Shown in pieces: positions 1-64,000 of a stretch of 64,000 nt of DNA. This DNA comes from Propionibacteriaceae bacterium (GTDB lineage Bacteria; Actinomycetota; Actinomycetes; Propionibacteriales; Propionibacteriaceae). The notes under the pieces were generated by a model. The model was given only the letters and a program-made list of their open reading frames with translations. It was not told where the DNA came from and made no database searches. Each line of letters opens with the position of its first letter. The first letter of the stretch is position 1. Made by a program: the position numbers and the translations under genes. The stretch lies in assembly GCA_031271975.1 (NCBI GenBank), contig JAISUR010000037.1, positions 62,001 through 126,000 of the forward strand. The letters are read 5' to 3'.

Positions 1-305
1 GCTATCTGGAAGCCCGCAAGATCCACGATGTGGCGCGGGCGCACGGCGTGCCGGTGTGGTGCGGCGGCATGTTGGAAACCGGCTTGGGCCGCGCGGCGAA
101 CATCGCGTTGGCGTCCCTGCCCGGATTCACGCTGCCCGGAGACGTGTCCGCTTCCAGCCGGTTCTGGGCCCGGGACATCACCGAACCTTGGGTCATGGCG
201 GATGGGCGTTTGACCGTACCGCAGGGTCCCGGCCTGGGCGTGGCACCGCTCCCGGACGTGCTGGACGAGGTTACGACGTGGACCCAGTTTGTGCCGTTGG
301 CGTGA
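1..305 (+). CDS. menC: o-succinylbenzoate synthase-like enolase superfamily protein, C-terminal part
   Basis: Only the last 100 or so residues are present; the gene enters from the left edge and ends with TGA at 303-305. The segment [18 protein letters not shown] followed by a GFTLPGD stretch and a PQGPGLGV tail is the end of the enolase-fold barrel seen in MenC and N-acylamino-acid racemases of actinobacteria. MenC dehydrates SHCHC to o-succinylbenzoate in menaquinone synthesis in the cytoplasm; the same fold also gives N-succinylamino-acid racemases, and the fragment cannot separate the two. Its 3' end overlaps the convergent alpha-galactosidase gene by 35 bases. Confidence 0.75.
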
Positions 306-2562
306 TCAGGTACAGGTTTGAGCCGAAGTCGCCCAGCATCCGCACCCGGTCGTTGTAGCCGGTTCCCATGAACTGGTTGGCCAGCGGCACGCCGTTGCCC
401 AACGCCGCTCCGAACACGCGGTAGTCCTCGACGGCGTCGGTGAGCCGGTAGACCTTGTTCACCGCCGTCATGGCCATGCCTTCCGGGTTTAAGCGGATCC
501 CGATGTGCTTGATCAGTTCCCCGAACCGGGACAGGAAAACGGACTGTTCGCGGGTGCGCAGGCGGTATTCGGTTGCCGGGTCCATACCGGGCACCACGAG
601 CCGGTCAAGGCCTTCGGCGGCGGTGGCCAGGGTTTGGAAGACGCCGACGATCACCTCTCCGGGCGCGCTCACCGTCCACACGGCTTTGTTGGGCTTGGCG
701 CCCATCCCGGTGTCGACGCGGCGAAATCGGCCGTACTGGAACGTGGCCCGGTGCTCTTTGTAGAACGCGAGTTGTTCCTTGATTTCTTTGCGCTGCACCG
801 GCGACAGCATGCGCAGGTCGAGTTCATAGCCCAAGTCGCCGAACGCCGCCACGTTGAACCTGGTGGTCAGCGGAGTGTCGCGCAGCGTCTGCTGGTGCGG
901 GGCCTCGGAGACATGCGCGCCCATCGTGGATTGCGGGTAGAACAGGCTCAACCCACCTTGTATCTCCAGCCTTTCGACTGGGTCGGTGTCGTCGGACGCC
1001 CAGATCTGCGGCCCGTAGCACAGCATCCCCAAATCGAAGCGGTTGCCGCCGGACGAGCAGCTTTCCAGCAGCACCTGTGGTCGCGGCCCGAAGATACGCC
1101 CCAGCACGTCATACAGGCCCAGCAGATAGCGGTGCTGGAAGCCCGGCGCGTCGGTGTCGGCGAGGTTGCGGTTGTAGTCCCACTTGACGTAAGCAGCCCC
1201 GGTTTCATCGATGACTGCCCCGACGTTCGCCACGATGTAGTCGCGGACCTCCGCGCGGGTGAGGTCGAGCACCAACTGGTTGCGGCCCAGAGTCGGCTCG
1301 CGCCTTGGCGCGGTGATGGCCCAATCCGGGTGCGCGCGGTACAGGTCCGAGTCGGGGTTGGCCATTTCCGGCTCCACCCAGATTCCGAAATCCAGCCCGG
1401 CCTTGCGCACCTGGGCGGCGAAGTGCCCCAGGCCGTTGGGGAATTTGCGCGGGTTCACCGTGTAGTCGCCCAAGCCTTTGGTGTCGTCGTCGCGCTTGCC
1501 GAACCAGCCGTCGTCGAGCACAAACAGCTCGGCTCCCAGGGCCTTGGCCTGCTTGGCAAGCTTCAGGAGTTTCCCGGCGTCGAACGAGAAGAATGTCGCC
1601 TCCCAGTTGTTGTAGACGACCGGACGCGGCCGCCGGGCCCAATACGCGGGCACGATGTGGTCGTTGGCGAAGTCGTGGAAATGCGCCGACGCTCCGCCGT
1701 AACCCGAATCAGAGAACGTCAACACCACCGTGGGCGTGGCCAGCGACTCGCCGGGGGCCAGCGTCCAGCCGAACCCGGCTGGGTTGATTCCGCAGGCCAC
1801 CCGGATCAAATCCTGGCCGGAGCGTTCCACCGCCGTGTAGTGGTTTCCGGAGTAGACCAGGTTGCAGCCGTAGACCCGCCCGTGTTCCTCGGTCGCCCCC
1901 GGTTCGGCGAGCATGACGCCGGGATTGTGCCGGTTGGATGAGGAGCCGGTCGTCGACGAGTTCACCTGGATGCCGTAGCCGATCGGCAGGGCTTGGCGGT
2001 GCGCCTCTTTGACCCAGGCGCCGTTCAGCGTGGTCAACGTCCAGTCGCCGCCGGGCAGGTCGACCATGGCCGACAGCAGCTTCGCCACTTGGATGGGGCC
2101 ACCGGTAGCGCTGAGCACCGCGTGGCGCGCGATCACGTCCGCGTCGTAGAAGACGTCGTAGTGCAAGGTGAGCGCCGCGCCAACCGCATCGTCGGCCAGT
2201 TCCACGCGCAGGCTCTGCGAAGCGCCGTGCGGGCGCGGCAAACCGTCGGGCGCCGCCGGCGCGTATTCATGGCCGGTGTAGCGGAAATCGGTGGCGGTGT
2301 CCGTCTCGATGGGAGTCTCGCGGTAGTCGCCGCGGCCCGCACCCGACCATTCCAGGCACATGTTGTCCAGCGCGTATACCGGGTCGGCGCCCGGATAGTT
2401 GGTGGACGTGCCGATTGGCGCGGTGCGCTTGACGGCCAGGGCGTCTGGGTCTTGCCGCGCCGGCAGTGTCGGCCCGTAGTAGAGGTGTTCGAGATGGCCC
2501 TGGCCGGTCACGCGGAACCAATAACTGGTATGCGCCGTATCCAGCCTGAAAACCTCGCTCAT
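271..2562 (-). CDS. alpha-galactosidase, glycoside hydrolase family 36
   Basis: Hydrolyses terminal alpha-1,6-galactose from raffinose-type oligosaccharides; no signal peptide, so cytoplasmic. The 763-residue length fits GH36 (about 730). An N-terminal beta-supersandwich is followed by the catalytic barrel. YVKWDYN gives the nucleophile Asp462, and WASDDTDP about 60 residues later gives the acid/base Asp (524 or 525). The CSSGGNRFD motif between them and [12 protein letters not shown] near residue 345 are also typical. The ATG is 7 bases from a TAGGCT -10 box, so the transcript is probably leaderless. No sugar transporter is adjacent; the nearest sugar importer is 34 kb away. Confidence 0.93.
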
Positions 2563-2569
2563 GGCAGGC

Positions 2570-2575
2570 AGCCTA
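2570..2575 (-). promoter_or_regulatory. -10 box of leaderless promoter for the alpha-galactosidase
   Basis: TAGGCT on the minus strand, 7 bases before the ATG at 2562. There is no Shine-Dalgarno sequence, so transcription probably starts at or next to the start codon. Confidence 0.55.
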
Positions 2576-2611
2576 CCGCGCCTTTGTGGATGCCCAGTCC
2601 GGCGTGCTTAA

Positions 2612-2722
2612 CCCCCGCCCGTCATCGAAGAACTTGTTTCCGGATCTCGGACGAAAAATCCGCTTCCAAATTGGTCGAAGACAGGCCATACCGGATCAAG
2701 CCCGGCATGACTCGGGCGGGGG
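2612..2722. repeat. MITE-like element of about 111 bp with imperfect terminal inverted repeats
   Basis: The left end reads CCCCCGCCCGTCAT (2612-2625) and the right end ATGACTCGGGCGGGGG (2707-2722), its reverse complement apart from one extra base. The interior carries TCCGGATCTCGGACG and CCGGATCAAGCCCGGCATGAC-like pieces also found in the intergenic repeats near 21.6, 24.8, 27.6 and 43.4 kb. It lies between the alpha-galactosidase promoter and the 3' end of the next gene. It has no coding capacity. Confidence 0.6.
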
Positions 2723-2737
2723 TGTTGGCGCGAGCTC

Positions 2738-3544
2738 TTACACGTGCCGGTCCAGCCAGCTGATCACGTCCGCGATCACCTCGTCCTTGCGGAACTCATT
2801 GAAGATCTCATGCTGCATGCCTTCGTAGATCCGCAGGCCCTTGTCCTTCGAAGCGATTTCTTCGAACAACTGCCGGGAGTCTTCCTCGGCGACCAGTCCG
2901 TCCTCGGTGCCGTGCAGGATGAGCGCGGGGGCGGTGAACTGGTCGGGGTTGGCCTTGAGGTAGGCCAGTCCATTGGCCCAAGAGTTGATGAGCCCAACCG
3001 ACATGTACTTCTCCACCAGTGGGTCCGCCACGTAGCGCTCGGCGACGAGCGGGTCGGAGCAGACGCCGGCGCTCAGTTCGTTGGGCAGGTATTGCTGCGG
3101 GTCGATTGCCAGCGGGAGTGGGCCGACAATTTGCTTGTTGTAGCGGGTCAGCGCGCCCGAGAGGATCACTCCGGTCGGCTTGTGGGGGTATTTCGTGGCG
3201 AACAGGGCGACCGCGTAGCCACCCATGGAATGCCCGATTACGAACGTTGGCAGCCCGTGGACCTCGTGGCGGGCCACCTCGAAAGCGGCGTTCGTGTCGT
3301 CGGTGATTTCGTTGTAATCGGTGTAGTAGACCTTCTGGCCAGCGGAGCGGCCGTGGCCGCGATGGTCGAAGCGGAACACCGCATATCCTTGCGCTGTTAG
3401 GCGCGCGGTCAGGTAATCGTATCGGCCCAGGTGCTCGCACAGACCATGCACGATGACGACCAGCGCTTTCGGATTGGTCGGCACGTCCACGGCTGCGAAC
3501 AGTTCTGTGCCATCGAAGGAAATGAAGTTGAATTCCTTGGACAT
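2738..3544 (-). CDS. alpha/beta hydrolase, monoacylglycerol lipase-like serine hydrolase
   Basis: A 268-residue alpha/beta-hydrolase of the lysophospholipase/monoacylglycerol lipase type (Hydrolase_4). The catalytic triad is visible: Ser106 in GHSMGG, Asp215 in LHGTEDG and His245 in GMQHEIF. HGLCEH near residue 33 and FDHRGHGRS near 59 form the oxyanion-hole region and the strand-4 turn. No signal peptide, so probably cytoplasmic. A longer in-frame start at 3691 exists, but the ATG at 3544 has a good AGGAAGGAC ribosome site and gives the normal family length; the longer form would run into the divergent pafB promoter. The lipid or ester substrate is unknown. Confidence 0.88.
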   Translation of the reverse strand: MSKEFNFISFDGTELFAAVDVPTNPKALVVIVHGLCEHLGRYDYLTARLTAQGYAVFRFDHRGHGRSAGQKVYYTDYNEITDDTNAAFEVARHEVHGLPTFVIGHSMGGYAVALFATKYPHKPTGVILSGALTRYNKQIVGPLPLAIDPQQYLPNELSAGVCSDPLVAERYVADPLVEKYMSVGLINSWANGLAYLKANPDQFTAPALILHGTEDGLVAEEDSRQLFEEIASKDKGLRIYEGMQHEIFNEFRKDEVIADVISWLDRHV

Positions 3545-3637
3545 CTTCGTCCTTCCTAATGAGGCAATGCACCAACAATAATGTGGCAATGGCCGAATGG
3601 CTACGTGTTGGAGGGTGGTGAATCGATAAAGCGCTGA

Positions 3638-3643
3638 TAGCCT
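3638..3643 (+). promoter_or_regulatory. -10 box of leaderless pafB promoter
   Basis: TAGCCT, 7 bases before the ATG at 3651. It decides the start: the upstream in-frame TTG at 3645 would lie only one base after the -10 box. Confidence 0.55.
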
Positions 3644-3650
3644 TTTGGCA

Positions 3651-4604
3651 ATGGCTCCGCGCAAATCCGAACGCATAATGAACCTGGCCATCTGCCTGCT
3701 GATGGCCCGCCGCTACGTGTCAAAAGCCGAGATCCGTTCCATCATCGCCGACTACCGCGACATGAACGACGCCACCTTCGAGCGGACCTTCGGCCGCGAC
3801 AAGGACGAGTTGCGCCGCCTGGGGGTCCCCGTGCTGATGGGCTCCAACGACGAGTACTTCACCGAGGATGTCGGCTATCGCATCCCGCGCAAGGATTTCG
3901 AGTTGCCGCCGATCGAATTCGACGCGGCCGAACTGGCCGTGCTGGGACTGGCTTCGCAAGTGTGGGACGAAGCTACCCAGGCCGACCAGGCCAAATCGGC
4001 GCTGGCCAAGCTCCGCGCGGCGGGCGTTGACCCGGATCCGGGCCGCTTGGCCTCGTTGGCGCCGCGGATCGGGGTCAAGGAGGCGGCCTTCGCGCCGATC
4101 TGGCAGGCGATCACCGCGCGTATCCCGGTGAGCTTCGCCTACCGCGGCAAACGCCGCGAATACCAGCCCTGGGCGCTCACTTACCGGCGCGGCGCCTGGT
4201 ACACCTACGGGATGGACACGTCGGTGGGCGAGCCGCGCATCTACCGGCTGATCCGGATCGAGTCCGAGGTGGTGTTCGCGGGCGAGCCCGATTCGTTCAC
4301 GCCCGAGCCCGTCGACACCCGCACGCTGATCGCCCAACTCGAACCGGCGGGCCCTGACTCCCAGGCGGTGCTCGCGATCCGGCTGGGCCGCGCGGGCACG
4401 TTGGCGCGGGGCGGGACCCCCGCCCAGGCCGCCGTCCCGCCGGGATTCGCGGCCTATGCGGTCGAATACTCCTCGGCGGGGGATTTCGCCGCGGAGGTCT
4501 GCTCGTTCGGACCGGATGTGATCGTGTTGGAGCCGCCCGAGTTGCGCGCCCAAGTGGTCAGCCATTTGCGGCGGTTCGCGGGAGGTGCCGATGACGACAA
4601 GTAA
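3651..4604 (+). CDS. pafB: WYL-domain transcription regulator PafB
   Basis: A 317-residue helix-turn-helix plus WYL protein. With PafC it forms the PafBC activator of the RecA-independent DNA-damage response in actinobacteria. The first 60 residues (RKSERIMNLAICLLMARRYV onward) are the HTH; the WYL Sm-like fold follows around residues 150-230 (YQPWALTYRRGAWYTYG) with a C-terminal WCX extension. It is followed with overlap by pafC and then tatA-tatC-helY, the standard actinobacterial order. Unusually, the ligase gene pafA and proteasome genes that often precede pafB are absent here; upstream is an unrelated hydrolase. Confidence 0.93.
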   Translation: MAPRKSERIMNLAICLLMARRYVSKAEIRSIIADYRDMNDATFERTFGRDKDELRRLGVPVLMGSNDEYFTEDVGYRIPRKDFELPPIEFDAAELAVLGLASQVWDEATQADQAKSALAKLRAAGVDPDPGRLASLAPRIGVKEAAFAPIWQAITARIPVSFAYRGKRREYQPWALTYRRGAWYTYGMDTSVGEPRIYRLIRIESEVVFAGEPDSFTPEPVDTRTLIAQLEPAGPDSQAVLAIRLGRAGTLARGGTPAQAAVPPGFAAYAVEYSSAGDFAAEVCSFGPDVIVLEPPELRAQVVSHLRRFAGGADDDK

Positions 4605-5517
4605 CCAGGTGTCCCGGCTGTTGGCGTTGGTCCCTTACCTGCAGCGGGTGGGGGACGCCGATCTGACCGAAACGGCCAACTACTTCGGCGTCACGAAGAA
4701 GCAGTTGGTGGCGGACCTCAACGTGTTGTGGTTCTGCGGGCTGCCCGGCGGCTTGCCGGACGACCTGATCGAGGTCGACTTCGACGCCGTTGATGAAGGT
4801 GTGATCCGGCTCGGCAACGCTGATTTCCTGTCCCGGCCGATGCGGTTCACCCCCGACGAGGCGATGAGCCTGATCGTCGCCTTGGAGTCCATCGGTGAGG
4901 TGGCGGACCCGGCGTCGTCGCAGGCCGTCTATTCGGCGTTGGCGAAGTTGGGCCAAGCCCAGGGGGCGTTCGCCTCGGCCGCGGTGGCCGCCCAGGCGGG
5001 TTCCGCGGACTTGCGCGAGCGGCTGCTGACAGCCATCGAAGCCAAAGTCGTGGTTCGGTTGCGGTACGCCGGGGCGCAAGAGTCCACTCCCGAGGTGGAG
5101 CCGGCGCGCATCGTCACCAGCGACGGCTACGGCTACCTGCAGGCTTGGAGCCGGGAGCGGAATGCCTGGCGCGTCTACCGGCTGGACCGCATTCTCGACG
5201 TGACCGCCACGCCCGAACCGGCGCCCGAGCGCAAACCGCCTGAGCCGTTCGGCCCCGACTGGCTGGAGCGCCGCGCGGGCGTGGTCGAGGTCGAGATCGA
5301 AGTGGCCGAATCCGCGGCGTGGATTGCCGAGTACTACCCGGTTCGGGAAGCGCGCAAGACTCCGGCGGGACGGGCGGTGCGCCTGCTGGTGGCCGACCCG
5401 GCATGGTTCTCGGCGTTGCTGTTGCGCTTGGGAGACCAAGTCTTGGCCGTCGATCCCGATGAGGCGTTGGCACCCGCGAAAGCCCTGGCCGTGGAAGCGT
5501 TGGCGCACTATGCGTAG
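4591..5517 (+). CDS. pafC: WYL-domain transcription regulator PafC
   Basis: A 308-residue paralogue and partner of PafB. HTH residues near the N-terminus (TANYFGVTKKQLVADLNVL) are followed by a WYL domain near 165-205 (YGYLQAWSRERNAWRVYRLD) and a WCX tail. The ATG at 4591 overlaps the end of pafB by 14 bases; a GTG at 4585 is an alternative. The overlap implies translational coupling, as expected for a heteromeric regulator. No adjacent proteasome genes are visible. Confidence 0.93.
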   Translation: MTTSNQVSRLLALVPYLQRVGDADLTETANYFGVTKKQLVADLNVLWFCGLPGGLPDDLIEVDFDAVDEGVIRLGNADFLSRPMRFTPDEAMSLIVALESIGEVADPASSQAVYSALAKLGQAQGAFASAAVAAQAGSADLRERLLTAIEAKVVVRLRYAGAQESTPEVEPARIVTSDGYGYLQAWSRERNAWRVYRLDRILDVTATPEPAPERKPPEPFGPDWLERRAGVVEVEIEVAESAAWIAEYYPVREARKTPAGRAVRLLVADPAWFSALLLRLGDQVLAVDPDEALAPAKALAVEALAHYA

Positions 5518-5538
5518 TGACAGGGCGCGTCGGTAAGG

Positions 5539-5544
5539 TAATGT
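5539..5544 (+). promoter_or_regulatory. -10 box of leaderless promoter before the small membrane protein and tatA
   Basis: TAATGT, 7 bases before the GTG at 5552 with no Shine-Dalgarno site. This suggests the small gene plus tatAC can be transcribed separately from pafBC. Confidence 0.5.
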
Positions 5545-5551
5545 TCGCTGC

Positions 5552-5740
5552 GTGATCTGGGTGTTCGTCTTCTGCGGGATCGCCCTGGCCGGGCTGATCA
5601 TGCTGGTGTGCTACGCCGTCTGGCTGGCGCACAAGGCGAGCGACGTGTTCTCCGAGTTGGAAATGCTGGGCACCCGGGCGGAAGAGTTGGGCGAAATCGT
5701 GGGGCGGCTCGAGTTCGACTCCGCGGCAGAACGGAATTGA
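5552..5740 (+). CDS. small single-pass membrane protein
   Basis: A 62-residue protein, not recognised as a named family. Residues 2-27 are a hydrophobic segment (WVFVFCGIALAGLIMLVCYA), followed by a short amphipathic acidic helix (SELEMLGTRAEELGEIVGRL). It lies between pafC and tatA, 10 bases before the tatA ATG, so it is co-transcribed with the Tat genes. Its layout (TM helix then amphipathic helix) loosely recalls TatA, but it has no TatA hinge motif; any role in Tat export is inference. Confidence 0.65.
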   Translation: MIWVFVFCGIALAGLIMLVCYAVWLAHKASDVFSELEMLGTRAEELGEIVGRLEFDSAAERN

Positions 5741-5749
5741 GGAGGAGCA

Positions 5750-5965
5750 ATGCCAAGTCTCGGTGGCTGGGAATGGGTGATCCTTGTGATCGTCGCCGTT
5801 CTGATTTTCGGAGGTTCGAGGCTGGCGGGCGTCGGCAAGAGCGCCGGGCAGGCGATCCGCGAATTCAAGGAAGAAGTGGCCAAGCCGATTAACCCTCAAG
5901 TTGAGGCTGAGCCGGCCGCGCAGGCCGAATCCAACCAGCCTGCTTCCGACGACAAGGCCGAGTAA
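5750..5965 (+). CDS. tatA: Sec-independent protein translocase subunit TatA
   Basis: A 71-residue pore-forming subunit of the twin-arginine translocase, which exports folded proteins across the cytoplasmic membrane. The short N-terminal membrane helix (WEWVILVIVAVLIFGGSRL, residues 7-25), the hinge glycines and the amphipathic helix VGKSAGQAIREFKEEV are textbook TatA, followed by an acidic, disordered tail. The ribosome site GAGGAG precedes the ATG. tatC follows after 9 bases. Confidence 0.95.
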   Translation: MPSLGGWEWVILVIVAVLIFGGSRLAGVGKSAGQAIREFKEEVAKPINPQVEAEPAAQAESNQPASDDKAE

Positions 5966-5974
5966 CCCCGGGCC

Positions 5975-6781
5975 ATGGCCCTGAAATTCCTGCCGTCGTG
6001 GTTGCGGCCCCCGCCCGCCGCGCCGGACGGGGTGATGTCGCTTTTCGACCATTTGCGCGAACTGCGCTACCGGTTGATCGTGGTCGTTTTCACGCTGATC
6101 GTCACCTCGGTGCTGTCGTTGATTTGGTACAACCAGCTTTACGAGATCTTGTTGCGCCCATATTTGCTGGCCGTGGACATGCTGAAGGTGAGCGACCCCA
6201 ATCTCAGCCCGTCGACCGTGATCAGCGGTGTGACGGCGCCATTCACCTTGATGTTGAAGATCTCCGTGACCGCGGGCATCGTGCTGGCCAGCCCGGTGTG
6301 GCTCTACCAGCTGTGGCAATTCGTCGTGCCGGCGCTGATGGCTCGCGAGAAGCGCTACGCGGCCACCTTCCTGGCCGTGTCGATCCCATTGTTCTGTGCC
6401 GGGGTGGCGGTGGGTTACTACATTCTCCCGCAGGGCATCTCGGTGTTGCTGTCCTTCACTCCGGACACGGTCCCGATCGTCAACCTCCTGGAGGTCAACG
6501 CGTTCTTGTCGCTGACGGTGCAGTTGATGATGGTGTTCGGGCTGGGCTTCCTGATGCCGGTGGTCGTCGTGGGGTTGAACCTGATCGGGGTGCTGCCCGC
6601 CACCAGGCTGGCCAAAGTGCGCTCGTACGTGACGTTCGGCATCTTCGTGTTCGCCGCCGCCGCGACTCCTTCCACGGATCCGTTTTCCATGCTCGCGCTG
6701 GCCATCCCGATGGTGCTGCTCTACCTGGGCGCCGAAGTGATCGCACACGTCCACGACCGCAGGAAGGCCAAGAAGCAGTGA
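5975..6781 (+). CDS. tatC: Sec-independent protein translocase subunit TatC
   Basis: A 268-residue, six-helix membrane protein that recognises twin-arginine signal peptides. Near the N-terminus MSLFDHLRELRYRLI is the conserved TatC cytoplasmic motif; the WQFVVPALMAREKRY loop and FGLGFLMPVVVVGLNLIGV segment are also characteristic. No tatB is adjacent, as in many minimal or split Tat systems. It overlaps the next gene by 4 bases (GTGA). Confidence 0.96.
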   Translation: MALKFLPSWLRPPPAAPDGVMSLFDHLRELRYRLIVVVFTLIVTSVLSLIWYNQLYEILLRPYLLAVDMLKVSDPNLSPSTVISGVTAPFTLMLKISVTAGIVLASPVWLYQLWQFVVPALMAREKRYAATFLAVSIPLFCAGVAVGYYILPQGISVLLSFTPDTVPIVNLLEVNAFLSLTVQLMMVFGLGFLMPVVVVGLNLIGVLPATRLAKVRSYVTFGIFVFAAAATPSTDPFSMLALAIPMVLLYLGAEVIAHVHDRRKAKKQ

Positions 6782-7728
6782 GCCTGGAATACGACGGCGC
6801 CACCTTCTCGCTGGTGGTGAACCCCAACGCGGGGCATGGCAAGGCCAAGAAGCTGCTGGGCCACGTCACCGCGACCATCCTCACCAAGCTGCCCGGGGTG
6901 AACCTGCGCGTCTACCAGACGGCCAGCTTCGCCGAGGCGCGGCTGCGCTGCATCGAGGCGGTCGGAAACGCCCGCGGCCAGGTCGCCGGACATCGGCCGG
7001 ATTCGCTGCTGGTGATGGGCGGCGACGGCATGATGCACCTGGGTCTGAACGCCTGCGCCGCGACCGGCGTGCCGTTGGGTTTGATTCCCGCCGGCTCCGG
7101 AAACGACTTCTGCCGGGGTGTGGGAATCCCCACCGGGTTTGCGGCCGCACTCGACGTCATCGTGGCGGGGAACCTCGGCAAGATCGATCTGATGGAAATG
7201 ACCGGCGACCTGGCCCAAGGAGCGCGGCGCCGCTGGGCCGGATCAATCCTGTCGTCGGGGTTCGACGCCCGGGTGAACGCCCGCGTCAACCGCATGAAAT
7301 GGACCCTGGGTTCGCTCAGCTACACCTGGGCGGCCCTTGCCGAGTTGTCCATCTTCGAGCCGCTCAACTACCGCCTGCTGGTGGATGGGAAGCCGTTGCA
7401 GCAGACGGCGATGTTCATTTGCGTCGGTTCCGCCGGGTACTTCGGCGGCGGCATGCACGGGTTGCCGTTCGCCGACGTCCGCGACGGCCTGCTGGACCTG
7501 ACGATCATCAACCCCGTTTCCCGTATGACGCTGCTGCGGCTCCTGCCCGCCATGTTCACCGGCGCTTTCGTGCGGGATCCGGCGGTGCGCTGCCTGCGGG
7601 CCCGCGAGGTCGTCGTGGACGGCGACGGCCTGATCGCCTACGCGGACGGTGAGGATGTGGGCAAAGTGCCGATTACGCTGCGCGCCGTCCCGGACGCCCT
7701 CACGCTCTACCTGCCGGAGGCCAAGTGA
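6778..7728 (+). CDS. diacylglycerol kinase family lipid kinase
   Basis: A 316-residue protein with a DAGK catalytic domain, which phosphorylates diacylglycerol or a similar lipid. VVNPNAGHGKAK near residue 14 is the nucleotide-binding turn, GGDGMMHL (81-88) the glycine-rich catalytic motif, and PAGSGNDFCRG (about 105-115) the conserved downstream loop. The GTG start overlaps the tatC stop by 4 bases and the stop overlaps helY by 4 bases, so it is translationally coupled on both sides. Related proteins include YegS and DgkB; the substrate cannot be fixed. Confidence 0.88.
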   Translation: MSLEYDGATFSLVVNPNAGHGKAKKLLGHVTATILTKLPGVNLRVYQTASFAEARLRCIEAVGNARGQVAGHRPDSLLVMGGDGMMHLGLNACAATGVPLGLIPAGSGNDFCRGVGIPTGFAAALDVIVAGNLGKIDLMEMTGDLAQGARRRWAGSILSSGFDARVNARVNRMKWTLGSLSYTWAALAELSIFEPLNYRLLVDGKPLQQTAMFICVGSAGYFGGGMHGLPFADVRDGLLDLTIINPVSRMTLLRLLPAMFTGAFVRDPAVRCLRAREVVVDGDGLIAYADGEDVGKVPITLRAVPDALTLYLPEAK

Positions 7729-9842
7729 TTCCCGAATTGGCCGAATTCGCCGCCGGTTATTCCTTTGGGCTGGACGACTTCCAGGTGGCCGCCTGCGAAG
7801 AGGTTTGCGCGGGCAAGGCGGTCCTGGTGGCGGCGCCGACGGGGGCCGGCAAGACCGTGGTGGGAGAGTTTGCCGCGCATTTGGCCATGGAAAGCGGCCG
7901 CAAGTGTTTCTACACCACGCCCATCAAGGCGCTGAGCAACCAGAAATACCACGATCTGTGCGCCCGGCACGGAGAGGAGAACGTTGGGTTGCTCACCGGG
8001 GACACCTCGGTAAACGGCGCGGCCCGGGTGGTCGTCATGACGACCGAGGTGCTGCGCAACATGATCTACGCCAAGTCGCCCACGCTCAACTCGTTGGGCT
8101 ACGTGGTTCTGGACGAGGTGCACTACCTGGCGGACCGCTTTCGCGGGGCGGTCTGGGAAGAGGTCATCATCACCTTGGCGCAGTCCGTCCAGGTGATCGC
8201 GCTGTCCGCGACCGTCTCGAACGCCGAGGAGTTCGGCGCCTGGCTGGGCGAAGTGCGCGGCGACGTGGCCGTGGTGCTGTCCGAGCGGCGTCCCGTGCCG
8301 CTGTTCCAACATGTGCTCGCGCAGCGTACTCTGTACGACCTGTTCGCCGACGGCGCCGACGTGAATCCGCAACTGGTACAACTGGCCAAACAGGAATCGC
8401 GCGAACTGCGCAACGACGCCCGGCGGCCACGGCATGGCCGGCGCGGGAACTACGGCTCGGGACGTTATGCCGTTTCCGCCCGCGGCCGCGGCGACACCGC
8501 CAAGAAGCTCGTGCCGCGCCGCGACTTCACCGTGGAGAAACTGCAGGAAGCCCGGCTGTTGCCCGCTATCTACTTCATTTTCTCCCGGGCGGGCTGCGAC
8601 GCGGCAGTGGGGCACATCATGAAATCTGGCCTGCGCCTGGCCAATCGCGCTGAGGCGGCCGAGTTGGCCGAGATCGCCGACCGGCACACGCAGAGCCTGG
8701 GCTCAGCCGACTTGGCCGCCTTGGATTTCGCCGAATTCCGCGACGCGTTCGTGTCTGGGGTGGCGGCGCATCACGCCGGGTTGCTTCCGGCGTTCAAGGC
8801 CGCCGTCGAAGAGGGCTTCGCGAAGGGCCTGGTGAAAGTGGTTTTCGCCACGGAAACGCTGGCGCTGGGCATCAACATGCCCGCAAAATCGGTGGTCTTG
8901 GAGAAGCTTGTCAAGTACAACGGCGAGAGCCACGTGGACATCACGGCCGGCGAATACACCCAGTTGACCGGCCGGGCGGGCAGGCGCGGCATCGATGTGG
9001 AGGGCCACGCCGTCGTCGCTTGGCAACCCGGACTCGACCCGCGCGCCGTCGCCGCCCTCGCCAGCCGGCGCACGTATCCGCTGCGCTCCTCGTTCAAACC
9101 CACCTACAACATGGCGGTCAACCTGGTAGCCACGGTGGGGCGGGAGCGGGCGCGTGAACTGTTGCAGCAGTCGTTTGCGCAATATCAGGCCGACAACGCA
9201 CTGGCTCGCTATTCGCGCAACACCCGGCGCCAGCCGCAACGCCCCGCCAGCCGTCCCCGCACGAACACCATCGCGGTGCGCTTCGACCGGATCTGCCTGG
9301 TGTTGGAGGCGTTCGGGTACCTGGCCGAAGGCGGCCGGGCCGTCGCGGAGCCGGGACGCATGCTGGCGCGGATCTACTCCGAACTTGACCTGGTCACCGC
9401 CGAATGTGTCCGCGCCGGAGTGTTCGCGGGGTTGTCCGGGCCGCAGTTGGCAGCTGTCGTTTCCACCTTGGTTTATGAGTCACGCGGCGATTCCCGCACC
9501 CCCAGGCGCATGCCTGACCGGGCTTCGGAGAAGGCCCAGTCGGCGTTGCGGGGCATTTGGCGCGAGGCCGGCCTGGTGGAACGGGACCATCGCCTGCCGG
9601 CCGCTCCGGAGCCGGACATCGGATTCGCGGAGGCTGTGTTCGACTGGGCTTCCGGGCGGCCGTTGGGGGAGATCCTGGCCGACAATGAGCTGACGGCCGG
9701 CGATTTCGTCCGCAACGCGCGCCAGGTCGTGGACGCGTTGGGCCAGTTGGCGAGCGCGGACAGCCGGTTGCGCGATGTGGCCCGGGAGGCGATGGCCATG
9801 ATCCGCCGCGGCGTCGTGGACGTGGACTTCAGCGAAGACTGA
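7725..9842 (+). CDS. helY: Ski2/Mtr4-like DEAD/DEAH-box helicase HelY, short form
   Basis: A 705-residue superfamily 2 RNA helicase. Walker A is APTGAGKT (37-44), Walker B DEVH (130-133), motif III SATVSN, and motif VI QLTGRAGRRG. The C-terminal DSHCT domain is present (from FDRICLVLEAFGYL to the end). Mycobacterial HelY is about 900 residues, so this copy is about 200 shorter; the missing part seems to be the arch-like insertion between core and DSHCT, replaced by a basic linker (ARYSRNTRRQPQRPASRPR). The reading frame is intact, so it is probably a functional short form. Confidence 0.9.
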   Translation: MIPELAEFAAGYSFGLDDFQVAACEEVCAGKAVLVAAPTGAGKTVVGEFAAHLAMESGRKCFYTTPIKALSNQKYHDLCARHGEENVGLLTGDTSVNGAARVVVMTTEVLRNMIYAKSPTLNSLGYVVLDEVHYLADRFRGAVWEEVIITLAQSVQVIALSATVSNAEEFGAWLGEVRGDVAVVLSERRPVPLFQHVLAQRTLYDLFADGADVNPQLVQLAKQESRELRNDARRPRHGRRGNYGSGRYAVSARGRGDTAKKLVPRRDFTVEKLQEARLLPAIYFIFSRAGCDAAVGHIMKSGLRLANRAEAAELAEIADRHTQSLGSADLAALDFAEFRDAFVSGVAAHHAGLLPAFKAAVEEGFAKGLVKVVFATETLALGINMPAKSVVLEKLVKYNGESHVDITAGEYTQLTGRAGRRGIDVEGHAVVAWQPGLDPRAVAALASRRTYPLRSSFKPTYNMAVNLVATVGRERARELLQQSFAQYQADNALARYSRNTRRQPQRPASRPRTNTIAVRFDRICLVLEAFGYLAEGGRAVAEPGRMLARIYSELDLVTAECVRAGVFAGLSGPQLAAVVSTLVYESRGDSRTPRRMPDRASEKAQSALRGIWREAGLVERDHRLPAAPEPDIGFAEAVFDWASGRPLGEILADNELTAGDFVRNARQVVDALGQLASADSRLRDVAREAMAMIRRGVVDVDFSED

Positions 9843-9845
9843 CCG

Positions 9846-11168
9846 TCACGCGTAGGGGAACAGGAAGCACTCCGAGGTGAGCCGGTCGGCGTCCTCAGCC
9901 TCGTAGATCCGGAAGCACGACAGCATGGACTTGTCTCCAGCGGTGTAAGAACTGGCTTCGAACTCGAGCCCGCCGTCGATTATGTCCCCGGTGACCGGGT
10001 CGGCCAGGGCGAACTTGCCGGCCTCCAAGTCGAAGATGCCCTCGAGTCCGTGTTCGCCGGTGTTGGGCCACATATAGGGCATCTCGTCAGGCACCAGGGG
10101 CCACGCCTCATTTGCGGGCGCGGCGGCGAACTTGTCGCCGTCCAAGTGATACAGAATTCCGTCGTCCGCGGTGAAGATGCCGTTGAGGGTGCCCCAGCCG
10201 TCAGTGTGGACCATATACTGCTTGTCCTGTTTCGCCAGCGTCTTCCACTTCTTCTTGGCGATGTCGTAGACCGTCACAGCTTGCGTCGTCTTGGCGTCGT
10301 CCGCGTAACGGTCCTCGCCGCGCTTCAGGTTGGAGTAGATGTCCAAGACCACGATCTTTCCGTCGCTGCACGTCGCCTCGCGCTCGAACAGATTCTGCTT
10401 CGAGGGCGCTTTGCGCCCGGGGTCTGTGGCGAGCTTGACCCACTTGCCGGAATCTCTGTCGAACAGCTTGTCCGCGGCTTTCGGGTCGTCTTCCTCGTTG
10501 CCGATGTCGCCGAGCCACAAGAGCGTGTTGCCGGCCGCGACCAGGTGGTCGTCGATGTCGCCGCCGGGATTGGGCAGTGTCGTCCAAGTGCCGGCGACCG
10601 CGTCGTAGCAATACGTGGTCAGATCGGTTTCATCGCTGGGCGCCAGGAAGCACAGCCACTCCTCGGCCTGCAAGAAGTCCACGTCGGACACCCACACGAT
10701 GTTGGCCTGGTCGGGGACCTCGATGGGAGTCCAAGCGCCGGCTGCGGGGTCGAAGACCGCGGCGGAGCCAGTGAGCACCTCCGGCTCGTCGGTGTGCTCT
10801 TCCGGCGCATCTTCGCCTTCTTCGACGAAGTCGTCGTCATCCTCGGGCCAATCGTCGGCGTCGTCCAACTCGGCTTCGTCCCAGGTGCCGCCGAAGACGA
10901 AGAAACGGCCGTCGGCCCAGGCGGTGATGGGATTGGGCGAAGGTTCGCCGGGGAAGTTCGCCACTTGTTGCCAATTCGTCAGCGTCAGCACGGGCGCCCC
11001 TGCGATGGGCGTGGCCGTGGTCTGCCCGGGAGACAATTCCGGCGGCGGATCGGGTTGCGGCGCGGTCACCGTCTGGTAGATGAACACGCCCAGCACGACG
11101 AGCATCACCACGGCCACCGACGCGACCGTGGTGACGAGCAGCTTGCGATGGGTCACCCGACGATTCAT
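9846..11168 (-). CDS. membrane-anchored kelch-like/beta-propeller protein of unknown function
   Basis: A 440-residue protein with a short cytoplasmic N-terminus, one membrane helix (residues 10-32, LLVTTVASVAVVMLVVLGVF), a Pro-rich linker, then an extracellular part with kelch-like phrases (WADGRFFVFGGTWDE, SAAVFDPAAGAWTPI, YCYDAVAGTWTTL, YDIAKKKWKTL) consistent with a beta-propeller. An acidic stretch of about 30 residues, mostly Asp/Glu, interrupts the first blade near residues 100-130. It converges on helY with a 3-base gap. No catalytic motif is recognised. Confidence 0.7.
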   Translation of the reverse strand: MNRRVTHRKLLVTTVASVAVVMLVVLGVFIYQTVTAPQPDPPPELSPGQTTATPIAGAPVLTLTNWQQVANFPGEPSPNPITAWADGRFFVFGGTWDEAELDDADDWPEDDDDFVEEGEDAPEEHTDEPEVLTGSAAVFDPAAGAWTPIEVPDQANIVWVSDVDFLQAEEWLCFLAPSDETDLTTYCYDAVAGTWTTLPNPGGDIDDHLVAAGNTLLWLGDIGNEEDDPKAADKLFDRDSGKWVKLATDPGRKAPSKQNLFEREATCSDGKIVVLDIYSNLKRGEDRYADDAKTTQAVTVYDIAKKKWKTLAKQDKQYMVHTDGWGTLNGIFTADDGILYHLDGDKFAAAPANEAWPLVPDEMPYMWPNTGEHGLEGIFDLEAGKFALADPVTGDIIDGGLEFEASSYTAGDKSMLSCFRIYEAEDADRLTSECFLFPYA

Positions 11169-11174
11169 GCGCCC

Positions 11175-11180
11175 ACAATA
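11175..11180 (-). promoter_or_regulatory. -10 box of leaderless promoter for the kelch-like protein
   Basis: TATTGT on the minus strand, 6 bases before the ATG at 11168. Confidence 0.5.
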
Positions 11181-11299
11181 CCGCGCGCCCGTGTCGGGCT
11201 GGTCCCAAGCCGGGAATCGGTGTATCAGGGTTCAGCGCCCGATCTTGGATGCAGTCCGGTCTGATGTGCCGGGCTCACGCGCGGCGCTCGGGTTCCCGC

Positions 11300-11305
11300 T
11301 AATCT
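11300..11305 (+). promoter_or_regulatory. -10 box of gltX promoter
   Basis: TAATCT, 9 bases before the gltX ATG; leaderless or a leader of 1-3 bases. Confidence 0.5.
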
Positions 11306-11314
11306 GGTGGGGCT

Positions 11315-12760
11315 ATGGACAATCCAGTACCCGCGCGCTTGCGTGTCGCGCCGTCGCCGACTGGCGACCCCCATGTGGGCACGGCCTACATGGCCCTGTT
11401 CAACAAGGCATACGCCCGGGCCACCGGCGGCCAGTTCATCCTCCGCATCGAGGACACCGACCGGGCCCGCTACGTGGCCGATTCGGAACGCCAAATCACC
11501 GAGTCGCTGAGTTGGCTGGGGCTCGGCCCCGACGAGGGCCCCGGCGTGGGCGGTGATTTCGGGCCGTACCGGCAGTCGGAACGCCTTGACACGTACCGGC
11601 CGTTCGTCGACCAACTGCTGGCCGCGGGGCATGCCTACTGGTGCTGGTGCTCTCCGGAGCGCCTGCGCGAGATGCGCGCCGCCCAGGAAGCTGCCAAGGT
11701 GCCGACCACCGGGTACGACCGGCTGTGCCTGGGGAAGACCCGCGAAGAGCGCGCCGCGCTGCCGGGCTTTTCCGAGACTCCGGTGGTCCGGATGCTGGTT
11801 CCCGACGATGTGGAGCTGGAATTCGACGACGTGATCCGCGGCCGCATCGCCACGCCGCGGCCCGACGACCAGGTGATCTTGAAGGCGGACGGTTTTCCCA
11901 CGTACCACCTGGCCGTCGTGGTGGACGACCACCTCATGGGAATCACGCATGTGGTCCGGGGCGAAGAGTGGATTTCGTCCACGCCGAAGCACATACTGCT
12001 GTACAAGTGGCTGGGCCTGCCCATTCCGGCGTTCGCGCACATGCCGCTGCTCCGCAACCCGGACAAATCCAAGATCTCGAAGCGGAAGAACCCGGCCGCC
12101 CGGCTGCTGTGGTTCCGCGAGCAGGGCTACCTGCCGGAGGCGTTGCGGAATTTCCTGCAGTTGATGGGCTATCCAGCCGGCGACAATGAGGGGATCTGCA
12201 CCTTCGAGGAGTTTTGGGCGGACTTCGATTGGGCGAAGATTGCCACGGTCGGCCCGGTTTTCGACGTGAAGAAGTTGGATTGGCTGAACGGCCATTACAT
12301 ACGCGGCTTGTCCGACGACGAGTTGGCGGCCCGGATCGCCGAACACTTGGAGTACACCGGCCAGCCTGAGGTGGATGCGGCCATTTTGCGCCGGGCTGTT
12401 CCCATCATCAAGGAGCGCCTGGTCACGTTGGACGAGGCCGCGGGCAAGATCGGCTTCTTGTTGCTGCCCGCCGCCGAGTTGCCCATCGACCCTGAGGCGC
12501 GCGCCGCATTGTCGCCGGACGCCCCGCAGGTGTTGCGCGCGGCTGGGGACGCCTTGGAGGCGCTGCCTGAGTGGACCAGCCAGGGCATTCACGAAGCGTT
12601 GCAGGCCGCTCTGGTGGCGGGCATGGGGCTCAAACCCAAGTTCGCCTTCGCCCCGGTCCGCGTGGCGATCACGGGGCAGCGCGTGTCGCCGCCGCTTTTC
12701 GAGTCCATGGAGATCTTGGGCCGCGCGGAGAGTTTGCTGCGGCTACGCAATCTCGTCTAA
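11315..12760 (+). CDS. gltX: glutamyl-tRNA synthetase
   Basis: A 481-residue class I synthetase that charges tRNA-Glu with glutamate in the cytoplasm. The HIGH signature is HVGT (20-23, in APSPTGDPHVGTA) and the KMSKS loop is KISKR (253-257). RIEDTDRARYV near 46 and the anticodon-binding helical C-terminus are present. Because a glnS gene is also in this window, this enzyme may charge only tRNA-Glu. The 3' end overlaps the convergent metB gene by 18 bases. Confidence 0.97.
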   Translation: MDNPVPARLRVAPSPTGDPHVGTAYMALFNKAYARATGGQFILRIEDTDRARYVADSERQITESLSWLGLGPDEGPGVGGDFGPYRQSERLDTYRPFVDQLLAAGHAYWCWCSPERLREMRAAQEAAKVPTTGYDRLCLGKTREERAALPGFSETPVVRMLVPDDVELEFDDVIRGRIATPRPDDQVILKADGFPTYHLAVVVDDHLMGITHVVRGEEWISSTPKHILLYKWLGLPIPAFAHMPLLRNPDKSKISKRKNPAARLLWFREQGYLPEALRNFLQLMGYPAGDNEGICTFEEFWADFDWAKIATVGPVFDVKKLDWLNGHYIRGLSDDELAARIAEHLEYTGQPEVDAAILRRAVPIIKERLVTLDEAAGKIGFLLLPAAELPIDPEARAALSPDAPQVLRAAGDALEALPEWTSQGIHEALQAALVAGMGLKPKFAFAPVRVAITGQRVSPPLFESMEILGRAESLLRLRNLV

Positions 12761-13885
12761 CGCCTGGGTGAGGTCTGCCACCAAGTCGGCGATCGGCTCG
12801 ACGCCGACGCTCAGCCGCAATAGCCCGGGTGTGATGCCCGCCGCCGCTTGCACATCCGGGGGCATGGAGGCGTGCGTCATCGTCGCCGGATGGGAAATCA
12901 GGGATTCCACGCCGCCCAGCGACTCGGCCAAGGTGAACAGCCGCAGCCGCCCGGCCAACGCCGCGGCGTCGGCGACTTCGAAGCTGACGATGGCTCCGAA
13001 GCCGTCCTGCTGCCGCCGGGCCAACTCGTGTCCTGGATGGCTGGGCAGGCCGGGATAGTACACGCGGCTCACGGCCGGGTGCGCGTCCAGCAGATGGGCG
13101 ATCTCGGCCGCGTTGGCTTGCGCCGCCTGCATCCGCAGCCGCAGCGTCCGCAGGCCGCGCAGGCCCAGGTAGGAATCGATAGCGCCAGCGGTCAGCCCCA
13201 GGGCGTTCGACCACCACGCGATTTGTTCGAAGTGCTCTTGCGACTTGGCCACGACGGCGCCCAGCACCACGTCGGAATGGCCGGCCAGGTATTTCGTGGC
13301 GGAGTGGACCACGATGTCGGCGCCCAATTCCAGCGGGCGCTGCAGCATGGGCGTGGCAAAGGTGTTGTCGGCGACGACGATCGCCCCGCGGGCGCGCGCC
13401 AACTCAGCGACCGCCGCGATGTCCGTGACGCGCAGCAGGGGATTGGACGGCGTTTCGACGATGACCAGCTTCACGGTGTCGTCGCAGGCCTGGGCCACGG
13501 CGGCGAGGTCGGAGGTGTCCACCAGGGACAGTTTGAGCAGTCCCTTGCGCTGCTGGGCGTCCAGCAGGCGCCACGTGCCGCCATAGCCGTCCAGGGGGGC
13601 GATCACAGTCCCGCCGGCGGGAGTGAAAGCCTCCAAAACGGTCGTTATCGCAGCCATCCCGGACGCCGTGACAACCGCGTCGCACCCGCCTTCCAGGTCG
13701 GCGATGGCGCGGCCCAGCAGCGCTCGCGTGGGATTTGCGGAGCGGGAATAGTCGAAGACAGGGGTTTCACCGAACTTGGCCGACACGAAGTTGGTGCTCA
13801 AATGCAGGGGCGCGACGACATCGCCGTAGGTCTCTTGTCCGATTCCGGCGCGGATGACGCGTGTAGTCGGGTCCAACTGGTTCAC
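12743..13885 (-). CDS. metB: cystathionine gamma-synthase (PLP-dependent)
   Basis: A 380-residue Cys/Met-metabolism PLP enzyme; condenses an activated homoserine with cysteine to cystathionine in methionine synthesis. The PLP lysine is Lys198 in SATKYLAGHSD; DNTFATP gives the PLP-ring Asp. LHLSTNF near residue 28 and TASGMAAI near 73 are conserved. Family members include gamma-lyases, so lyase or bifunctional activity cannot be excluded. I chose GTG 13885 rather than the longer ATG at 13912 because a TAGACT -10 box lies between them, 8 bases before the GTG, and the shorter form has the normal length. Confidence 0.88.
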   Translation of the reverse strand: MNQLDPTTRVIRAGIGQETYGDVVAPLHLSTNFVSAKFGETPVFDYSRSANPTRALLGRAIADLEGGCDAVVTASGMAAITTVLEAFTPAGGTVIAPLDGYGGTWRLLDAQQRKGLLKLSLVDTSDLAAVAQACDDTVKLVIVETPSNPLLRVTDIAAVAELARARGAIVVADNTFATPMLQRPLELGADIVVHSATKYLAGHSDVVLGAVVAKSQEHFEQIAWWSNALGLTAGAIDSYLGLRGLRTLRLRMQAAQANAAEIAHLLDAHPAVSRVYYPGLPSHPGHELARRQQDGFGAIVSFEVADAAALAGRLRLFTLAESLGGVESLISHPATMTHASMPPDVQAAAGITPGLLRLSVGVEPIADLVADLTQALDEIA

Positions 13886-13893
13886 GAGCGTTG

Positions 13894-13899
13894 AGTCTA
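13894..13899 (-). promoter_or_regulatory. -10 box of leaderless metB promoter
   Basis: TAGACT on the minus strand, 8 bases before the GTG at 13885. The same hexamer serves the divergent tyrS promoter 44 bases away. Confidence 0.5.
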
Positions 13900-13942
13900 C
13901 ACATGGATACACAGTCGGCGCGCGCCGCGGTCCGGCGGCAGG

Positions 13943-13948
13943 TAGACT
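13943..13948 (+). promoter_or_regulatory. -10 box of leaderless tyrS promoter
   Basis: TAGACT, 8 bases before the tyrS GTG at 13957. It excludes the in-frame ATGs further upstream at 13891-13905, which would lie ahead of the promoter. Confidence 0.5.
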
Positions 13949-13956
13949 TTGCCGCT

Positions 13957-15210
13957 GTGACTAATGTGCTTGACGAGTTGGAGTGGCGGGGCTTCATAGC
14001 CCATTCGACTGATCGGGAGGCCTTGGCGGCACACCTTGCCGCTGGCCCGGTGACGTTCTACGTGGGGTTCGACCCGACGGCGCCTTCGATTCACATGGGC
14101 AACCTCGTCCAATTGATGCTGGTGCGCCAATTGCAGGCCGCCGGCCATAAACCGATCCTGCTGGTCGGCGGCTCCACAGGCCTGATCGGCGACCCCAAGC
14201 AGACTTCGGAGCGCAACCTGAATCCGAAGGAGGTGGTCCACGAATGGGTGGAGCGTATCCGGAGCCAAGTGAGCCGGTTCGTGTCTTTCGAGGGCGCCAA
14301 CGCCGCCACGCTCGTAAACAATTACGACTGGACCGAATCGCTGTCCACGCTGGATTTTCTGCGCGACATCGGGAAGCACTTTTCGGTGAACCGCATGCTC
14401 GACCGCGAGGTGGTCAAGGCCCGCCTGGAGTCGGGCATCTCCTACACCGAGTTCAGCTACGTGCTGCTGCAATCGCTGGATTTCCTCGAGCTTTACCGCC
14501 GCTACGGCTGTACGCTGCAGACCGGCGGCTCCGACCAGTGGGGCAACCTGACCGCCGGCGTCGACCTGATCCGGCGCGCGGATGCGGGTAAGGCGCATGC
14601 CTTGGCCACGCCGCTGCTGACCAAGGCCGACGGGACCAAGTTCGGCAAGACCGAGTCCGGGACGGTTTGGCTCGATCCGGCGATGACCAGCCCGTACGCG
14701 TTCCACCAGTTCTTCTTGAACGCCGAGGATCAGATGGTCATCGACTACCTCAAGATCTTCACCACCAGGGGGCGCGAAGAGGTCGCTGAACTGGAACGCC
14801 TCACCGCCGAACAGCCGCACCTGCGGGCGGCGCAGCGGGCGTTGGCCGACGACATCACCGACCTGGTGCACTCCGTGGCCGAGCGCGAAGCGGCCACGGC
14901 TGCTGCTGCGGCGATCTTCGGGCGCGGCGAGTTGCGCGAGCTTTCCGAAACCACGCTGGCAGCGGTCGCCAAGGAGTTGCAGGCTGGGCAATTGCGTCGG
15001 CCCGCGTCTGTGATCGACGCCTTGGAGGCTGCCAAGGTGGTCGGCACCCGCGGCGAGGCCCGGCGCGCCATCCAAGAAGGCGGGGCCTATGTGAATAACG
15101 CCAAGGTCACTTCCATCGACGCCCAACTGGGCGATGCGGATCTGCTGGGCGGCCGCTATGTGATCGTGCGCCGGGGCAAGAAGACCGTGGGTGCGGTCGA
15201 AATCTCTTAG
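13957..15210 (+). CDS. tyrS: tyrosyl-tRNA synthetase
   Basis: A 417-residue class I synthetase charging tRNA-Tyr. YVGFDPTAPSIHMGNL carries the HIGH motif (HMGN) and KADGTKFGKTESGT the KMSKS-type loop (KFGKT). A C-terminal S4 RNA-binding domain covers about the last 65 residues (RGEARRAIQEGGAYVNN). The GTG start at 13957 (VTNVLDELEWRG) matches the usual bacterial N-terminus and the leaderless promoter. Divergent from metB. Confidence 0.96.
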   Translation: MTNVLDELEWRGFIAHSTDREALAAHLAAGPVTFYVGFDPTAPSIHMGNLVQLMLVRQLQAAGHKPILLVGGSTGLIGDPKQTSERNLNPKEVVHEWVERIRSQVSRFVSFEGANAATLVNNYDWTESLSTLDFLRDIGKHFSVNRMLDREVVKARLESGISYTEFSYVLLQSLDFLELYRRYGCTLQTGGSDQWGNLTAGVDLIRRADAGKAHALATPLLTKADGTKFGKTESGTVWLDPAMTSPYAFHQFFLNAEDQMVIDYLKIFTTRGREEVAELERLTAEQPHLRAAQRALADDITDLVHSVAEREAATAAAAAIFGRGELRELSETTLAAVAKELQAGQLRRPASVIDALEAAKVVGTRGEARRAIQEGGAYVNNAKVTSIDAQLGDADLLGGRYVIVRRGKKTVGAVEIS

Positions 15211-16007
15211 GCCTGTAGCAGTTCGAAGAGCTTCGCCCCGACACCCCCGGCGTTGTTGTCCGCGACGACCTCGAAGCCGGCGTCCCGCAGCGCGGGGTGC
15301 GAGTTGGCCATGGCGAAACCCCTTCCGGCCCACGCCAGCATCTCCAAGTCGTTGGGCATGTCTCCGAAGGCGACGACATCGGCTGCCGCCACCCCCAGCA
15401 ACTCGCAGATTTCGGCCAGGCCCGTGGCCTTGGTCACCCCCGGCGCGGTGAACTCGACGAGCCCGAATGGTTCGCCCACCGAGGCGTGTGTGGTCTGCAT
15501 CGCATCGCCGACGATCGGGCCGGCGATGCGGACAAGCTCGTCAGACGTGTAGTCCGCGTGGAAGCCCAGTAGTTTTATGATCGGTGAGCATCTGGCGATG
15601 ATCTCGGCGATGTCCGCGGGCCAGGCTTCCCAGTCGGAGAACTGCTGGATCGGCGCGTCCGGTTCGCAACCGAAGTCGAACGACGTCTCCACCCCAAAAG
15701 TGATTCCGGGGATGGCCGCGCGCACGGCGGCGATGGCCTCCAGCACCGGCCCGGCGTCCAAGGCGTGCGCGCTGACGGTGCGGCCCGCCGCCCAGTCGTA
15801 AATCGCGGCCCCGTTGCTGGTGACCATCAGCTGATGGTGGCCGTGCAGCGAGTCGATGGCGCCCAGCCAGCGCGCCGGACGCCCGGTGGACACGACGACC
15901 GGGATGCTGCGCGACGCGGCCAGGCTTACGGCGCGCTGGTTCACCTCGGGAATGGACTTGTCGTCCGCGAGGAACGTGCCGTCCAGGTCGAAGGCGATCA
16001 GTTTCAC
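15207..16007 (-). CDS. HAD superfamily (Cof-type) phosphatase
   Basis: A 266-residue haloacid dehalogenase hydrolase of the Cof/IIB type. The nucleophile motif is DLDGT (Asp8, Asp10), motif II STGRP near residue 40, and motif IV GDMPNDLEML near 216; a C2B cap lies between. Such enzymes dephosphorylate small sugar phosphates or flavin and nucleotide intermediates; the substrate is unknown. The GTG start overlaps the stop of the upstream gene by 4 bases, so the two are coupled. Confidence 0.88.
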   Translation of the reverse strand: MKLIAFDLDGTFLADDKSIPEVNQRAVSLAASRSIPVVVSTGRPARWLGAIDSLHGHHQLMVTSNGAAIYDWAAGRTVSAHALDAGPVLEAIAAVRAAIPGITFGVETSFDFGCEPDAPIQQFSDWEAWPADIAEIIARCSPIIKLLGFHADYTSDELVRIAGPIVGDAMQTTHASVGEPFGLVEFTAPGVTKATGLAEICELLGVAAADVVAFGDMPNDLEMLAWAGRGFAMANSHPALRDAGFEVVADNNAGGVGAKLFELLQA

Positions 16008-16801
16008 AGCCGGGAGTCCTCGGTCGGATCGCCGCCAGCGCTGCTGTTGGTGGGGGAGGCCGAGGCGGGATTACTGCTCGAACTGGGTGTGGGGGTCGGC
16101 TGCGCGGTGTCCGGGGGACCTGAGGTTTCTCCACCCGCCGCGCTGGTCGGCACGGGCGGCGGCGGGGATTCGGGCGGGGATTGCTGGAAGAGCAGGATCG
16201 CCAGCAGGATCGCCAGGGCCGCGAGCAACAGCATCAGCAGCCAGCTGGCCAGGATAGAGCCGAACCCCGCCCGGTCGTGGCGGCCCGGCCAGGGCAGCGG
16301 CCACAGCCTGGTGGATCCGGGCGCGAAGCGGTTGATCCAGTGCAGTTGGTATTCGGGCCCGGCAGGTTGGCCCACGGGCGGCGTCTTGGCCAGTTGCACC
16401 TCGTCCAAGATGCGGTTCGCCTCGGCGACGGCTTCTGGGCTGCCGTCGTAGCGCAGCGCCACCCAGGGGGCCTGCGGTGTGGCTCCAGGCTCCATCGGGT
16501 CGTCGTCTTCGGCGCGGAACCGGTTGGCCAGCCGTCCGGTGTCTTGCCCTTCGCCGCCGCGCGCGTACACCGTGTCGATGTGCATCTTGTTGACCGTGCC
16601 GGCCAATCGGTCGCGGGCTCCGGCGTCGGCGGCCGCGCCCTCGGAGAGCATTATCAGCATCACGGCCACGGCCGCGTCGTCGTGGGCGACGTAGCCCACA
16701 CCGGCGCTGGTGGACGTGAGCCGGGCGTCCAACCAGAAGTCGCCGACCTTCGCCGGATCGTCAGGGAGCAGCGGCGAGAGCAGGACGGGATCTGTAGTCA
16801 T
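16004..16801 (-). CDS. membrane-anchored protein of unknown function
   Basis: A 265-residue protein, not recognised. Residues 1-180 look soluble and cytoplasmic; a membrane helix follows around 183-206 (SWLLMLLLAALAILLAILLF), then a Pro/Ser/Thr/Gly-rich, probably extracytoplasmic tail of about 55 residues. The start ATG at 16801 is set by the TACAAT box 8 bases upstream; a longer ATG at 16858 exists but would lie ahead of the promoter. The 4-base overlap with the HAD phosphatase downstream suggests a shared transcript. Confidence 0.65.
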   Translation of the reverse strand: MTTDPVLLSPLLPDDPAKVGDFWLDARLTSTSAGVGYVAHDDAAVAVMLIMLSEGAAADAGARDRLAGTVNKMHIDTVYARGGEGQDTGRLANRFRAEDDDPMEPGATPQAPWVALRYDGSPEAVAEANRILDEVQLAKTPPVGQPAGPEYQLHWINRFAPGSTRLWPLPWPGRHDRAGFGSILASWLLMLLLAALAILLAILLFQQSPPESPPPPVPTSAAGGETSGPPDTAQPTPTPSSSSNPASASPTNSSAGGDPTEDSRL

Positions 16802-16809
16802 CGACCCCC

Positions 16810-16815
16810 ATTGTA
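16810..16815 (-). promoter_or_regulatory. -10 box of leaderless promoter for the membrane-anchored protein and HAD phosphatase
   Basis: TACAAT on the minus strand, 8 bases before the ATG at 16801; close to the consensus TATAAT. Confidence 0.55.
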
Positions 16816-16926
16816 GGGGCCCGGCGGCTTTCCCCCGCCGGATTGACAGCGCACTCACAGCATGGTGGTGCGCAAAGTGTGTCCAGCGTTCGGTATCGTG
16901 GGGGCGTTGAAAGCATAGGAGTGGAT

Positions 16927-17943
16927 GTGAGCGAGCCTTTCCCGCCAGCCGCGCCGGCGCAGAACGCGCAGGCCGCCAAGGTCCTCAGTGCGGCGATCGC
17001 CCAGGTGCAGCGGGTGATCGTCGGCCAAGAGCATATGGTCGAGCAGTTGATGGTGTCGCTGCTGGCCCGGGGGCACTGCCTGCTGGAGGGCGTGCCCGGT
17101 GTGGCCAAGACCCTGGCGGTGCGCAGTTTCGCCACCGTGGTGGGCGGTTCGTTCGCCCGCATCCAGTTCACGCCGGACTTGGTGCCTTCCGACATCGTGG
17201 GCACGCGTATTTACTCCGCCCGCAAAGAGGAGTTCGACACTTCGCTCGGCCCGGTATTCGTCAACTTCGTGCTCGCCGACGAGATCAACCGCGCCCCGGC
17301 GAAGGTGCAGTCCGCGATGCTGGAGTTGATGGCGGAGGGCCAGGTCTCCATCGGCGGCAAGACGTTCAAGGTGCCGGATCCGTTCATCGTCATCGCCACC
17401 CAGAACCCGATCGAATCCGAAGGCGTCTATCCGCTGCCGGAAGCCCAGCGCGACCGCTTCCTGCTGAAAGTGGACGTGCCCTATCCGCGCGGCAACGAAG
17501 AGTTGGAGATCCTGCGGCGCATGTCCGTTTCGCCCCCGAGCTCGGAGAAGGTGCTGGATCCCGACATCGTGCGCGGCCTACAGGAGCAGGCGTCGGCGGT
17601 GTTCGTGCACAATCTCGTCGCCGACTACATCGTGCGCCTCGTGCTGGCCACCCGCACCCCAGCCGAATTCCAATTGCCAGATCTGGAGAACGTGATCCAG
17701 GTGGGTTGCTCGCCGCGCGCTACGCTCGGATTGGTGGCCGCCTCGCGCGCGTTGGCCCTGATCCACGGCCGGGACTACGTGCTGCCCACCGACGTGCAGG
17801 CGGTGGCCCGCGATGTGATGGCCCACCGCTTGGTGCTCAGCTTCGACGCGCTGGCTGACAACATCTCGCCCGCCCAGGTGGTGGAACGCATCGTCGCGAT
17901 GGTGCCGCCGCCGACGCCCGTCTGGAATCAACGCCCGTCGTGA
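16927..17943 (+). CDS. MoxR-family AAA+ ATPase
   Basis: A 338-residue AAA+ chaperone-like ATPase. Walker A is GVPGVAKT, Walker B LADEINRAP, and sensor 1 IATQNPIE; ATP binding is visible from EGVPGVAKTLAV onward. MoxR proteins work with VWA-domain proteins, such as those encoded three and four genes downstream, to mature or insert metal-binding or membrane complexes. The GTG at 16927 has an AGGAG site 5 bases upstream; more distal starts lack one. The stop overlaps the DUF58 gene by 4 bases. Confidence 0.9.
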   Translation: MSEPFPPAAPAQNAQAAKVLSAAIAQVQRVIVGQEHMVEQLMVSLLARGHCLLEGVPGVAKTLAVRSFATVVGGSFARIQFTPDLVPSDIVGTRIYSARKEEFDTSLGPVFVNFVLADEINRAPAKVQSAMLELMAEGQVSIGGKTFKVPDPFIVIATQNPIESEGVYPLPEAQRDRFLLKVDVPYPRGNEELEILRRMSVSPPSSEKVLDPDIVRGLQEQASAVFVHNLVADYIVRLVLATRTPAEFQLPDLENVIQVGCSPRATLGLVAASRALALIHGRDYVLPTDVQAVARDVMAHRLVLSFDALADNISPAQVVERIVAMVPPPTPVWNQRPS

Positions 17944-18983
17944 CGACTCCAGCTCTGACCGCTCAAGCCGAGCTTTCGGCGATCGCGTCGGTGCTCGCTG
18001 AGCCCAACGTGCCCACGCTGCCGCTGAACAAGCTCGCCCCGGAGGCTGCCCTGCGGCGGTTGGAACTGACGATCGTACGCCGGTTGGAGGGCTTCCTGCA
18101 CGGCGACCATCAGGGCCTTTTGCCGGGACCCGGGTCGGAATCCTCCGACGCGCGGCCCTACGTGCCCGGGCAGGACGATGTGCGCAAGATGGACTGGGCG
18201 GTGACGGCCCGCACGACGGTGCCGCACGTGCGGGACACTATCGCCGACCGCGAGTTGGAAGTGTGGGCCCTGTTGGACGTGACGCCGTCGATGAACTGGG
18301 GCACCGAAGGCGTCACCAAACGCGACTTGGGCATCGCCGCGATCGCCACCATCGGCTTCCTGTCTGCTCGGCAGGGTGACCGTTTCGGCGGCCTGATTAT
18401 GCGGCCGGAACGCATCAAACGCCTGCCCGCCCAGGCCGGCCGCGAAGCGCTGTATTCGCTGCTGCGCCGCATGCTGACCGAGCCGATCGTGCCTGACCAC
18501 GCCTCCGGTTCGATCACGCTGGCCGCCGGCATCGAGCGGCTGACCCGCACGGAGCGGCGCCGCGGCATGCGCGTGATCGTCTCCGACTTCTTGACTCCCG
18601 GAGATCTGGAACTCGATCCGAAGGTGCCGCCCGAGTGGGAGCGCCCGATGCAACACTTGGCGATCCGCAACCAGGTGCTGGCCGTCGAGGTGGTGGACCG
18701 CCACGAACTGGAGTTCCCGGACGTGGGCGACATGCTCATCCGCGACCCGGAGACGGACTTCGAGCGTTTCGTGAACACCGCCGACCCGGCCGCCCGGGCC
18801 CGCATGGACGCGGCTACCAAGGCGCAGCGCGAACGGATCCGGTTGGCCCTGCGCCGCGCCGGGGTGGCCCACATCCAGTTGCGCACTGACCGGGATTGGG
18901 TCCATGACATCGCGCGTTTCGTGATGAGCTACCGCCGCACCGCGGCTATTCTGCACCAGCCGCCACAGGGGGTGACGAAGTGA
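17940..18983 (+). CDS. DUF58 domain protein of the MoxR-VWA system
   Basis: A 347-residue protein with the DUF58 signature GSESSDARPYVPGQDDVRKM-D-W (about residues 60-82), then a VWA-like fold whose MIDAS-like segment is LLDVTPSMNW. No membrane helix, so cytoplasmic. Usually encoded beside moxR and batA/batB genes and thought to be part of the same assembly machinery. Four-base overlaps on both sides show translational coupling. Confidence 0.88.
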   Translation: MTTPALTAQAELSAIASVLAEPNVPTLPLNKLAPEAALRRLELTIVRRLEGFLHGDHQGLLPGPGSESSDARPYVPGQDDVRKMDWAVTARTTVPHVRDTIADRELEVWALLDVTPSMNWGTEGVTKRDLGIAAIATIGFLSARQGDRFGGLIMRPERIKRLPAQAGREALYSLLRRMLTEPIVPDHASGSITLAAGIERLTRTERRRGMRVIVSDFLTPGDLELDPKVPPEWERPMQHLAIRNQVLAVEVVDRHELEFPDVGDMLIRDPETDFERFVNTADPAARARMDAATKAQRERIRLALRRAGVAHIQLRTDRDWVHDIARFVMSYRRTAAILHQPPQGVTK

Positions 18984-19939
18984 CATTCGCCAGTCCGGAG
19001 CGGCTGTGGCTGCTCGCCGTCATCCCAGTGCTGGTGGTGGTTTACATCATCCTGGTTTGGCGCAAGAAGCAGACCGGCATGCGTTTCACGAACACGACGC
19101 TGTTGCGAAAAGTGATGCCCAAGCAGTCGCAGTGGCGCCGCCATCTGGCCGTCGCGCTTTCGCTGGCCTCGCTGGTGCTGCTGACGCTGGCCTGGGCCCG
19201 GCCCAACGGAATCGAATACGTGCCCCGAGAGCGGGCGACGGTGGTGCTGATCATCGACGTGTCGCAGTCGATGGGCGCTGTGGACGTGGAACCGTCGCGC
19301 TTGGAAGCCGCCAAGCAGGCCGCCTTGGACTTTGTCGCGGAATTGCCCGAGCAATACAACGTGGCGCTGGTCTCCCTGTCCGGCCATCCCGCCCAGCGCA
19401 TGGCTCCCACCACCGACCGCTACATGGCGAACAGCGCGATTCAGTCGCTGAAGCTGGCGGATGGCACGGCTACCGGCGAAGCCATTTTCGTCGCCCTGGA
19501 CACCTTGCAGCAGTTCGCCTTGCAGACGGACGAGAACGCGATCACCCCCGGCGCGATCGTGTTGATCTCCGACGGCAAGGACACCTCGAACGGCGCGGCG
19601 CGGGCTCCGTTGCAGGCCGCCGGAAAGGCCAAGGAGTTCGGCATCCCGATCTACACGATCGCCTACGGCACCCAGAACGGCTACGTCGACCTCGACGGTG
19701 TCCGGGAAACCGTCCCGCCCGATCCGGACGCCTTGTCCGAGATCTCGGCGACTTCCGGCGGGGACGCCTTTTCGGCCACGACGCTGGGTCAGTTGCAACA
19801 GGTCTACGAGCGGATCGGCTCCGAGATCGGGCACGTTCCGCTGGAGAAGGAAGTAACGGCCATGTGGGCCGGCTACGGCCTGGTTTGCGCCGTGATCGCT
19901 TGCCTGGCGGCAGTATCTTTGGCGGTGAGATGGCCCTGA
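18980..19939 (+). CDS. VWA-domain membrane protein, BatA-like (first of a tandem pair)
   Basis: A 319-residue protein with two N-terminal membrane helices (residues 9-27 and about 53-73), a von Willebrand A domain with MIDAS motif DVSQS (Asp93 first), and a C-terminal membrane helix ending in AVRWP. Binds divalent metal through the MIDAS site. It overlaps DUF58 by 4 bases and the next VWA gene by 10. The following gene is similar throughout, so the pair arose by tandem duplication. Confidence 0.88.
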   Translation: MTFASPERLWLLAVIPVLVVVYIILVWRKKQTGMRFTNTTLLRKVMPKQSQWRRHLAVALSLASLVLLTLAWARPNGIEYVPRERATVVLIIDVSQSMGAVDVEPSRLEAAKQAALDFVAELPEQYNVALVSLSGHPAQRMAPTTDRYMANSAIQSLKLADGTATGEAIFVALDTLQQFALQTDENAITPGAIVLISDGKDTSNGAARAPLQAAGKAKEFGIPIYTIAYGTQNGYVDLDGVRETVPPDPDALSEISATSGGDAFSATTLGQLQQVYERIGSEIGHVPLEKEVTAMWAGYGLVCAVIACLAAVSLAVRWP

Positions 19940-20895
19940 TCCCGCTGATCGGATTCCTGCGCCCAGAACGCCTGTGGTGCCTGTTGCTGGTGCCCGCGGT
20001 GCTGTTGCTGTACGCCGGGCTGCTTTTCTGGCGGCGTAACCGCGCCGCCCGCCCGCGCACCATCTTGGAACGGGTCATCCCCAGGCAACAGGGATGGAAG
20101 CGCCACGTCGCCGTGCTGCTGGGCGTCCTGTCACTGATCTCGCTGACGGTGGCTTTCGCGCAGCCGAAGGACGAGGTCTTGGTGCCCAAGAACCGGGCGA
20201 CCATTGTGGTCACCATCGACGTTTCGCGCTCCATGGAGGCCGTCGACGTCCCGCCGGACCGGCTTTCGGCGGCCAAGGAAGCCGCCAAGGACTTCGTAGC
20301 CGTGCTGCCTTCGGGTTTCAACGTGGCGCTGGTCCGTTTCGCGGCGACCGCCGCCGTGGTGGTCCCGCCGACGACGGACCATGCGCTGGTCAACGCCCAG
20401 ATCGACCGGTTGGCCGTGTCCCCGGCGACGGCGACGGGCGAGGCGATCTACGCATCCTTGGACGCCGTCCAACAGGCCCCGCCCGATCCCGCCCATCCAG
20501 ACGACGTCGCCCCGGCCGCGATAGTCCTGCTTTCGGACGGAGCCAGGAACTCCGGGCGGCCCTATGAGGACGCCGCCGAGGAAGCCAAGCAAATGGGCGT
20601 CCCGATCTACACGATTTGCTTCGGCACCGACGACGGCTACGTCACGGAGAACGGCAGCCGTTCTTCGGTGCCGCCGGCCCCAGACCAAATGCGCGACATC
20701 GCCGAGATCTCGGGCGGCAAGATGTTCGAGGCGGCGAGCTTGGACGAGTTGCACGAGGTCTATGACAACATCGCCGAATCCGTCGGGTATGAGACCGCCG
20801 ACGTCGAGGTGACCGAGGCGTACGCCGGGGGTGCGCTCGCTTTTGCCATTCTCGCCGCGCTGGCGGCCATTTCGCTGGCTGCGAGATGGCCGTGA
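19930..20895 (+). CDS. VWA-domain membrane protein, BatA-like (second of a tandem pair)
   Basis: A 321-residue paralogue of its upstream neighbour with the same plan: paired N-terminal helices, VWA domain with MIDAS DVSRS (Asp97), then a C-terminal helix ending in AARWP. IYTICFGTDDGYV matches IYTIAYGTQNGYV in the neighbour. The ATG at 19930 lies inside the end of the first copy (10-base overlap), and the same ATGGCC arrangement recurs at its own 3' end with yggS, showing that the duplication carried the junction with it. Confidence 0.87.
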   Translation: MALIPLIGFLRPERLWCLLLVPAVLLLYAGLLFWRRNRAARPRTILERVIPRQQGWKRHVAVLLGVLSLISLTVAFAQPKDEVLVPKNRATIVVTIDVSRSMEAVDVPPDRLSAAKEAAKDFVAVLPSGFNVALVRFAATAAVVVPPTTDHALVNAQIDRLAVSPATATGEAIYASLDAVQQAPPDPAHPDDVAPAAIVLLSDGARNSGRPYEDAAEEAKQMGVPIYTICFGTDDGYVTENGSRSSVPPAPDQMRDIAEISGGKMFEAASLDELHEVYDNIAESVGYETADVEVTEAYAGGALAFAILAALAAISLAARWP

Positions 20896-21593
20896 TAGCC
20901 GAAAACCTGGCCCAGATCCGCGCCCGCATGGACGCGGCGTGTGCCCGCGTCGGACGCGACCCTCGCAGTGTCCGCCTGCTCCCGGTGTCGAAGACCCGCA
21001 CACCCGCCGAGATCCGGGCGGCCTATGCGGCCGGGTGCCGCCGTTTCGGTGAGAACCGCGCCCAGGAGGCCGCGGCCAAGGCGGGGGAGTTGGCCGACCT
21101 CGACATAGCTTGGGTGATCATCGGGCACTTGCAGTCCAACAAGGCGAAGCTGGTGGCCGGCTTCGCCGCCGAGTTGCAGTCGCTGGATTCCGAGCCGCTG
21201 GCTGCTCAATTGGACGCCCGATTGCAGGCTGCGGGGCGTTCAATGGACGTCCTGATCCAAGTCAACACCTCCGGCGAAACCACCAAGTCGGGCCTCCATC
21301 CAAACGAAGTCCTGGCGTTCGCCCGCCGTCTGACGCCGTTCCAATCACTGCGCGTGAAGGGCCTGATGACGATTGCCCTCCCCGCCGCGGACCCCAACCT
21401 CATCGCGCCCTGCTTTGAGACCATGCGCCGCCTGCAGCGGGAACTACGCGAGGCCGCCATCGAGGGCCAAAGCTACGAAGAGCTGTCCATGGGCATGACC
21501 GGCGACTTCGAGTTGGCCATAGCCCACGGTTCCACGCAAGTCCGAGTGGGAACCGCCATCTTCGGCCCCCGCCCCCTAACGGAAAAGCCTTAA
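20886..21593 (+). CDS. YggS family pyridoxal 5'-phosphate homeostasis protein
   Basis: A 235-residue alanine-racemase-fold protein that binds PLP through Lys36 (LLPVSKTRTP). RFGENRAQEA near 57, IGHLQSNK near 80 and the SMGMTGDFELAI phosphate-binding loop near 201 are all diagnostic. Family members regulate free PLP levels and lack enzyme activity on amino acids. It overlaps the second VWA gene by 10 bases and ends the moxR operon; palindromic repeats follow directly. Confidence 0.94.
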   Translation: MAVIAENLAQIRARMDAACARVGRDPRSVRLLPVSKTRTPAEIRAAYAAGCRRFGENRAQEAAAKAGELADLDIAWVIIGHLQSNKAKLVAGFAAELQSLDSEPLAAQLDARLQAAGRSMDVLIQVNTSGETTKSGLHPNEVLAFARRLTPFQSLRVKGLMTIALPAADPNLIAPCFETMRRLQRELREAAIEGQSYEELSMGMTGDFELAIAHGSTQVRVGTAIFGPRPLTEKP

Positions 21594-21747
21594 CCGTCAT
21601 CCCGGACTCGTTCCGGGATCTTCGCACGCAGTGCGATGGCGCCCCAGGCGCCACCCGCGAAAGCCCCAACCGTCATCCCGGACTTGTTCCGGGATCTTCG
21701 CACGCAGTGCGATGGCGCCCCCAGGCGCCACCTGGATCCAGGCGCCA
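21594..21747. repeat. two tandem copies of a palindromic intergenic repeat
   Basis: Copy 1 (21594-21654) and copy 2 (21668-21732) each contain three hairpin modules: ATCCCGGACTCGTTCCGGGAT, TCGCACGCAGTGCGA and TGGCGCC..GGCGCCA. A further palindrome CCTGGATCCAGG follows at 21731. Located immediately after yggS, they could end its transcript. The first module recurs near 24.8, 27.65 and 43.4 kb. Confidence 0.8.
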
Positions 21748-21774
21748 CAGCTAGCCCCAACCTCCGCGACTCGC

Positions 21775-21780
21775 TAAACT
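21775..21780 (+). promoter_or_regulatory. possible -10 box for the DUF3145 gene
   Basis: TAAACT about 64 bases before the start codon. Unlike most genes here, this one has a leader and a strong AAGGAGGTG ribosome site. Confidence 0.35.
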
Positions 21781-21843
21781 GGCCCTACCTCTTTGCGGCG
21801 AGATTGCGGGGGAAGGCAAGTCTCGATCCGAAGGAGGTGCCTT

Positions 21844-22308
21844 GTGAAATACGCACGCGGCGTGGTTTGGATTCATTCCGCCGCCAATGCGCTGTGCCCG
21901 CACGTCGAATGGGCGCTGTCCAAGGCGCTCGGCCAGCCGACGCGCCTGGCTTGGTCGCCCCAGCCCGCGCAAGTCGGCACGCGGCGCGCGGAGTACTCCT
22001 GGACGGGCGCCCCCGGGACGGGCGAACGGCTGGCATCGGCGCTGTTGGGCCTGGGCGAAATCCGGTTCGAAGTCTGCGAGGACGCCGCCATGCGTTGGGC
22101 CTACACGCCCAGTTTGGGCGTTCACGCCGCGGTGATGGGCCCCGGCGGCGATTTGATGGTCTCCGAACACCGGCTGCGCGCCGCGATGGACGGCGCGGGC
22201 GACCTGCGGGCCACGGTGGCGGACTTGCTGGGTGAGGCGTGGGACGGCGAACTGGAGCCGTTCCGGATGGCAGGCGAGGGGGCAGTATGGCTGCACAAAG
22301 TGAGTTGA
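21844..22308 (+). CDS. DUF3145 family protein
   Basis: A 154-residue actinobacterial protein of unknown function (DUF3145), recognisable from the N-terminus RGVVWIHSAANALCPHVEWA and RWAYTPSLGVH in the middle. No membrane segment or catalytic motif is visible. The GTG start is fixed by a strong AAGGAGGTG site 5 bases upstream. It stands alone between the repeats and ftsK. Confidence 0.85.
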   Translation: MKYARGVVWIHSAANALCPHVEWALSKALGQPTRLAWSPQPAQVGTRRAEYSWTGAPGTGERLASALLGLGEIRFEVCEDAAMRWAYTPSLGVHAAVMGPGGDLMVSEHRLRAAMDGAGDLRATVADLLGEAWDGELEPFRMAGEGAVWLHKVS

Positions 22309-22347
22309 TTCCAGCGTGGGTTACCGCCGATCCGGGCCCGCAGTGGT

Positions 22348-22353
22348 TAGGGT
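22348..22353 (+). promoter_or_regulatory. -10 box of leaderless ftsK promoter
   Basis: TAGGGT, 6 bases before the ftsK ATG at 22360; no ribosome-binding site. Confidence 0.45.
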
Positions 22354-22359
22354 GATTGC

Positions 22360-24765
22360 ATGGCTACCCGCGTGGCTTCCCCAACGCGGAGCCGGAGCAC
22401 ATCCGTCTCCCGTTCCAGTGGAAGCAAGAAGAGCAAGGCCCGCAAGTCCAGTGGTGGTGGACTCGTGGGCAAGATCCTGGTCAACATCGGCAGGGGCGTC
22501 GCCGCGTTCTGGCGCGGCTTGAGTTCGCTGATCGGCCAGGGGTTGCGCGGCATCGGCCGCGGCGCATCCGAGATCGATCCGGCCCTGCGCCGCGACGGCT
22601 GGGCCCTCGGCGTCCTGGTGCTTGGCATGCTCGTCGCCGGGCAGTTCTGGTTTGGTATCCAAGGCACGCTGGGCCAAGGTATCTACATCGGTGTCGCGTC
22701 GGTGGTGGGCTGCTTCGGCGTGGCCGTGCCCGTGCTGGCGCTGCTGATGGCTATCCGGATCTGGCGCCACCCGGAGCGCAACGGGTCCTGGGGCCGCCAA
22801 GCGATCGGCTGGGTCTCCGCGCTGCTGGGCGTCCTCGGCGTCATCCACATCATCCGCGGGTTGCCGCGCTATTCCACTCCCGAGTTGGTGCAGCAAGCGG
22901 GCGGATTCTTCGGCTTCCTGTCTTCGACGCTGCTGGTCGACTTGGTTTCGGTGTGGCTGGCCGTGCCGATCCTGCTGTTCTTCGCGCTCTTCGGCGTGTT
23001 GGTGATCTTGGGCATCCCGCTGAACGAGGTGCCCGGCCGCGTGAAGCCGATCGCCGCCAAGCTCAAGCGCAAGCCGAAGGCAGAGATCGACTACGACGGC
23101 AACCAGGCTTACGTGTCGGCGCTGGTCGCGGACGAGCCGCTGCCCGACGAGGACTTGACTGTCGATTTCAGCCAGGACAACGTCGTCACAGCGCCCGTCG
23201 GCGTCACGAAGGCCGCCCTGGCCAAGGCGGCGCCCGAGTTGCCCGCCCCGCTGCCGAGTGGGGCGTCCCTGCGCGCCGAGCAGCCGCCTTTGGGCGGAGA
23301 CTTGGTCTATGTGTTGCCGGACGCTGGCCTGCTGAAGTCCGGCACCGTTCCGAAAGCGCGCACCCAGGCCAGCGACTCCGTGGTGGGTTCGCTGACGGAC
23401 GTGCTGCACCAGTTCGAGATCGACGCCGTGGTCACCGGTTACACCCGCGGGCCGACGGTGACGCGTTACGAGGTGGAGTTGGGCCAAGGCGTCAAGGTGG
23501 AGAAAGTCACCGCGCTGGCCCGCAATATCGCTTATGCGGTGGCTTCCGCCGATGTCCGCATCCTTTCGCCAATTCCGGGCAAGTCCGCGATCGGGATCGA
23601 GATTCCCAACTCCGACAAGGAAATCGTCTCGCTCGGCGACGTGCTGCGGTCCAACCGCGCCCGCAATGACCACCATCCGATGACGGTCGGCTTGGGCAAG
23701 GACGTCGAGGGTGGCTACGTCATCGCGAACATGGCCCGCATGCCGCACCTGCTGGTGGCCGGCGCCACGGGCGCGGGCAAGTCGAGCTTCGTCAACGCCA
23801 TGATCACATCCATTTTGATGCGGGCCACGCCGGCCGAGGTCCGGCTCATGCTGGTCGACCCCAAACGCGTCGAGTTGACGCATTACGAAGGCATTCCGCA
23901 CCTGGTGACGCCGATCATCACCAGCCCGAAGAAGGCCGCGGAGGCTTTGCAGTGGGTGGTGCGCGAAATGGACATGCGCTACGACGACTTGGCGCAGTAC
24001 GGTTTCCGCCACGTGGACGACTTCAACAAGGCTGTCCGGGGCGGCCAAGTGAAGCCGATTCCGGGCTCGGAGCGCACCCTGGAGCCGTATCCGTACCTGC
24101 TGGTCATCGTGGACGAGTTGGCCGACCTCATGATGGTCGCCCCGCGCGATGTGGAGGATTCGATCGTTCGCATCACACAGCTCGCCCGCGCCGCCGGCAT
24201 CCACTTGGTGCTGGCGACGCAGCGGCCCTCCACGGATGTCGTCACGGGCCTCATCAAAGCGAATGTGCCTTCCCGCTTGGCATTCGCGACCAGTTCTATG
24301 ACCGATTCCCGCGTCATCTTGGACACGCCGGGCGCGGAGAAGCTGGTTGGCCAGGGCGACGCGCTGTTCCTGCCGATGGGCCAGTCGAAGCCGCTGCGCG
24401 TGCAGGGCGCCTGGGTGTCGGAAACAGAGATCCGCGCGGTCGTGAAGGCCGTCAGCGAGCAGTTGAGCCCGCAATACCGGGAGGATGTGACGGCCGCCGC
24501 CGATTCTTCACGGGCCGTCGCGGAGGATATCGGCGACGACCTGGAATTGGTCTTGGAAGCCGCGCAGCTCGTGATCAACCTGCAGTTGGGTTCCACGTCG
24601 ATGCTGCAGCGCAAGCTGCGCGTGGGTTTCGCCAAGGCGGGCCGGCTGATGGACATCCTGGAGAATCGCGGGATCGTGGGCCCTTCGGAAGGTTCCAAGC
24701 CGCGCGAAGTGCTGGTCAAGCCGGACGACCTGGACGAGATCCTCTCCAGCCTGCGCGCCGCCTGA
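22360..24765 (+). CDS. ftsK: DNA translocase FtsK
   Basis: An 801-residue septal DNA pump that moves chromosome termini apart at division. After a basic Ser/Arg-rich N-terminus come four membrane helices (about residues 80-225), a linker, then the RecA-like motor: Walker A GATGAGKSS from residue 468, Walker B LLVIVDELADLMM, and the ATQRPSTDVVTGLIK block. The C-terminal gamma winged helix that reads KOPS sites is present in the last 70 residues. Complete, normal actinobacterial length. Confidence 0.96.
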   Translation: MATRVASPTRSRSTSVSRSSGSKKSKARKSSGGGLVGKILVNIGRGVAAFWRGLSSLIGQGLRGIGRGASEIDPALRRDGWALGVLVLGMLVAGQFWFGIQGTLGQGIYIGVASVVGCFGVAVPVLALLMAIRIWRHPERNGSWGRQAIGWVSALLGVLGVIHIIRGLPRYSTPELVQQAGGFFGFLSSTLLVDLVSVWLAVPILLFFALFGVLVILGIPLNEVPGRVKPIAAKLKRKPKAEIDYDGNQAYVSALVADEPLPDEDLTVDFSQDNVVTAPVGVTKAALAKAAPELPAPLPSGASLRAEQPPLGGDLVYVLPDAGLLKSGTVPKARTQASDSVVGSLTDVLHQFEIDAVVTGYTRGPTVTRYEVELGQGVKVEKVTALARNIAYAVASADVRILSPIPGKSAIGIEIPNSDKEIVSLGDVLRSNRARNDHHPMTVGLGKDVEGGYVIANMARMPHLLVAGATGAGKSSFVNAMITSILMRATPAEVRLMLVDPKRVELTHYEGIPHLVTPIITSPKKAAEALQWVVREMDMRYDDLAQYGFRHVDDFNKAVRGGQVKPIPGSERTLEPYPYLLVIVDELADLMMVAPRDVEDSIVRITQLARAAGIHLVLATQRPSTDVVTGLIKANVPSRLAFATSSMTDSRVILDTPGAEKLVGQGDALFLPMGQSKPLRVQGAWVSETEIRAVVKAVSEQLSPQYREDVTAAADSSRAVAEDIGDDLELVLEAAQLVINLQLGSTSMLQRKLRVGFAKAGRLMDILENRGIVGPSEGSKPREVLVKPDDLDEILSSLRAA

Positions 24766-24799
24766 AACGAGGCCCCTTGGTCAAAGGACACTCCGAAGG

Positions 24800-24876
24800 G
24801 TCATCCCGGACGCAGTGCGGTCCCAGCCCACCAACAACGGACTTCGTCCGGGGTGCCGGAACAAGCCCGGCATGAC
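24800..24876. repeat. palindromic repeat element with GTCATCCCGG/CCGGCATGAC ends
   Basis: The left end GTCATCCCGG (24800-24809) and right end CCGGCATGAC (24867-24876) are imperfect inverted repeats about 77 bases apart. It resembles the element at 2612-2722. It lies in the 406-base gap between ftsK and rimO, which holds only repeats and the rimO promoter. Confidence 0.55.
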
Positions 24877-24948
24877 GGAGAAAGAAGCACGCAAACACCG
24901 GAACCAGGCTGGCATCCCGCATCACCCAACTTCGTCATCCCGGACTCG

Positions 24949-25088
24949 TTCCGGGGTCCCCGCAAAGTATCGAAGAACTTTGTGGGGTGGTGTTCCGGGG
25001 TCCCCGCAAAGTATCGAAGAACTTTGTGGGGTGGTGTTCCGGGGTCCCCGCAAAGTATCGAAGAACTTTGTGGGGTGGGGTTCCGGGA
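24949..25088. repeat. 44-bp direct tandem repeat, three full copies and a partial fourth
   Basis: Units start at 24949, 24993 and 25037 with a truncated one at 25081. The first two are identical and the third differs only near its end. Each contains TTCCGGGGTCCCC and the inverted repeat CAAAGTATCGAAGAACTTTG (6-base arms), so the array can form repeated hairpins. There are no unique spacers, so it is not a CRISPR array. Confidence 0.9.
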
Positions 25089-25156
25089 TGTCGGACGCAG
25101 TCCGTGTGCCCCACAGGGCGCCCTAGCTGCGGTGTCGCCGGCGCCCTGAGGCAAGC

Positions 25157-25162
25157 TAGACT
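25157..25162 (+). promoter_or_regulatory. -10 box of rimO promoter
   Basis: TAGACT, 9 bases before the ATG at 25172; leaderless or nearly so. Confidence 0.5.
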
Positions 25163-25171
25163 GGTTCGTTG

Positions 25172-26533
25172 ATGCAGAACAATCCACACAAGGTCCATGT
25201 CGTGCGCCTGGGCTGCGCCCGCAACGACGTGGACGCGGAGGAGTTGGCCGGCCGCTTGGCGGCGGATGGGTTCGACTTGGTCGCCGAGCCCGCGGACGCC
25301 GACACGATCCTGGTCAACACCTGCGGTTTCATCGACGCGGCGAAGAAGGACTCCATCGACCAGCTCTTGGCGGCCGCCGATCTGGGCAAACACGTCGTCG
25401 CGGTGGGATGCTTGGCCGAGCGCTATGGCGCCGAACTGGCCGTCGAGTTGCCGGAGGCGGACGTGCTGGGCTTCGACGATTATCCCGAGATCGGCGAGCG
25501 CTTGCGCTGGATTGCGGCCGGGGGAGCGATTACGCCACACCAGCCCCGCGACCGGCGCGGACTGTTGCCGATTACGCCAGTCGCGCGGCAGGACATGTTG
25601 CCAACGTATGGCCAGTTCTACCGCAAACGCCTGGATGCCGCGCCGTCTGCCCCGTTGAAGATCGCTTCGGGCTGCGACCGGCGTTGCGCGTTCTGCGCCA
25701 TCCCCGGTTTCCGCGGGGCATATCTGTCGCGCAAGCCCGAAGAAATTGTGGCCGAGGCGCGCTGGCTCATCGAGCACGGCGTGCGCGAACTGGTTCTGGT
25801 TTCCGAGAACACCACGTCCTACGGCAAGGACTTTCCGGGCCTGAGCCCCACCCAACTGGTTGTGGAATTGGCTCAGCTCGAAGGCCTGGAGTGGCTTCGC
25901 TTGACGTATCTGCAACCTGCCGAACTGCGTCCCGCCTTGATTGACACGATCTGCGCCACCGAGCATGTCACCGCGTATTTCGACCTGCCGTTCCAACACG
26001 CCAACGCGCGCGTGCTCCGGTCGATGCGCCGTTTCGGGGACGCGGAGTCGTTCCTGGAGTTGCTCGACTCCATCCGCGGCCGCAACCCGCTGGCCGGGAT
26101 TCGCACCAACGTGATCGTGGGCTTTCCTGGGGAGACAACAGCGGAGTTGGAGGAATTGGCCGATTTCCTGGCGGCCGCCCGGCTGGACGCGATTGGGGTG
26201 TTTGGCTACAGCGACGAGGAGGGTACCGAGGCCGCCACGTTGCCTGGGAAGGTGTCCCAAGGCGAGATCGCCGAGCGCGTCGAATGGCTGACTGCTCTCG
26301 CGGACGACCTGATGGCGCAGCGTGCTGCCCAGCGGGTTGGTGAGCGTGTCCAAGTGCTCGTGGAAGTCTCCGGCGACGAAGTCTGGGGCCGGGCCGCCCA
26401 CCAGGGGCCGGCCGTTGACGGGAATGTGCGGGTCGAGTTGGGACCAGATTCTGCGGAACCGGCCGTGGGAGACCTCATCTGGTGTAACGTCACCGGCAAC
26501 GACGGTGTCGATCTGATTGCCGCGGGAGAGTGA
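25172..26533 (+). CDS. rimO: ribosomal protein S12 methylthiotransferase RimO
   Basis: A 453-residue radical SAM enzyme that adds a methylthio group to an aspartate of ribosomal protein S12. An N-terminal UPF0004 domain with Cys ligands ([20 protein letters not shown]) is followed by the radical SAM motif GCDRRCAFC with Cys168, Cys172 and Cys175, and a C-terminal TRAM domain. The related MiaB modifies tRNA, but the sequence around the SAM motif (CAIPGFRG) is RimO-like. Its TGA overlaps the pgsA ATG by one base. Confidence 0.94.
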
Positions 26534-27114
26534 TGACTGAGCAACTTCAGGCAAAGCCTTGGCTGCGCCACGTCCCGAACGCGCTCACGGTGCTGCGGCT
26601 GATCCTGGTGCCGATCTTTCTGGTCTTCCTGTTCGCACACCCAGATCTGTGGGAGTGGCGCCTCGCCTCCGCCTTGGCGTTCAGCGTCGCCATCGCGACG
26701 GACTTCGCCGACGGCAGGATCGCCCGCAAGTACGACTTGGTGTCGGACTTCGGCAAACTGTGGGACCCGATCGCCGACAAGGCGCTTACGGGCGCCGCTT
26801 TCGTGGCGCTGAGCATCCTGGACGAGCTGCCGTGGTGGGTGACCATCATCATCTTGGTCCGCGAGTGGGGCATCACCTGGATGCGGGTCGTGATGCTGAA
26901 ATACGGCGTTATGGCCGCGGCGGCGGGCGGCAAGGTGAAGACGTTCCTGCAATCCATCGCGTTGATCCTGTACTTGCTGAACATCGATTCGGTCTTCATG
27001 ATGTGGCTGGGCTACTTGACGATGGGCGCTGCCTTCGTGTTGACCGTGGTGACTGGCCTGCTGTACATCCGCGACGCCCTGCGGTTGCGCGCCGCCCAAC
27101 AAGCCGATGCCTGA
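26533..27114 (+). CDS. pgsA: CDP-diacylglycerol-glycerol-3-phosphate 3-phosphatidyltransferase
   Basis: A 193-residue integral membrane enzyme with about five membrane helices, making phosphatidylglycerophosphate in phospholipid synthesis. The CDP-alcohol phosphatidyltransferase motif is complete: DFADGRIARKY followed by DFGKLWDPIADK (D-x2-DG-x2-AR-x8-G-x3-D-x3-D, near residues 56-80). The ATG at 26533 overlaps the rimO stop (TGATG), and GGGAGAG lies upstream. It overlaps cinA by 8 bases. Confidence 0.93.
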   Translation: MTEQLQAKPWLRHVPNALTVLRLILVPIFLVFLFAHPDLWEWRLASALAFSVAIATDFADGRIARKYDLVSDFGKLWDPIADKALTGAAFVALSILDELPWWVTIIILVREWGITWMRVVMLKYGVMAAAAGGKVKTFLQSIALILYLLNIDSVFMMWLGYLTMGAAFVLTVVTGLLYIRDALRLRAAQQADA

Positions 27115-27565
27115 ACGCGTCATCGCAGCGCTGGCGGCCCGCGGCGAATCCTTGTCCACGGCGGAATCCCTTACCGGCGGCCTGCTCGCCGCTGCGCTGA
27201 CCAGTGTGCCCGGCGCGTCGCAGGTCTACGCGGGTGGCGTCGTCGCATACCAAACCCCGATGAAGGCCGCGCTGGCCGGTGTCCCGCCGCAGATCCTGGA
27301 CGCCGGTGGCCCGGTCTGCGAAGCCACAGCCTTGGCCCTGGCGGCCGGCATCCGGGCCCGCACCGGCTCCACGTGGGCCCTGGCCACCACCGGGGTCGCC
27401 GGGCCCGACCCCCAAGACGGCCACGAAGTGGGCGAAGTCTGGATAGCCCTGGCCGGCCCCAGCGGCGCCACGGCCATGCGCCATGACTTTGCCGGCGACC
27501 GCCAGGCCATTCGCACCCAAACGGTCGCCGCAGCACTCGCCGCGTTGTGCGACGCCCTTCCGTAG
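27107..27565 (+). CDS. CinA C-terminal domain protein, nicotinamide-nucleotide amidase
   Basis: A 152-residue stand-alone CinA/PncC domain, which deamidates NMN to nicotinate mononucleotide in NAD recycling. The N-terminal TAESLTGGLLAAAL, GGVVAYQTPMK and ATTGVAGPD motifs are diagnostic. Only the amidase domain is encoded, not the N-terminal COG1058 domain. In many actinobacteria it is followed by clgR and recA; here that link is broken by repeats and the putative secreted-protein genes. Confidence 0.92.
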   Translation: MPERVIAALAARGESLSTAESLTGGLLAAALTSVPGASQVYAGGVVAYQTPMKAALAGVPPQILDAGGPVCEATALALAAGIRARTGSTWALATTGVAGPDPQDGHEVGEVWIALAGPSGATAMRHDFAGDRQAIRTQTVAAALAALCDALP

Positions 27566-27607
27566 CTGGGCGACAACCGCGTCGAAACTGGCAACTGCTG
27601 GCCTGCC

Positions 27608-27697
27608 CACCTCGTCATCTTGAGCATCACCGCGTCATCCTAAGTACCCCACCTCGTCATCCCGGACTCGTTCCGGGATCTCGGACGAAGTCCGCTG
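27608..27697. repeat. palindromic intergenic repeat with degenerate flanking copies
   Basis: The module CATCCCGGACTCGTTCCGGG is at 27658-27677, followed by TCGGACGAAGTCCG (GGAC/GTCC hairpin). Before it, two degenerate CRTCATC units occur at 22-base spacing. Same family as at 21.6, 24.8 and 43.4 kb. The gap 27566-27783 holds only this and the next promoter. Confidence 0.7.
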
Positions 27698-27748
27698 CAC
27701 ACCCCCGCCGCGCCATCCGTTGAGCGGCCCCATGGGAACCAAGTCCCA

Positions 27749-27777
27749 TTGCGCGATGAAACGACCCTCCCTAGCCT
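27749..27777 (+). promoter_or_regulatory. promoter of the candidate secreted-protein pair
   Basis: TTGCGC (27749-27754), 17-base spacer, TAGCCT (27772-27777), then 6 bases to the ATG at 27784, so leaderless. An inverted repeat ATGGGA/TCCCAT (27732-27749) ends at the -35 position and could be an operator. Confidence 0.5.
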
Positions 27778-27783
27778 GGAAAC

Positions 27784-28110
27784 ATGACGAACCCCAATGT
27801 CTATATGGACTATCCGACCATGGTCTTGATGGCCCGAAAACTGGAATCAGTGGCGCGCAAACTTGCCGTGTTGGCAAGAGCGAGCCATCACACTGACTGC
27901 GGTGCTGTGGACACTGCCACGCAGATCAGTTACGACTGCGTGGAGTACTTGCAGGATAACGCGGCCAATCTGGCTTCGCTGTGTGGCGCATTCTCTGCGG
28001 CTGTTTCGACGGCCATGGATGCGCAGAAGGCCTACGACCGCGAGGTTGCGGCGCATGCGGAGTCGCGCATCCCCCGACTAGATCCGGAACCGCGGGGTAG
28101 GCCGGCATGA
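27784..28110 (+). CDS. small helical protein, possible partner of a type VII-secreted protein
   Basis: A 108-residue, mostly helical protein with no signal peptide or membrane segment; not assigned to a named family. It resembles in size and helix content the ESAT-6/WXG-like partners encoded before type VII substrates, but it lacks a W-x-G turn, so this is inference from context. The stop overlaps the start of the next gene by 4 bases (ATGA). Codon use appears less GC-biased than in cinA or glnS, which suggests transfer. Confidence 0.55.
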   Translation: MTNPNVYMDYPTMVLMARKLESVARKLAVLARASHHTDCGAVDTATQISYDCVEYLQDNAANLASLCGAFSAAVSTAMDAQKAYDREVAAHAESRIPRLDPEPRGRPA

Positions 28111-29141
28111 GCATCAACACCACGGTTTACTCGGATCCCGGCAAGCTTAGGGAATTAGCGAGTTGGGCTGCGAATTCGCTGTACCCCATTGCGGCGGAGG
28201 CGGCAGACGCAGCAGGATACTGCATCGAAGAGAGTACTTATGGCTGGCACGGAGAGGCGGCTACAGCGTTCCGCACGTGCATGAAGGATCTGCGAGAGGT
28301 TGCGAATGCGCTCAGCACGGCCGCTCTTGACGTGCGAAGCTGGCTCGAGTTCTATGCGGATGTCGCTGAAGCGGCGGAAAAGGTCGGTGAGGAAATCCGA
28401 GTCGTCTCCGCACGCAACTGCGATCTGGTCGTCCACGGCAACGTGGTGCAAGCCCCGGTTGACCGGATCCCCAAGCCTAACGACAGCCTCAAACTGCTGG
28501 ATCCCGAGCGCTACCACGAGCTCCTGCCCGACTACAGGAAGAACAAACGCCAGTGGGAGAGCTACAACGAGCAGATGACAGCTTGGGAGATCACCGTGGC
28601 GGCCCTGCAAGGCGCGGAGAAGGCCATGAAGCAGAAGTCCGCCAACTTGCTCGAATGCGTGATGATACCGTCTGTGTCGGAGGCGTTCGGGATGAACTAC
28701 TCGCTGCTTCGCGAGTGGCACAAGAAATTCAGTTTGTTGGCAGGCGAACTCGAAAACCGGGCCACCGAAACCACAAGTGCCGCCGCACAAAACCGGCTGC
28801 GCAGGCAAGCGGCGAAAGTTCGCGGACGTACGCCGCCGTCGTTGAGCAAAGCTGGGAGCGCGGCCATCCGGGTGTTGCTGGTGCTCTGGGCCATAGCCGA
28901 AGATCACCGAAACGGCGAGCCCATCCAGCAGGCGGCGGTATCCCAGACAGCGGCTGCGTTGTCGGGTGCTGTCGCCGGGGCGGTTGTCGGGAGTGTCGTG
29001 CCGGTGGCTGGCACTACTGTTGGGGCGGTGATCGGAATCATCGCGTCCACTGTCGTCGGCACGGTCGTCGCCGTCGTGGTGGACAACTACGTGGACTCCA
29101 TATATGAAGGCTCGTTCTATCGCATGCCGACTGCGGGGTGA
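28107..29141 (+). CDS. WXG-like protein with glycine-zipper C-terminus, candidate type VII-secreted toxin
   Basis: A 344-residue protein. The N-terminal 100 residues are helical with a W-x-G turn at Trp47-His48-Gly49 followed by EAATAFR, as in WXG100-type proteins. The middle is a long helical, charged region (about 100-260). The end, about 280-325, is a run of small residues with repeated Gly spacing (GAVAGAVVGSVVPVAG, TTVGAVIGII), a glycine zipper able to insert in membranes. No Sec signal is present. It is coupled to the small gene upstream. No immunity gene or ESX machinery is in the window. A phage or structural role is possible; toxin function is inference. Confidence 0.6.
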   Translation: MSINTTVYSDPGKLRELASWAANSLYPIAAEAADAAGYCIEESTYGWHGEAATAFRTCMKDLREVANALSTAALDVRSWLEFYADVAEAAEKVGEEIRVVSARNCDLVVHGNVVQAPVDRIPKPNDSLKLLDPERYHELLPDYRKNKRQWESYNEQMTAWEITVAALQGAEKAMKQKSANLLECVMIPSVSEAFGMNYSLLREWHKKFSLLAGELENRATETTSAAAQNRLRRQAAKVRGRTPPSLSKAGSAAIRVLLVLWAIAEDHRNGEPIQQAAVSQTAAALSGAVAGAVVGSVVPVAGTTVGAVIGIIASTVVGTVVAVVVDNYVDSIYEGSFYRMPTAG

Positions 29142-29168
29142 CTTTCCATCCACTCGGTCCGCACGCGC

Positions 29169-29174
29169 TAACAT
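29169..29174 (+). promoter_or_regulatory. -10 box of leaderless glnS promoter
   Basis: TAACAT, 7 bases before the ATG at 29182. The alternative ATG at 29173 overlaps the box itself. Confidence 0.5.
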
Positions 29175-29181
29175 GGCCCGC

Positions 29182-30852
29182 ATGAGTGCAGAAATTGCCG
29201 CTGGGGACTTCATCGCCGACACCGTCCGGGCTGACAACGCCGCGGGCACGTATTCGGGGCGGGTGCAGACCAGGTTCCCGCCGGAGCCGAACGGCTACCT
29301 GCACATCGGGCACGCGAAGGCGATCACCGCCGACTTCGGCATCGCGGAGCAGTTCGGCGGGGTGTGCAACCTGCGTTTCGACGATACCAATCCCGACACC
29401 GAGGAGGTCGAGTACGTCGAGGCGATCATCGACGACATCAAGTGGTTGGGCTTCACGCCCGCCAACGTGTTCTACGCCTCGGACTATTTCGGCAAGCTGT
29501 ACGAGTGGGCGGAGGATCTGGTCAACGCCGGCCTGGCCTACGTGGACGAGCAGGACGCGGAGACGATCTCGGCGCAGCGCGGCGGCTACGGCAAACCGGG
29601 AGTGCCCTCGCCGTACCGCGACCGCCCCGTGGCCGAGTCGCTGGACCTGTTCCGGCGCATGAAGGCCGGCGAGTTTCCCGACGGCGCCAAAGTGCTGCGT
29701 GCCAAGGTGGACATGCAGGCGGAAAACATGGAGTTGCGCGACCCGGTCATGTACCGCATCCGCCACGGCCATCACCACCGGCAAGGCGATGCCTGGTGCG
29801 TCTATCCGATCTACGACTGGGCCCACGGCCAGTCGGACGCCATCGAAGGCGTGACCCACTCGATGTGCACGCTGGAATTCGTCAACCACCACGCGCTCTA
29901 CGACTGGTATCTCGAACACCTCGACCTGCCCTACGAGAAACCGCAGCAGCTCGAATTCGCCCGTCTGGAGTTGACCCACACCATTACGTCAAAACGGCGG
30001 CTGATGCAGTTGATCAACGACGGCGTGGTGGACGGCTGGGACGATCCGCGCATGCCGACGTTGCGAGGCCTGCGCAAGCGCGGCTATCCGGCGGCGGCGA
30101 TCCGGGCATTCTGCACTCACATCGGCGTCAACAAGACGAACTCGCGGCATTCCATCGCGGAGTTGGAATCGTTCGTGCGCGCGGAGTTGAACCGCGTTGC
30201 CCTGCGGCGTATGGCGGTGCTGCGGCCGCTACGGCTCGTGATCGACAACTGGCCCGCCGGGCAGGTCGAATGGTTCGAGGTGGGCAACAACCCGGAGAAC
30301 GCCGGCGACGGGACGCGGCAAGTGCCGTTTTCCGGCGTGCTCTACATCGAGCAGGACGACTTCGCCGAGGATCCGCCGCCGAAGTTCTACCGCCTTGCTC
30401 CCGGGCGTGAGGTGCGCCTGCGCGGCGCCTACTTCGTGACGGCGACGAGCGTTGTCAAAGACGCTTCCGGCCGGATTGCCGAGGTCCATGCCAGCTACGA
30501 CCCAGCCACCCGCGGCGGCGATGCCCCGGACGGCCGCAAGGTGAAATCCACGATGCACTGGGTCTCGGCAGAGCATGCTCTCGACGCCGAAGTCGCGCTC
30601 TACGACCGGCTGTTCACCGCTGAGGTGCCGGGGGAGAGCACCGGCAACCCGATGGACGACTTGAATCCGGCCTCCCGCGAGTTGCTCGTCGGCTGCAAGG
30701 TGGAGGCCGCCCTCGGCGAGACGGCGCCGGGCGAGGTGGTGCAGTTCGAACGCCTCGGCTACTTCGCCAAGGATCCCAACACGCCGATGCTATTCCACCG
30801 CACGGTGGGTCTGCGCGACGAATGGGCGTCCATCAAGAAGCGCGCCGGGTAA
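29182..30852 (+). CDS. glnS: glutaminyl-tRNA synthetase
   Basis: A 556-residue class I synthetase charging tRNA-Gln directly. FPPEPNGYLHIGHAKA holds the HIGH motif and HTITSKRRL the KMSKS-type loop; RFDDTNPDTEEVEYV is typical GlnRS. The C-terminal beta-barrel anticodon-binding domain (from about residue 345 to the end) is complete. Many actinobacteria lack GlnRS and amidate Glu-tRNA-Gln with GatCAB, so its presence beside a separate gltX is notable and hints at old transfer. The start follows from the leaderless promoter. Confidence 0.95.
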   Translation: MSAEIAAGDFIADTVRADNAAGTYSGRVQTRFPPEPNGYLHIGHAKAITADFGIAEQFGGVCNLRFDDTNPDTEEVEYVEAIIDDIKWLGFTPANVFYASDYFGKLYEWAEDLVNAGLAYVDEQDAETISAQRGGYGKPGVPSPYRDRPVAESLDLFRRMKAGEFPDGAKVLRAKVDMQAENMELRDPVMYRIRHGHHHRQGDAWCVYPIYDWAHGQSDAIEGVTHSMCTLEFVNHHALYDWYLEHLDLPYEKPQQLEFARLELTHTITSKRRLMQLINDGVVDGWDDPRMPTLRGLRKRGYPAAAIRAFCTHIGVNKTNSRHSIAELESFVRAELNRVALRRMAVLRPLRLVIDNWPAGQVEWFEVGNNPENAGDGTRQVPFSGVLYIEQDDFAEDPPPKFYRLAPGREVRLRGAYFVTATSVVKDASGRIAEVHASYDPATRGGDAPDGRKVKSTMHWVSAEHALDAEVALYDRLFTAEVPGESTGNPMDDLNPASRELLVGCKVEAALGETAPGEVVQFERLGYFAKDPNTPMLFHRTVGLRDEWASIKKRAG

Positions 30853-30942
30853 CCGTTGAAACGGCGCGCCTGGAGGATGCACACTTGGCTGCAACGTGAG
30901 AATTGATTATCGATAGACAGGACGGGCCCACTGAAAGGGGGG

Positions 30943-31341
30943 ATGGTGGCTGCAGAGTTGGCCGTGAACCGGAAGCTGCTCTCGGATCAGGTGTACGACC
31001 TGATCCTGGCTTCCATCCTGGACGGGACGCGGGCCCCGGGCTCCCGGGTCGTTGAATCCGAGATCGCCCGCACGCTGGGCGTCAGCCAGGCGCCGGTGCG
31101 GGAAGCCGTGAAGAAGCTCGCCCACGCCGGCTTGCTCACCTCGATCGCGCGCAACGGCAGCTACGTCACGGAAATCTCTCGTGAGGAGGTGACGTTCTCC
31201 CGCGAGATCCGCGCCGCCATCGAGTCGGCCGCCGCGAGAGTGGTCACCGAGCGCGCAGCCGGCCGACTTGGAGGATCTGCGCGGCCTGGTCGACAGCATG
31301 CGGCAGGCGATGGAGGCGTGAAAGTGATCGTCGCCCGCTGA
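30943..31341 (+). pseudogene. broken GntR (FadR-type) transcription regulator
   Basis: The first 100 residues are a normal GntR winged helix (LLSDQVYDLILASILDG, ESEIARTLGVSQAPVREAVK, GSYVTEISREEV) with a GAAAGGGG ribosome site. After VVTERA near base 31255 the frame is lost: the next frame reads AQPADLEDLRGLVDSMRQ, the expected start of the FCD ligand domain, and stops at 31321. The rest of FCD is missing and the convergent ABC permease gene begins at once. A frameshift plus a deletion therefore disabled it, though a DNA-binding fragment of 132 residues could still be made. Confidence 0.8.
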
Positions 31342-31354
31342 GGCTATGGCATCG

Positions 31355-32047
31355 TCACCCGGCGGCGAGTGGCCCTGAGTGACGGGAGCGCACCTCGCGG
31401 CGGCGCGGCTCGCGTGCGGGCAGCAGTACCCGGAACACGAGGAGCACAGCTTGGGTGATGGCCAGGTAGATGGCCCCGGCGGCGGTAAAGGTTGTTGAGT
31501 AGTCGAAGGTGATGGCCGCGTAGTTGTAGGCGCGGCTCATGATCTCGGGGACGGCGATGGCGTAGCCGAGGGCGGTCGCCTGCAACAGCAGGATGCCCCA
31601 GCTGATGAGCGGGCCGCGGGCGACCCGCAGTAATTGCGGCAGATAGATCAGCCGGAACGCCGCGAACGGCGCAAAACCCAGACTGGCAACGGCTTCCTTC
31701 TGGTTTCCGGAAATCGAATTGAGCCCGCCCGCGAAGATCTCCGAGGTGTAAGCGGCGGTCATGTAGGTGAAGCCGATGACGGCAGAGGTGATCGCGGTGT
31801 AGTAGAGGCCCACCTGAGGCAGGCCGAAGTAGATCAGGTACAGGAGCACGAGGCCGGGGATTCCGCGCCCGAACTCGATGATGCACCAAGCCGTGACGCG
31901 CAGCGGCCGGCTCGGGTCGCGGGCCAGCACGGCCAGGCCCAGCCCCAGCGGCAGGCCCAGCACCAGGGCCGCGACCGTCAGCCCGAGCGCGGTGCCCACG
32001 CCGGGGAGGAGCGTGAGCAGGATCTCCGGGATCGCGAACAGGTTCAT
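31355..32047 (-). CDS. polar amino-acid ABC transporter permease (second permease)
   Basis: A 230-residue inner-membrane permease of the HisM/GlnP type with about five helices. The EAA-like loop is GNQKEAVASLGFAPFAAFRL. It forms a heterodimeric channel with the preceding permease, with which it overlaps by 4 bases (ATGA). The C-terminal tail is Arg-rich (REPRRREVRSRHSG). It is the last gene of a four-gene importer operon and converges on the broken GntR gene. Confidence 0.88.
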   Translation of the reverse strand: MNLFAIPEILLTLLPGVGTALGLTVAALVLGLPLGLGLAVLARDPSRPLRVTAWCIIEFGRGIPGLVLLYLIYFGLPQVGLYYTAITSAVIGFTYMTAAYTSEIFAGGLNSISGNQKEAVASLGFAPFAAFRLIYLPQLLRVARGPLISWGILLLQATALGYAIAVPEIMSRAYNYAAITFDYSTTFTAAGAIYLAITQAVLLVFRVLLPAREPRRREVRSRHSGPLAAG

Positions 32048-32679
32048 GCCCGCGCCGCCACCTTGTTCCCGACGTGCCGGCTGAGCGCCGCCACCGGCAC
32101 GCTGAGGCCGATGTAGATCAGCCCGATGATGGTGAAGGTCAGCAGCCCGTTCATGTTGGTCTGGGCGTTGTCGTAGCCGATGGCGGTGAGGTCTTTCACG
32201 CCGATGATCGATGCCAGCGCGCTGTCTTTGAGCAGCCCGATCGTGTACGACGAAAGCGGCGGCAGCACGATCGGAAGCAACTGCGGCAGCAGGATCCGGC
32301 GCAGCGCCGGCCCCGCCGGGAGGGCGAGCGAGTGGATCGCATCCCGCTGGCCGGCCGGGATGGCAGCGAGCCCGGAGCGGTAGATCTCGGCGACGTAGGC
32401 AGAACTGACGATGCCCAGGCCCGCGACGGCCGCACCGAACGGCGGCAGCGGGAGCATGCCGCCGCCCAGCCCGAAGTAGATCAGGAAAAGCCACACCAGC
32501 ACGGGGACGCTGCGCACGATCTGGATGAACGCCACCGCCGCACCGGACACCGCGGGCGAAGTGGAGCGTGCCGCCCAGGTGACGGGCACCGCGAGAACCA
32601 ATCCGACGAGGAGGGCGCCGAGCGTGATGCCGACGGTGTTGGCGAGGGCGCCCAGCAGCCCGTGGAATAGGACGTCCAC
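32044..32679 (-). CDS. polar amino-acid ABC transporter permease (first permease)
   Basis: A 211-residue permease of the same family, with the EAA-like loop GQRDAIHSLALPAGPALRRI and N-terminal membrane helix GALANTVGITLGALLVGLVL. It directly follows the ATPase gene without gap and overlaps the second permease. The importer type (binding protein family 3, ATPase, two permeases) suggests amino acids or small polar compounds. Confidence 0.89.
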   Translation of the reverse strand: MDVLFHGLLGALANTVGITLGALLVGLVLAVPVTWAARSTSPAVSGAAVAFIQIVRSVPVLVWLFLIYFGLGGGMLPLPPFGAAVAGLGIVSSAYVAEIYRSGLAAIPAGQRDAIHSLALPAGPALRRILLPQLLPIVLPPLSSYTIGLLKDSALASIIGVKDLTAIGYDNAQTNMNGLLTFTIIGLIYIGLSVPVAALSRHVGNKVAARA

Positions 32680-33456
32680 TCACCACCTCCCGACTGCTTG
32701 GAGGAACTTCCGGGCGCGCTCGGTGGACGGGTTCTGGAAGAACTCCGCGCTCGGGCCGCCATCGACGATGCGCCCGCCGGCCATGAAGACCACCTCGTCA
32801 GCCACCTCTTGGGCGAACTTCATCTCGTGCGTCACCACCAGCATGGTGATGCCCTGCGCGGCTAGGCCCTTCAACGCGTCCAGCACCTCCGCGCTGAGTT
32901 CCGGGTCGATGGCGCTGGTCGGTTCATCGAACAGGATGATCTCAGGATCCAGCGCCAGTGCGCGGGCAATCGCGATGCGCTGTTGCTGGCCGCCTGAGCA
33001 CTGTCCAGGCAGTTTTCCGGCGCAGTCGCGGAGGTTGAGCCGTTCCAACTCGGCGAGGGCCCTCGCTTTCGCTTCCGCGGTGTCGCGCCCGTGGACGTGC
33101 ACCTGGGCCACGACCACGTTCTCCAACGCGGTCAGGTGCGGGAAAAGGTTGAAGTGCTGGAAGACGACGCCCACGCGGCGCCGGTGTTTCCGCAAGGAGC
33201 GCTCGTACTTGCGCGAGCCGGGCCGGCCCTGCGGGCGCACTTCTTCCCCGGCGAGGTGGATGGAGCCCCCAGCGGGCTGTTGCAGGAAGTTCACGGTGCG
33301 TAGCAGCGATGACTTCCCGGCCCCGGACGGGCCGATGATCGCCACCACCTGCCCCCGCTGGACGTTCAGCGACACCCGGTCGACGACAGCCTTCCCATCA
33401 TGCACGACCGAAACGTTCTCAATACGGAGGAGCGTCGCGGCAGGGTCTCTCTCCAA
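32680..33456 (-). CDS. polar amino-acid ABC transporter ATP-binding protein
   Basis: A 258-residue ATPase of the GlnQ/HisP type. Walker A GPSGAGKSS (42-50), Q-loop VVFQHFNLFPHL, Walker B ILFDEPTSAID and switch THEM are present. The signature motif reads CSGGQQQR in place of the common LSGGQQQR, and the insert before the Q-loop (GRPGSRKYERSLRKHRRR) is basic. The stop abuts the permease start. It powers import through the two permeases downstream. Confidence 0.92.
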   Translation of the reverse strand: MERDPAATLLRIENVSVVHDGKAVVDRVSLNVQRGQVVAIIGPSGAGKSSLLRTVNFLQQPAGGSIHLAGEEVRPQGRPGSRKYERSLRKHRRRVGVVFQHFNLFPHLTALENVVVAQVHVHGRDTAEAKARALAELERLNLRDCAGKLPGQCSGGQQQRIAIARALALDPEIILFDEPTSAIDPELSAEVLDALKGLAAQGITMLVVTHEMKFAQEVADEVVFMAGGRIVDGGPSAEFFQNPSTERARKFLQAVGRW

Positions 33457-33504
33457 CGCGGCATCCTTTCGGCGCAGACGGTGCCCAGTGCGGGATCGTC
33501 GCTG

Positions 33505-34338
33505 TCACCCTTCCCCGGCCAGGTCGCCGGAAACGTTGTGGCCCTCCAGGATTTTCGCGATCGCGCCCGAGGCGAGCAACTCGGCGATGTCCTCGTCGAA
33601 GGCCGTTGTGAGCTGGTCGTTGCCGAGGGTCTTCGGCAGCGTCACATGCCCGGGTTCGAGCGTGGCCGTGATCTTCTCAGTCGGTTCGAACAGTTCGACG
33701 ACCAGGCCGGAGTCGGGCTCCTGTTGCAAGCGGTACCCGGCCTCGGCGGTGCCGTACACGGCCACGTCGATCCGCTTGGCTTTGAGGTCGTTGTACATCG
33801 CGTCGGAGGTCTGGTAGACGGTGACGGCGTCCGCGCCGAGTTCACGCTGCAGATCCTCGTTCCACAGGTAGCCCTGTACGACCCCGACTCTGGCACCTTT
33901 GAGGGAATCGAGGTTGGCGTACCCGTCGAAGGAGACCAAGGCCGCCGCTTCCCGGTACACCGTCGCGCCCATGGAGAGGATCTTCACCCGCTCGTCGGTG
34001 CGGTAGATGCCGCCCATCGCAGTGTCCACCCTGCCGGTCTGGATCAACTCCAGCCCAGTGGCGTAGGAGACGCTCTGCACGTTCAGCGTGAGGCACTCAA
34101 GGGCGGCGATCGCTTCCAGGGATTCGTAGTCGAGGCCCACCCACTTGCCGTCCACCTGGTAGCTGTAGGGCGGCTGGATGGGCACCGCAACGGTGATCGT
34201 CCCTTCTTCGAGGGTCTCGATCTGGTGCTTGGGCTGGCAGTCGGCGGCGACGGGCTGGCCCTGTGGGGCGGCTGAGCACGCGGCCAAGAGCAAAGGCAGG
34301 GCCGCGAGCGCGACGCTGGTTCGGATGTGATGTGACAC
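33505..34338 (-). CDS. ABC transporter substrate-binding lipoprotein, family 3
   Basis: A 277-residue extracytoplasmic solute-binding lipoprotein. The lipobox LLLAACSA puts the lipidated Cys at residue 21. The mature part is a two-lobed family 3 (amino-acid) binding protein, with DYESLEAIAALECL, DTAMGGIYRTDERV and GVVQGYLWNED segments. The GTG start follows an AGGGAG site. First gene of the importer operon; three 10-base direct repeats lie just upstream. The ligand is not predictable. Confidence 0.9.
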   Translation of the reverse strand: MSHHIRTSVALAALPLLLAACSAAPQGQPVAADCQPKHQIETLEEGTITVAVPIQPPYSYQVDGKWVGLDYESLEAIAALECLTLNVQSVSYATGLELIQTGRVDTAMGGIYRTDERVKILSMGATVYREAAALVSFDGYANLDSLKGARVGVVQGYLWNEDLQRELGADAVTVYQTSDAMYNDLKAKRIDVAVYGTAEAGYRLQQEPDSGLVVELFEPTEKITATLEPGHVTLPKTLGNDQLTTAFDEDIAELLASGAIAKILEGHNVSGDLAGEG

Positions 34339-34350
34339 GAGGGCTCCCTA

Positions 34351-34380
34351 CATACAAACGTATACAAACGAATACACCAA
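34351..34380. promoter_or_regulatory. three 10-bp direct repeats upstream of the amino-acid importer, probable operator
   Basis: CATACAAACG, TATACAAACG and AATACACCAA sit head to tail with exact 10-base spacing, one helical turn, 13 bases before the importer start codon. Such phased repeats usually bind a regulator on one DNA face. The broken GntR gene at the far end of the operon is an obvious former partner, but this is inference. Confidence 0.5.
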
Positions 34381-34464
34381 AGGTTAGCACGTGATTGGCG
34401 CGCATGCACGCCTCCGTGTCAGCGCCGCTGGGGGCCGGCCCGTCCACGGCCCAAAAACTGTCAG

Positions 34465-34800
34465 TGCCCCCAGCTCGCTGCAGGTGACGACTACAGCGAC
34501 TTGCGGCGGGTGATTTCGATTGTTGTCTGTGGTGAGTCGCTGATTGCGGATTCGGATGCCTACCATCACCGGTTCCGGTTGGCGGAGCCTTCCACGTCGG
34601 TGGTGTTCACTTCTATCATGGAGGTGAATACGTTGGAGTTGTCGAAGCTGCCGGGCGCGGCTGACGGCACTGCCTTGTGGAATTGGATGTCGTTCATGAA
34701 TGCGGATACCGAGGAGGATCTGGCCAAGGTGGCGCAGCTTGATCCGGCGATTGGGCGGGCTGCCAGAGGCGGAGTTCTCCACTGTGCTCCGTCACTTTGA
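34465..34800 (+). pseudogene. remnant of an Rpn-family PD-(D/E)XK nuclease/transposase gene
   Basis: The reading frame starting before 34489 reads QLAAGDDYSDLRRVISIVV, then YHHRFRLAEP, EVNTLELSKLP, GTALWNWMSFMNADTEEDLA and DPAIGRA, the middle of Rpn-type recombination-promoting nucleases. The N-terminal nuclease part and a start are missing and the frame breaks after about 34770, leaving a stop at 34798. The 715-base gap 34339-35053 otherwise holds the operator repeats and a fragment of the CCGGACTTGATCCGGG-type repeat near 34830. Confidence 0.75.
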
Positions 34801-35053
34801 GGAGGCCCCGGAGCGAGCCACCAGCGAGTCACCTCAGACTTGATCCGGGGTCGCGGCGTTGTCCGGCTCGCCAGGCTCGCCCATTTCGGCACAGATGTTC
34901 AGACCAGGCGGCTGACTACGGAAATCTTTCCAACCACCTGCCGGCTTTGGCGTGCGGCCGGGCGCTGGCTTCAGGTGTAGTGTCTTGTTTCGGCGCGGGC
35001 CAAGCCCCCTTGATCGCCAGGCGCCAAGTCAAAGATGATCCTGGAGGGAAACG

Positions 35054-35731
35054 ATGGACTTCGTGCTGTGGTTGGGCTGGGTCGCGGCGGTGACCGCGAC
35101 GCTGGTCGGTTTGCCACAGGCCGTGCGGCTCTGGAAGACCAGGCGGTGGGACGGGGTGTCCGCCGTCAACTGGGAGTTGCGCCTGGCGTGCAACTTGGGT
35201 TGGTTCGCGCATGGGTTGATCATCGGCCAGTGGAACATCATCGTCACGAACATATTGGCCGCGTTGATTTCCGTCGTCGTGCTGTGGCTGCTTTACCACC
35301 TGTTCGACGTGAGCCTGGTCCGCACCTTGGGCATCGGCGTGGTCGTGGGCGCGGCCATGATCGTCGGCGACATCTGGTTCGGATCGGCGGCCTTCGGGCT
35401 GATCGCCTGCGTCCCCTCGCTGATCGGCAACTGCGGCCAGTCTGTCGACCTGGTCCGGTCCCGCCGCCTGAACGGCGTGTCGCCCGCGTACCTGTCCGTG
35501 TACTGCGTCAACCAGGTCCTGTGGCTGAGTTGGGGCATGCTGGTCCATGACTCGGGCACCGCGATCTGCTCCGCGATCATCTGCGCCGTCGTCACCTTCA
35601 ACATGGCATGGTATCTGCTGCGCTACGCTGGCGTGCCCGCATTTCACCCGCGTCCCGAGCCGGCCGGCACCTGGGTGACAGACCCGCGGGGGGATTACGA
35701 CGAGGTTGCCTTGGAGAAGTGCTCCCTATAA
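35054..35731 (+). CDS. PQ-loop (SWEET-like) membrane transporter
   Basis: A 225-residue protein with about seven membrane helices arranged as two three-helix repeats plus a linker. Each repeat has a PQ-loop-like motif: GLPQAVRLWKTRRWDGVS near residue 19 and NCGQSVDLVRSRRLNGVS near 130. Bacterial members of the MtN3/SWEET group move sugars; most are single-repeat SemiSWEETs, so a two-repeat form is less common. The ribosome site is GGAGGG. It stands alone; the substrate is unknown. Confidence 0.78.
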   Translation: MDFVLWLGWVAAVTATLVGLPQAVRLWKTRRWDGVSAVNWELRLACNLGWFAHGLIIGQWNIIVTNILAALISVVVLWLLYHLFDVSLVRTLGIGVVVGAAMIVGDIWFGSAAFGLIACVPSLIGNCGQSVDLVRSRRLNGVSPAYLSVYCVNQVLWLSWGMLVHDSGTAICSAIICAVVTFNMAWYLLRYAGVPAFHPRPEPAGTWVTDPRGDYDEVALEKCSL

Positions 35732-35732
35732 T
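35727..35732 (+). promoter_or_regulatory. consensus -10 box of leaderless SDR promoter
   Basis: TATAAT exactly, 7 bases before the ATG at 35740, overlapping the stop of the PQ-loop gene. TTGCCT at 35706-35711 is a possible -35 box with a 15-base spacer. Confidence 0.65.
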
Positions 35733-35739
35733 GGCCGCC

Positions 35740-36477
35740 ATGGGAACAGCGGTAGTCACTGGGGCATCCTCGGGCATCGGCCAGGCCACAGCCCTTGCGT
35801 TGGCGGCGGCGGGATATCACGTCATTTGCGCCGCGCGGCGCGCGGACCGGCTCGCGCAGTTGGCAGACCAGATCGGCGGGGAGGCGGTGCCGGTCGACAT
35901 CACCGACCCTTCCGATGTCGCCAAACTCGCCGAGTTCGTTGGACCGCGGTTGGACATCCTGGTCAACAATGCGGGTGGAGCCTATGGCATGGAGCCCGTG
36001 GCGACGGCGGATCTGGGCTTGTGGGAGCGCATGTTCCAAGTGAATGTCATCGGCACGGCGCGTGTCACCCAAGCCCTGCTGCCCGCCCTGCTCGCCGCGG
36101 AAGGCGTCATGGTCTTCGTCACGTCTGTGGCGGCCGACCACGGCTACGAAGGCGGCGCCGGATACTGCGGCGCGAAAGCCGCCGAGCGTTCGATGGTGGA
36201 GTCGCTGCGCTTGGAGTTGTACGACCAGCCCGTAAGGATTGCCGAAGTGGTTCCCGGTTTGGTGCACACTGAAGAGTTCTCGCTGGTCCGGTTGGGCGAC
36301 CAAGCCAAGGCCGACGCGGTGTACGAAGGGGTTCCGGATCCGCTGACCGCCGCAGACGTGGCTGAGGCGATCGCGTTCATGGCCACGACTGAAAAGCACG
36401 TCAACATTGACCGGCTCACGATCCGGCCACGGGCGCAAGCGGCAAACTACAAGGTCTTCCGCACTTCGAAGCACTGA
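35740..36477 (+). CDS. short-chain dehydrogenase/reductase
   Basis: A 245-residue classical SDR oxidoreductase. The cofactor motif is TGASSGIG (7-14), NNAG is at 76-79, and the catalytic residues are Ser129, Tyr142 and Lys146 (GYCGAK). The AARRADRL after strand 2 suggests NADP preference. Most similar in layout to YdfG-type 3-hydroxy acid or serine dehydrogenases, but the substrate is not determinable. The start is fixed by the perfect -10 box 7 bases upstream. Confidence 0.9.
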   Translation: MGTAVVTGASSGIGQATALALAAAGYHVICAARRADRLAQLADQIGGEAVPVDITDPSDVAKLAEFVGPRLDILVNNAGGAYGMEPVATADLGLWERMFQVNVIGTARVTQALLPALLAAEGVMVFVTSVAADHGYEGGAGYCGAKAAERSMVESLRLELYDQPVRIAEVVPGLVHTEEFSLVRLGDQAKADAVYEGVPDPLTAADVAEAIAFMATTEKHVNIDRLTIRPRAQAANYKVFRTSKH

Positions 36478-36481
36478 ACTT

Positions 36482-36548
36482 CGCGAGAGAAACTTTCGCG
36501 GCACTTGTCGCTGCGAGGTTTCCTTTCACCTACGCGGCTCGGTAGCCT
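36482..36548 (+). promoter_or_regulatory. operator motif A and promoter for the sugar ABC permeases
   Basis: CGCGAGAGAAACTTTCGCG (36482-36500) is a near-palindrome with CGCGA/TCGCG arms. A TAGCCT -10 candidate lies at 36543-36548. The core AAACTTTCGC recurs upstream of lacI/DUF6807 and, twice in related form, before the isomerase gene, and as AAACTTTCC before the binding-protein gene. Confidence 0.5.
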
Positions 36549-36642
36549 CGTAATTGAAGGTGTTGCCAGGCGCGACATGGCTGTGCGGGACAAAGGAGCC
36601 CGTGGCTAGCCAGCATCGCGTCGAAGTTCAGAGGAGAACTGC

Positions 36643-37599
36643 ATGACTGCCCTCAGCGGAGCGCTCCCGAAGCGCAAGAGAATCCGCTACGCCCGAACAA
36701 CCGGCCGCGAAAAGATCGAAATCGCCGCGTTGGCCGGTCCGGCTGTGCTGATCTTCGTCTCTTTCGTCATCTTCCCCGTTGTCATGGCGCTGCGCTATGG
36801 CCTCTACAAATGGAAGGGCTTCGGCGAGCCCACCGACTTCGTCGGCCTGCAGAACTATGTGATCATCTTGCAGGACCCGCTCTTCCACCAGGCGCTGCTG
36901 CACAACGGCATGATCGTCGTCTTGTCGCTCCTGATGCAGGGCCCCATCGCGCTCCTGCTGGCGCTGTTGATCAACCGCAAGCTGCGTTTCCGCTCGGTTA
37001 TCCGGGTGTTGCTGTTCGTGCCGTACGTGATCTCGGAGGTCATTTCCGGCACCGGCTGGGGCCTGATGCTGCAAACTAACGGCGCGGTCGACGAACTGAT
37101 GCGCAGTATCGGCTTGGGCTGGGCGGTCCAAGAATGGCTGTCGGATCCGAAGATCGCCATCTGGTCGCTGATGGTCATCCTCACTTGGAAGTTCGTCGGC
37201 TTCTCGGTCATCTTGTTCCTGGCCGGTATGCAGGGCATTCCCGACGAGCTCTCCGAGGCCGCGCGTGTGGACGGCGCGTCGTTTTGGCAGATCCAACGGC
37301 GCATCATCTTGCCGCTGCTAGGCCCCACGATCCGGATCTGGGGCTTCTTGACCATCATCGGCTGCCTGCAAGTCTTCGACCTGGTCTACATCATTTGGGG
37401 CCAGTACATCTCCGCCACCGCGGGCACCTCCACGATGGCTACCTACATGGCCCAGAACGGCCGCCTTTCCGGCAACTTTGGTTACGGCAATGCGGTCGCA
37501 GTCGTCATCTTCCTCATCTCCATGACCGTCGCGCTGCTGTATCAGCGGTTCATTTTGAACCGAGACACAGAAGGCGCCATCACCGAGGGAGGGAAGTAG
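36643..37599 (+). CDS. carbohydrate ABC transporter permease, MalF/UgpA type
   Basis: A 318-residue permease with six membrane helices. The EAA loop is SEAARVDGASFWQIQRRIIL. An AGGAG site precedes the ATG by 7 bases. It pairs with the permease that follows 2 bases downstream. No binding protein or ATPase gene is beside it: the probable binding protein is at 54.2 kb, and the ATPase (usually a shared MsmK/UgpC type) is not in the window. Confidence 0.92.
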   Translation: MTALSGALPKRKRIRYARTTGREKIEIAALAGPAVLIFVSFVIFPVVMALRYGLYKWKGFGEPTDFVGLQNYVIILQDPLFHQALLHNGMIVVLSLLMQGPIALLLALLINRKLRFRSVIRVLLFVPYVISEVISGTGWGLMLQTNGAVDELMRSIGLGWAVQEWLSDPKIAIWSLMVILTWKFVGFSVILFLAGMQGIPDELSEAARVDGASFWQIQRRIILPLLGPTIRIWGFLTIIGCLQVFDLVYIIWGQYISATAGTSTMATYMAQNGRLSGNFGYGNAVAVVIFLISMTVALLYQRFILNRDTEGAITEGGK

Positions 37600-37601
37600 C
37601 C

Positions 37602-38474
37602 ATGGCAACGACCAAGACCGCCGCCAAACGCAAACCCTTGGTGAGCTGGGTCGAAGGCCGCCGCTTCGTGAACCCGATCATCTACCTGATCGCCATCGTC
37701 GTGGTCGCCGCAAACCTCGCCCCCGCCGCATTCATCATCGTGGGCGGATTCAAGTCCAACTCCGAGATGACCGTGGACCCGGCCGGCCTGCCCGGCGAAT
37801 GGCGCTGGTCCAACTACCTGTACGTCCTGCAAAGCTCGTCGTTCTGGCAGCAGATGGGCAACTCGCTCTTCGTCGCGGTGATCACCACGTTCGGCGTTGT
37901 CTCGCTGGGTTTGATGGCCAGCTTCGTGCTCGCGCGCTACCGCTTCCGCGGTTCCAACGCCCTGTATTCGCTGTTCGCAGCCGGGTTGATGTTCCCGCTC
38001 ACCGTGGCCATCACACCCCTGTACACGCTGGTCAAGACCCTCGGCTTGGTGAACAACCTGTGGGGCATCATCATCCCGCAGATAGCCTTCGGGCTGCCCA
38101 TGACGATCATCATCCTGGTTCCGTTCCTGCGGGCGATTCCGCGCGAAATCGAGGAGGCGGCCTTGGTGGACGGCTGTTCGCGGCTGGGATTCTTTTGGCA
38201 AATGGTGCTGCGGCTGTCCGTGCCGGGCGTCATCACAGTGGGCATCATGACGTTCGTCAACAGTTGGAACAGCTACATGCTGCCGCTGTTCATCCTGATG
38301 GACGAGGAGAACTTCACCGTGCCGCTGGGTGTGCAGAGCTTCCACTCGGCATATTCTCAGGACACCGCGATGGTGTTGGCGTACACGTCGCTGTCGATGC
38401 TTCCGGCACTGATCTTCTTCTCGCTCTTCGAACGCAGGATCGTGGGCGGATTGACCGGCGCGGTCAAGGGCTGA
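37602..38474 (+). CDS. carbohydrate ABC transporter permease, MalG/UgpE type
   Basis: A 290-residue permease with six membrane helices and an EAA loop EEAALVDGCSRLGFFWQMVL. Second half of the sugar channel with its upstream neighbour. Its last 118 bases are overlapped by the convergent lacI gene, an unusually long antisense overlap. Confidence 0.92.
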   Translation: MATTKTAAKRKPLVSWVEGRRFVNPIIYLIAIVVVAANLAPAAFIIVGGFKSNSEMTVDPAGLPGEWRWSNYLYVLQSSSFWQQMGNSLFVAVITTFGVVSLGLMASFVLARYRFRGSNALYSLFAAGLMFPLTVAITPLYTLVKTLGLVNNLWGIIIPQIAFGLPMTIIILVPFLRAIPREIEEAALVDGCSRLGFFWQMVLRLSVPGVITVGIMTFVNSWNSYMLPLFILMDEENFTVPLGVQSFHSAYSQDTAMVLAYTSLSMLPALIFFSLFERRIVGGLTGAVKG

Positions 38475-39487
38475 TCCCGCCGCGAGCGCAGGTCGCAGGG
38501 AGCGGCGGTGGAATTCCGCACCACCAGCGATGTCGCCAAGTGCAGGCGCGTGCTCAGCATTTCTTGGTTGCCGTTGATGATGTCCAGCAGGATCCGGACA
38601 GCTTGGCGGGTCATGTCTTCCAGGGGCTGGCGCACGGTGGTCAGCTTGGGGATCATCCAGTTGGCCAGCGGCGAATCGTCGAATCCGACCACCGACAGGT
38701 CGTTGGGGATGCGCAGGCCGGCCTCGTCGGCCGCCTGGTAGACGCCCAAAGCCTGCAGGTCGGAGGCGACGAACACCGCCGAAGGGCGCTTGGGCAGGCG
38801 GAAGAGGCGCTGCGCTGCCTTCCGGGCGCCCTCGATGGTGAAGTTGCCGTGGAGGATGTAGTCGGTCGGCACCGACAGCCCCGCTTGCGCCATCGCGTTG
38901 CGGAAACCGTCCAGGCGCTCCTGCGAACACGCCAGGTTCGGCGCGCCGGCGATGACGGCGATGTCTTTGTGGCCAAGCGATGCCAGGTGGTCCACCGCGG
39001 CCCGCCCGCCGTCGTAGTTGGTGGCTCCAACCACTGGTATGCCAGGTGGCGGATCGCCGATGGGGTCCACCAGGACGTACGGAATCCGCAACCGGGACAG
39101 CTCCACGTCGATGCCCGCGGAGAATCCGGACACCGCCAGGATCAGGCCGTCGGTGCGCCGTTTGACCACGCGTTCCAGCCAGACTTGGTTTCCGAGGTCG
39201 CGGCCGCGGGTGACGGTGACCGCCAGCCCGACTCCGGCCCGGGACGCTTCGGCGTAGGCGCCTTCCAACAGCAGGGTCGCCCAAGGGTTGTCGATGCACC
39301 GGATCACGATGTCGATCAGGGTCGCCGGGCGGGGAGAGGATCGCGGCTTGTAGTTTTGCTCCGCCGCCAGGCGCAGGATTTCGTCGCGTTTTTCACCGCT
39401 CACTCCGGGCCGGCCGTTCAGCACTTTGGACACGGTGCTGATGGAGACTCCGGCCGCTGCGGCGAGATCCATGAGTTTTGCAGACAT
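38357..39487 (-). CDS. LacI family transcription regulator 1
   Basis: A 376-residue repressor. The HTH is at residues 6-27 (LMDLAAAAGVSISTVSKVLN) with the hinge after it, followed by a periplasmic-binding-like sugar domain (DGLILAVSG, VVGFDDSPLANWMIP). The domain normally ends near LVVRNSTAAP; here about 35 extra residues read antisense into the permease gene. The ATG at 39487 has an AGAGGAG site 6 bases upstream. Motif A overlaps its own promoter region, so it probably represses itself and the permeases. Confidence 0.9.
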   Translation of the reverse strand: MSAKLMDLAAAAGVSISTVSKVLNGRPGVSGEKRDEILRLAAEQNYKPRSSPRPATLIDIVIRCIDNPWATLLLEGAYAEASRAGVGLAVTVTRGRDLGNQVWLERVVKRRTDGLILAVSGFSAGIDVELSRLRIPYVLVDPIGDPPPGIPVVGATNYDGGRAAVDHLASLGHKDIAVIAGAPNLACSQERLDGFRNAMAQAGLSVPTDYILHGNFTIEGARKAAQRLFRLPKRPSAVFVASDLQALGVYQAADEAGLRIPNDLSVVGFDDSPLANWMIPKLTTVRQPLEDMTRQAVRILLDIINGNQEMLSTRLHLATSLVVRNSTAAPCDLRSRRDQPLTAPVNPPTILRSKSEKKISAGSIDSDVYANTIAVS

Positions 39488-39527
39488 GGTCAACTCCTCT
39501 GTTGTGGGAAAACAGTATCAGGTCATC

Positions 39528-39587
39528 GAGAAACTTTCGCAAGCGATTGCGGGCCTGCCCAATGGGCGGTGGCAGCGCTGCTACGAT
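39528..39587. promoter_or_regulatory. operator motif A between divergent lacI 1 and DUF6807 genes
   Basis: GAGAAACTTTCGC (39528-39540) runs into a second inverted repeat CGCAAGCGATTGCG (39538-39551). A TACGAT -10 candidate for the plus-strand gene is at 39582-39587, and TACTGT on the minus strand (39511-39516) is one for lacI. One operator could therefore control both genes. Confidence 0.5.
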
Positions 39588-39607
39588 CCCAGGCGAGGAG
39601 GTGGACA

Positions 39608-40447
39608 ATGCTGGCGCTTCAACCTGAGACGGGCAGCGTCCGCGTGGAATACCGGGGCCGGACGATCGCCCGGTATGTTTTCGATTCGCCGGCCAACCAT
39701 CCTTATTTCGACGCCGTGACCCCGCTCGAGCATGATGGCGTCCTCACTTTGGACCGGCCCTACGACCATCCCTGGCATCACGGACTTTGGTTCGCTTGGA
39801 AGTTCGCCAACGACACGTTGTTCTGGGAGAGCGCCGCGCACGACCCGGATGGTGTCGGCCCCATGCTCGGGCAGAGCCGCGCCGTGTGCACCAAGATTGT
39901 CGAAAACTCGATCCAACAGCGGCTGGCTTGGGTGGATTCACTGGGCACGGTCTTCTTGGACGAGGACCGGGTGCTGGAGTTCGGCGACGATCAAGCGGGC
40001 TGGCACATCGATTGGGCCATGGATTTCACGGCCCGCTTTCCGGTCCGGTTGCACGCGACCAAGATTGTTCCCGAAACGCCGTGGGGAGGGTATTCCGGGC
40101 TCGCCTACCGGCCGGCGCGCGCCATGAACTGCGACGAGTTGCTGGCCGCGGCGGGATCGGTGGATCCGGCGGTGATTCACGGGTCGCGGGGCTTGTGGGT
40201 AGCGTATTCGGGCCCGGTGGACGGCGGCGACGAGCCGTTCGGGAGCCCGCGGCGCGGCGGCATTCGGTTGCGGGCCAAGACGCCGACACCTATCTACGCC
40301 TACTCGGAGTCGTTTCAGAGTTGGGTGCTCATGGTGGCCCTCAGCCCGGTCATGCACGGCGATTTACACCTGGCGGCGGGGGAACACCTGCGGCTGGAGT
40401 ACCGCGTCGACGTCATTGGTTCGGCCATAACCGAGGCCCCGGTGTAA
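39608..40447 (+). CDS. DUF6807 (PmoA-like) family protein
   Basis: A 279-residue protein of the DUF6807 family (older name PmoA), recognisable by VTPLEHDGVLTLDRPYDHPW, HHGLWFAWKFAN and FWE in the first 85 residues, a His-rich conserved block. Probably a beta-sandwich; no signal peptide. Members sit in sugar-use clusters beside Gfo/Idh/MocA oxidoreductases and TIM-barrel isomerases, as here, but I know of no settled biochemical role. The ATG has an AGGAGGTG site 6 bases upstream. Its stop codon overlaps motif B of the deoC promoter. Confidence 0.83.
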   Translation: MLALQPETGSVRVEYRGRTIARYVFDSPANHPYFDAVTPLEHDGVLTLDRPYDHPWHHGLWFAWKFANDTLFWESAAHDPDGVGPMLGQSRAVCTKIVENSIQQRLAWVDSLGTVFLDEDRVLEFGDDQAGWHIDWAMDFTARFPVRLHATKIVPETPWGGYSGLAYRPARAMNCDELLAAAGSVDPAVIHGSRGLWVAYSGPVDGGDEPFGSPRRGGIRLRAKTPTPIYAYSESFQSWVLMVALSPVMHGDLHLAAGEHLRLEYRVDVIGSAITEAPV

Positions 40448-40471
40448 ACGATTCCGTTTGCGCGCTACACT
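40443..40471 (+). promoter_or_regulatory. operator motif B and deoC promoter
   Basis: TGTAAACGATTCCG (40443-40456) overlaps the -35 position of a TACACT -10 box (40466-40471). The same arrangement, motif on the -35, is seen before the aldo/keto reductase at 41292. Confidence 0.5.
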
Positions 40472-40546
40472 GCTGTACCGCAAGCCTGCGGCCGGCTCCC
40501 GCGCCAGGCGCTAGGCTTGTCGCGATCCAGTCCAAAGGAGGAAGCC

Positions 40547-41194
40547 GTGAACCGCGAAGAACTCGCCCAGATGATCGACCACACGCTGCTCAAGCCCGAG
40601 GCCACCGCCGCCGACGTCGCGGCGTTGATTGCCCAAGGGGTGGATTTGGGGGTCTACTCGGTATGCGTGTCGCCGTCGCGGCTGCCGGTTGATCCAATGG
40701 GGCTCAAAGTGGCAGCGGTGTGTGGCTTTCCCTCGGGAGCGCACGCTTCCCAGGTGAAGGCCGCGGAGGCCGCCGACGCGATTGCAAAGGGGGCCCAGGA
40801 GATCGACATGGTGATCAACCTCGGGGCGGCGAAGGATGGCGATTGGGAGCTCGTCCAGTCTGACATCGCGGCTGTCCGCGCCGCCGCTCCCAGTCCGGCG
40901 GTCCTCAAAGTCATCATCGAGTCGGCGGCGCTCACCGACGCCGAAATCGTCCTGGCTTGCCAGAGCGCCGAGGCCGCGGGCGCGGACTTCGTGAAGACGT
41001 CCACCGGATTCCACCCGGCGGGCGGCGCCAGCGTCCACGCCGTTGCCCTGATGAAGCAGACGGTGGGGGACCGCTTGCAAGTGAAGGCCTCCGGGGGCAT
41101 CCGCACCCTGGCGACGGCGTTGGAGATGGTCGGCGCCGGCGCGACCCGCCTGGGGCTTTCGGCTTCGGCGGCGATCCTGGCCGAGCTGGGATAA
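40547..41194 (+). CDS. deoC: deoxyribose-phosphate aldolase
   Basis: A 215-residue class I aldolase splitting 2-deoxyribose 5-phosphate into acetaldehyde and glyceraldehyde 3-phosphate. Schiff-base Lys150 (DFVKTSTGF), the second active-site Lys180 (LQVKASGGI) and Asp87 (EIDMVIN) are all present. The GTG at 40547 has an AAAGGAGGAAG site. In this locus it stands among sugar genes, not nucleoside genes, so its substrate may come from a sugar glycoside and not from DNA turnover; broader aldolase specificity is possible. Confidence 0.93.
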
Positions 41195-41196
41195 GT

Positions 41197-41213
41197 CCCC
41201 ACAAAGTGTCCTC
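41197..41213. repeat. 17-bp repeat, first copy
   Basis: CCCCACAAAGTGTCCTC follows the deoC stop; an identical copy is at 43381-43397 after the MFS gene. The core CCCCACAAAGT also occurs, inverted, in the 44-bp repeats near 25 kb. Confidence 0.7.
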
Positions 41214-41239
41214 CTGCTGGCGTCCACTCCTGGCTCTGG

Positions 41240-41270
41240 TGTAATCGTTTACGTCGAAGTGGTATAGGCT
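41240..41270 (+). promoter_or_regulatory. operator motif B and promoter for aldo/keto reductase 1
   Basis: TGTAATCGTTTACG (41240-41253) is the most symmetric copy of motif B (arms TGTAA/TTACG). It covers the -35 position of a TAGGCT (41265-41270) or TATAGG -10 box. Confidence 0.55.
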
Positions 41271-41291
41271 TCCCTTGAGCGAGGAGGCCCG

Positions 41292-42164
41292 ATGGAATAC
41301 ACAACCCTGAATACTGGCGCGAAGATGCCTTACCTCGGGCTGGGGGTGTTCCAGCTGGCCGACCTGGCCGAGTGTGAGCGCGTGGTGGACGAGGCGCTGG
41401 CGGTCGGTTACCGCCTTATCGACACCGCCCAGGGATATGGCAACGAACGCGCTGTCGGGAAGGCGATCCGGGCCGCTGGACTGCCGCGCGCGGAACTTTT
41501 CGTCACCACCAAGGTGTGGGTCGCCAACAACAGCTATGAAGGCGCCAAGGCTTCCATTGGGCGATCCCTGGAACGCCTGGGGTTGGACTATCTGGACTTG
41601 CTGCTGATCCACCACCCGTTCTCCGACTACTACGGTGCCTACCGGGCGTTGCAGGAAGCCTTCCACGCGGGAACCTTGCGGGCCATCGGCGTCTCGAACT
41701 TCTATCCGGACCACCTGGCCGACCTGGTGGCGTTCAACGAGGTCGTGCCGGCCGTGAACCAGGTCGAGACCCATGTGTTTTGCCAACAGCGGGCGGCGAA
41801 GGCCCAAATGGAAGCGCTTGGGGTGCAGATCGAGGCGTGGGCGCCGTTCGCGGAGGGGCGCGACGGCTTTTTCGGCAACCCGACTTTGGCGGCGGTTGGC
41901 GCCAAGTATGCGAAGACACCCGCACAAGTCGCCCTGCGTTTCCTCATTCAATCCGGCGTTGTCGTCATCCCCAAGACCGCGCATCCGGCCCGCCTGGCGG
42001 AGAACTTCGCAGTTTTCGATTTCGCCCTCGACGCGGACGATCTGGCCGCGATTTCGGCGCTGGACACCGGGCAGCGCCTGCTCATGAACCACTACGACCC
42101 GGCGACCGTCCAGCGTTTCAAGCGTTTGGTCGAGGAGCGCAAGGACAACCCGGAAATCAACTGA
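41292..42164 (+). CDS. aldo/keto reductase 1 (2,5-diketogluconate reductase-like)
   Basis: A 290-residue (beta/alpha)8 NADPH-dependent reductase. The catalytic tetrad is visible: Asp in IDTAQGYGNE, Tyr in GYGNE, Lys in VTTKVW and His in LLIHHPF. VVIPKTAHPARLAEN is the cofactor-binding end. The family reduces keto sugars and aldehydes. The start has a GAGGAGG site. It is followed one base later by the MFS transporter gene, with which it is surely co-transcribed. Confidence 0.92.
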   Translation: MEYTTLNTGAKMPYLGLGVFQLADLAECERVVDEALAVGYRLIDTAQGYGNERAVGKAIRAAGLPRAELFVTTKVWVANNSYEGAKASIGRSLERLGLDYLDLLLIHHPFSDYYGAYRALQEAFHAGTLRAIGVSNFYPDHLADLVAFNEVVPAVNQVETHVFCQQRAAKAQMEALGVQIEAWAPFAEGRDGFFGNPTLAAVGAKYAKTPAQVALRFLIQSGVVVIPKTAHPARLAENFAVFDFALDADDLAAISALDTGQRLLMNHYDPATVQRFKRLVEERKDNPEIN

Positions 42165-42165
42165 G

Positions 42166-43374
42166 GTGCGCGCTTACGCCGAGATCCTGCGGGTGCCAGG
42201 CGCGTTGGCCTTCTGCGTGTCCGGATTCTGGGCGCGCTCCGGCGGCGCCATGATGGGCGTCGGCACGGTGCTGATGGTGTCGGGCCTGTATGGCTCCTAC
42301 GAGTTGGCGGGTCTGATCACGGCGGTCAACTCCCTGGGTTGGGCGCTGGGGACTGCGATCTTGGCCAACCTGGTCGACAAGCACGGGCAACGGAAGATCG
42401 GCTTGCCGGGCTCGATAATCTCGGGGGCCTTCATCGTGCTGCTCATCACCTTGGCCACTCTCCATGCTCCCGGCTGGACATTGGCCATACCCGCATTCTG
42501 CTCGGGCTTTTCGTCGGGTTCGCCCGGGGCGTTGGTGCGCGCCCGCTGGAGCCACGTGCTGGACTCGCTGCGCCAAGTGCACACCGCCTTTTCATTGGAA
42601 TCCGCGCTGGATGAGATTTCGATGGTGGTCGGCCCGGTGTTGGCCACGGCCCTCGCGACGATGATCGCCCCGCAAGCCGGGCTGGTGGCCGTGGTGACCA
42701 TTTGTTGCTCCGGGTCGATCGTGTTCTATTCGAAGCGCGACACCGAGCCACCGCCAGCGCCAAGGCGCCTCCGGGAAGGCGAGCGTCGCCTGCGCCGCCC
42801 GGTGCTGCTGTTGCCCGGAGTGTTCGCCGTCTTCCTGGTGACAGTGCTGGCTGGCGTGCTGAACGGCTCGATCCAGGTCACTGTGGTGGCGTCGACCGAA
42901 GCGTGGGGCGACAAGCCGCTGTCGGGGGTGGTGCTGGCTTGCTTCGCGGTTGGTTCCGGCACGGTGGGCCTCGTCTACGGCGCCATCCATTGGCGCACGC
43001 CGCTGACCAAACGCTTCCACATCCTCGTGTGCGCCATGGCCTTGGGAGCCACCACGCTGTACTTCGCACCCAACGCGCTCGTGCTGGCTGGTTGCGGTTT
43101 CCTGTGCGGCCTGGCAATCGCGCCCACCTTGATAAACGGCCAAGCGCTCGCCCAACGGCTGGTCCCGCAATCCAGGCTCACGGAGGGCCTGGCGTGGATG
43201 AGCGGCTCCCTGGGCATCGGTGGCGCCCTCGGGGCCTCGCTCGCCGGCTTCGCGGTTGAGCGCGTGGGACCCACCTACGGCTTCCTGGTGACGGTGGCGG
43301 CGGCCGTCGCGGCCGCCGCCCTCACGACAGTCTCAATAGGCCAGGTCCGCCGCGCCTTGCCCGGCCCCGACTGA
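42166..43374 (+). CDS. major facilitator superfamily transporter
   Basis: A 402-residue, twelve-helix membrane transporter. The loop 2-3 motif reads NLVDKHGQRKIGLPG, an MFS motif A variant, and a basic stretch (PAPRRLREGERRLRRP) forms the central cytoplasmic loop. The GTG at 42166 is immediately after the reductase stop; no strong ribosome site, consistent with coupling. The context suggests import or export of a sugar or its product; the substrate is unknown. Confidence 0.82.
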   Translation: MRAYAEILRVPGALAFCVSGFWARSGGAMMGVGTVLMVSGLYGSYELAGLITAVNSLGWALGTAILANLVDKHGQRKIGLPGSIISGAFIVLLITLATLHAPGWTLAIPAFCSGFSSGSPGALVRARWSHVLDSLRQVHTAFSLESALDEISMVVGPVLATALATMIAPQAGLVAVVTICCSGSIVFYSKRDTEPPPAPRRLREGERRLRRPVLLLPGVFAVFLVTVLAGVLNGSIQVTVVASTEAWGDKPLSGVVLACFAVGSGTVGLVYGAIHWRTPLTKRFHILVCAMALGATTLYFAPNALVLAGCGFLCGLAIAPTLINGQALAQRLVPQSRLTEGLAWMSGSLGIGGALGASLAGFAVERVGPTYGFLVTVAAAVAAAALTTVSIGQVRRALPGPD

Positions 43375-43380
43375 TCTTTA

Positions 43381-43397
43381 CCCCACAAAGTGTCCTC
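43381..43397. repeat. 17-bp repeat, second copy
   Basis: CCCCACAAAGTGTCCTC, identical to 41197-41213. Here it directly precedes the 37-bp tandem repeats. Confidence 0.7.
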
Positions 43398-43404
43398 GCT
43401 GCGC

Positions 43405-43530
43405 CCCCACCGCGACATCCCGGACTTGTTCCGGGATCAAACCCCACCGCGTCATCCCGGACTTGTTCCGGGATCAAACCCCACCGCGTCATCCCGGACT
43501 TGTTCCGGGATCTTGGGACGAAGTCCCATG
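43405..43530. repeat. 37-bp tandem repeat array of the palindromic family
   Basis: Three units start at 43405, 43442 and 43479. Each begins CCCCACCGCGTCATCC (one base differs in unit 1) and contains the palindrome ATCCCGGACTTGTTCCGGGAT. A GGGAC/GTCCC hairpin follows at 43515-43527. No spacers. It fills the left part of the 437-base gap between the MFS and isomerase genes. Confidence 0.9.
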
Positions 43531-43580
43531 CACCCCGCCAGGGGTGCCCTAACGGGCACACAGACGCAGCCCTCTCCCAC

Positions 43581-43607
43581 GAAAACTTTCGCATGGAAAT
43601 CTTTCGC
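43581..43607. promoter_or_regulatory. two operator motif A copies upstream of the isomerase gene
   Basis: GAAAACTTTCGC (43581-43592) and GAAATCTTTCGC (43596-43607), 15 bases apart start to start. Each holds a GAAA/TTTC inverted pair. They lie upstream of a TAAAAT sequence (43636-43641) and of the stronger promoter at 43691. Confidence 0.5.
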
Positions 43608-43690
43608 AATTCCCGCCCGCAAGGCCCAGTTCGTCTAAAATACCTAGTCAAACGCCACTTCAGCGAGGCCGTGGGCAATCCAGCCAGCTC

Positions 43691-43718
43691 TTGACACTAT
43701 GAAAACTGCCGATAAAGT
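43691..43718 (+). promoter_or_regulatory. sigma-70-like promoter of the isomerase-epimerase operon
   Basis: Perfect TTGACA (43691-43696), 16-base spacer, TAAAGT (43713-43718). The leader to the ATG at 43812 is about 85 bases, ending in a GGAAGGGAC ribosome site. This is one of the few full consensus -35 boxes in the window. Confidence 0.55.
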
Positions 43719-43811
43719 AACGAAAGAGGCGGGTCCGACACTGGATGATGACCGGATGGCATTTCGCAATCCCCCAGACCAGCTTTCTGGCCCCACGAGG
43801 AAGGGACAAAG

Positions 43812-44720
43812 ATGTCGAACATCAATGACGTCATTCGCACAATGAAGACTGGTTTCGTTGGGTGGGCATACCCGCCGCCGGATGACGTTCCGGCCGAAGA
43901 GGGCGCTGATTGGCAGATCCGGCGGTCGGCTGAATTGGGCGCCACCTGCGTGCAAGTCTACGGATTCAATACACCGAAGTCCGACGCGGGCCGCAAAGCC
44001 ACCCGCGAGTTGGCCGAATCGCTCGGGATCGAACTGGAAGGCGCGGCTTTCGCGCTGTTCCCGCCCATGGGCGAGACGCCCGAGAGCCGCATCCCCGCGC
44101 TGCGCGCCGAACTCGAAGAGGCTGTCGCCTTGGGCATGACGGTGGTGCGGGCCGGCTGGGGCAACAACTCAGTCGCCAGGAGCCGCTGGGCCAAGGATGG
44201 CAAAGCGCAGTATCAGCACATGATCGACTCGCTGAAGTCCGCCGCGCCGCTCGCGGAGGAGTACCAGTTGCCCATCGCGGTGGAGAACCACTCCGATTTC
44301 TTCGGGTGGGAGTTGGCGAACATCCTGCGCGCGGTTGATTCTCCTTGGATCGGCGCGGCGCTCGACACCGCCAACGGTTTCGCCTCCATTTACGACCCGG
44401 AGGCCGACAACGAGGCGCTCGCGGAGTTGGCGTTCACGACGCACATCAAGGACATGCGGGTCATTGACAATCCGTTGCGTTGGGCTGTGCCGCACCTGCC
44501 GGTCGGCTGCCATCTTGGCGAAGGAAACGTTGACGTGGTGCATGCCATCGAGATTCTCGCCGAACGCAGTCCGAAAGCCAACGGCCTGCATCTCATCGTC
44601 GAAGCGGGCTGGGAGCCTGAGGGTGATTTCCCGGAGGCTGTTCCCGATCCGCTCGCCTACCGCCGTTCGATCCTGGAAGACGGCATCCGTTGGCTGAACG
44701 ACTTCATCGCCAGCCGCTGA
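43812..44720 (+). CDS. sugar phosphate isomerase/epimerase family (TIM barrel, AP endonuclease 2 fold)
   Basis: A 302-residue protein of the xylose-isomerase-like TIM-barrel superfamily. Probable metal ligands: Glu in AVENHSD, Asp in ALDTANG, His in THIKDMR and Glu in VEAGWE. Such enzymes isomerise or epimerise free or oxidised sugars. Encoded 20 bases before the NAD-dependent epimerase, so one operon. Substrate unknown; neighbouring oxidoreductases suggest a keto-sugar intermediate. Confidence 0.85.
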   Translation: MSNINDVIRTMKTGFVGWAYPPPDDVPAEEGADWQIRRSAELGATCVQVYGFNTPKSDAGRKATRELAESLGIELEGAAFALFPPMGETPESRIPALRAELEEAVALGMTVVRAGWGNNSVARSRWAKDGKAQYQHMIDSLKSAAPLAEEYQLPIAVENHSDFFGWELANILRAVDSPWIGAALDTANGFASIYDPEADNEALAELAFTTHIKDMRVIDNPLRWAVPHLPVGCHLGEGNVDVVHAIEILAERSPKANGLHLIVEAGWEPEGDFPEAVPDPLAYRRSILEDGIRWLNDFIASR

Positions 44721-44740
44721 GCAAATAAGGAGTTCTTGAA

Positions 44741-45664
44741 ATGACAAATGTGCTAGTCACCGGTGGCGCTGGGAACCTCGCCAGCTACGTGATCCCCCGG
44801 CTGATCGAGGCCGGTTACGACGTTACGGGGTATGACACGGTCACCCCGACCAAGCTCCCCGACGGCGTTAAGTTCGTCCTGGGCAACCTCACCAGCCTGG
44901 AAGACAACCTGCGGGCACTGACGTATTCGATGCCGGAGGTCATCGTCCACTTGGGCGCCATGCCTTGGGCCACCGAGCAGATCCGCGGCGGCGGGCTCGT
45001 CACCAGCCAGGCACTGCCGGAGGATTCCACCTTCCAGGCGAACATCGCCGGCGTTTACTATCTAATGGAGGCCGCGCGTCGGCTGAACACGTTGCAGAAA
45101 GTCGTCTTCACGACTAGCTACTACGTGCTGGGCCTCGGCTTTAGGATCTCTGGAACGCCGTTCAAAGTGGACTACCTGCCCATCGACGAGTTCCACCCGA
45201 ACCGCCCCGAGGACACCTACTCGTTCTCCAAGATGCTGGGCGAGGAGATCTTCCACTCCTACTCGCGGGCCTATGGCTACAAGATCGTCAACTTGCGCCT
45301 CATGGGCGTGGACTATCCCGGGTTCCGCCAGAACCACCCCTACGGGTATGTGCCCAGCGACGATGAGAAGACGGTGGAAGGCCCCATCGGCACGACTTAC
45401 CAGTACGTTGACGCCCGCGACGCCGCCGAGGCCATCCTGCTGTCCATCCAGAACGACGCCTTGGGCCCGTTCGAGGTGTTCAACATCGGCACCGACACGG
45501 CCTACGCCGAAGAGACCCAAGATCTGATCAAGCGCATCTGGCCGGCCCTCGCGCCGTTGGCGGAAGGCAAGATCAGCGGCCACGAAGGCCTGATCTCGCT
45601 GGAACGCGCGGCGAAGGTGCTGGGCTACACGCCAAAGCACTCTTGGCGCACCGCCCAGGGCTGA
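44741..45664 (+). CDS. NAD-dependent epimerase/dehydratase family protein
   Basis: A 307-residue extended SDR. The cofactor motif is GGAGNLASYV near residue 7; the catalytic YxxxK is YSFSK (near 160) and TTSYYVLG supplies the upstream Ser/Thr. Family members oxidise or epimerise nucleotide sugars or, in catabolic clusters, free aldoses and uronates. An AAGGAG site precedes the ATG. It is cotranscribed with the isomerase and ends at a perfect hairpin shared with lacI 2. Confidence 0.88.
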   Translation: MTNVLVTGGAGNLASYVIPRLIEAGYDVTGYDTVTPTKLPDGVKFVLGNLTSLEDNLRALTYSMPEVIVHLGAMPWATEQIRGGGLVTSQALPEDSTFQANIAGVYYLMEAARRLNTLQKVVFTTSYYVLGLGFRISGTPFKVDYLPIDEFHPNRPEDTYSFSKMLGEEIFHSYSRAYGYKIVNLRLMGVDYPGFRQNHPYGYVPSDDEKTVEGPIGTTYQYVDARDAAEAILLSIQNDALGPFEVFNIGTDTAYAEETQDLIKRIWPALAPLAEGKISGHEGLISLERAAKVLGYTPKHSWRTAQG

Positions 45665-45687
45665 GCTAGTTCAAGCCCCGAAGCCTC

Positions 45688-45723
45688 CTGGCGCCTGGTC
45701 CCGTGGCGGCGGTCAGGCGCCAG
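45688..45723. terminator. hairpin between the convergent epimerase and lacI 2 genes
   Basis: Perfect 10-base arms CTGGCGCCTG (45688-45697) and CAGGCGCCAG (45714-45723) with a 16-base loop; the right arm covers the stop codon of lacI 2. No clear T-run, so it could act as a bidirectional stop or pause. Confidence 0.6.
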
Positions 45724-46723
45724 GGTTCTTCGTGGGGCGCGTCGAGGATTCGCGCTGCACGAGTGTGGGCACCATCATCACGTTGCGGGGCGGGCCGTCG
45801 TAACCGTTGACACGTTCGATCAACATCCGGGCGGCCGTGTAGCCGATTTCGTGCACTGCCTGCCGCACCGCGCTGATCGACGGGTCCGTCAGTTCCATCC
45901 AGGGCAGGTCGTCGAATCCCACCAGCAGCACGTCGGCGGGCACGTGGACGCCCATGCGGCGCAGGCAGCGCAGCGCGCCGAACGCCAACCGGGAGTTGGC
46001 CAAGAACAGGGCGTCGGGCGGCTCGGGCAGGTTGAAGAACCGTTCGGTGGCCAGTTCAGCCTCTGACTCGCGGTAGTTGGTGTAGGCGAACAGGTCTGCG
46101 GCGGCTTCCAACCCGGCGGCTTGCAGCGCTTCGCGATAGCCGTCCAGGCGTTCCGCGGCGCTGGGCACGTCCCGCGGGCCCGTGATGCAGGCGATCCGGC
46201 GCGCGCCCTGTTCGATGAGGTGCTCCACCGCGGCCCGGGCCCCGCGCACGTTGTCCGAGCGCACCGAGTCGAAGTCTCCCAACCGCATCTCCAACGACAC
46301 GACAGGGATGCCTTCCTTCTGCAAGACGGACACGTCGGTGTTCTGGGCCAACGTCGGTGTGAGGATCACCCCGGCCACCGATTGATCGGCCAGCAGCCGC
46401 AGGTACTCGTCTTGCCGTTTCAGGTCGTCGTCCGTGTCGCAAAGCACGGCTGAATACCCCAACTCGCGGGCGTAGTCCTCAGCCCCGCGGCAAATGCCGG
46501 TGAAGTGCGGATGCTCGACGTCCTGCACCACCAGGCCCAGCAGCCGCGTGGACCGTCGCCGCAAGCCGCGGGCGACCAGGTTGGGCCAGTAGCCCAACTC
46601 GTCGACGACCTTGCGGATCCTATCGGCCGTGCTGGGCTTGACCTTGTCCGGGTAGTTGAAATATCTGGAGACTGTCGCCACGGACACTTCCGCAGCCTCA
46701 GCCACGTCGCGGATAGTGAGCAA
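45713..46723 (-). CDS. LacI family transcription regulator 2
   Basis: A 336-residue repressor. The HTH (TIRDVAEAAEVSVATVSRYF) begins at residue 3, followed by the hinge and a sugar-binding domain (LLGLVVQDVEHPHF, GLEAAADLFAYTNY, LVGFDDLPWMEL). The TTG start is preceded by AGGGGG. Only about 40% of positions resemble LacI 1 by eye, so the two are likely to bind different operators; motif B is a reasonable target for one of them. Convergent with the epimerase gene. Confidence 0.9.
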   Translation of the reverse strand: MLTIRDVAEAAEVSVATVSRYFNYPDKVKPSTADRIRKVVDELGYWPNLVARGLRRRSTRLLGLVVQDVEHPHFTGICRGAEDYARELGYSAVLCDTDDDLKRQDEYLRLLADQSVAGVILTPTLAQNTDVSVLQKEGIPVVSLEMRLGDFDSVRSDNVRGARAAVEHLIEQGARRIACITGPRDVPSAAERLDGYREALQAAGLEAAADLFAYTNYRESEAELATERFFNLPEPPDALFLANSRLAFGALRCLRRMGVHVPADVLLVGFDDLPWMELTDPSISAVRQAVHEIGYTAARMLIERVNGYDGPPRNVMMVPTLVQRESSTRPTKNPGA

Positions 46724-46767
46724 AATGCCCCCTGTCTTCGATGACCTGCTCGGCCAATCCTAACGGT

Positions 46768-48810
46768 TCAAGCGTGCTCAACCAGGTAAATGGCCTGCGC
46801 GGACACGGTTTCCGGCCGCAATTCGACCAGGTCGCCGAGCTGGCTGAAGGGCACCGGCGTTCCTTCGGGCAACTCGACCACGCTGCAGGCCTGGCTCGCC
46901 CGCAGCCGGATGGGGAAGCCGGCCACCGGCTGCGTCGTGTCCATGCGCGGGATGCCGCTGGAGGATCGCCGGGGTTGGTAGGCGGTCAGATGGACGGTGG
47001 TGCGTTGTTGGCCGTTGGCGGGCGGCAACCGGTGCGCGGTGGCCTCGATCCAACGCGGCCCCTCGTGCGTCAGGAGGCGTTCGGGCAGCAATCGGCCGAT
47101 CACCGCGGCGACGGTGTCTGCAGTAGCCCAGTAAGACTGTTCGGCGTACTCGCTGAACGCGGGCACGGCCAGATGCGCCCAGTCGTCTCCTACGACCACG
47201 AGCGGGCCGGCGATCGTCGCACCCACCGGGGCGTGGCCGTGCGAAGTGAAGTGGTCCCAGGTGCGGTTGAATCTGGATTCCACCACGGCGCCCAGGCAGG
47301 CCCCCATCGCTGCTTCCAGCTTGGCAGCTTGCCCATAGGTGACGTAGGCGAAGTCGGCGGCCAGCCGGGGACCGCCTTGGGCGAGTTCGCCGGGCCGGAA
47401 GAAGGACGGCTGCGTGTCGCAAGGGCCGAGCGAGCGGGCAATTTGCCCAGGCAGCGCGGGCACGGCCGTTCCGGCTGACAGCAGCTTCGCCCCAGCTTCG
47501 CGGCAGCGTTGCAGCACGGCAAGGCCGGCATCGTCCAGTTCCACATCATCGGGGACCACGATCAAGGCGTACTTGCCGGGTTCCAGGCGTTCGGCGTCGA
47601 CGATGTCGAACAGCACGGCCTGTTCGAGGAGCATTTGGGCCGCTCCGGATGTGCCCGGTGTGAAGCCTTTGAGGCGGCGCCCGGCGTCGGCGGGCACATA
47701 TCGCCAGCCGGCCACCACCGCGGCTTCCACCAACGGCGTTCCGCCCAGGTAGCCCGCCAAGGCTTCGGCCCGCTCGAAGGCCTTGCCGATGACGGCGTAC
47801 ACGGTGGGTTCCGGCACTCCGCTGGGGTCGAGTTGGTCACCCACGCAGGGAGAACCCCCCGCGGACCAGATTGTCCCAATTTCGTAGGCGAGTTGGTCGA
47901 CAGTCTTCAACCCGCCGAAATCGGCCCAAGACAGGTGGAACCGTCCGGTCATGCCGACGATGGGCAGCCCGAAGGTGCGGGCGTACCGGGCCATCACCGG
48001 GTAGTGCAGGTACCCCCATGCCCCGTCGGTGGGCAGCGACTCCACGTCGATCTGGGTCTGATAGCGGGTCGTCTTGCCCAGCCACGCGTCCGTCGTTTGG
48101 TTGTGCGCGACCGTGGCATTTGGCAGATAGCGGCGCACGATCTGCTCGGCTTGGGCGAGGAAACGGTCGCGGGCGGCGTGGTAGTAGTCCTCGACGGCTC
48201 GGTCGTCGCTCACGTCGACGCCGGCTTGCTGCATCCGCAGGACCCCCGCCGGGGAGTAGTTGGGGATGATGGAGACGATGTCGAACCAAAACCCGTCCGG
48301 CGCGTAGCGTTGGCAGATTTCTTCGACTTGCGCCAACACGTAGTCGGTGTATTCGCTCGCCAGATCCAACACACTCCAGCCGCGGCCGTGGGTGATCCCC
48401 GACTCATTGGACAACGCCGGACGGGCCAGCAGCGAGCCGTCCTTGGCTACGGCAACCCATTCGGGGTGGAGTTTGGCGGCTTCGTCGTCCCACAGCACGG
48501 TCACATACGCCTGAGCCTTGATGCCCCTGGATTGCAGCGCGGCCAACTGGGCTCCGAACAGGTCGAACGACAATCCCGGATGGACGACGCCGACTTGCGT
48601 GGGGTAGTAGGAGAAGCCGTGCAGGCACTTGGCAACTATGTTGACAGAGTTGACGTGGGCTTCGGACATAACTCGTGCGAAAGTTTCCGCATCGAATAGG
48701 TCCGCTATGGGCTGCACCGCCGCCGAATTGTGGAAGTCGAGATGAATCTGCCTCAACACAAGGCTTGCGACGGGGGATTGGGCAGGCTCGCTGGCCGGTG
48801 CGCTGGTCAT
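46768..48810 (-). CDS. GHL6-type glycoside hydrolase-like protein with beta-galactosidase-like domains
   Basis: A 680-residue protein. The N-terminal 350 residues form a TIM barrel of the hypothetical glycosyl hydrolase 6 group (LDFHNSAAVQPIADLFDAET, VAKCLHGFSYYPTQVG, DGFWFDIVS); Asp in FWFDIV and the following acidic residues are plausible catalysts. The rest resembles beta-galactosidase trimerisation and C-terminal domains (VVPDDVELDDAGLAVL). No signal peptide, so it would act on imported glycosides. Divergent from fucU across a motif B region. Exact activity unknown. Confidence 0.8.
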   Translation of the reverse strand: MTSAPASEPAQSPVASLVLRQIHLDFHNSAAVQPIADLFDAETFARVMSEAHVNSVNIVAKCLHGFSYYPTQVGVVHPGLSFDLFGAQLAALQSRGIKAQAYVTVLWDDEAAKLHPEWVAVAKDGSLLARPALSNESGITHGRGWSVLDLASEYTDYVLAQVEEICQRYAPDGFWFDIVSIIPNYSPAGVLRMQQAGVDVSDDRAVEDYYHAARDRFLAQAEQIVRRYLPNATVAHNQTTDAWLGKTTRYQTQIDVESLPTDGAWGYLHYPVMARYARTFGLPIVGMTGRFHLSWADFGGLKTVDQLAYEIGTIWSAGGSPCVGDQLDPSGVPEPTVYAVIGKAFERAEALAGYLGGTPLVEAAVVAGWRYVPADAGRRLKGFTPGTSGAAQMLLEQAVLFDIVDAERLEPGKYALIVVPDDVELDDAGLAVLQRCREAGAKLLSAGTAVPALPGQIARSLGPCDTQPSFFRPGELAQGGPRLAADFAYVTYGQAAKLEAAMGACLGAVVESRFNRTWDHFTSHGHAPVGATIAGPLVVVGDDWAHLAVPAFSEYAEQSYWATADTVAAVIGRLLPERLLTHEGPRWIEATAHRLPPANGQQRTTVHLTAYQPRRSSSGIPRMDTTQPVAGFPIRLRASQACSVVELPEGTPVPFSQLGDLVELRPETVSAQAIYLVEHA

Positions 48811-48886
48811 GTCTCAGTTCTTTCGTCTTTGATTTGGGCCTATCAGACGGTGATCCGGCCCAAATTCGACACTTGCCGATCATCGC

Positions 48887-48915
48887 GGTAACGATTACAT
48901 TGGCGCTTGTAAACT
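48887..48915. promoter_or_regulatory. operator motif B at the divergent GHL6/fucU promoters
   Basis: GGTAACGATTACA (48887-48899) and a half-site TTGTAAAC (48907-48914) overlap the -35 and -10 (TAAACT, 48910-48915) positions of the plus-strand promoter. Binding here could repress both directions. The 201-base gap has no other feature. Confidence 0.5.
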
Positions 48916-49011
48916 ATCCCGGCCAACCGGAAGTGTCAACCTCCAGCAGCCGGGTGGGCGGCGGGCCAAGGAAGGCCCGCTGAAACGGCTTTACGAGTTG
49001 GGAGACCGAAG

Positions 49012-49458
49012 ATGCTCAAAGGAATTGATCCCGTTATCTCGCCGGACTTGCTCTACGGACTGGCCAAGATGGGCCATGGTGAGAACGTTGTCGTGGTGGA
49101 CCGCAACTATCCTCCCTTCAGCGCTGGCATCCCGGTCGTCCACCTGCCGGGTGTGGATGCGCCGACCGCGGTCAAGGCGATTTGCTCGCTGATGCCCCTG
49201 GACACATTCATCGAGTCCCCGCTGGCCGCCATGGAACCGGTCGGCGAGACCGAATTGCCCGCTGTCACCGGGGAAGTCCAAGCGGTCGCCGAGGCAGCCG
49301 ACTCACGCCCGCTGAAAGTGCGCTGGGTGGAGCGATTCGCGTTCTACGCCGAGGCGCGCAACGCCTCGTTGATGGTGTCCACAGGCGAGGCTCGCCCCTA
49401 TGGCTGTTACATCCTCACGAAGGGTGTCTGGCCGAGCTTCACGCCGCCGCAGGCATAG
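49012..49458 (+). CDS. FucU/RbsD-family sugar mutarotase
   Basis: A 148-residue RbsD/FucU protein, converting alpha and beta anomers of a pyranose or furanose before phosphorylation or isomerisation. MLKGIDPVISPDLLYGLAKM and GHGENVVVVDRNYP match FucU closely, with the catalytic His in MGHGE and the Tyr in PYGCYI near the end. A GGAG site precedes the ATG. First gene of a run with the kinase, oxidoreductase, reductase 2 and esterase. Confidence 0.9.
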   Translation: MLKGIDPVISPDLLYGLAKMGHGENVVVVDRNYPPFSAGIPVVHLPGVDAPTAVKAICSLMPLDTFIESPLAAMEPVGETELPAVTGEVQAVAEAADSRPLKVRWVERFAFYAEARNASLMVSTGEARPYGCYILTKGVWPSFTPPQA

Positions 49459-49467
49459 GCGGGCGCC

Positions 49468-50373
49468 ATGAAGGTCGCGGTAGTCGGAAGCTACGGCGCC
49501 GGGCTCACAGTCAAGAGCGCCCGGCAGCCGGTGGCAGGCGAAACGCTGTTGGGCACCGGCTTCAGCCAGGGACCCGGCGGCAAGGGCTCCAATCAAGCGG
49601 TGGCCGCCGCCCGGCTGGGCGCCGAAACGTCGTTTCTCACGGCTGTGGGCGCGGACGCGTTCGGCCAGGACGCCCTGGCGCTGTGGCAGTCCGAAGGCGT
49701 TGACGCGTCGAAAGTAGTCGTCGCCGCGGACGCGCAGACAATGGTCGCCCTGATCATGGTGGAGCCGTCCGGCGAGAACCGCATCATCGTGGTTCCAGGC
49801 GCGCTGAACTTGCTCACCCCTGCGGATGTGCGCGGTTTTCGCGCCGAGATCGCGGCTGCGGACGTGGTGGTCGTTTCGATGGAAATCCCACTGCCGCCGG
49901 TCGTCGAGGCGCTGCGCGTCGGGCGGGAAGTCGGTACCACGACCCTGCTCAACCCGGCTCCGGCCGCGGAACTTCCCGACCAGGCCTGGCCGTTGATCGA
50001 CATCGTCACGCCCAACCGCACGGAAGCCGCGATTCTGCTGGGCAAAGACCCGGACGCGGCCATCGACAGCGAACAGTTGGCGGCCGAACTGGCCCGGCGT
50101 TCTGGGGGCGCGGTGTTGCTGACCCTCGGCGGACAAGGTGCCCTGCTGTGCGAAGGCGGCGTGCTCACACCCATCCCGGCGGCACCGGTGGAGAAAGTCG
50201 TGGACACGACGGGAGCCGGGGACGCTTTTACCGGCGCCTTGGCGGTGGCGGTCGCAGAAGGCATGCCACTGGCCGCGGCCGCGGCGTTTGCCGCGAAGGC
50301 CGGCGCTCACGCTGTCACCATCGACGAGGTCATCCCCGCCCTGCCGACGCGTGCCCAATTGGAAGGAAACTGA
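49468..50373 (+). CDS. ribokinase-family (PfkB) sugar kinase
   Basis: A 301-residue PfkB kinase, phosphorylating the 5-OH of a pentose or similar sugar. GPGGKGSNQAVAAARLG near residue 35 is the substrate/lid motif, NPAPA near 167 and DTTGAGDAF (catalytic Asp252) the ATP site. Ribokinases begin GSINMD or GSINAD, where Asn and Asp hold ribose; here the segment reads GSYGAGLTV, so both are replaced by glycine. The true substrate is therefore likely to differ from ribose, for instance a deoxy or substituted sugar. Confidence 0.88.
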   Translation: MKVAVVGSYGAGLTVKSARQPVAGETLLGTGFSQGPGGKGSNQAVAAARLGAETSFLTAVGADAFGQDALALWQSEGVDASKVVVAADAQTMVALIMVEPSGENRIIVVPGALNLLTPADVRGFRAEIAAADVVVVSMEIPLPPVVEALRVGREVGTTTLLNPAPAAELPDQAWPLIDIVTPNRTEAAILLGKDPDAAIDSEQLAAELARRSGGAVLLTLGGQGALLCEGGVLTPIPAAPVEKVVDTTGAGDAFTGALAVAVAEGMPLAAAAAFAAKAGAHAVTIDEVIPALPTRAQLEGN

Positions 50374-51383
50374 TGTCATCCGAAATCGTCCGGTTCGGTG
50401 TGCTGGGGGCTTCTGCGATCGCCCAGGACAAGGTCCTGCCGGCGCTGCTGAAGGCCGGCAATGCCCGCGCTGACCTGCTGGGCACCCGAAGTCCCGCGGC
50501 GCGCAGCGAAGTCGCCGAGCGCTTCCAGATCTCGCGTGGAGCGGTGACCATGGACGAAGCCATCGCCGACGACCAACTGGACGCCATCTATGTGTCGCTG
50601 CCAAATTCGCTGCACGCCGAGTGGATCATCAAGGCGCTCCAAGCTGGCAAACCAGTGCTGTCCGACAAGCCGCTGACTGTGAGCGGGGCCGAGGCCGAAC
50701 GCGTCGCGGAAGTGTCGCGGGCCACCGGACTGCCGGTGATGGAGGGCTACATGTACCGCTTTCATCCCCAGCACCGGTACATCCGCCAGCGCATCGCGGA
50801 CGGCAGCATCGGCACGGTCCGGGAGGCGCGGGCGTTCTTCCTGTTCCACATGCTGCAGGCGGTCAGCGCGACCGACATCCGCGTCGTGGACGGGCCGGGC
50901 GCTGGAGCGTTGATGGACATGGGCTGCTACACGATTTCCGCCGTCCGCATGGTCATGGGCGGTGAGCCCATTTCCGCGACCGGCTGGCGGGTCCGCAACT
51001 CCAACGGCCTGGATGTCGGCGGCGTGGCGAATCTGCTGTTCCCGGAGGAGCGCCGGGCGCAAGTTTCCTGGGGCTGGGATACCGGCAATGGCGGCAACCT
51101 CCAGGTGATCGGCACGAAAGCCATTTTGGAGACCGGTAATCCGTTTGTCCCCGACCAAGGCAACCCGGGGGAGACGGTTGTCACCGAGTTGGCCGGGCAG
51201 GGCCGCCTCATCGAACACCGCTTCGACACGGTCGACCAGTTCCAGTTGGAGTTCGAAGAGTTCGCTGGCGCCATTATCGAAGGGCGTGAGCCGATGTGGA
51301 CAGTGGATGACGCGGTGCAGCAAGCTAAAGCCATGGATCTGGTGCGGGCGCTGCCCGCGTTGGACGAACTTGCCCGAAGCTGA
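50373..51383 (+). CDS. Gfo/Idh/MocA family oxidoreductase
   Basis: A 336-residue NAD(P)-dependent sugar oxidoreductase. The Rossmann motif is FGVLGASAIAQ (residues 7-17). The catalytic EKP is altered to SDKPLT (LSDKP near 96). YMYRFHPQH near 128 and GALMDMGCYTISAVRM near 178 are family signatures, with the His of the Lys-His pair position replaced by Tyr in GCYT. Its ATG overlaps the kinase stop by one base. It oxidises a sugar hydroxyl to a keto group or the reverse; substrate unknown. Confidence 0.9.
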   Translation: MSSEIVRFGVLGASAIAQDKVLPALLKAGNARADLLGTRSPAARSEVAERFQISRGAVTMDEAIADDQLDAIYVSLPNSLHAEWIIKALQAGKPVLSDKPLTVSGAEAERVAEVSRATGLPVMEGYMYRFHPQHRYIRQRIADGSIGTVREARAFFLFHMLQAVSATDIRVVDGPGAGALMDMGCYTISAVRMVMGGEPISATGWRVRNSNGLDVGGVANLLFPEERRAQVSWGWDTGNGGNLQVIGTKAILETGNPFVPDQGNPGETVVTELAGQGRLIEHRFDTVDQFQLEFEEFAGAIIEGREPMWTVDDAVQQAKAMDLVRALPALDELARS

Positions 51384-51393
51384 GGGGGAGCGC

Positions 51394-52386
51394 ATGAAAT
51401 ACGGCTACTTGGGGCGCAGCGGGCTCAAGGTGTCCCGCATGGTGCTGGGCACGTTCAACTTCGGCTGGTCCACGCCGAAGGAGCAGGCCTTCGAGATCAT
51501 GGACAAGGCGCTGGAGGAGGGCATCACCATCTTCGACACCGCTGATTCTTACGGCGTGTGGGCCGGCAAGGGCTATTCCGGGCTCACCGAGGAGATCATC
51601 GGCGAGTGGTTCGCGCTGGGCGGCGGCAGGCGGGAGTCGGTCGTGCTGGCGACCAAGGTGTACGAGAAGACCGACTTTCCCTACGAGGGGCTCAACGCCG
51701 AACGCGGCCTGAGTGCGTACAAGATCAAGCGCCACATCGAGGGGTCGCTGCGGCGGCTGCGCACCGACCACGTCGAGTTGTACCAGATGCACCACTACGA
51801 ATACCACGCGCCCTGGGAGGAGCTTTTCGGCGCGTTCGAGGACCTGATCTCGGCCGGCAAGGTCGTCTACCTGGGTTCGTCGAATTTCGGCGCGCGGCAT
51901 TTGGTGCGCGCGCAGGCGGTAGCGGAGCGCCGCGGATTCTTGGGCTTCGTCAGCGAGCAACACCGCTATTCGCTGGCCTGCCGGCTGCCGGAGTTGGAAT
52001 TGCTGCCCGCGTGCGAAGAGTTGGGGGTGGGGGCCATCCTCTGGTCTCCGCTTGCCAGCGGGCTGTTGGGCGGCCACGCCCTCGACGGAAAGGGTGGCGC
52101 CCGCTCGGCGGAAGCCGGGGGAGGGCTGGACGATGCGGGACGGGCCCAGGTGCTGGCCTACCACGATTTGTGCGCTTCCATCGGGCACACGCCGGCCAAC
52201 GTCGCCTTGGCTTGGACGCTGGCGAATCCGGCGGTGACCGGGCCCATCATCGGTCCGCGCACGCCGGACCAAGTGACGCAGTCGGCGAAGGCCGTTGACA
52301 TCGAATTGGATGGGGAGGTGCTGGCCAAACTTGACGAGATATTCCCCGGTCCGGGCGGTCCGGCGCCGCAGGCTTACTCCTGGTGA
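51394..52386 (+). CDS. aldo/keto reductase 2 (YghZ/potassium-channel beta-subunit-like)
   Basis: A 330-residue AKR of the group that includes YghZ and Kv-beta. The tetrad is Asp in FDTADSYG, Tyr in DSYGV, Lys in VLATKVYEK and His in YQMHHYEY; YSGLTEEIIGEW replaces the usual GxSE loop. PIIGPRTPDQV is the cofactor end. The start has a GGGGGAG site and lies 10 bases after the oxidoreductase stop, so it is in the same operon. Probably reduces a keto or aldehyde sugar; substrate unknown. Confidence 0.9.
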   Translation: MKYGYLGRSGLKVSRMVLGTFNFGWSTPKEQAFEIMDKALEEGITIFDTADSYGVWAGKGYSGLTEEIIGEWFALGGGRRESVVLATKVYEKTDFPYEGLNAERGLSAYKIKRHIEGSLRRLRTDHVELYQMHHYEYHAPWEELFGAFEDLISAGKVVYLGSSNFGARHLVRAQAVAERRGFLGFVSEQHRYSLACRLPELELLPACEELGVGAILWSPLASGLLGGHALDGKGGARSAEAGGGLDDAGRAQVLAYHDLCASIGHTPANVALAWTLANPAVTGPIIGPRTPDQVTQSAKAVDIELDGEVLAKLDEIFPGPGGPAPQAYSW

Positions 52387-52469
52387 TCTCCCGGCAAATC
52401 CAAACCGGCGGGCGCCGGGCCCAAGCAAATGCGCCGGGGAATCCCCGGGCGAGTAGGTGAGGTGACGAA

Positions 52470-54005
52470 ATGGATGTGGAATCTGGCCGCATTACGGCAA
52501 TGACCTGCGAAGGCGTTTATCGCGGTATTCGCTCGCGGGGTGTGGACTGCTATCTGGGTCTGCGCTACGGGCAGATTCCCGGGCGGTTCTTGCCGGCAGT
52601 GGCGCCGCACCCCCATGATGGCGTCCAGGACGCCATCGCCTTTGGCCCGCACGCCCCGCAAACCGAGGGCAAGGTCAATGCCACCGGGGAATGGGCCGAC
52701 ACGCTGGAGTACATGTACCCGCGCACCGGCAGTTGCCTGGAGGGCGGGCCGATGGATGAAGACTGCCTCTACCTCAACGTTTGGGCCCCGGCTGATCCTC
52801 CCGAGCCAGTGCCGGTGCTGGTGTGGTTGCATGGCGGCGGCTGCATGCTCGGCACTGGGGCGGAGGCCCTGTTCAACGGAGCCAACTTGGCGCGCACTGG
52901 GCGCGCCGCGGTGGTGACCTTGAACCACCGCCTCGGCTTGCTCGGCTTCCTCGACCTGGAGCGCGAGCTGGGCGGGGAATACGCCCGCTCCGGCTCGGTT
53001 GGAATCTACGACATCGTGCAGGCGTTGCGGTGGGTTCGCGACAATATCGCCGCCTTTGGGGGCGACCCGGGAAATGTGACGGTCGCCGGCCAATCTGGCG
53101 GCGGCACCAAGGTGGCCGCGCTGCTGGGCATGCCCGAGGCGCAAGGCCTTTTCCACAAGGCCGTCAACCAGTCCAGCGGTTACCCGGCGAGCGTGCCCCA
53201 GGCCGTCGCCCAGGACCGCGCCGCCGCGGCCCTGTCGCGGTGGGGCATCAGCGCGGAAGAACTGCTGGAACTCGACTGGACACGCGTAATCGAACTGCAG
53301 GAGTCGCTCCCCGAGGCCTTCGATTGGTTCGGCCCGAATTGCCACCCGCAGTTCTATCCGGCATCGGCTTTCGAGCCGGGCTCGCGGCCGTTGTCGAAAG
53401 TGCCTGTCCTGCTGGGCACGACGATGCACGAAATGTCGCTCATGCTGATCCAGACGCCGGGTTACCGCCAGGTGGCGGACTGCGACGTCCCCGGGTGGTT
53501 GGAGCGCTCCGGCGTGTCCGAACCCGTGTCATGTTTCGCGGCCTACCGGGCCCAATACCCCACCGAGCCCGCGGCGCTGCTGCTCGCGAGAATTGAAACG
53601 GAGCGATCCTTCGGCCTGTCCGCCGCACTCGCCGCCGATCACCTCGCCTCGCTCGGCCACGAGGTCTACAAGTACTACTTGGCGTTTCCCACCGACGCCA
53701 TGGGCGGGGCGCTGGGAGCTTGCCACTCGCTGTGCCTGCCCCTGGCCTTCGGCAATGCCGCGTTCTCACCGTTCGCGGGCTCCAATCCCGCGAAGGTCTC
53801 GGTCAGCAAGGCGATGTCGACCGCCTGGCTCGATTTCGTGTGCGAGGGCGTTCCGCGCCTCCCGTCGGGAGAAGCGTGGCCGCGTTATGACGCGACTGGG
53901 TCGCAGGCGCGCATAGACGAGCTGTGGAGCGTGATGCCCGCGCCGGATCCCCAGGCCGCCTTGCCGCTGGCCGCGGGGCCGATGTGGGCAAATGGCTATC
54001 GCTAA
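52470..54005 (+). CDS. type B carboxylesterase
   Basis: A 511-residue esterase of the cholinesterase-like family. The oxyanion hole is LHGGGCMLG, EDCLYLNVWAP is the family signature, and the nucleophile is Ser209 in GQSGGG, where GESAGG is usual. A Glu/Asp and the His in GACHSLCLPL complete the triad. No signal peptide, so cytoplasmic. Its place at the end of the kinase operon suggests it removes an acyl or aryl ester from an imported sugar derivative, an inference from context. Confidence 0.9.
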   Translation: MDVESGRITAMTCEGVYRGIRSRGVDCYLGLRYGQIPGRFLPAVAPHPHDGVQDAIAFGPHAPQTEGKVNATGEWADTLEYMYPRTGSCLEGGPMDEDCLYLNVWAPADPPEPVPVLVWLHGGGCMLGTGAEALFNGANLARTGRAAVVTLNHRLGLLGFLDLERELGGEYARSGSVGIYDIVQALRWVRDNIAAFGGDPGNVTVAGQSGGGTKVAALLGMPEAQGLFHKAVNQSSGYPASVPQAVAQDRAAAALSRWGISAEELLELDWTRVIELQESLPEAFDWFGPNCHPQFYPASAFEPGSRPLSKVPVLLGTTMHEMSLMLIQTPGYRQVADCDVPGWLERSGVSEPVSCFAAYRAQYPTEPAALLLARIETERSFGLSAALAADHLASLGHEVYKYYLAFPTDAMGGALGACHSLCLPLAFGNAAFSPFAGSNPAKVSVSKAMSTAWLDFVCEGVPRLPSGEAWPRYDATGSQARIDELWSVMPAPDPQAALPLAAGPMWANGYR

Positions 54006-54062
54006 ACGCAACATGTCGCGCCCCGTTGGCTTTAAACAAGGAAAATATAACAGCCTGATAAC

Positions 54063-54130
54063 GAAACTTTCCTTCGGCTTTGTTTTTGGGGCTCGCGCGT
54101 ATGTCGGTCTCAAGAGCCAGCGGCTAGGCT
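54063..54130 (+). promoter_or_regulatory. motif A-like operator and possible promoter of the sugar-binding protein gene
   Basis: GAAACTTTCC at 54063-54072 matches the core of motif A. A TAGGCT -10 candidate is at 54125-54130. A motif B half-site GTTTACA is at 54177-54183. The 210-base gap holds nothing else apart from the AAAGGAGG ribosome site. Confidence 0.4.
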
Positions 54131-54215
54131 GAAGCTACTTGTTGTAGATGGTTTTGCAGGCGCGAAGAGGACCTGTGTTTACATTCGCAAAGCCAAGGGA
54201 ATCCAAAGGAGGATC

Positions 54216-55538
54216 ATGAAACAAACAAGGCAAGGTTTATTGGCCGCAGCGGTGGTGATCGCCACCGCGGCGAGCCTCACGGCGTGTTCCGGTCCGGCGG
54301 CTACCACATCCGGTGGCGCCACTGAGGGCGGGGACGCTGCCACCGAGGTCCACATGGTGCTGTGGAACAACGAAGCCGGCGAGGCCCAGAAGTCTTGGTG
54401 GGTGGAGTCGGCCAAGCTCTTCGGCGAGGCCCATCCCGGCGTCACCATCGATGTGCAAACGGTCCAGAACGAGGATTACGACGGCAAGCTGCAGAACGCG
54501 ATGAACGCGGGAGATTCCCCTGATATCTTCCTCACGCGCGGCGGCGGCAAGATGTACGACCAGGTCAAGGCCGGCCAGGTCATGGACATGAATCCGTACA
54601 TCACCGACGAATTGCGCACCCTCATCAAGCCGGGCTACTTCGAGGCTATGTCCTATGACGGCGGGCTTTACGCCATGCCGCTCTCGGTGGTTCCCACCGG
54701 CATCTTCTACTCGAAGGACCTGTTCGCGCAGGCCGGCATCACCAGCGAGCCGACCACGCTGGCCGAGCTCAACGAGGCCGTCGTCAAGCTGAAGGCCGCC
54801 GGCATCACCCCGATCGCGGTCGGCGGCAAGGACGCCTGGCCCGCCGCCTACTGGTACTACATGTTCGTCTACCGCGAGTGCCCGATCGCCACGCTGCAGG
54901 AGAGCTTCAAGACTTATTCGTTCGAGGATGCTTGCTTCATCAAAGCCGGCGAGGACCTGATCGAATTCCGCGACACCAAGCCGTTCCAGGAGGGCTTCCT
55001 GACGACATCCGCGCAGCAGGGCGCCGGTTCTTCGGCTGGTTTGCTGGCCAACCACAAGGCCGCCATGGAGTTCATGGGGGCTTGGGAACCCGCGATTCTC
55101 CAGGGCCTGACCGCTGACGGGCAGCCCATGGCAGACCTCGGCGCGTTCCCGCTGCCGAGCGTTGAAGGGGCCGGGGGTTCGCAGACCGCGCAGATGGGCG
55201 GCGCATCCGGCTACTCCTGCTACGTCGACGCCCCGAAGGAATGCGTGGACTTCCTCGCGTTCATCGCGTCCGACCGGGATCGCCAAGTCACGCAGTACGA
55301 AGCCTTTGGCTGGCCTCCGGTGGTGCAAGAAGTCCAGGAAGAGATCGTGACGGAGGAGTACATGCTCCACCTGATCGACGGCCTCAACAAGGCTGACGCG
55401 CTGTACCTGATGCTCGACTCGATCTACGGCCAGAACGTCGGCAACGCCCTCAACCAGGGCGCCGTCGAAATCCTCGCCGGCTCCGGCACCCCGCAGTCCA
55501 TGATTGAGCTGCTGAAGGCGGCCGCCGCCAAGGAGTAA
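54216..55538 (+). CDS. carbohydrate ABC transporter substrate-binding lipoprotein, family 1
   Basis: A 440-residue extracytoplasmic sugar-binding lipoprotein. The lipobox SLTACSG puts the lipidated Cys at residue 24, followed by a Gly/Thr-rich linker. The mature protein is a family 1 sugar-binding fold ([49 protein letters not shown]). It is the likely partner of the permeases at 36.6-38.5 kb: both are the only carbohydrate-type importer parts here and both have motif A upstream. The ligand is not predictable. Confidence 0.92.
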
Positions 55539-55557
55539 TCGCCCACTAATTAATTTA

Positions 55558-55590
55558 GGCGCCCGCCCCTGCCACCACGGGGCGGGCGCC
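55558..55590 (+). terminator. strong hairpin after the sugar-binding protein gene
   Basis: Perfect 12-base arms GGCGCCCGCCCC (55558-55569) and GGGGCGGGCGCC (55579-55590) with a 9-base loop. The T-run is weak. It separates the sugar locus from the ribosomal operon. Confidence 0.75.
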
Positions 55591-55893
55591 TTCGCCTTCC
55601 TGGTGCCAGGTCCCCGTCAACTCCCGCGGCGCAGCGGGCCTGGCTGGCCCAGCGCCCCCGATTTGGCCTCGTGCGTTCGTCTGTGGCAGGATATACAGGT
55701 TGCTCCGGCGCGGAACGCCTTCGGGCGGGCCGTCCGGCAAGTCTGGCGCGTCAGTGCCGGGCCCAACCATAACCCACGCGAGTTGAGTTATGCGCGGCCC
55801 GAAATAGGTGCGACACGCCCGACCTCGGGGGCCGGGGAAACAGCCTTGGATTCAGATGCATGTCCGAGGCGGAAACTAGAAGAAGGACGAACA
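55591..55893 (+). promoter_or_regulatory. leader and promoter region of the S10-spc ribosomal operon
   Basis: A 303-base stretch without a gene, between the terminator and rpsJ. Possible promoter parts are TTGAGT (55783-55788) with TAGGTG (55805-55810), 16 apart, or the TATACA at 55692-55697; neither is convincing. A 5' leader of roughly 80-190 bases would be long compared with the leaderless neighbours, as expected for a regulated ribosomal operon. I see no recognised ribosomal leader structure. Confidence 0.35.
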
Positions 55894-56205
55894 GTGGCGA
55901 CACAAAAGATCCGGATCAGACTCCGGGCTTACGACCACGAGGTCATCGACTCCTCGGCGAAGAAGATCGTCGACACAGTGACCCGGACCGGCGCCAAGGT
56001 CGCCGGCCCAGTGCCGTTGCCCACAGAAAAGAACGTGTTCTGCGTGATCCGTTCCCCGCACAAGTACAAGGACAGCCGCGAGCATTTCGAGATGCGCACG
56101 CACAAGCGGCTGATTGACATCCTCGATCCCACGCCGAAGACGGTCGACTCACTGATGCGCCTCGATCTTCCGGCCGGTGTCGATATCGAGATCAAGCTTC
56201 CGTGA
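55894..56205 (+). CDS. rpsJ: 30S ribosomal protein S10
   Basis: A 103-residue protein of the small-subunit head, also an antitermination factor (NusE). [20 protein letters not shown] is the S10 N-terminus, and [13 protein letters not shown] the RNA-binding part. The GTG start has an AGAAGGAC site 8 bases upstream. It opens the S10-spc operon, which runs to the end of the window. Confidence 0.98.
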
Positions 56206-56212
56206 GGGTGAG

Positions 56213-56869
56213 ATGAGCGACAGAATTATCAAGGGCCTACTCGGCACCAAAGTGGGTATGACCCAGGTTTGGGACGAGAACAACAAGGTCATCCCAGTTA
56301 CAGTCATCCAGGCGGGCCCCTGCGTCGTGACGCAGGTGCGCACCCCGGCCGTCGACGGCTATTCGGCCGTGCAACTCGGTTTCGGCGCGGTGCGCGCGAA
56401 GGCCGTCACCAAGCCCGCCGCCGGACATTTCGAAAAGGCGGGCGTCACGCCGCGCAAGCACCTCATGGAGTTGCGCACCTCGGACGCCGCGTCCTACACG
56501 CTTGGCCAGGAGATCACCGTTGCTGCCTTCGCCGGCGGCGAGGTTGTCGATGTCACGGGCATCACCAAGGGCAAGGGCACCGCGGGCGTCATGAAGCGCC
56601 ACGGTTTCGGCGGCCTGCGCAGCTCGCACGGCGTGCACCGCAAGCACCGCTCCCCGGGTTCGATCGGCGCCTGCGCCACCCCCGGCCACGTCTTCAAAGG
56701 CACGCGCATGGCGGGCCGCATGGGCGTAGAGCGGGTGACGGTGCAGAATCTCACGATCCACTCCATCGACACCGAACGAGGGCTCATCTTGGTGAAGGGA
56801 AGCATTCCCGGTCCCAAGGGGGCCCTCGTTGTTGTTCGCAGCGCTGCCAAGAAGGAGGTGCGGGCATGA
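56213..56869 (+). CDS. rplC: 50S ribosomal protein L3
   Basis: A 218-residue protein near the peptidyl transferase centre. [20 protein letters not shown] and GTRMAGRMG are characteristic. The ATG at 56213 has a GAGGGTGAG site; 7 bases after rpsJ. It overlaps rplD by 4 bases. Confidence 0.98.
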
Positions 56870-57876
56870 GCGAAGATCGCTTCGTAGCGGTTGTGGGCGC
56901 CAAGAAGAAGGCCACCCTGCCGGCCGCTATTTTCGACGCGCAGACGAATGTGCCGCTGATCCACCAAGTCGTCACCGCGCAGTTGGCCGCCGCCCGGCAG
57001 GGCACGCACGCCACCAAGACCCGCGGAGAGGTCGCCGGCGGCGGCGCCAAGCCATGGCGCCAGAAGGGCACCGGCCGGGCCCGCCAGGGTTCCCGCCGCG
57101 CCCCGCAATGGACGGGCGGTGGCACAGTCCACGGCCCGCAGCCGCGCAACTACGCCCAGCGCACCAACAAGAAGATGATCGCCCAGGCTTTGCGCGGGGC
57201 GCTCTCGGATCGGGCCCGCGAGGAGCGCGTCCACGTCATTGCCAGCATCGGCGACGCGGAAAAGCCCAACACCAAGGCTGCATTGAAGTCGCTGGACAAG
57301 TTCGCTTCGCGCCAGTTGCTGGTCGTGCTCTCCCGCGAGGAAGACGTCGCTTGGTTGAGCCTGCGCAACGTTCCGTCGGTGCAGGCGATCGCCGTGGATC
57401 AGTTGAACGCCTACGACGTGCTGTTGAGCGACGACGTGGTTTTCACGGTTTCCGCCCTGGCCGACTTCACCGGCGGCGAGTTGGAAGACGCGGACGAGCC
57501 GGAAGCCGAGGCCGCCGAGCCGGAGGCTGAGGAGAAGCCCAAGCGCAAGCCGGCCGCCAAGGCCAAGGCGGCGCCCGCGGCTGAAGACGCGGAGCCGGTC
57601 GCGGACAAGTCCGATGAAGCTGCGGCCGAACCGGAGGCCCAGGAGAAGCCGAAGCGTAAGCCGGCCGCCAAGAAGGCCGCCGAGCCCGAGGCGAAGGTGG
57701 CGGACGAAGCCGCCGAACCGGAGGCTGAGGAGAAGCCGAAGCGCAAGCCGGCCGCTAAGAAGGCCGCCGAGCCCGAGGAGAAGGTGGCGGACGAGGCCGC
57801 TGAACCGGAGGCTGAGGAGAAGCCGAAGCGCAAGCCGGCCGCCAAGAAGGCCGCTGACCCGGAGGAGTCTAAGTGA
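56866..57876 (+). CDS. rplD: 50S ribosomal protein L4 with a long repetitive C-terminal extension
   Basis: Residues 1-205 are a normal L4 ([45 protein letters not shown]), lining the exit tunnel. After it come about 130 extra residues: a first degenerate unit (216-252), then three 29-residue units (253-281, 282-310 and a partial 311-336) of the form [19 protein letters not shown] followed by [10 protein letters not shown]. Acidic and Lys/Arg/Pro blocks alternate, as in H1-like tails. L4 is usually 200-220 residues. No frame break: rplW starts at its stop (GTGA). Confidence 0.97.
57622..57873 (+). repeat. 87-bp in-frame tandem repeat in rplD
   Basis: Units start at 57622, 57709 and 57796; the first two are full 87-base copies and the third is cut at 78. 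They differ at few positions, mostly synonymous, so amplification is recent or maintained by selection. Confidence 0.9.
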
Positions 57877-58181
57877 GCGAGTTGAAGCTGCGCGACCACC
57901 GCGACATTCTGCTGGCCCCGGTGGTCAGCGAGAAGAGCTACGGGCTGCTCGACGAGAACAAGTACACGTTCATCGTCGCGCCCGACGCCAACAAGACCGA
58001 GATCAAGATCGCTGTCGAGCAGATCTTCGGGGTCAAGGTCACTGCGGTCAACACCGCGAACCGGAACGGCAAGCGCCGCCGCACGCGCGCCGGTTGGGGC
58101 AAGCGCCCAGACACCAAGCGCGCCATCGTGAGCGTCGCCGCTGGCCAGCGGATCGACATCTTCTCCGGTCCGGCGGTCTAG
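57873..58181 (+). CDS. rplW: 50S ribosomal protein L23
   Basis: A 102-residue protein at the tunnel exit, docking site for trigger factor and [23 protein letters not shown] and [18 protein letters not shown] are typical. The GTG start overlaps the rplD stop by 4 bases. Confidence 0.97.
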
Positions 58182-58194
58182 GAAGGACGAGTCA

Positions 58195-59031
58195 ATGGCA
58201 ATTCGCAAGTACAAGCCGACCACTCCGGGCCGTCGCGGCTCGTCGGTGGCGGACTTCGTCGAGCTGACCCGCTCGACGCCCGAGAAGTCGCTGCTGGCGC
58301 CCAAGCCGAAGACCGGCGGCCGCAACAACACCGGGCGCATCACCACGCGCCACATCGGCGGTGGCCACAAGCAGGCCTACCGGATCATCGACTTCAAGCG
58401 TTACGACAAGGACGGCGTGCCCGCCAAAGTCGCGCACATCGAATACGATCCCAACCGCACGGCCCGCATCGCGCTGCTGCACTATGTGGACGGCGAGAAG
58501 CGCTACATCATCGCGCCGCTGGGCCTGGAACAGGGCCACATGGTCGAGGCGGGGGTCGCGGCCGACATCAAGCCGGGCAACAACCTGCCGCTGCGCAACA
58601 TCCCGGTCGGCACGGTGGTGCACGCCGTGGAGATGCGTCCCGGCGGCGGTGCCAAGCTGGGCCGTTCCGCGGGCGCCCGCATCCAGTTGATCGCCCGCGA
58701 AGGCAAGTACGCCACGCTGCGTCTGCCCTCGGGCGAGATGCGCATGGTGGACATCCGCTGCCGCGCCACGGTCGGCGAGGTTGGCAACGCCGAGCAGTCG
58801 AACATCAACTGGGGCAAGGCCGGCCGCATGCGCTGGAAGGGCGTCCGCCCGACAGTGCGCGGTGTCGCCATGAACCCGATCGACCACCCGCATGGCGGTG
58901 GCGAAGGCAAGACGTCGGGTGGCCGCCACCCCGTCACCCCGTGGGGCAAGCCGGAAGGCCGCACCCGCGACAAGAACAAGGCGAGTTCGCGTCTTATCGT
59001 CCGTCGCCGCAAGTCCGGCAAGAAGCGCTGA
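58195..59031 (+). CDS. rplB: 50S ribosomal protein L2
   Basis: A 278-residue 23S rRNA-binding protein of normal length. [19 protein letters not shown] at the start, [18 protein letters not shown] in the middle, and [20 protein letters not shown], the conserved His-Gly loop near the peptidyl transferase centre. A GGAAGGACGAG site precedes the ATG. Confidence 0.98.
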
Positions 59032-59052
59032 TAAGGATAGGTGGAGCAAGAG

Positions 59053-59334
59053 ATGCCACGTAGCCTCAAGAAGGGCCCGTTTGTGGATGACCATCTTCAA
59101 AAGAAGGTGGACGTCCTCAACGAGAAGAACACCCACACCGTCATCAAGACTTGGTCGCGGCGTTCGATGATCACTCCCGACATGATCGGGCACACCATCG
59201 CCGTGCACAACGGGAACAAGCACATTCCCGTGTTCATCACCGAGTCGATGATCGGCCACAAGCTGGGTGAGTTCGCGCCGACCCGCACTTATCGCGGGCA
59301 CGTGAAAGACGACAAGAAATCGCGGCGGAGGTGA
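59053..59334 (+). CDS. rpsS: 30S ribosomal protein S19
   Basis: A 93-residue small-subunit head protein. [19 protein letters not shown] is the family N-terminus. I chose the ATG at 59053, which gives that N-terminus with GGTGGAG upstream; the longer GTG at 59041 adds four residues. Confidence 0.97.
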
Positions 59335-59336
59335 CC

Positions 59337-59744
59337 ATGAGCAAGAAGACGACCGCAGAAAGGCCCTCGCGCCGCTACGCGCTGCTCGGGGACCGTGCCG
59401 GCTCCTACGCCATCGCCCGGCACGTGCGCATGTCGCCGACCAAGGTGCGCCGCGTCGTGGACTTGGTGCGCGGCATGGACGTCACCGACGCGCTGGACGT
59501 GCTCAAGTTCGCCCCGCAGGCCGCTTCCGAGCCGGTCTACAAGGTGGTCGCGTCTGCGACTGCGAACGCCGCCGAGGTCGAGGGCCTGCGCGCCGAAGAG
59601 CTGTTCATTTCGCAAGCATTCGTTGACGAAGGCATGACGTTGCGCAGGATCCGCGCCCGGGCCAAGGGCTCGGCAAGCCGCATCCTGAAGCGCGGCAGCC
59701 ACATCACCGTTGTCGTCGAACCCAAGGACCAGAAGGGAGCCTGA
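59337..59744 (+). CDS. rplV: 50S ribosomal protein L22
   Basis: A 135-residue tunnel protein. [20 protein letters not shown] is the conserved N-terminal part; the beta-hairpin that reaches into the tunnel is [17 protein letters not shown]. The ATG at 59337 has GGAGG 6 bases upstream; a GTG at 59331 overlapping the rpsS stop is the alternative. Confidence 0.97.
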
Positions 59745-59746
59745 GC

Positions 59747-60538
59747 ATGGGTCAAAAGGTAAACCCCCACGGCTTCCGCCTGGGAATCACCACGGATCAC
59801 AAGACGCGTTGGTATGCGGACAAGGATTATTCGAAGCTGCTCGACGAAGACATCAAGATTCGCCGCTATCTGTACAAGACGCTGGAGCGCGCCGGTATCT
59901 CCTCAGTGGAGATTGAGCGCCGCAGCGAGCGCGTCGAAGTCTTCCTGCACGCCGCCCGGCCGGGCATCGTCATCGGCCGTAACGGCGAGGCCGCGGAGCG
60001 CCTGCGGGTCGACTTGGAGAAGAAGACCGGGAAGACGATCCGCCTCAACATCCTCGAGGTGAAGAACCCGGAGATCGACGCCCAGTTGGTCGCGCAGGGC
60101 ATTGCCGAGCAACTCGGCGCCCGTGTCGCTTTCCGCCGCGCGATGCGCAAAGCCCAGCAGTCGGCCATGCGGGCCGGCGCGCAAGGCATCCGGATCCAGT
60201 GCAGCGGCCGTTTGGGCGGCGCCGAAATGAGCCGGTCGGAGTTCTATCGCGAGGGCCGGGTGCCGCTGCACACGCTGCGCGCGGACATCGACTTCGGTTT
60301 CTACGAGGCGCGCACCACGTTCGGCCGCATTGGCGTGAAGGTGTGGATCTACAAGGGCGACGTTTCCGGCAACCGCCAGGAACGCGCGGCTCAGAAGGCG
60401 GCCCGGCAGCTGGCCGGCGCTCGCCGTCAAGACCGTCCTGGGCGCGGCCCGCGCCGCGACGGCCGGGATCGTCCGGCTTCGGGAGGGCGCCGCGAGGCCG
60501 CCGCTGAAGCTCCGGCAACTGAAAGCGCAGGTGCGTGA
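59747..60538 (+). CDS. rpsC: 30S ribosomal protein S3
   Basis: A 263-residue small-subunit protein at the mRNA entrance. [20 protein letters not shown], the KH domain ([15 protein letters not shown]) and [17 protein letters not shown] are diagnostic. The C-terminal 45 residues form the Arg/Ala-rich tail common in actinobacteria. Confidence 0.98.
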
Positions 60539-60539
60539 C

Positions 60540-60959
60540 ATGTTGATTCCACGTAGGTTGAAGCATCGCAAACAGCATCACCCCAAGCGGAGTGGTCAGG
60601 CCAAGGGCGGCACTAAGCTGGCCTTCGGCGATTTCGGCATCCAGGCGCTGGAGCCGTCGTATTTGACCAACCGGCAGATCGAATCCGCCCGTATCGCCAT
60701 GACGCGCCACATCAAGCGCGGCGGCAAGGTGTGGATCAACGTCTATCCGGATCGCCCGTTGACGAAGAAGCCCGCCGAGACCCGCATGGGTTCGGGCAAA
60801 GGCTCTCCGGAGTGGTGGGTGGCCAACATCAAGCCGGGCCGCATCCTGTTCGAGCTGTCCGGCGTCGGCGAGGACGTGGCCCGCGAAGCCATGCGCCTGG
60901 CGATCCACAAGCTGCCCATGAAGGCGCGTTTCATCAAACGGGAAGTGGGTGATCTGTGA
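60540..60959 (+). CDS. rplP: 50S ribosomal protein L16
   Basis: A 139-residue protein near the A site. [19 protein letters not shown] is the exact family N-terminus and sets the ATG at 60540, one base after the rpsC stop. [20 protein letters not shown] is the conserved loop. Overlaps rpmC by one base. Confidence 0.98.
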
Positions 60960-61192
60960 TGGCACAGTTGACCGCCAATGAACTGCGCGGCCTCACCCGC
61001 GACGAGTTGAACGCCAAGGTCGTCCAACTGAAGGAGGAGTTGTTCGGGCTGCGTTTCGCCGCCGCCACGGGCCAACTCGATTCCCACGGCCGTTTGCGCG
61101 AGGCCCGCAAGGACATCGCCCGCGTCTACACCGTGATTCAGGAGCGCAACCTGGGCATCGTTCCAGATCCGGAACAAGAGGAGCTGAGGTAA
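60959..61192 (+). CDS. rpmC: 50S ribosomal protein L29
   Basis: A 77-residue two-helix protein beside L23 at the tunnel exit. [20 protein letters not shown] and [20 protein letters not shown] are typical. The ATG shares a base with the rplP stop (TGATG). The last 10 residues ([10 protein letters not shown]) are an acidic tail. Confidence 0.96.
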
Positions 61193-61483
61193 ATGAGCAA
61201 GACAGCTACGAAGACGGCTGACACCGCCGAGAAGCGGTCAGCGCGCAAGGTTCGCGAGGGCGTCGTCGTGTCCGACAAGATGGACAAGACGGTCGTGGTC
61301 TTGGTCGAGCAGCGCGTCAAGCACCCGCTTTACGGCAAGGTCATGACGAAGTCGCAGCGCCTGTCGGTGCACGACGAGGAGAATTCGGCCGGCGTGGGCG
61401 ACCGCGTCCGCGTCATGGAGACCCGTCCAGTCTCAGCGACCAAGCGCTGGCGGCTGGTCGAGATCGTCGAGAAGGCGAAGTGA
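61193..61483 (+). CDS. rpsQ: 30S ribosomal protein S17
   Basis: A 96-residue 16S-binding protein. [20 protein letters not shown] and [20 protein letters not shown] are characteristic; the first 18 residues are a Lys/Thr-rich extension common in actinobacteria. Starts directly after the rpmC stop. Confidence 0.97.
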
Positions 61484-61490
61484 GGTTGCG

Positions 61491-61859
61491 ATGATCCAAC
61501 AGGAGACGAGGCTCAAGGTCGCCGACAACACCGGCGCCAAAGAGCTGCTCTGCATTCGGGTGCTCGGCGGTTCGAAGCGCCGCTATGCCGGCTTGGGCGA
61601 CAAGATCGTCGCCACCGTCAAGGACGCCATCCCCGGTGGCAACGTCAAGAAGGGGGAAGTCGTGCAGGCCGTCGTGGTCCGCACGGCCAAGGAAACCCGC
61701 CGCGCAGACGGGTCCTACATCAAGTTCGACGAGAACGCGGCTGTGATTCTGAAGGCGGATGGGGAGCCTCGCGGCACCCGTATCTTCGGGCCGGTCGGCA
61801 GAGAACTGCGGGAAAAGCGCTACATGCGCATCATCTCGCTCGCACCGGAGGTCATATAA
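61491..61859 (+). CDS. rplN: 50S ribosomal protein L14
   Basis: A 122-residue subunit-interface protein of exact family length. [20 protein letters not shown] and [17 protein letters not shown] are diagnostic. A GAGG site lies upstream. First gene of the classical spc half of the operon. Confidence 0.98.
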
Positions 61860-62225
61860 ATGCATGTCAAGAAAGGTGACCGCGTGATGGTCATCGCCGG
61901 CAAAGACAAGGGCGCCAAGGGGGAAGTCATCTCCGTGGATCCGAAGGCCGGCCGGGTGGTCGTGCAGGGCGTGAACCTGGTGAAGAAGCACCGCAAAGAC
62001 CGTCCCAACCAGCAGACCAGGCAGAACACGCCGGGCGGGATCATCACCGCCGAGGCTCCCATCGACGCTTCGAATGTCCAGTTGCTGGTCAAGGTCGGCC
62101 GTGAAGAGGTCGTCACCCGCGTCGGCTACAAGCGCCAAGAGGTGGAGAAGACCAGGGCAGATGGCACGAAGTACACCGGGTACCGCAGCGTGCGGATCGC
62201 GCGCAAGACGGGGAAGGAGATCTGA
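61860..62225 (+). CDS. rplX: 50S ribosomal protein L24
   Basis: A 121-residue early-assembly protein. The KOW motif is [39 protein letters not shown] follows. Begins directly after the rplN stop and overlaps rplE by one base. Confidence 0.97.
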
Positions 62226-62869
62226 TGGCTGACACGAAAGAGGCCGTCAAGCAAGAAGTGCCGCCGCCGCGGCTGAAGCTGCGCTACCGCAGCGAGATCG
62301 CCCCGGCCTTGCACAAGGAATTCGGCTACGGCAACGTGATGCAGATTCCCGGCCTGGTGAAGATCATCGTGAATATGGGCGTCGGCGAGGCCGCTCGCGA
62401 CGCCAAGGTGATCGACGCCGCGGTCCGCGACCTGACGCAGATCACCGGCCAGAAGCCGACGATCACCAAGGCTCGCAGGTCGATCGCGCAGTTCAAGTTG
62501 CGCGAAGGCATGCCGATCGGGGCGCACGTGACGTTGCGCGGCGACCGCATGTGGGAGTTTGCCGACCGGCTGCTGACTTTGGCCCTGCCCCGTATCCGCG
62601 ACTTCCGCGGCTTGTCGGCCCGGCAGTTTGACGGCCGCGGCAACTACACGTTCGGCCTGACCGAGCAAGTCATGTTCCACGAAATCGACCAGGACAAGAT
62701 CGACAAGACGCGCGGTATGGACATCACGTTCGTGACCACCGCGAAGACGGACGACGAGGGCCGCGCCCTGCTGCGCGCGCTCGGCTTCCCGTTCAAGGCT
62801 CCCGAGAACGAGGCGGAGAAGGCCGAAAAGCGCCGTCGTCCCGCGTTCACCGGAAAGAAGAGAAGGTAA
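62225..62869 (+). CDS. rplE: 50S ribosomal protein L5
   Basis: A 214-residue 5S rRNA-binding protein. [40 protein letters not shown] and [20 protein letters not shown] are diagnostic. A basic/acidic tail of about 20 residues follows the conserved end. The ATG shares its first base with the rplX stop. Confidence 0.98.
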
Positions 62870-62873
62870 GTAG

Positions 62874-63059
62874 ATGGCTAAGACCGCGCTGAAGGTTAAG
62901 CAGTCCCGCAAGCCCAAGTTCGCCGTTCGCGCTTACACCCGGTGCAACCGGTGTGGCCGGCCGAAGTCGGTGTATCGCAAGTTCGGCCTGTGCCGGATCT
63001 GTGTCCGCGAGTTGGCGCACAAGGGCGAGTTGCCCGGTGTGACGAAGTCGAGCTGGTAG
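62874..63059 (+). CDS. rpsN: 30S ribosomal protein S14, zinc-binding type Z
   Basis: A 61-residue short S14. The four zinc ligands are Cys24, Cys27, Cys40 and Cys43 ([20 protein letters not shown]). This is the zinc form; many actinobacteria also encode a cysteine-free paralogue for zinc shortage, not seen here. Confidence 0.98.
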
Positions 63060-63117
63060 TCAAACAAGCCCAGGTAAGGTCCCCTGGCTGGATACCTCTG
63101 GGAGAAGGAAGAATGTC

Positions 63118-63525
63118 ATGACCATGACAGACCCGATCGCAGACATGCTGACGCGTCTGCGCAACGCCAACCAGGCGTTTCATGATTCGGCGACCATGCC
63201 GCATTCGAAGATCAAGGTGGGCATCGCCGAGATCCTGAAGGCGCAGGGCTATATCGCCGACTTCGAGGTCGCCGAACCCAAGGCCGGCGAAGTGGGCAAG
63301 TCGCTCACCATCAAGTTAAAGTACGGCGCCAACCGTGAGCGTTCCATCGCCGGACTGCGCCGCATCTCGAAGCCCGGCCTTCGCGTGTATGCCAAAGCCA
63401 CAGCACTGCCGAAGGTCCTCGGTGGCCTCGGCATCGCGATCATTTCCACTTCGCAGGGTCTGCTGACCGACAAAGAGGCGAAGTCCAAGTCCGTCGGCGG
63501 CGAAGTGCTCGCCTACGTGTGGTGA
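63118..63525 (+). CDS. rpsH: 30S ribosomal protein S8
   Basis: A 135-residue 16S-binding and translational regulator protein. [20 protein letters not shown] is the usual actinobacterial N-terminus; [20 protein letters not shown] is the conserved end. A GGAAGAA site precedes. A 58-base gap after rpsN carries no other feature. Confidence 0.98.
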
Positions 63526-63540
63526 AAGGAGCTAGTTAGA

Positions 63541-64000
63541 TGTCACGCATTGGCAGGCTCCCGATCGCCATCCCGGCGGGAGTGGATGTGAAGCTGGATG
63601 GCCAGTTTGTGGAGGTGAAGGGCCCCAAAGGAACGCTGAGCCACACCGTCGCCGAACCTATCCGGGTCGGCAAGAACGACTCTGGCGAGTTGGAGGTCAC
63701 GCGTCCCGACGACGAGCGCCAATCCCGCTCGCTCCACGGTCTGACGCGCACGCTGGTGGCCAACATGGTGACCGGGGTCACCCAGGGCTATGAGAAACGG
63801 CTTGAGATCGTCGGCGTGGGCTACCGCGTGATCCAGAAGTCGCCGGTGCAGTTGGAGTTCGCGCTGGGCTTCTCGCATCCGGTGGTAGTGGACGCGCCGG
63901 AAGGCATCACCTTCACCGTCGAGTCGAATACCCGTTTCGTGGTGAGCGGCATCGACAAGCAGCAGGTTGGCGAAGTCGCGGCGAACATCCGCAAGATCCG
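63541..64000 (+). CDS. rplF: 50S ribosomal protein L6, 5' part
   Basis: The first 153 residues of a protein of about 180, cut by the window edge. [26 protein letters not shown], and [18 protein letters not shown] are diagnostic. An AAAGGAG site is 8 bases upstream. Confidence 0.97.

Follow-up and report, generated by a model that had tools for sequence, protein, structure and literature searches.

The sugar-use locus described here probably arose through the merger of two sugar modules, each of which has retained its own LacI-family repressor and operator. The locus spans 19 kb (positions 36482..55538) of a window, namely the whole 64,000-nt stretch analysed (62,001-126,000 of the forward strand of contig JAISUR010000037.1), from a Propionibacteriaceae bacterium (GCA_031271975.1), and the genome scanned for motifs comprises 2,703,676 bases (2.70 Mb). 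A preliminary description of this DNA had proposed one pathway under two signals. The presence of two regulators with two operators is borne out by the relatives, but the two halves occur apart in them, one in xylo-oligosaccharide (XOS)-type loci and the other in a fucosidase/kinase/reductase cluster that is served by a separate transporter; hence, "two merged modules" is a better description than "one pathway". The regulatory switches themselves are of already known kinds. Both LacI genes of the locus are confirmed by matches to the Pfam LacI and Peripla_BP_3 models. Labels of the form L0xx denote the homologous loci compared, of which L086, L087 and L088 are from Bifidobacteriaceae MAGs.

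LacI 1, motif A and the XOS-type transporter

The first module includes LacI 1 (38357..39493, minus strand), a BxlR-like protein that lacks the canonical hinge signature and is the putative binder of motif A. With it are two ABC permease genes (36643..38474, namely 36643-37599 and 37602-38474, plus strand), whose relatives show 54-72% identity, the DUF6807 gene call (39608..40447, plus strand) and, 16 kb away from the permease genes, the gene for an ABC solute-binding protein (54216..55538, plus strand). The latter is 43% identical (174 of 401 aligned residues) to the XOS-binding protein of an ABC transporter (3zkk, 4c1t), a likeness that is one of sequence only.

Motif A is the BxlR-type odd palindrome GAAA-N-TTTC. 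Exact copies of AAACTTTCGC are found at 36490(+), 39531(+), 43583(+) and 48677(-) and at no other place in the genome, and its reversed control has none; exact motif A is confined to the locus rather than scattered, as the earlier proposal of two locus-specific motifs would have it. At up to one mismatch the window contains seven matches to AAACTTTCGC versus 2.65 expected. The palindrome GAAANTTTC has nine exact sites genome-wide, four of which (36489, 39530, 48679, 54063) lie within the 19-kb locus as against 0.063 expected (binomial P 3e-7); three of the five outside it are within script-called ORFs and two are not. One of these two is situated ~240 bp upstream of an ABC binding-protein-like gene. 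A loose pattern, CGAAANTTTCGC with two mismatches, was rejected as mostly background (343 and 311 sites versus 250 and 234 in the control).

The GAAACTTTC core is present before both the ABC permease genes (36489..36497, with AAACTTTCGC at 36490) and the binding-protein gene (54063..54071). The site at the latter had been taken for a partial one: its core is complete, but the trailing GC is missing. Between lacI 1 and the DUF6807 gene, the site at 39530..39538 likewise has the GAAACTTTC core and is an exact GAAANTTTC site, with exact AAACTTTCGC at 39531. The two sites reported before the isomerase operon are indeed present, as a tandem pair of variants 15 bp apart (43581..43605), but they have the form GAAA-NN-TTTC, with a spacer one base longer than that of the main motif, which had gone unnoticed. 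Only six sites of this form exist in the genome, including these two, which have TTTCGCA in common. Motif A had further been said to occur solely at promoters. This holds for the permeases, lacI 1/DUF6807, the isomerase operon and the binding protein, but is not strictly true given a previously overlooked exact AAACTTTCGC copy at 48677-48687 (core at 48679..48687), which lies inside the GHL6 coding sequence from coding nucleotide 124. An uncertain additional variant, GAAATCTTTC (34921..34930), is found 123 bp before a MtN3/SWEET-family gene (35054-35731).

The true LacI 1 operators might conceivably be limited to the transporter, lacI 1 and DUF6807 promoters, with the occurrences at the isomerase operon and in GHL6 resulting from chance or from another factor. 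The two-base spacer of the isomerase form, with its six genome sites, and the absence of GAAANTTTC from the L086 and L087 sequence compared point in this direction, as does the coding location of the GHL6 site, given that coding regions hold less than 1% of the sites in a published survey of LacI-family factors (PMC4052901). We nevertheless consider this explanation rather unlikely: a pair sharing TTTCGCA at a distance of 15 bp is improbable by chance, and so are exact AAACTTTCGC copies at 43583 and in GHL6 when there are none outside the locus.

Comparisons with relatives support the pairing of LacI 1 with motif A, whose binding by this protein is predicted. The core lies within 400 bp upstream of lacI in 16 of 29 LacI 1-like loci, including 12 of the 13 closest, as opposed to a mean of 0.08 and a maximum of 1 in 500 approximate dinucleotide shuffles; the exact core is absent upstream of lacI in the remaining 13 loci, one of which is among the 13 closest. 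Thirteen relatives were read over longer stretches, namely 12 of the 13 closest LacI 1-like loci and the genome of L015. LacI 1, motif A, the binding protein and both permeases form a single cluster in four of these stretches, and a GH3 gene is present in 12, six of which also have xylA, xylB and/or AXE1.

This organization resembles the xylobiose regulon of Streptomyces, in which BxlR is reported to bind CGAAACTTTCG (PMC4743123). The two share the same odd palindrome core, the operators at the target promoters in the window (36489, 39530, 54063) being of the CGAA-N-TTCG type. Also common to both are a LacI-family regulator and an XOS-type ABC transporter, the latter indicated here by the likeness to 3zkk and the four clustered relatives; the comparison is one of regulons. 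The GH3 and xylose genes of the BxlR regulon adjoin LacI 1 homologues in relatives of the window. Unlike that regulon, the window has no GH3, XylA, XylB or AXE1 relative at E 1e-20 (elsewhere in the genome there is one GH3 match and one XylA match), possesses a fucosidase-type cluster, and has its binding-protein gene far from the permeases.

LacI 2, motif B and the fucosidase-type cluster

The second module is centred on the gene for GHL6 (46768..48810, minus strand), with lacI 2 (45713..46723, minus strand) directly downstream on the same strand. Opposite to it is a run of plus-strand genes (49012..52386) encoding a FucU/RbsD-family mutarotase (49012-49458), a PfkB kinase (49468-50373), a Gfo/Idh/MocA dehydrogenase (50370-51383) and aldo/keto reductase 2 (51394-52386). 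For the first two, NCBIfam matches exist to fucose mutarotase and ribokinase, respectively, but fall below the cut-offs of these models. GHL6 is identified by alignment as a GH151 alpha-L-fucosidase homologue of predicted activity: it is homologous to ALfuk2 (structure 6tvk, E 3e-80) over query residues 19-664, and its D177, E257 and H524 align with the active-site nucleophile, acid/base and inter-subunit histidine under an inferred numbering offset of 29. A separate survey of plasmids matched FucU in 347 records, every one with <60% identity.

LacI 2, the putative binder of motif B, has the canonical hinge PNLVARGL and is 55% identical to the LacI of L086 and 68% identical to that of L087 over the 79 residues available on its 3.4-kb contig. 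Both of these loci also have GHL6, FucU and kinase relatives, and the core set of GHL6, FucU, PfkB, Gfo-Idh and AKR genes is common to the window and the Bifidobacteriaceae clusters L086, L087 and L088 at 50-79% identity. L086 and L088 have ABC transporters of their own (25-28% to the window's genes), and in L086, unlike in the window, GHL6 and lacI 2 are separated by an additional reductase-like gene. Within the family to which the window's genome belongs, LacI 2 relatives are found in 28 loci, the window included; the closest (L072, 51%) has different surroundings, and the 20 kb read there contains motif B sites at three mismatches only.

The originally proposed motif B consensus, TGTAANCGNTTACA, was dropped as a genome-wide tool because at up to three mismatches its reversed control yielded more sites (332 versus 259); its sole perfect match in the genome falls on contig C26, where a different LacI-like gene lies in the same stretch. 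Building a consensus on the sites of the window itself (CGTAAACGATTACA) amounted to circular reasoning, and eight sites outside the locus matched it at up to two mismatches. Hence, we used instead the consensus TGTAAWCGTTAACG read from L086 and L087, both of which carry LacI 2 relatives. At up to one mismatch it has two sites in the genome, both in the locus: one before aldo/keto reductase 1 (41240..41253, plus strand) and the other at the GHL6/fucU divergent promoter (48886..48899, minus strand). Five further sites appear at two mismatches, none of them in the locus, in a test that is not wholly blind since the L086 and L087 sites were chosen by eye for their likeness to motif B. The GHL6/fucU site is matched at the equivalent promoter in each of L086 and L087, and L086 has two additional sites at two mismatches, one between the reductase-like gene and lacI 2 and one before the isomerase operon.

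Of the three promoters to which motif B had been assigned, those of aldo/keto reductase 1 and GHL6/fucU are upheld and that of deoC is not: the proposed deoC site (40443..40456, plus strand) has three mismatches to TGTAAWCGTTAACG, like ~150 others, shares its first bases with the tail of the DUF6807 gene and is indistinguishable from background. The suggested placement of motif B on the -35 position is likewise not confirmed, the promoter scan having detected no sigma-70 hexamer pair at its sites. With two sites in the window and two relatives, motif B is supported as a sequence element, and so is its pairing with LacI 2, for which binding is predicted.

Motif B might alternatively be a generic LacI-type operator (e.g. 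for catabolite control) with no specificity for LacI 2, which we regard as improbable. The palindrome as originally proposed does resemble numerous other sites of the genome, two of which are near-perfect and lie on C26 in the stretch that holds the LacI-like gene, but the consensus derived from relatives bearing LacI 2 finds only the two locus sites at up to one mismatch. Moreover, the 22 kb compared from L088, where a GntR-like gene is present and a LacI 2 relative was not found, shows only background motif B sites. The same sequence has one GAAACTTTC core, which lies inside an enolase-like gene, and a LacI 1 relative was not found there. It is more improbable by far that both motifs are chance occurrences or promoter elements used by neither LacI protein. 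Each has few sites and the regional promoter scan gave two matches versus 2.3 expected, yet the sites are rare genome-wide and co-occur with the respective regulator in relatives, LacI 1 accompanying motif A and LacI 2 motif B.

Hinge and operator symmetry

The leucine in the hinge of canonical LacI proteins inserts into DNA. The corresponding residue, L54, is invariant in all 22 aligned LacI 2-type proteins (those of the window, L086 and 20 of 27 other loci), and the PNxxARxL hinge of LacI 2 goes together with CG-centred even operators, TGTAATCGTTTACG and TGTAATCGTTACCG. This hinge is absent from LacI 1 and from all 29 of its homologues examined, and the linker has 10 residues in LacI 1 versus 15 in LacI 2. 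The core is missing from the three LacI 1 homologues whose linkers are longest (L027, L029 and L030, 14-21 residues), but within 400 bp it is also missing from ten others whose linkers measure 10-13 residues, so that a link between linker and core is only suggestive.

These features raise the possibility, which we advance tentatively, that hinge-deleted BxlR-type LacI repressors form a structural class that would read the odd-spaced GAAA-N-TTTC without leucine insertion into the minor groove at a central CG; the canonical class would be present alongside it in this locus, with the isomerase/epimerase operon caught in the act of switching from a canonical operator. A general rule by which the hinge sets operator symmetry is weakened by a motif-free palindrome search over 300 bp, which left the two classes unseparated: the best upstream palindrome was odd in 12, CG-even in 4 and otherwise even in 13 of 29 LacI 1-like cases, and odd in 15, CG-even in 8 and otherwise even in 3 of 26 LacI 2-like cases. 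The LacI 1 group is marked solely by the specific GAAANTTTC core. Four loci (L016, L017, L018 and L022) have a common odd palindrome upstream, which may be coding. A literature search for hinge-lacking LacI proteins or odd palindromes found nothing to the point, which is not proof of absence. If the proposed class is real, operator symmetry would be predictable from the hinge by a sequence rule, and the occurrence in one locus of hinge-lacking and hinge-bearing LacI proteins with odd and even operators makes the link directly testable.

A merger model for the locus

Between and beside the two sets lie further plus-strand genes: deoC (deoxyribose-phosphate aldolase, 40517..41194, above the NCBIfam cut-off), the gene calls for aldo/keto reductase 1 (41292-42164) and an MFS transporter (42166-43374), the isomerase operon with a xylose-isomerase-like TIM-barrel gene (43812-44720) as its first gene followed by an NAD-dependent epimerase/dehydrogenase gene (44741-45664), and a carboxylesterase-family gene (52470..54005). 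The allotment of uptake and early conversion to one regulator agrees with where motif A is found: before the permease and binding-protein genes, at lacI 1/DUF6807 and, as variants, before the isomerase operon. Of the kinase, aldolase and reductase steps allotted to the other, the kinase and reductase steps agree with motif B, which precedes aldo/keto reductase 1 and marks GHL6/fucU-kinase-reductase 2, whereas the aldolase step (deoC) is not supported.

A single coherent pathway, with the motif A genes taking up and opening one substrate, the motif B genes finishing it and both regulators sensing intermediates, would account for genes that are contiguous and interleaved with transporter genes at both ends of the locus. 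The isomerase operon, a member of the second module in relatives that has motif A variants here, would then tie the halves together. We judge such a pathway to be unlikely, given that the halves are separate in relatives and have separate transporters there, and that DeoC, DUF6807, aldo/keto reductase 1, the MFS transporter and the esterase were not found in the L086, L087 or L088 sequence compared.

For the favoured merger of two modules, we infer the binding, repression, effectors, substrate and direction of change as follows from the gene homologies, the genome-wide rarity of the sites and the co-occurrence of motif and regulator in relatives. The first module would serve XOS uptake, with LacI 1, as a BxlR-type repressor, binding the odd palindrome GAAA-C-TTTC and keeping its own gene repressed, together with the divergently oriented DUF6807 gene, both permease genes and the remote gene for the binding protein, until relieved by an XOS-type inducer. 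The second would be a GH151 alpha-L-fucosidase-type cluster (GHL6-lacI 2 and fucU-kinase-dehydrogenase-reductase), with LacI 2 binding the CG-centred TGTAA(A/T)CGTTAACG at two promoters, the one before aldo/keto reductase 1 and the divergent one of GHL6/fucU; LacI 2 probably also controls its own synthesis, since its gene lies behind GHL6. On merging, the second module would have lost its transporter and the XOS transporter would have taken the place of the latter, and the isomerase/epimerase operon would have passed from a motif B-like site, as seen in one relative, to the two motif A variants seen here. Fucose and XOS are the candidate inducers. That an XOS transporter should feed a fucosidase cluster has no obvious rationale, which counts against the merger, and we found no mention of fucosylated xylan in the literature searched.

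If the merger is correct, the locus would represent a readable case of the formation of a new catabolic locus, in which modules were fused, a transporter was dropped, the operator of one operon was changed and both switches were retained. One locus could thereby respond to two sugar signals, and a supply of the fucosidase cluster by the XOS transporter, if real, would suggest that plant oligosaccharides are imported with a decoration of the fucose type.

The locus and its putative xylo-oligosaccharide module

The gene order suggested in the preliminary description agrees with the gene calls of the window, namely two ABC permeases, lacI 1, DUF6807, deoC, aldo/keto reductase 1 and an MFS gene, followed by an isomerase-like TIM barrel, an NAD-dependent epimerase/dehydrogenase, lacI 2, GHL6 and fucU, and then by a PfkB kinase, a Gfo/Idh dehydrogenase, aldo/keto reductase 2, a carboxylesterase and an ABC binding protein, after which, by eye, ribosomal protein genes come. 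The stretch from the MFS gene to the isomerase promoter contains three 37-bp tandem copies of the form CCCCACCGCG[A/T]CATCCCGGACTTGTTCCGGGATC... (43405-43515).

Motif A, an odd palindrome of the type GAAA-N-TTTC, is real and specific. In a search of the 2.70-Mb genome, whose contig C9 contains the window, AAACTTTCGC has four exact copies, all within the locus (36482..55538). The sites first proposed for it were largely right, except that one of the exact copies, at 48677-48687 in the coding region of GHL6 (from nucleotide 124; codons for E-T-F-A), was overlooked and that both sites of the isomerase operon (43812..45664, plus strand) are GAAA-NN-TTTC, with a spacer one base longer. The symmetric core GAAANTTTC is found at nine genomic sites, four of them in the locus; three of the remaining five lie inside script-called ORFs, and one of the other two sits some 240 bp upstream of an ABC binding-protein-like gene. 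The longer-spaced form has six sites genome-wide, including the two isomerase sites, which are 15 bp apart. A third, GAAATCTTTC (34921-34930), is identical in its ten bases to one of these and precedes by 123 bp an MtN3/SWEET-family gene (35054-35731), itself followed by an SDR gene; the LacI 1 regulon may hence reach upstream of the reported locus.

Comparison with relatives suggests LacI 1 (38357..39493, minus strand) as the protein that probably reads motif A. Matches to it at E 1e-40 or better were found in 65 of 147 genomes of the same family, its own included, and 30 loci were fetched, the window among them. An exact GAAANTTTC lies within 400 bp upstream of lacI in 16 of the 29 other loci (500 approximate dinucleotide shuffles: mean 0.08, maximum 1), and in 12 of the 13 closest relatives (52–61% identity). 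Longer stretches covered 13 relatives, namely 12 of the closest 13 and the genome of locus L015, with Pfam applied to 10 of their proteins. Four of these unite the LacI 1 relative with the motif, the binding protein and two permeases in one cluster; a GH3 gene is present in 12, and in one locus (L066) it separates LacI 1 from the binding protein. Relatives of xylose isomerase, xylulokinase and/or acetylxylan esterase occur in six. None of these four enzymes was found in the window. Its ABC binding protein, encoded 16 kb from its permeases, is 43% identical (174/401) to the xylo-oligosaccharide (XOS)-binding protein of structure 3zkk. In one report the site of Streptomyces BxlR, a xylobiose-responsive repressor, is given as CGAAACTTTCG (PMC4743123), and another, from 2025, describes CGAANNTTTCG from two tested promoter regions and from the DNA upstream of a BxlR homologue (PMC12772271); motif A is therefore a known kind of operator. 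This module is thus predicted to combine a BxlR-type repressor with an XOS transporter.

Elsewhere in the genome, the only GH3 match to the relatives' enzyme at E 1e-20 (7162-10621 of stretch L080, contig C18) adjoins a LacI 1 paralogue (38% identical); the surrounding 15-kb stretch has no GAAANTTTC core.

The GHL6 module and motif B

The second module comprises, by homology, GHL6, a FucU/RbsD-family mutarotase, a kinase, a dehydrogenase and a reductase. GHL6 (46768..48810, minus strand) matches the GH151 alpha-L-fucosidase ALfuk2 (6tvk) with E 3e-80, and its D177, E257 and H524 align with the nucleophile, acid/base and inter-subunit histidine named in PMC10154630, if the numbering of the chain is taken to differ by 29 from that of the paper. 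The NCBIfam model nearest to the mutarotase is L-fucose mutarotase, at a score below its cut-off.

Within its class, GHL6 is rare: at E 1e-60 it turns up in 2 of 394 genomes, one being the window's own. When 84,980 species were scanned, with one genome each, the best 80 of at least 548 relatives were retained, and these are headed by three Bifidobacteriaceae MAGs, L086 (60%), L087 (59%) and L088 (55%), which from their isolate names we take to be from termite guts. The same divergent promoter is surrounded in L086 and L087 by a LacI 2 relative, GHL6, FucU and the kinase. The L086 cluster further includes the dehydrogenase, reductase 2, isomerase and epimerase, its own ABC transporter (25–28% to the window's genes) and an additional reductase-like gene that separates GHL6 from lacI 2. 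The L088 stretch examined has a GntR-like gene, and no LacI 2 relative was found in it; its cluster may be the same module controlled by another regulator. By eye, L088 has, at 9800-9830, 12147-13355 and 18540-21248, GntR-like, enolase-superfamily-like and mannitol dehydrogenase-like genes together with TTGTATGC-type repeats at two promoters; the mannitol dehydrogenase-like gene and a mannonate dehydratase-like gene could be compatible with a uronic acid route as an alternative substrate path.

At the GHL6/fucU divergent promoter, L086 and L087 have TGTAAACGTTAACG and TGTAATCGTTAACG, and the window has TGTAATCGTTACCG at the corresponding place. The consensus TGTAAWCGTTAACG was built from the L086 and L087 sites, which were chosen visually because they resembled motif B of the window, with the window left out. 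At one mismatch or fewer it has two sites in the window's genome, one at 41240 in front of aldo/keto reductase 1 and one at 48886 (GHL6/fucU), and motif B is supported at these two promoters. The third proposed site, at deoC, has three mismatches and is indistinguishable from about 150 others genome-wide. At two mismatches, the window has 2 sites against 0.11 expected, and five further genomic sites all fall outside the locus. L086 has two more at this level, between the reductase-like gene and lacI 2 and before its isomerase operon, so that it has three in all at three mismatches against 0.41 expected, one of which had served to build the consensus; L088 is at background (2 against 1.2, three mismatches). 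These patterns point to LacI 2 (45713..46723, minus strand) as the likely reader of motif B. Two near-perfect TGTAAGCGCTTRCA palindromes on contig C26 (L079, 7359 and 7381), before an ABC binding-protein-like gene and with a LacI-like gene downstream on that stretch, probably belong to a separate LacI regulon.

Hinge and operator symmetry

In canonical LacI proteins the hinge leucine inserts at a central CG step. LacI 2 has the canonical hinge PNLVARGL and a putative CG-centred operator, and its hinge leucine is invariant in all 22 aligned sequences (window, L086 and 20 of 27 other loci). The canonical signature is absent from LacI 1 and from all 29 homologues examined; the linker has 10 residues in LacI 1 against 15 in LacI 2, and 10–13 in 26 of the 29. 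In a survey of 1303 LacI-family factors, the palindromes were even for 1251 factors and odd for 4%, and by word search its main text does not contain the word "hinge" (PMC4052901). A palindrome search free of any preset motif failed to tell the two LacI groups apart, and coupling of hinge loss to odd operator spacing is therefore a lead. Upstream of another hinge-short LacI group, four loci (L016, L017, L018 and L022) have in common the odd palindrome CTGAACAAGTACTTCAG, from which L016 departs at a single base; it may be coding sequence.

Proposed origin of the locus

The idea of two regulators is well supported by comparison with relatives, at the level of sequence; a single pathway is not shown by it. 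The window is without the transporter of the L086 cluster, and its isomerase operon is preceded by motif A variants, whereas that of L086 has a motif B-like site; the window search at two mismatches found no TGTAAWCGTTAACG site before this operon. The simplest reading is that two modules merged and that the operator would have changed at one operon, that of the isomerase, in a direction that we infer from very few relatives. The individual parts of the locus are of known kinds, and it is the combination of modules, together with the operator change, that would be new as far as these searches show.
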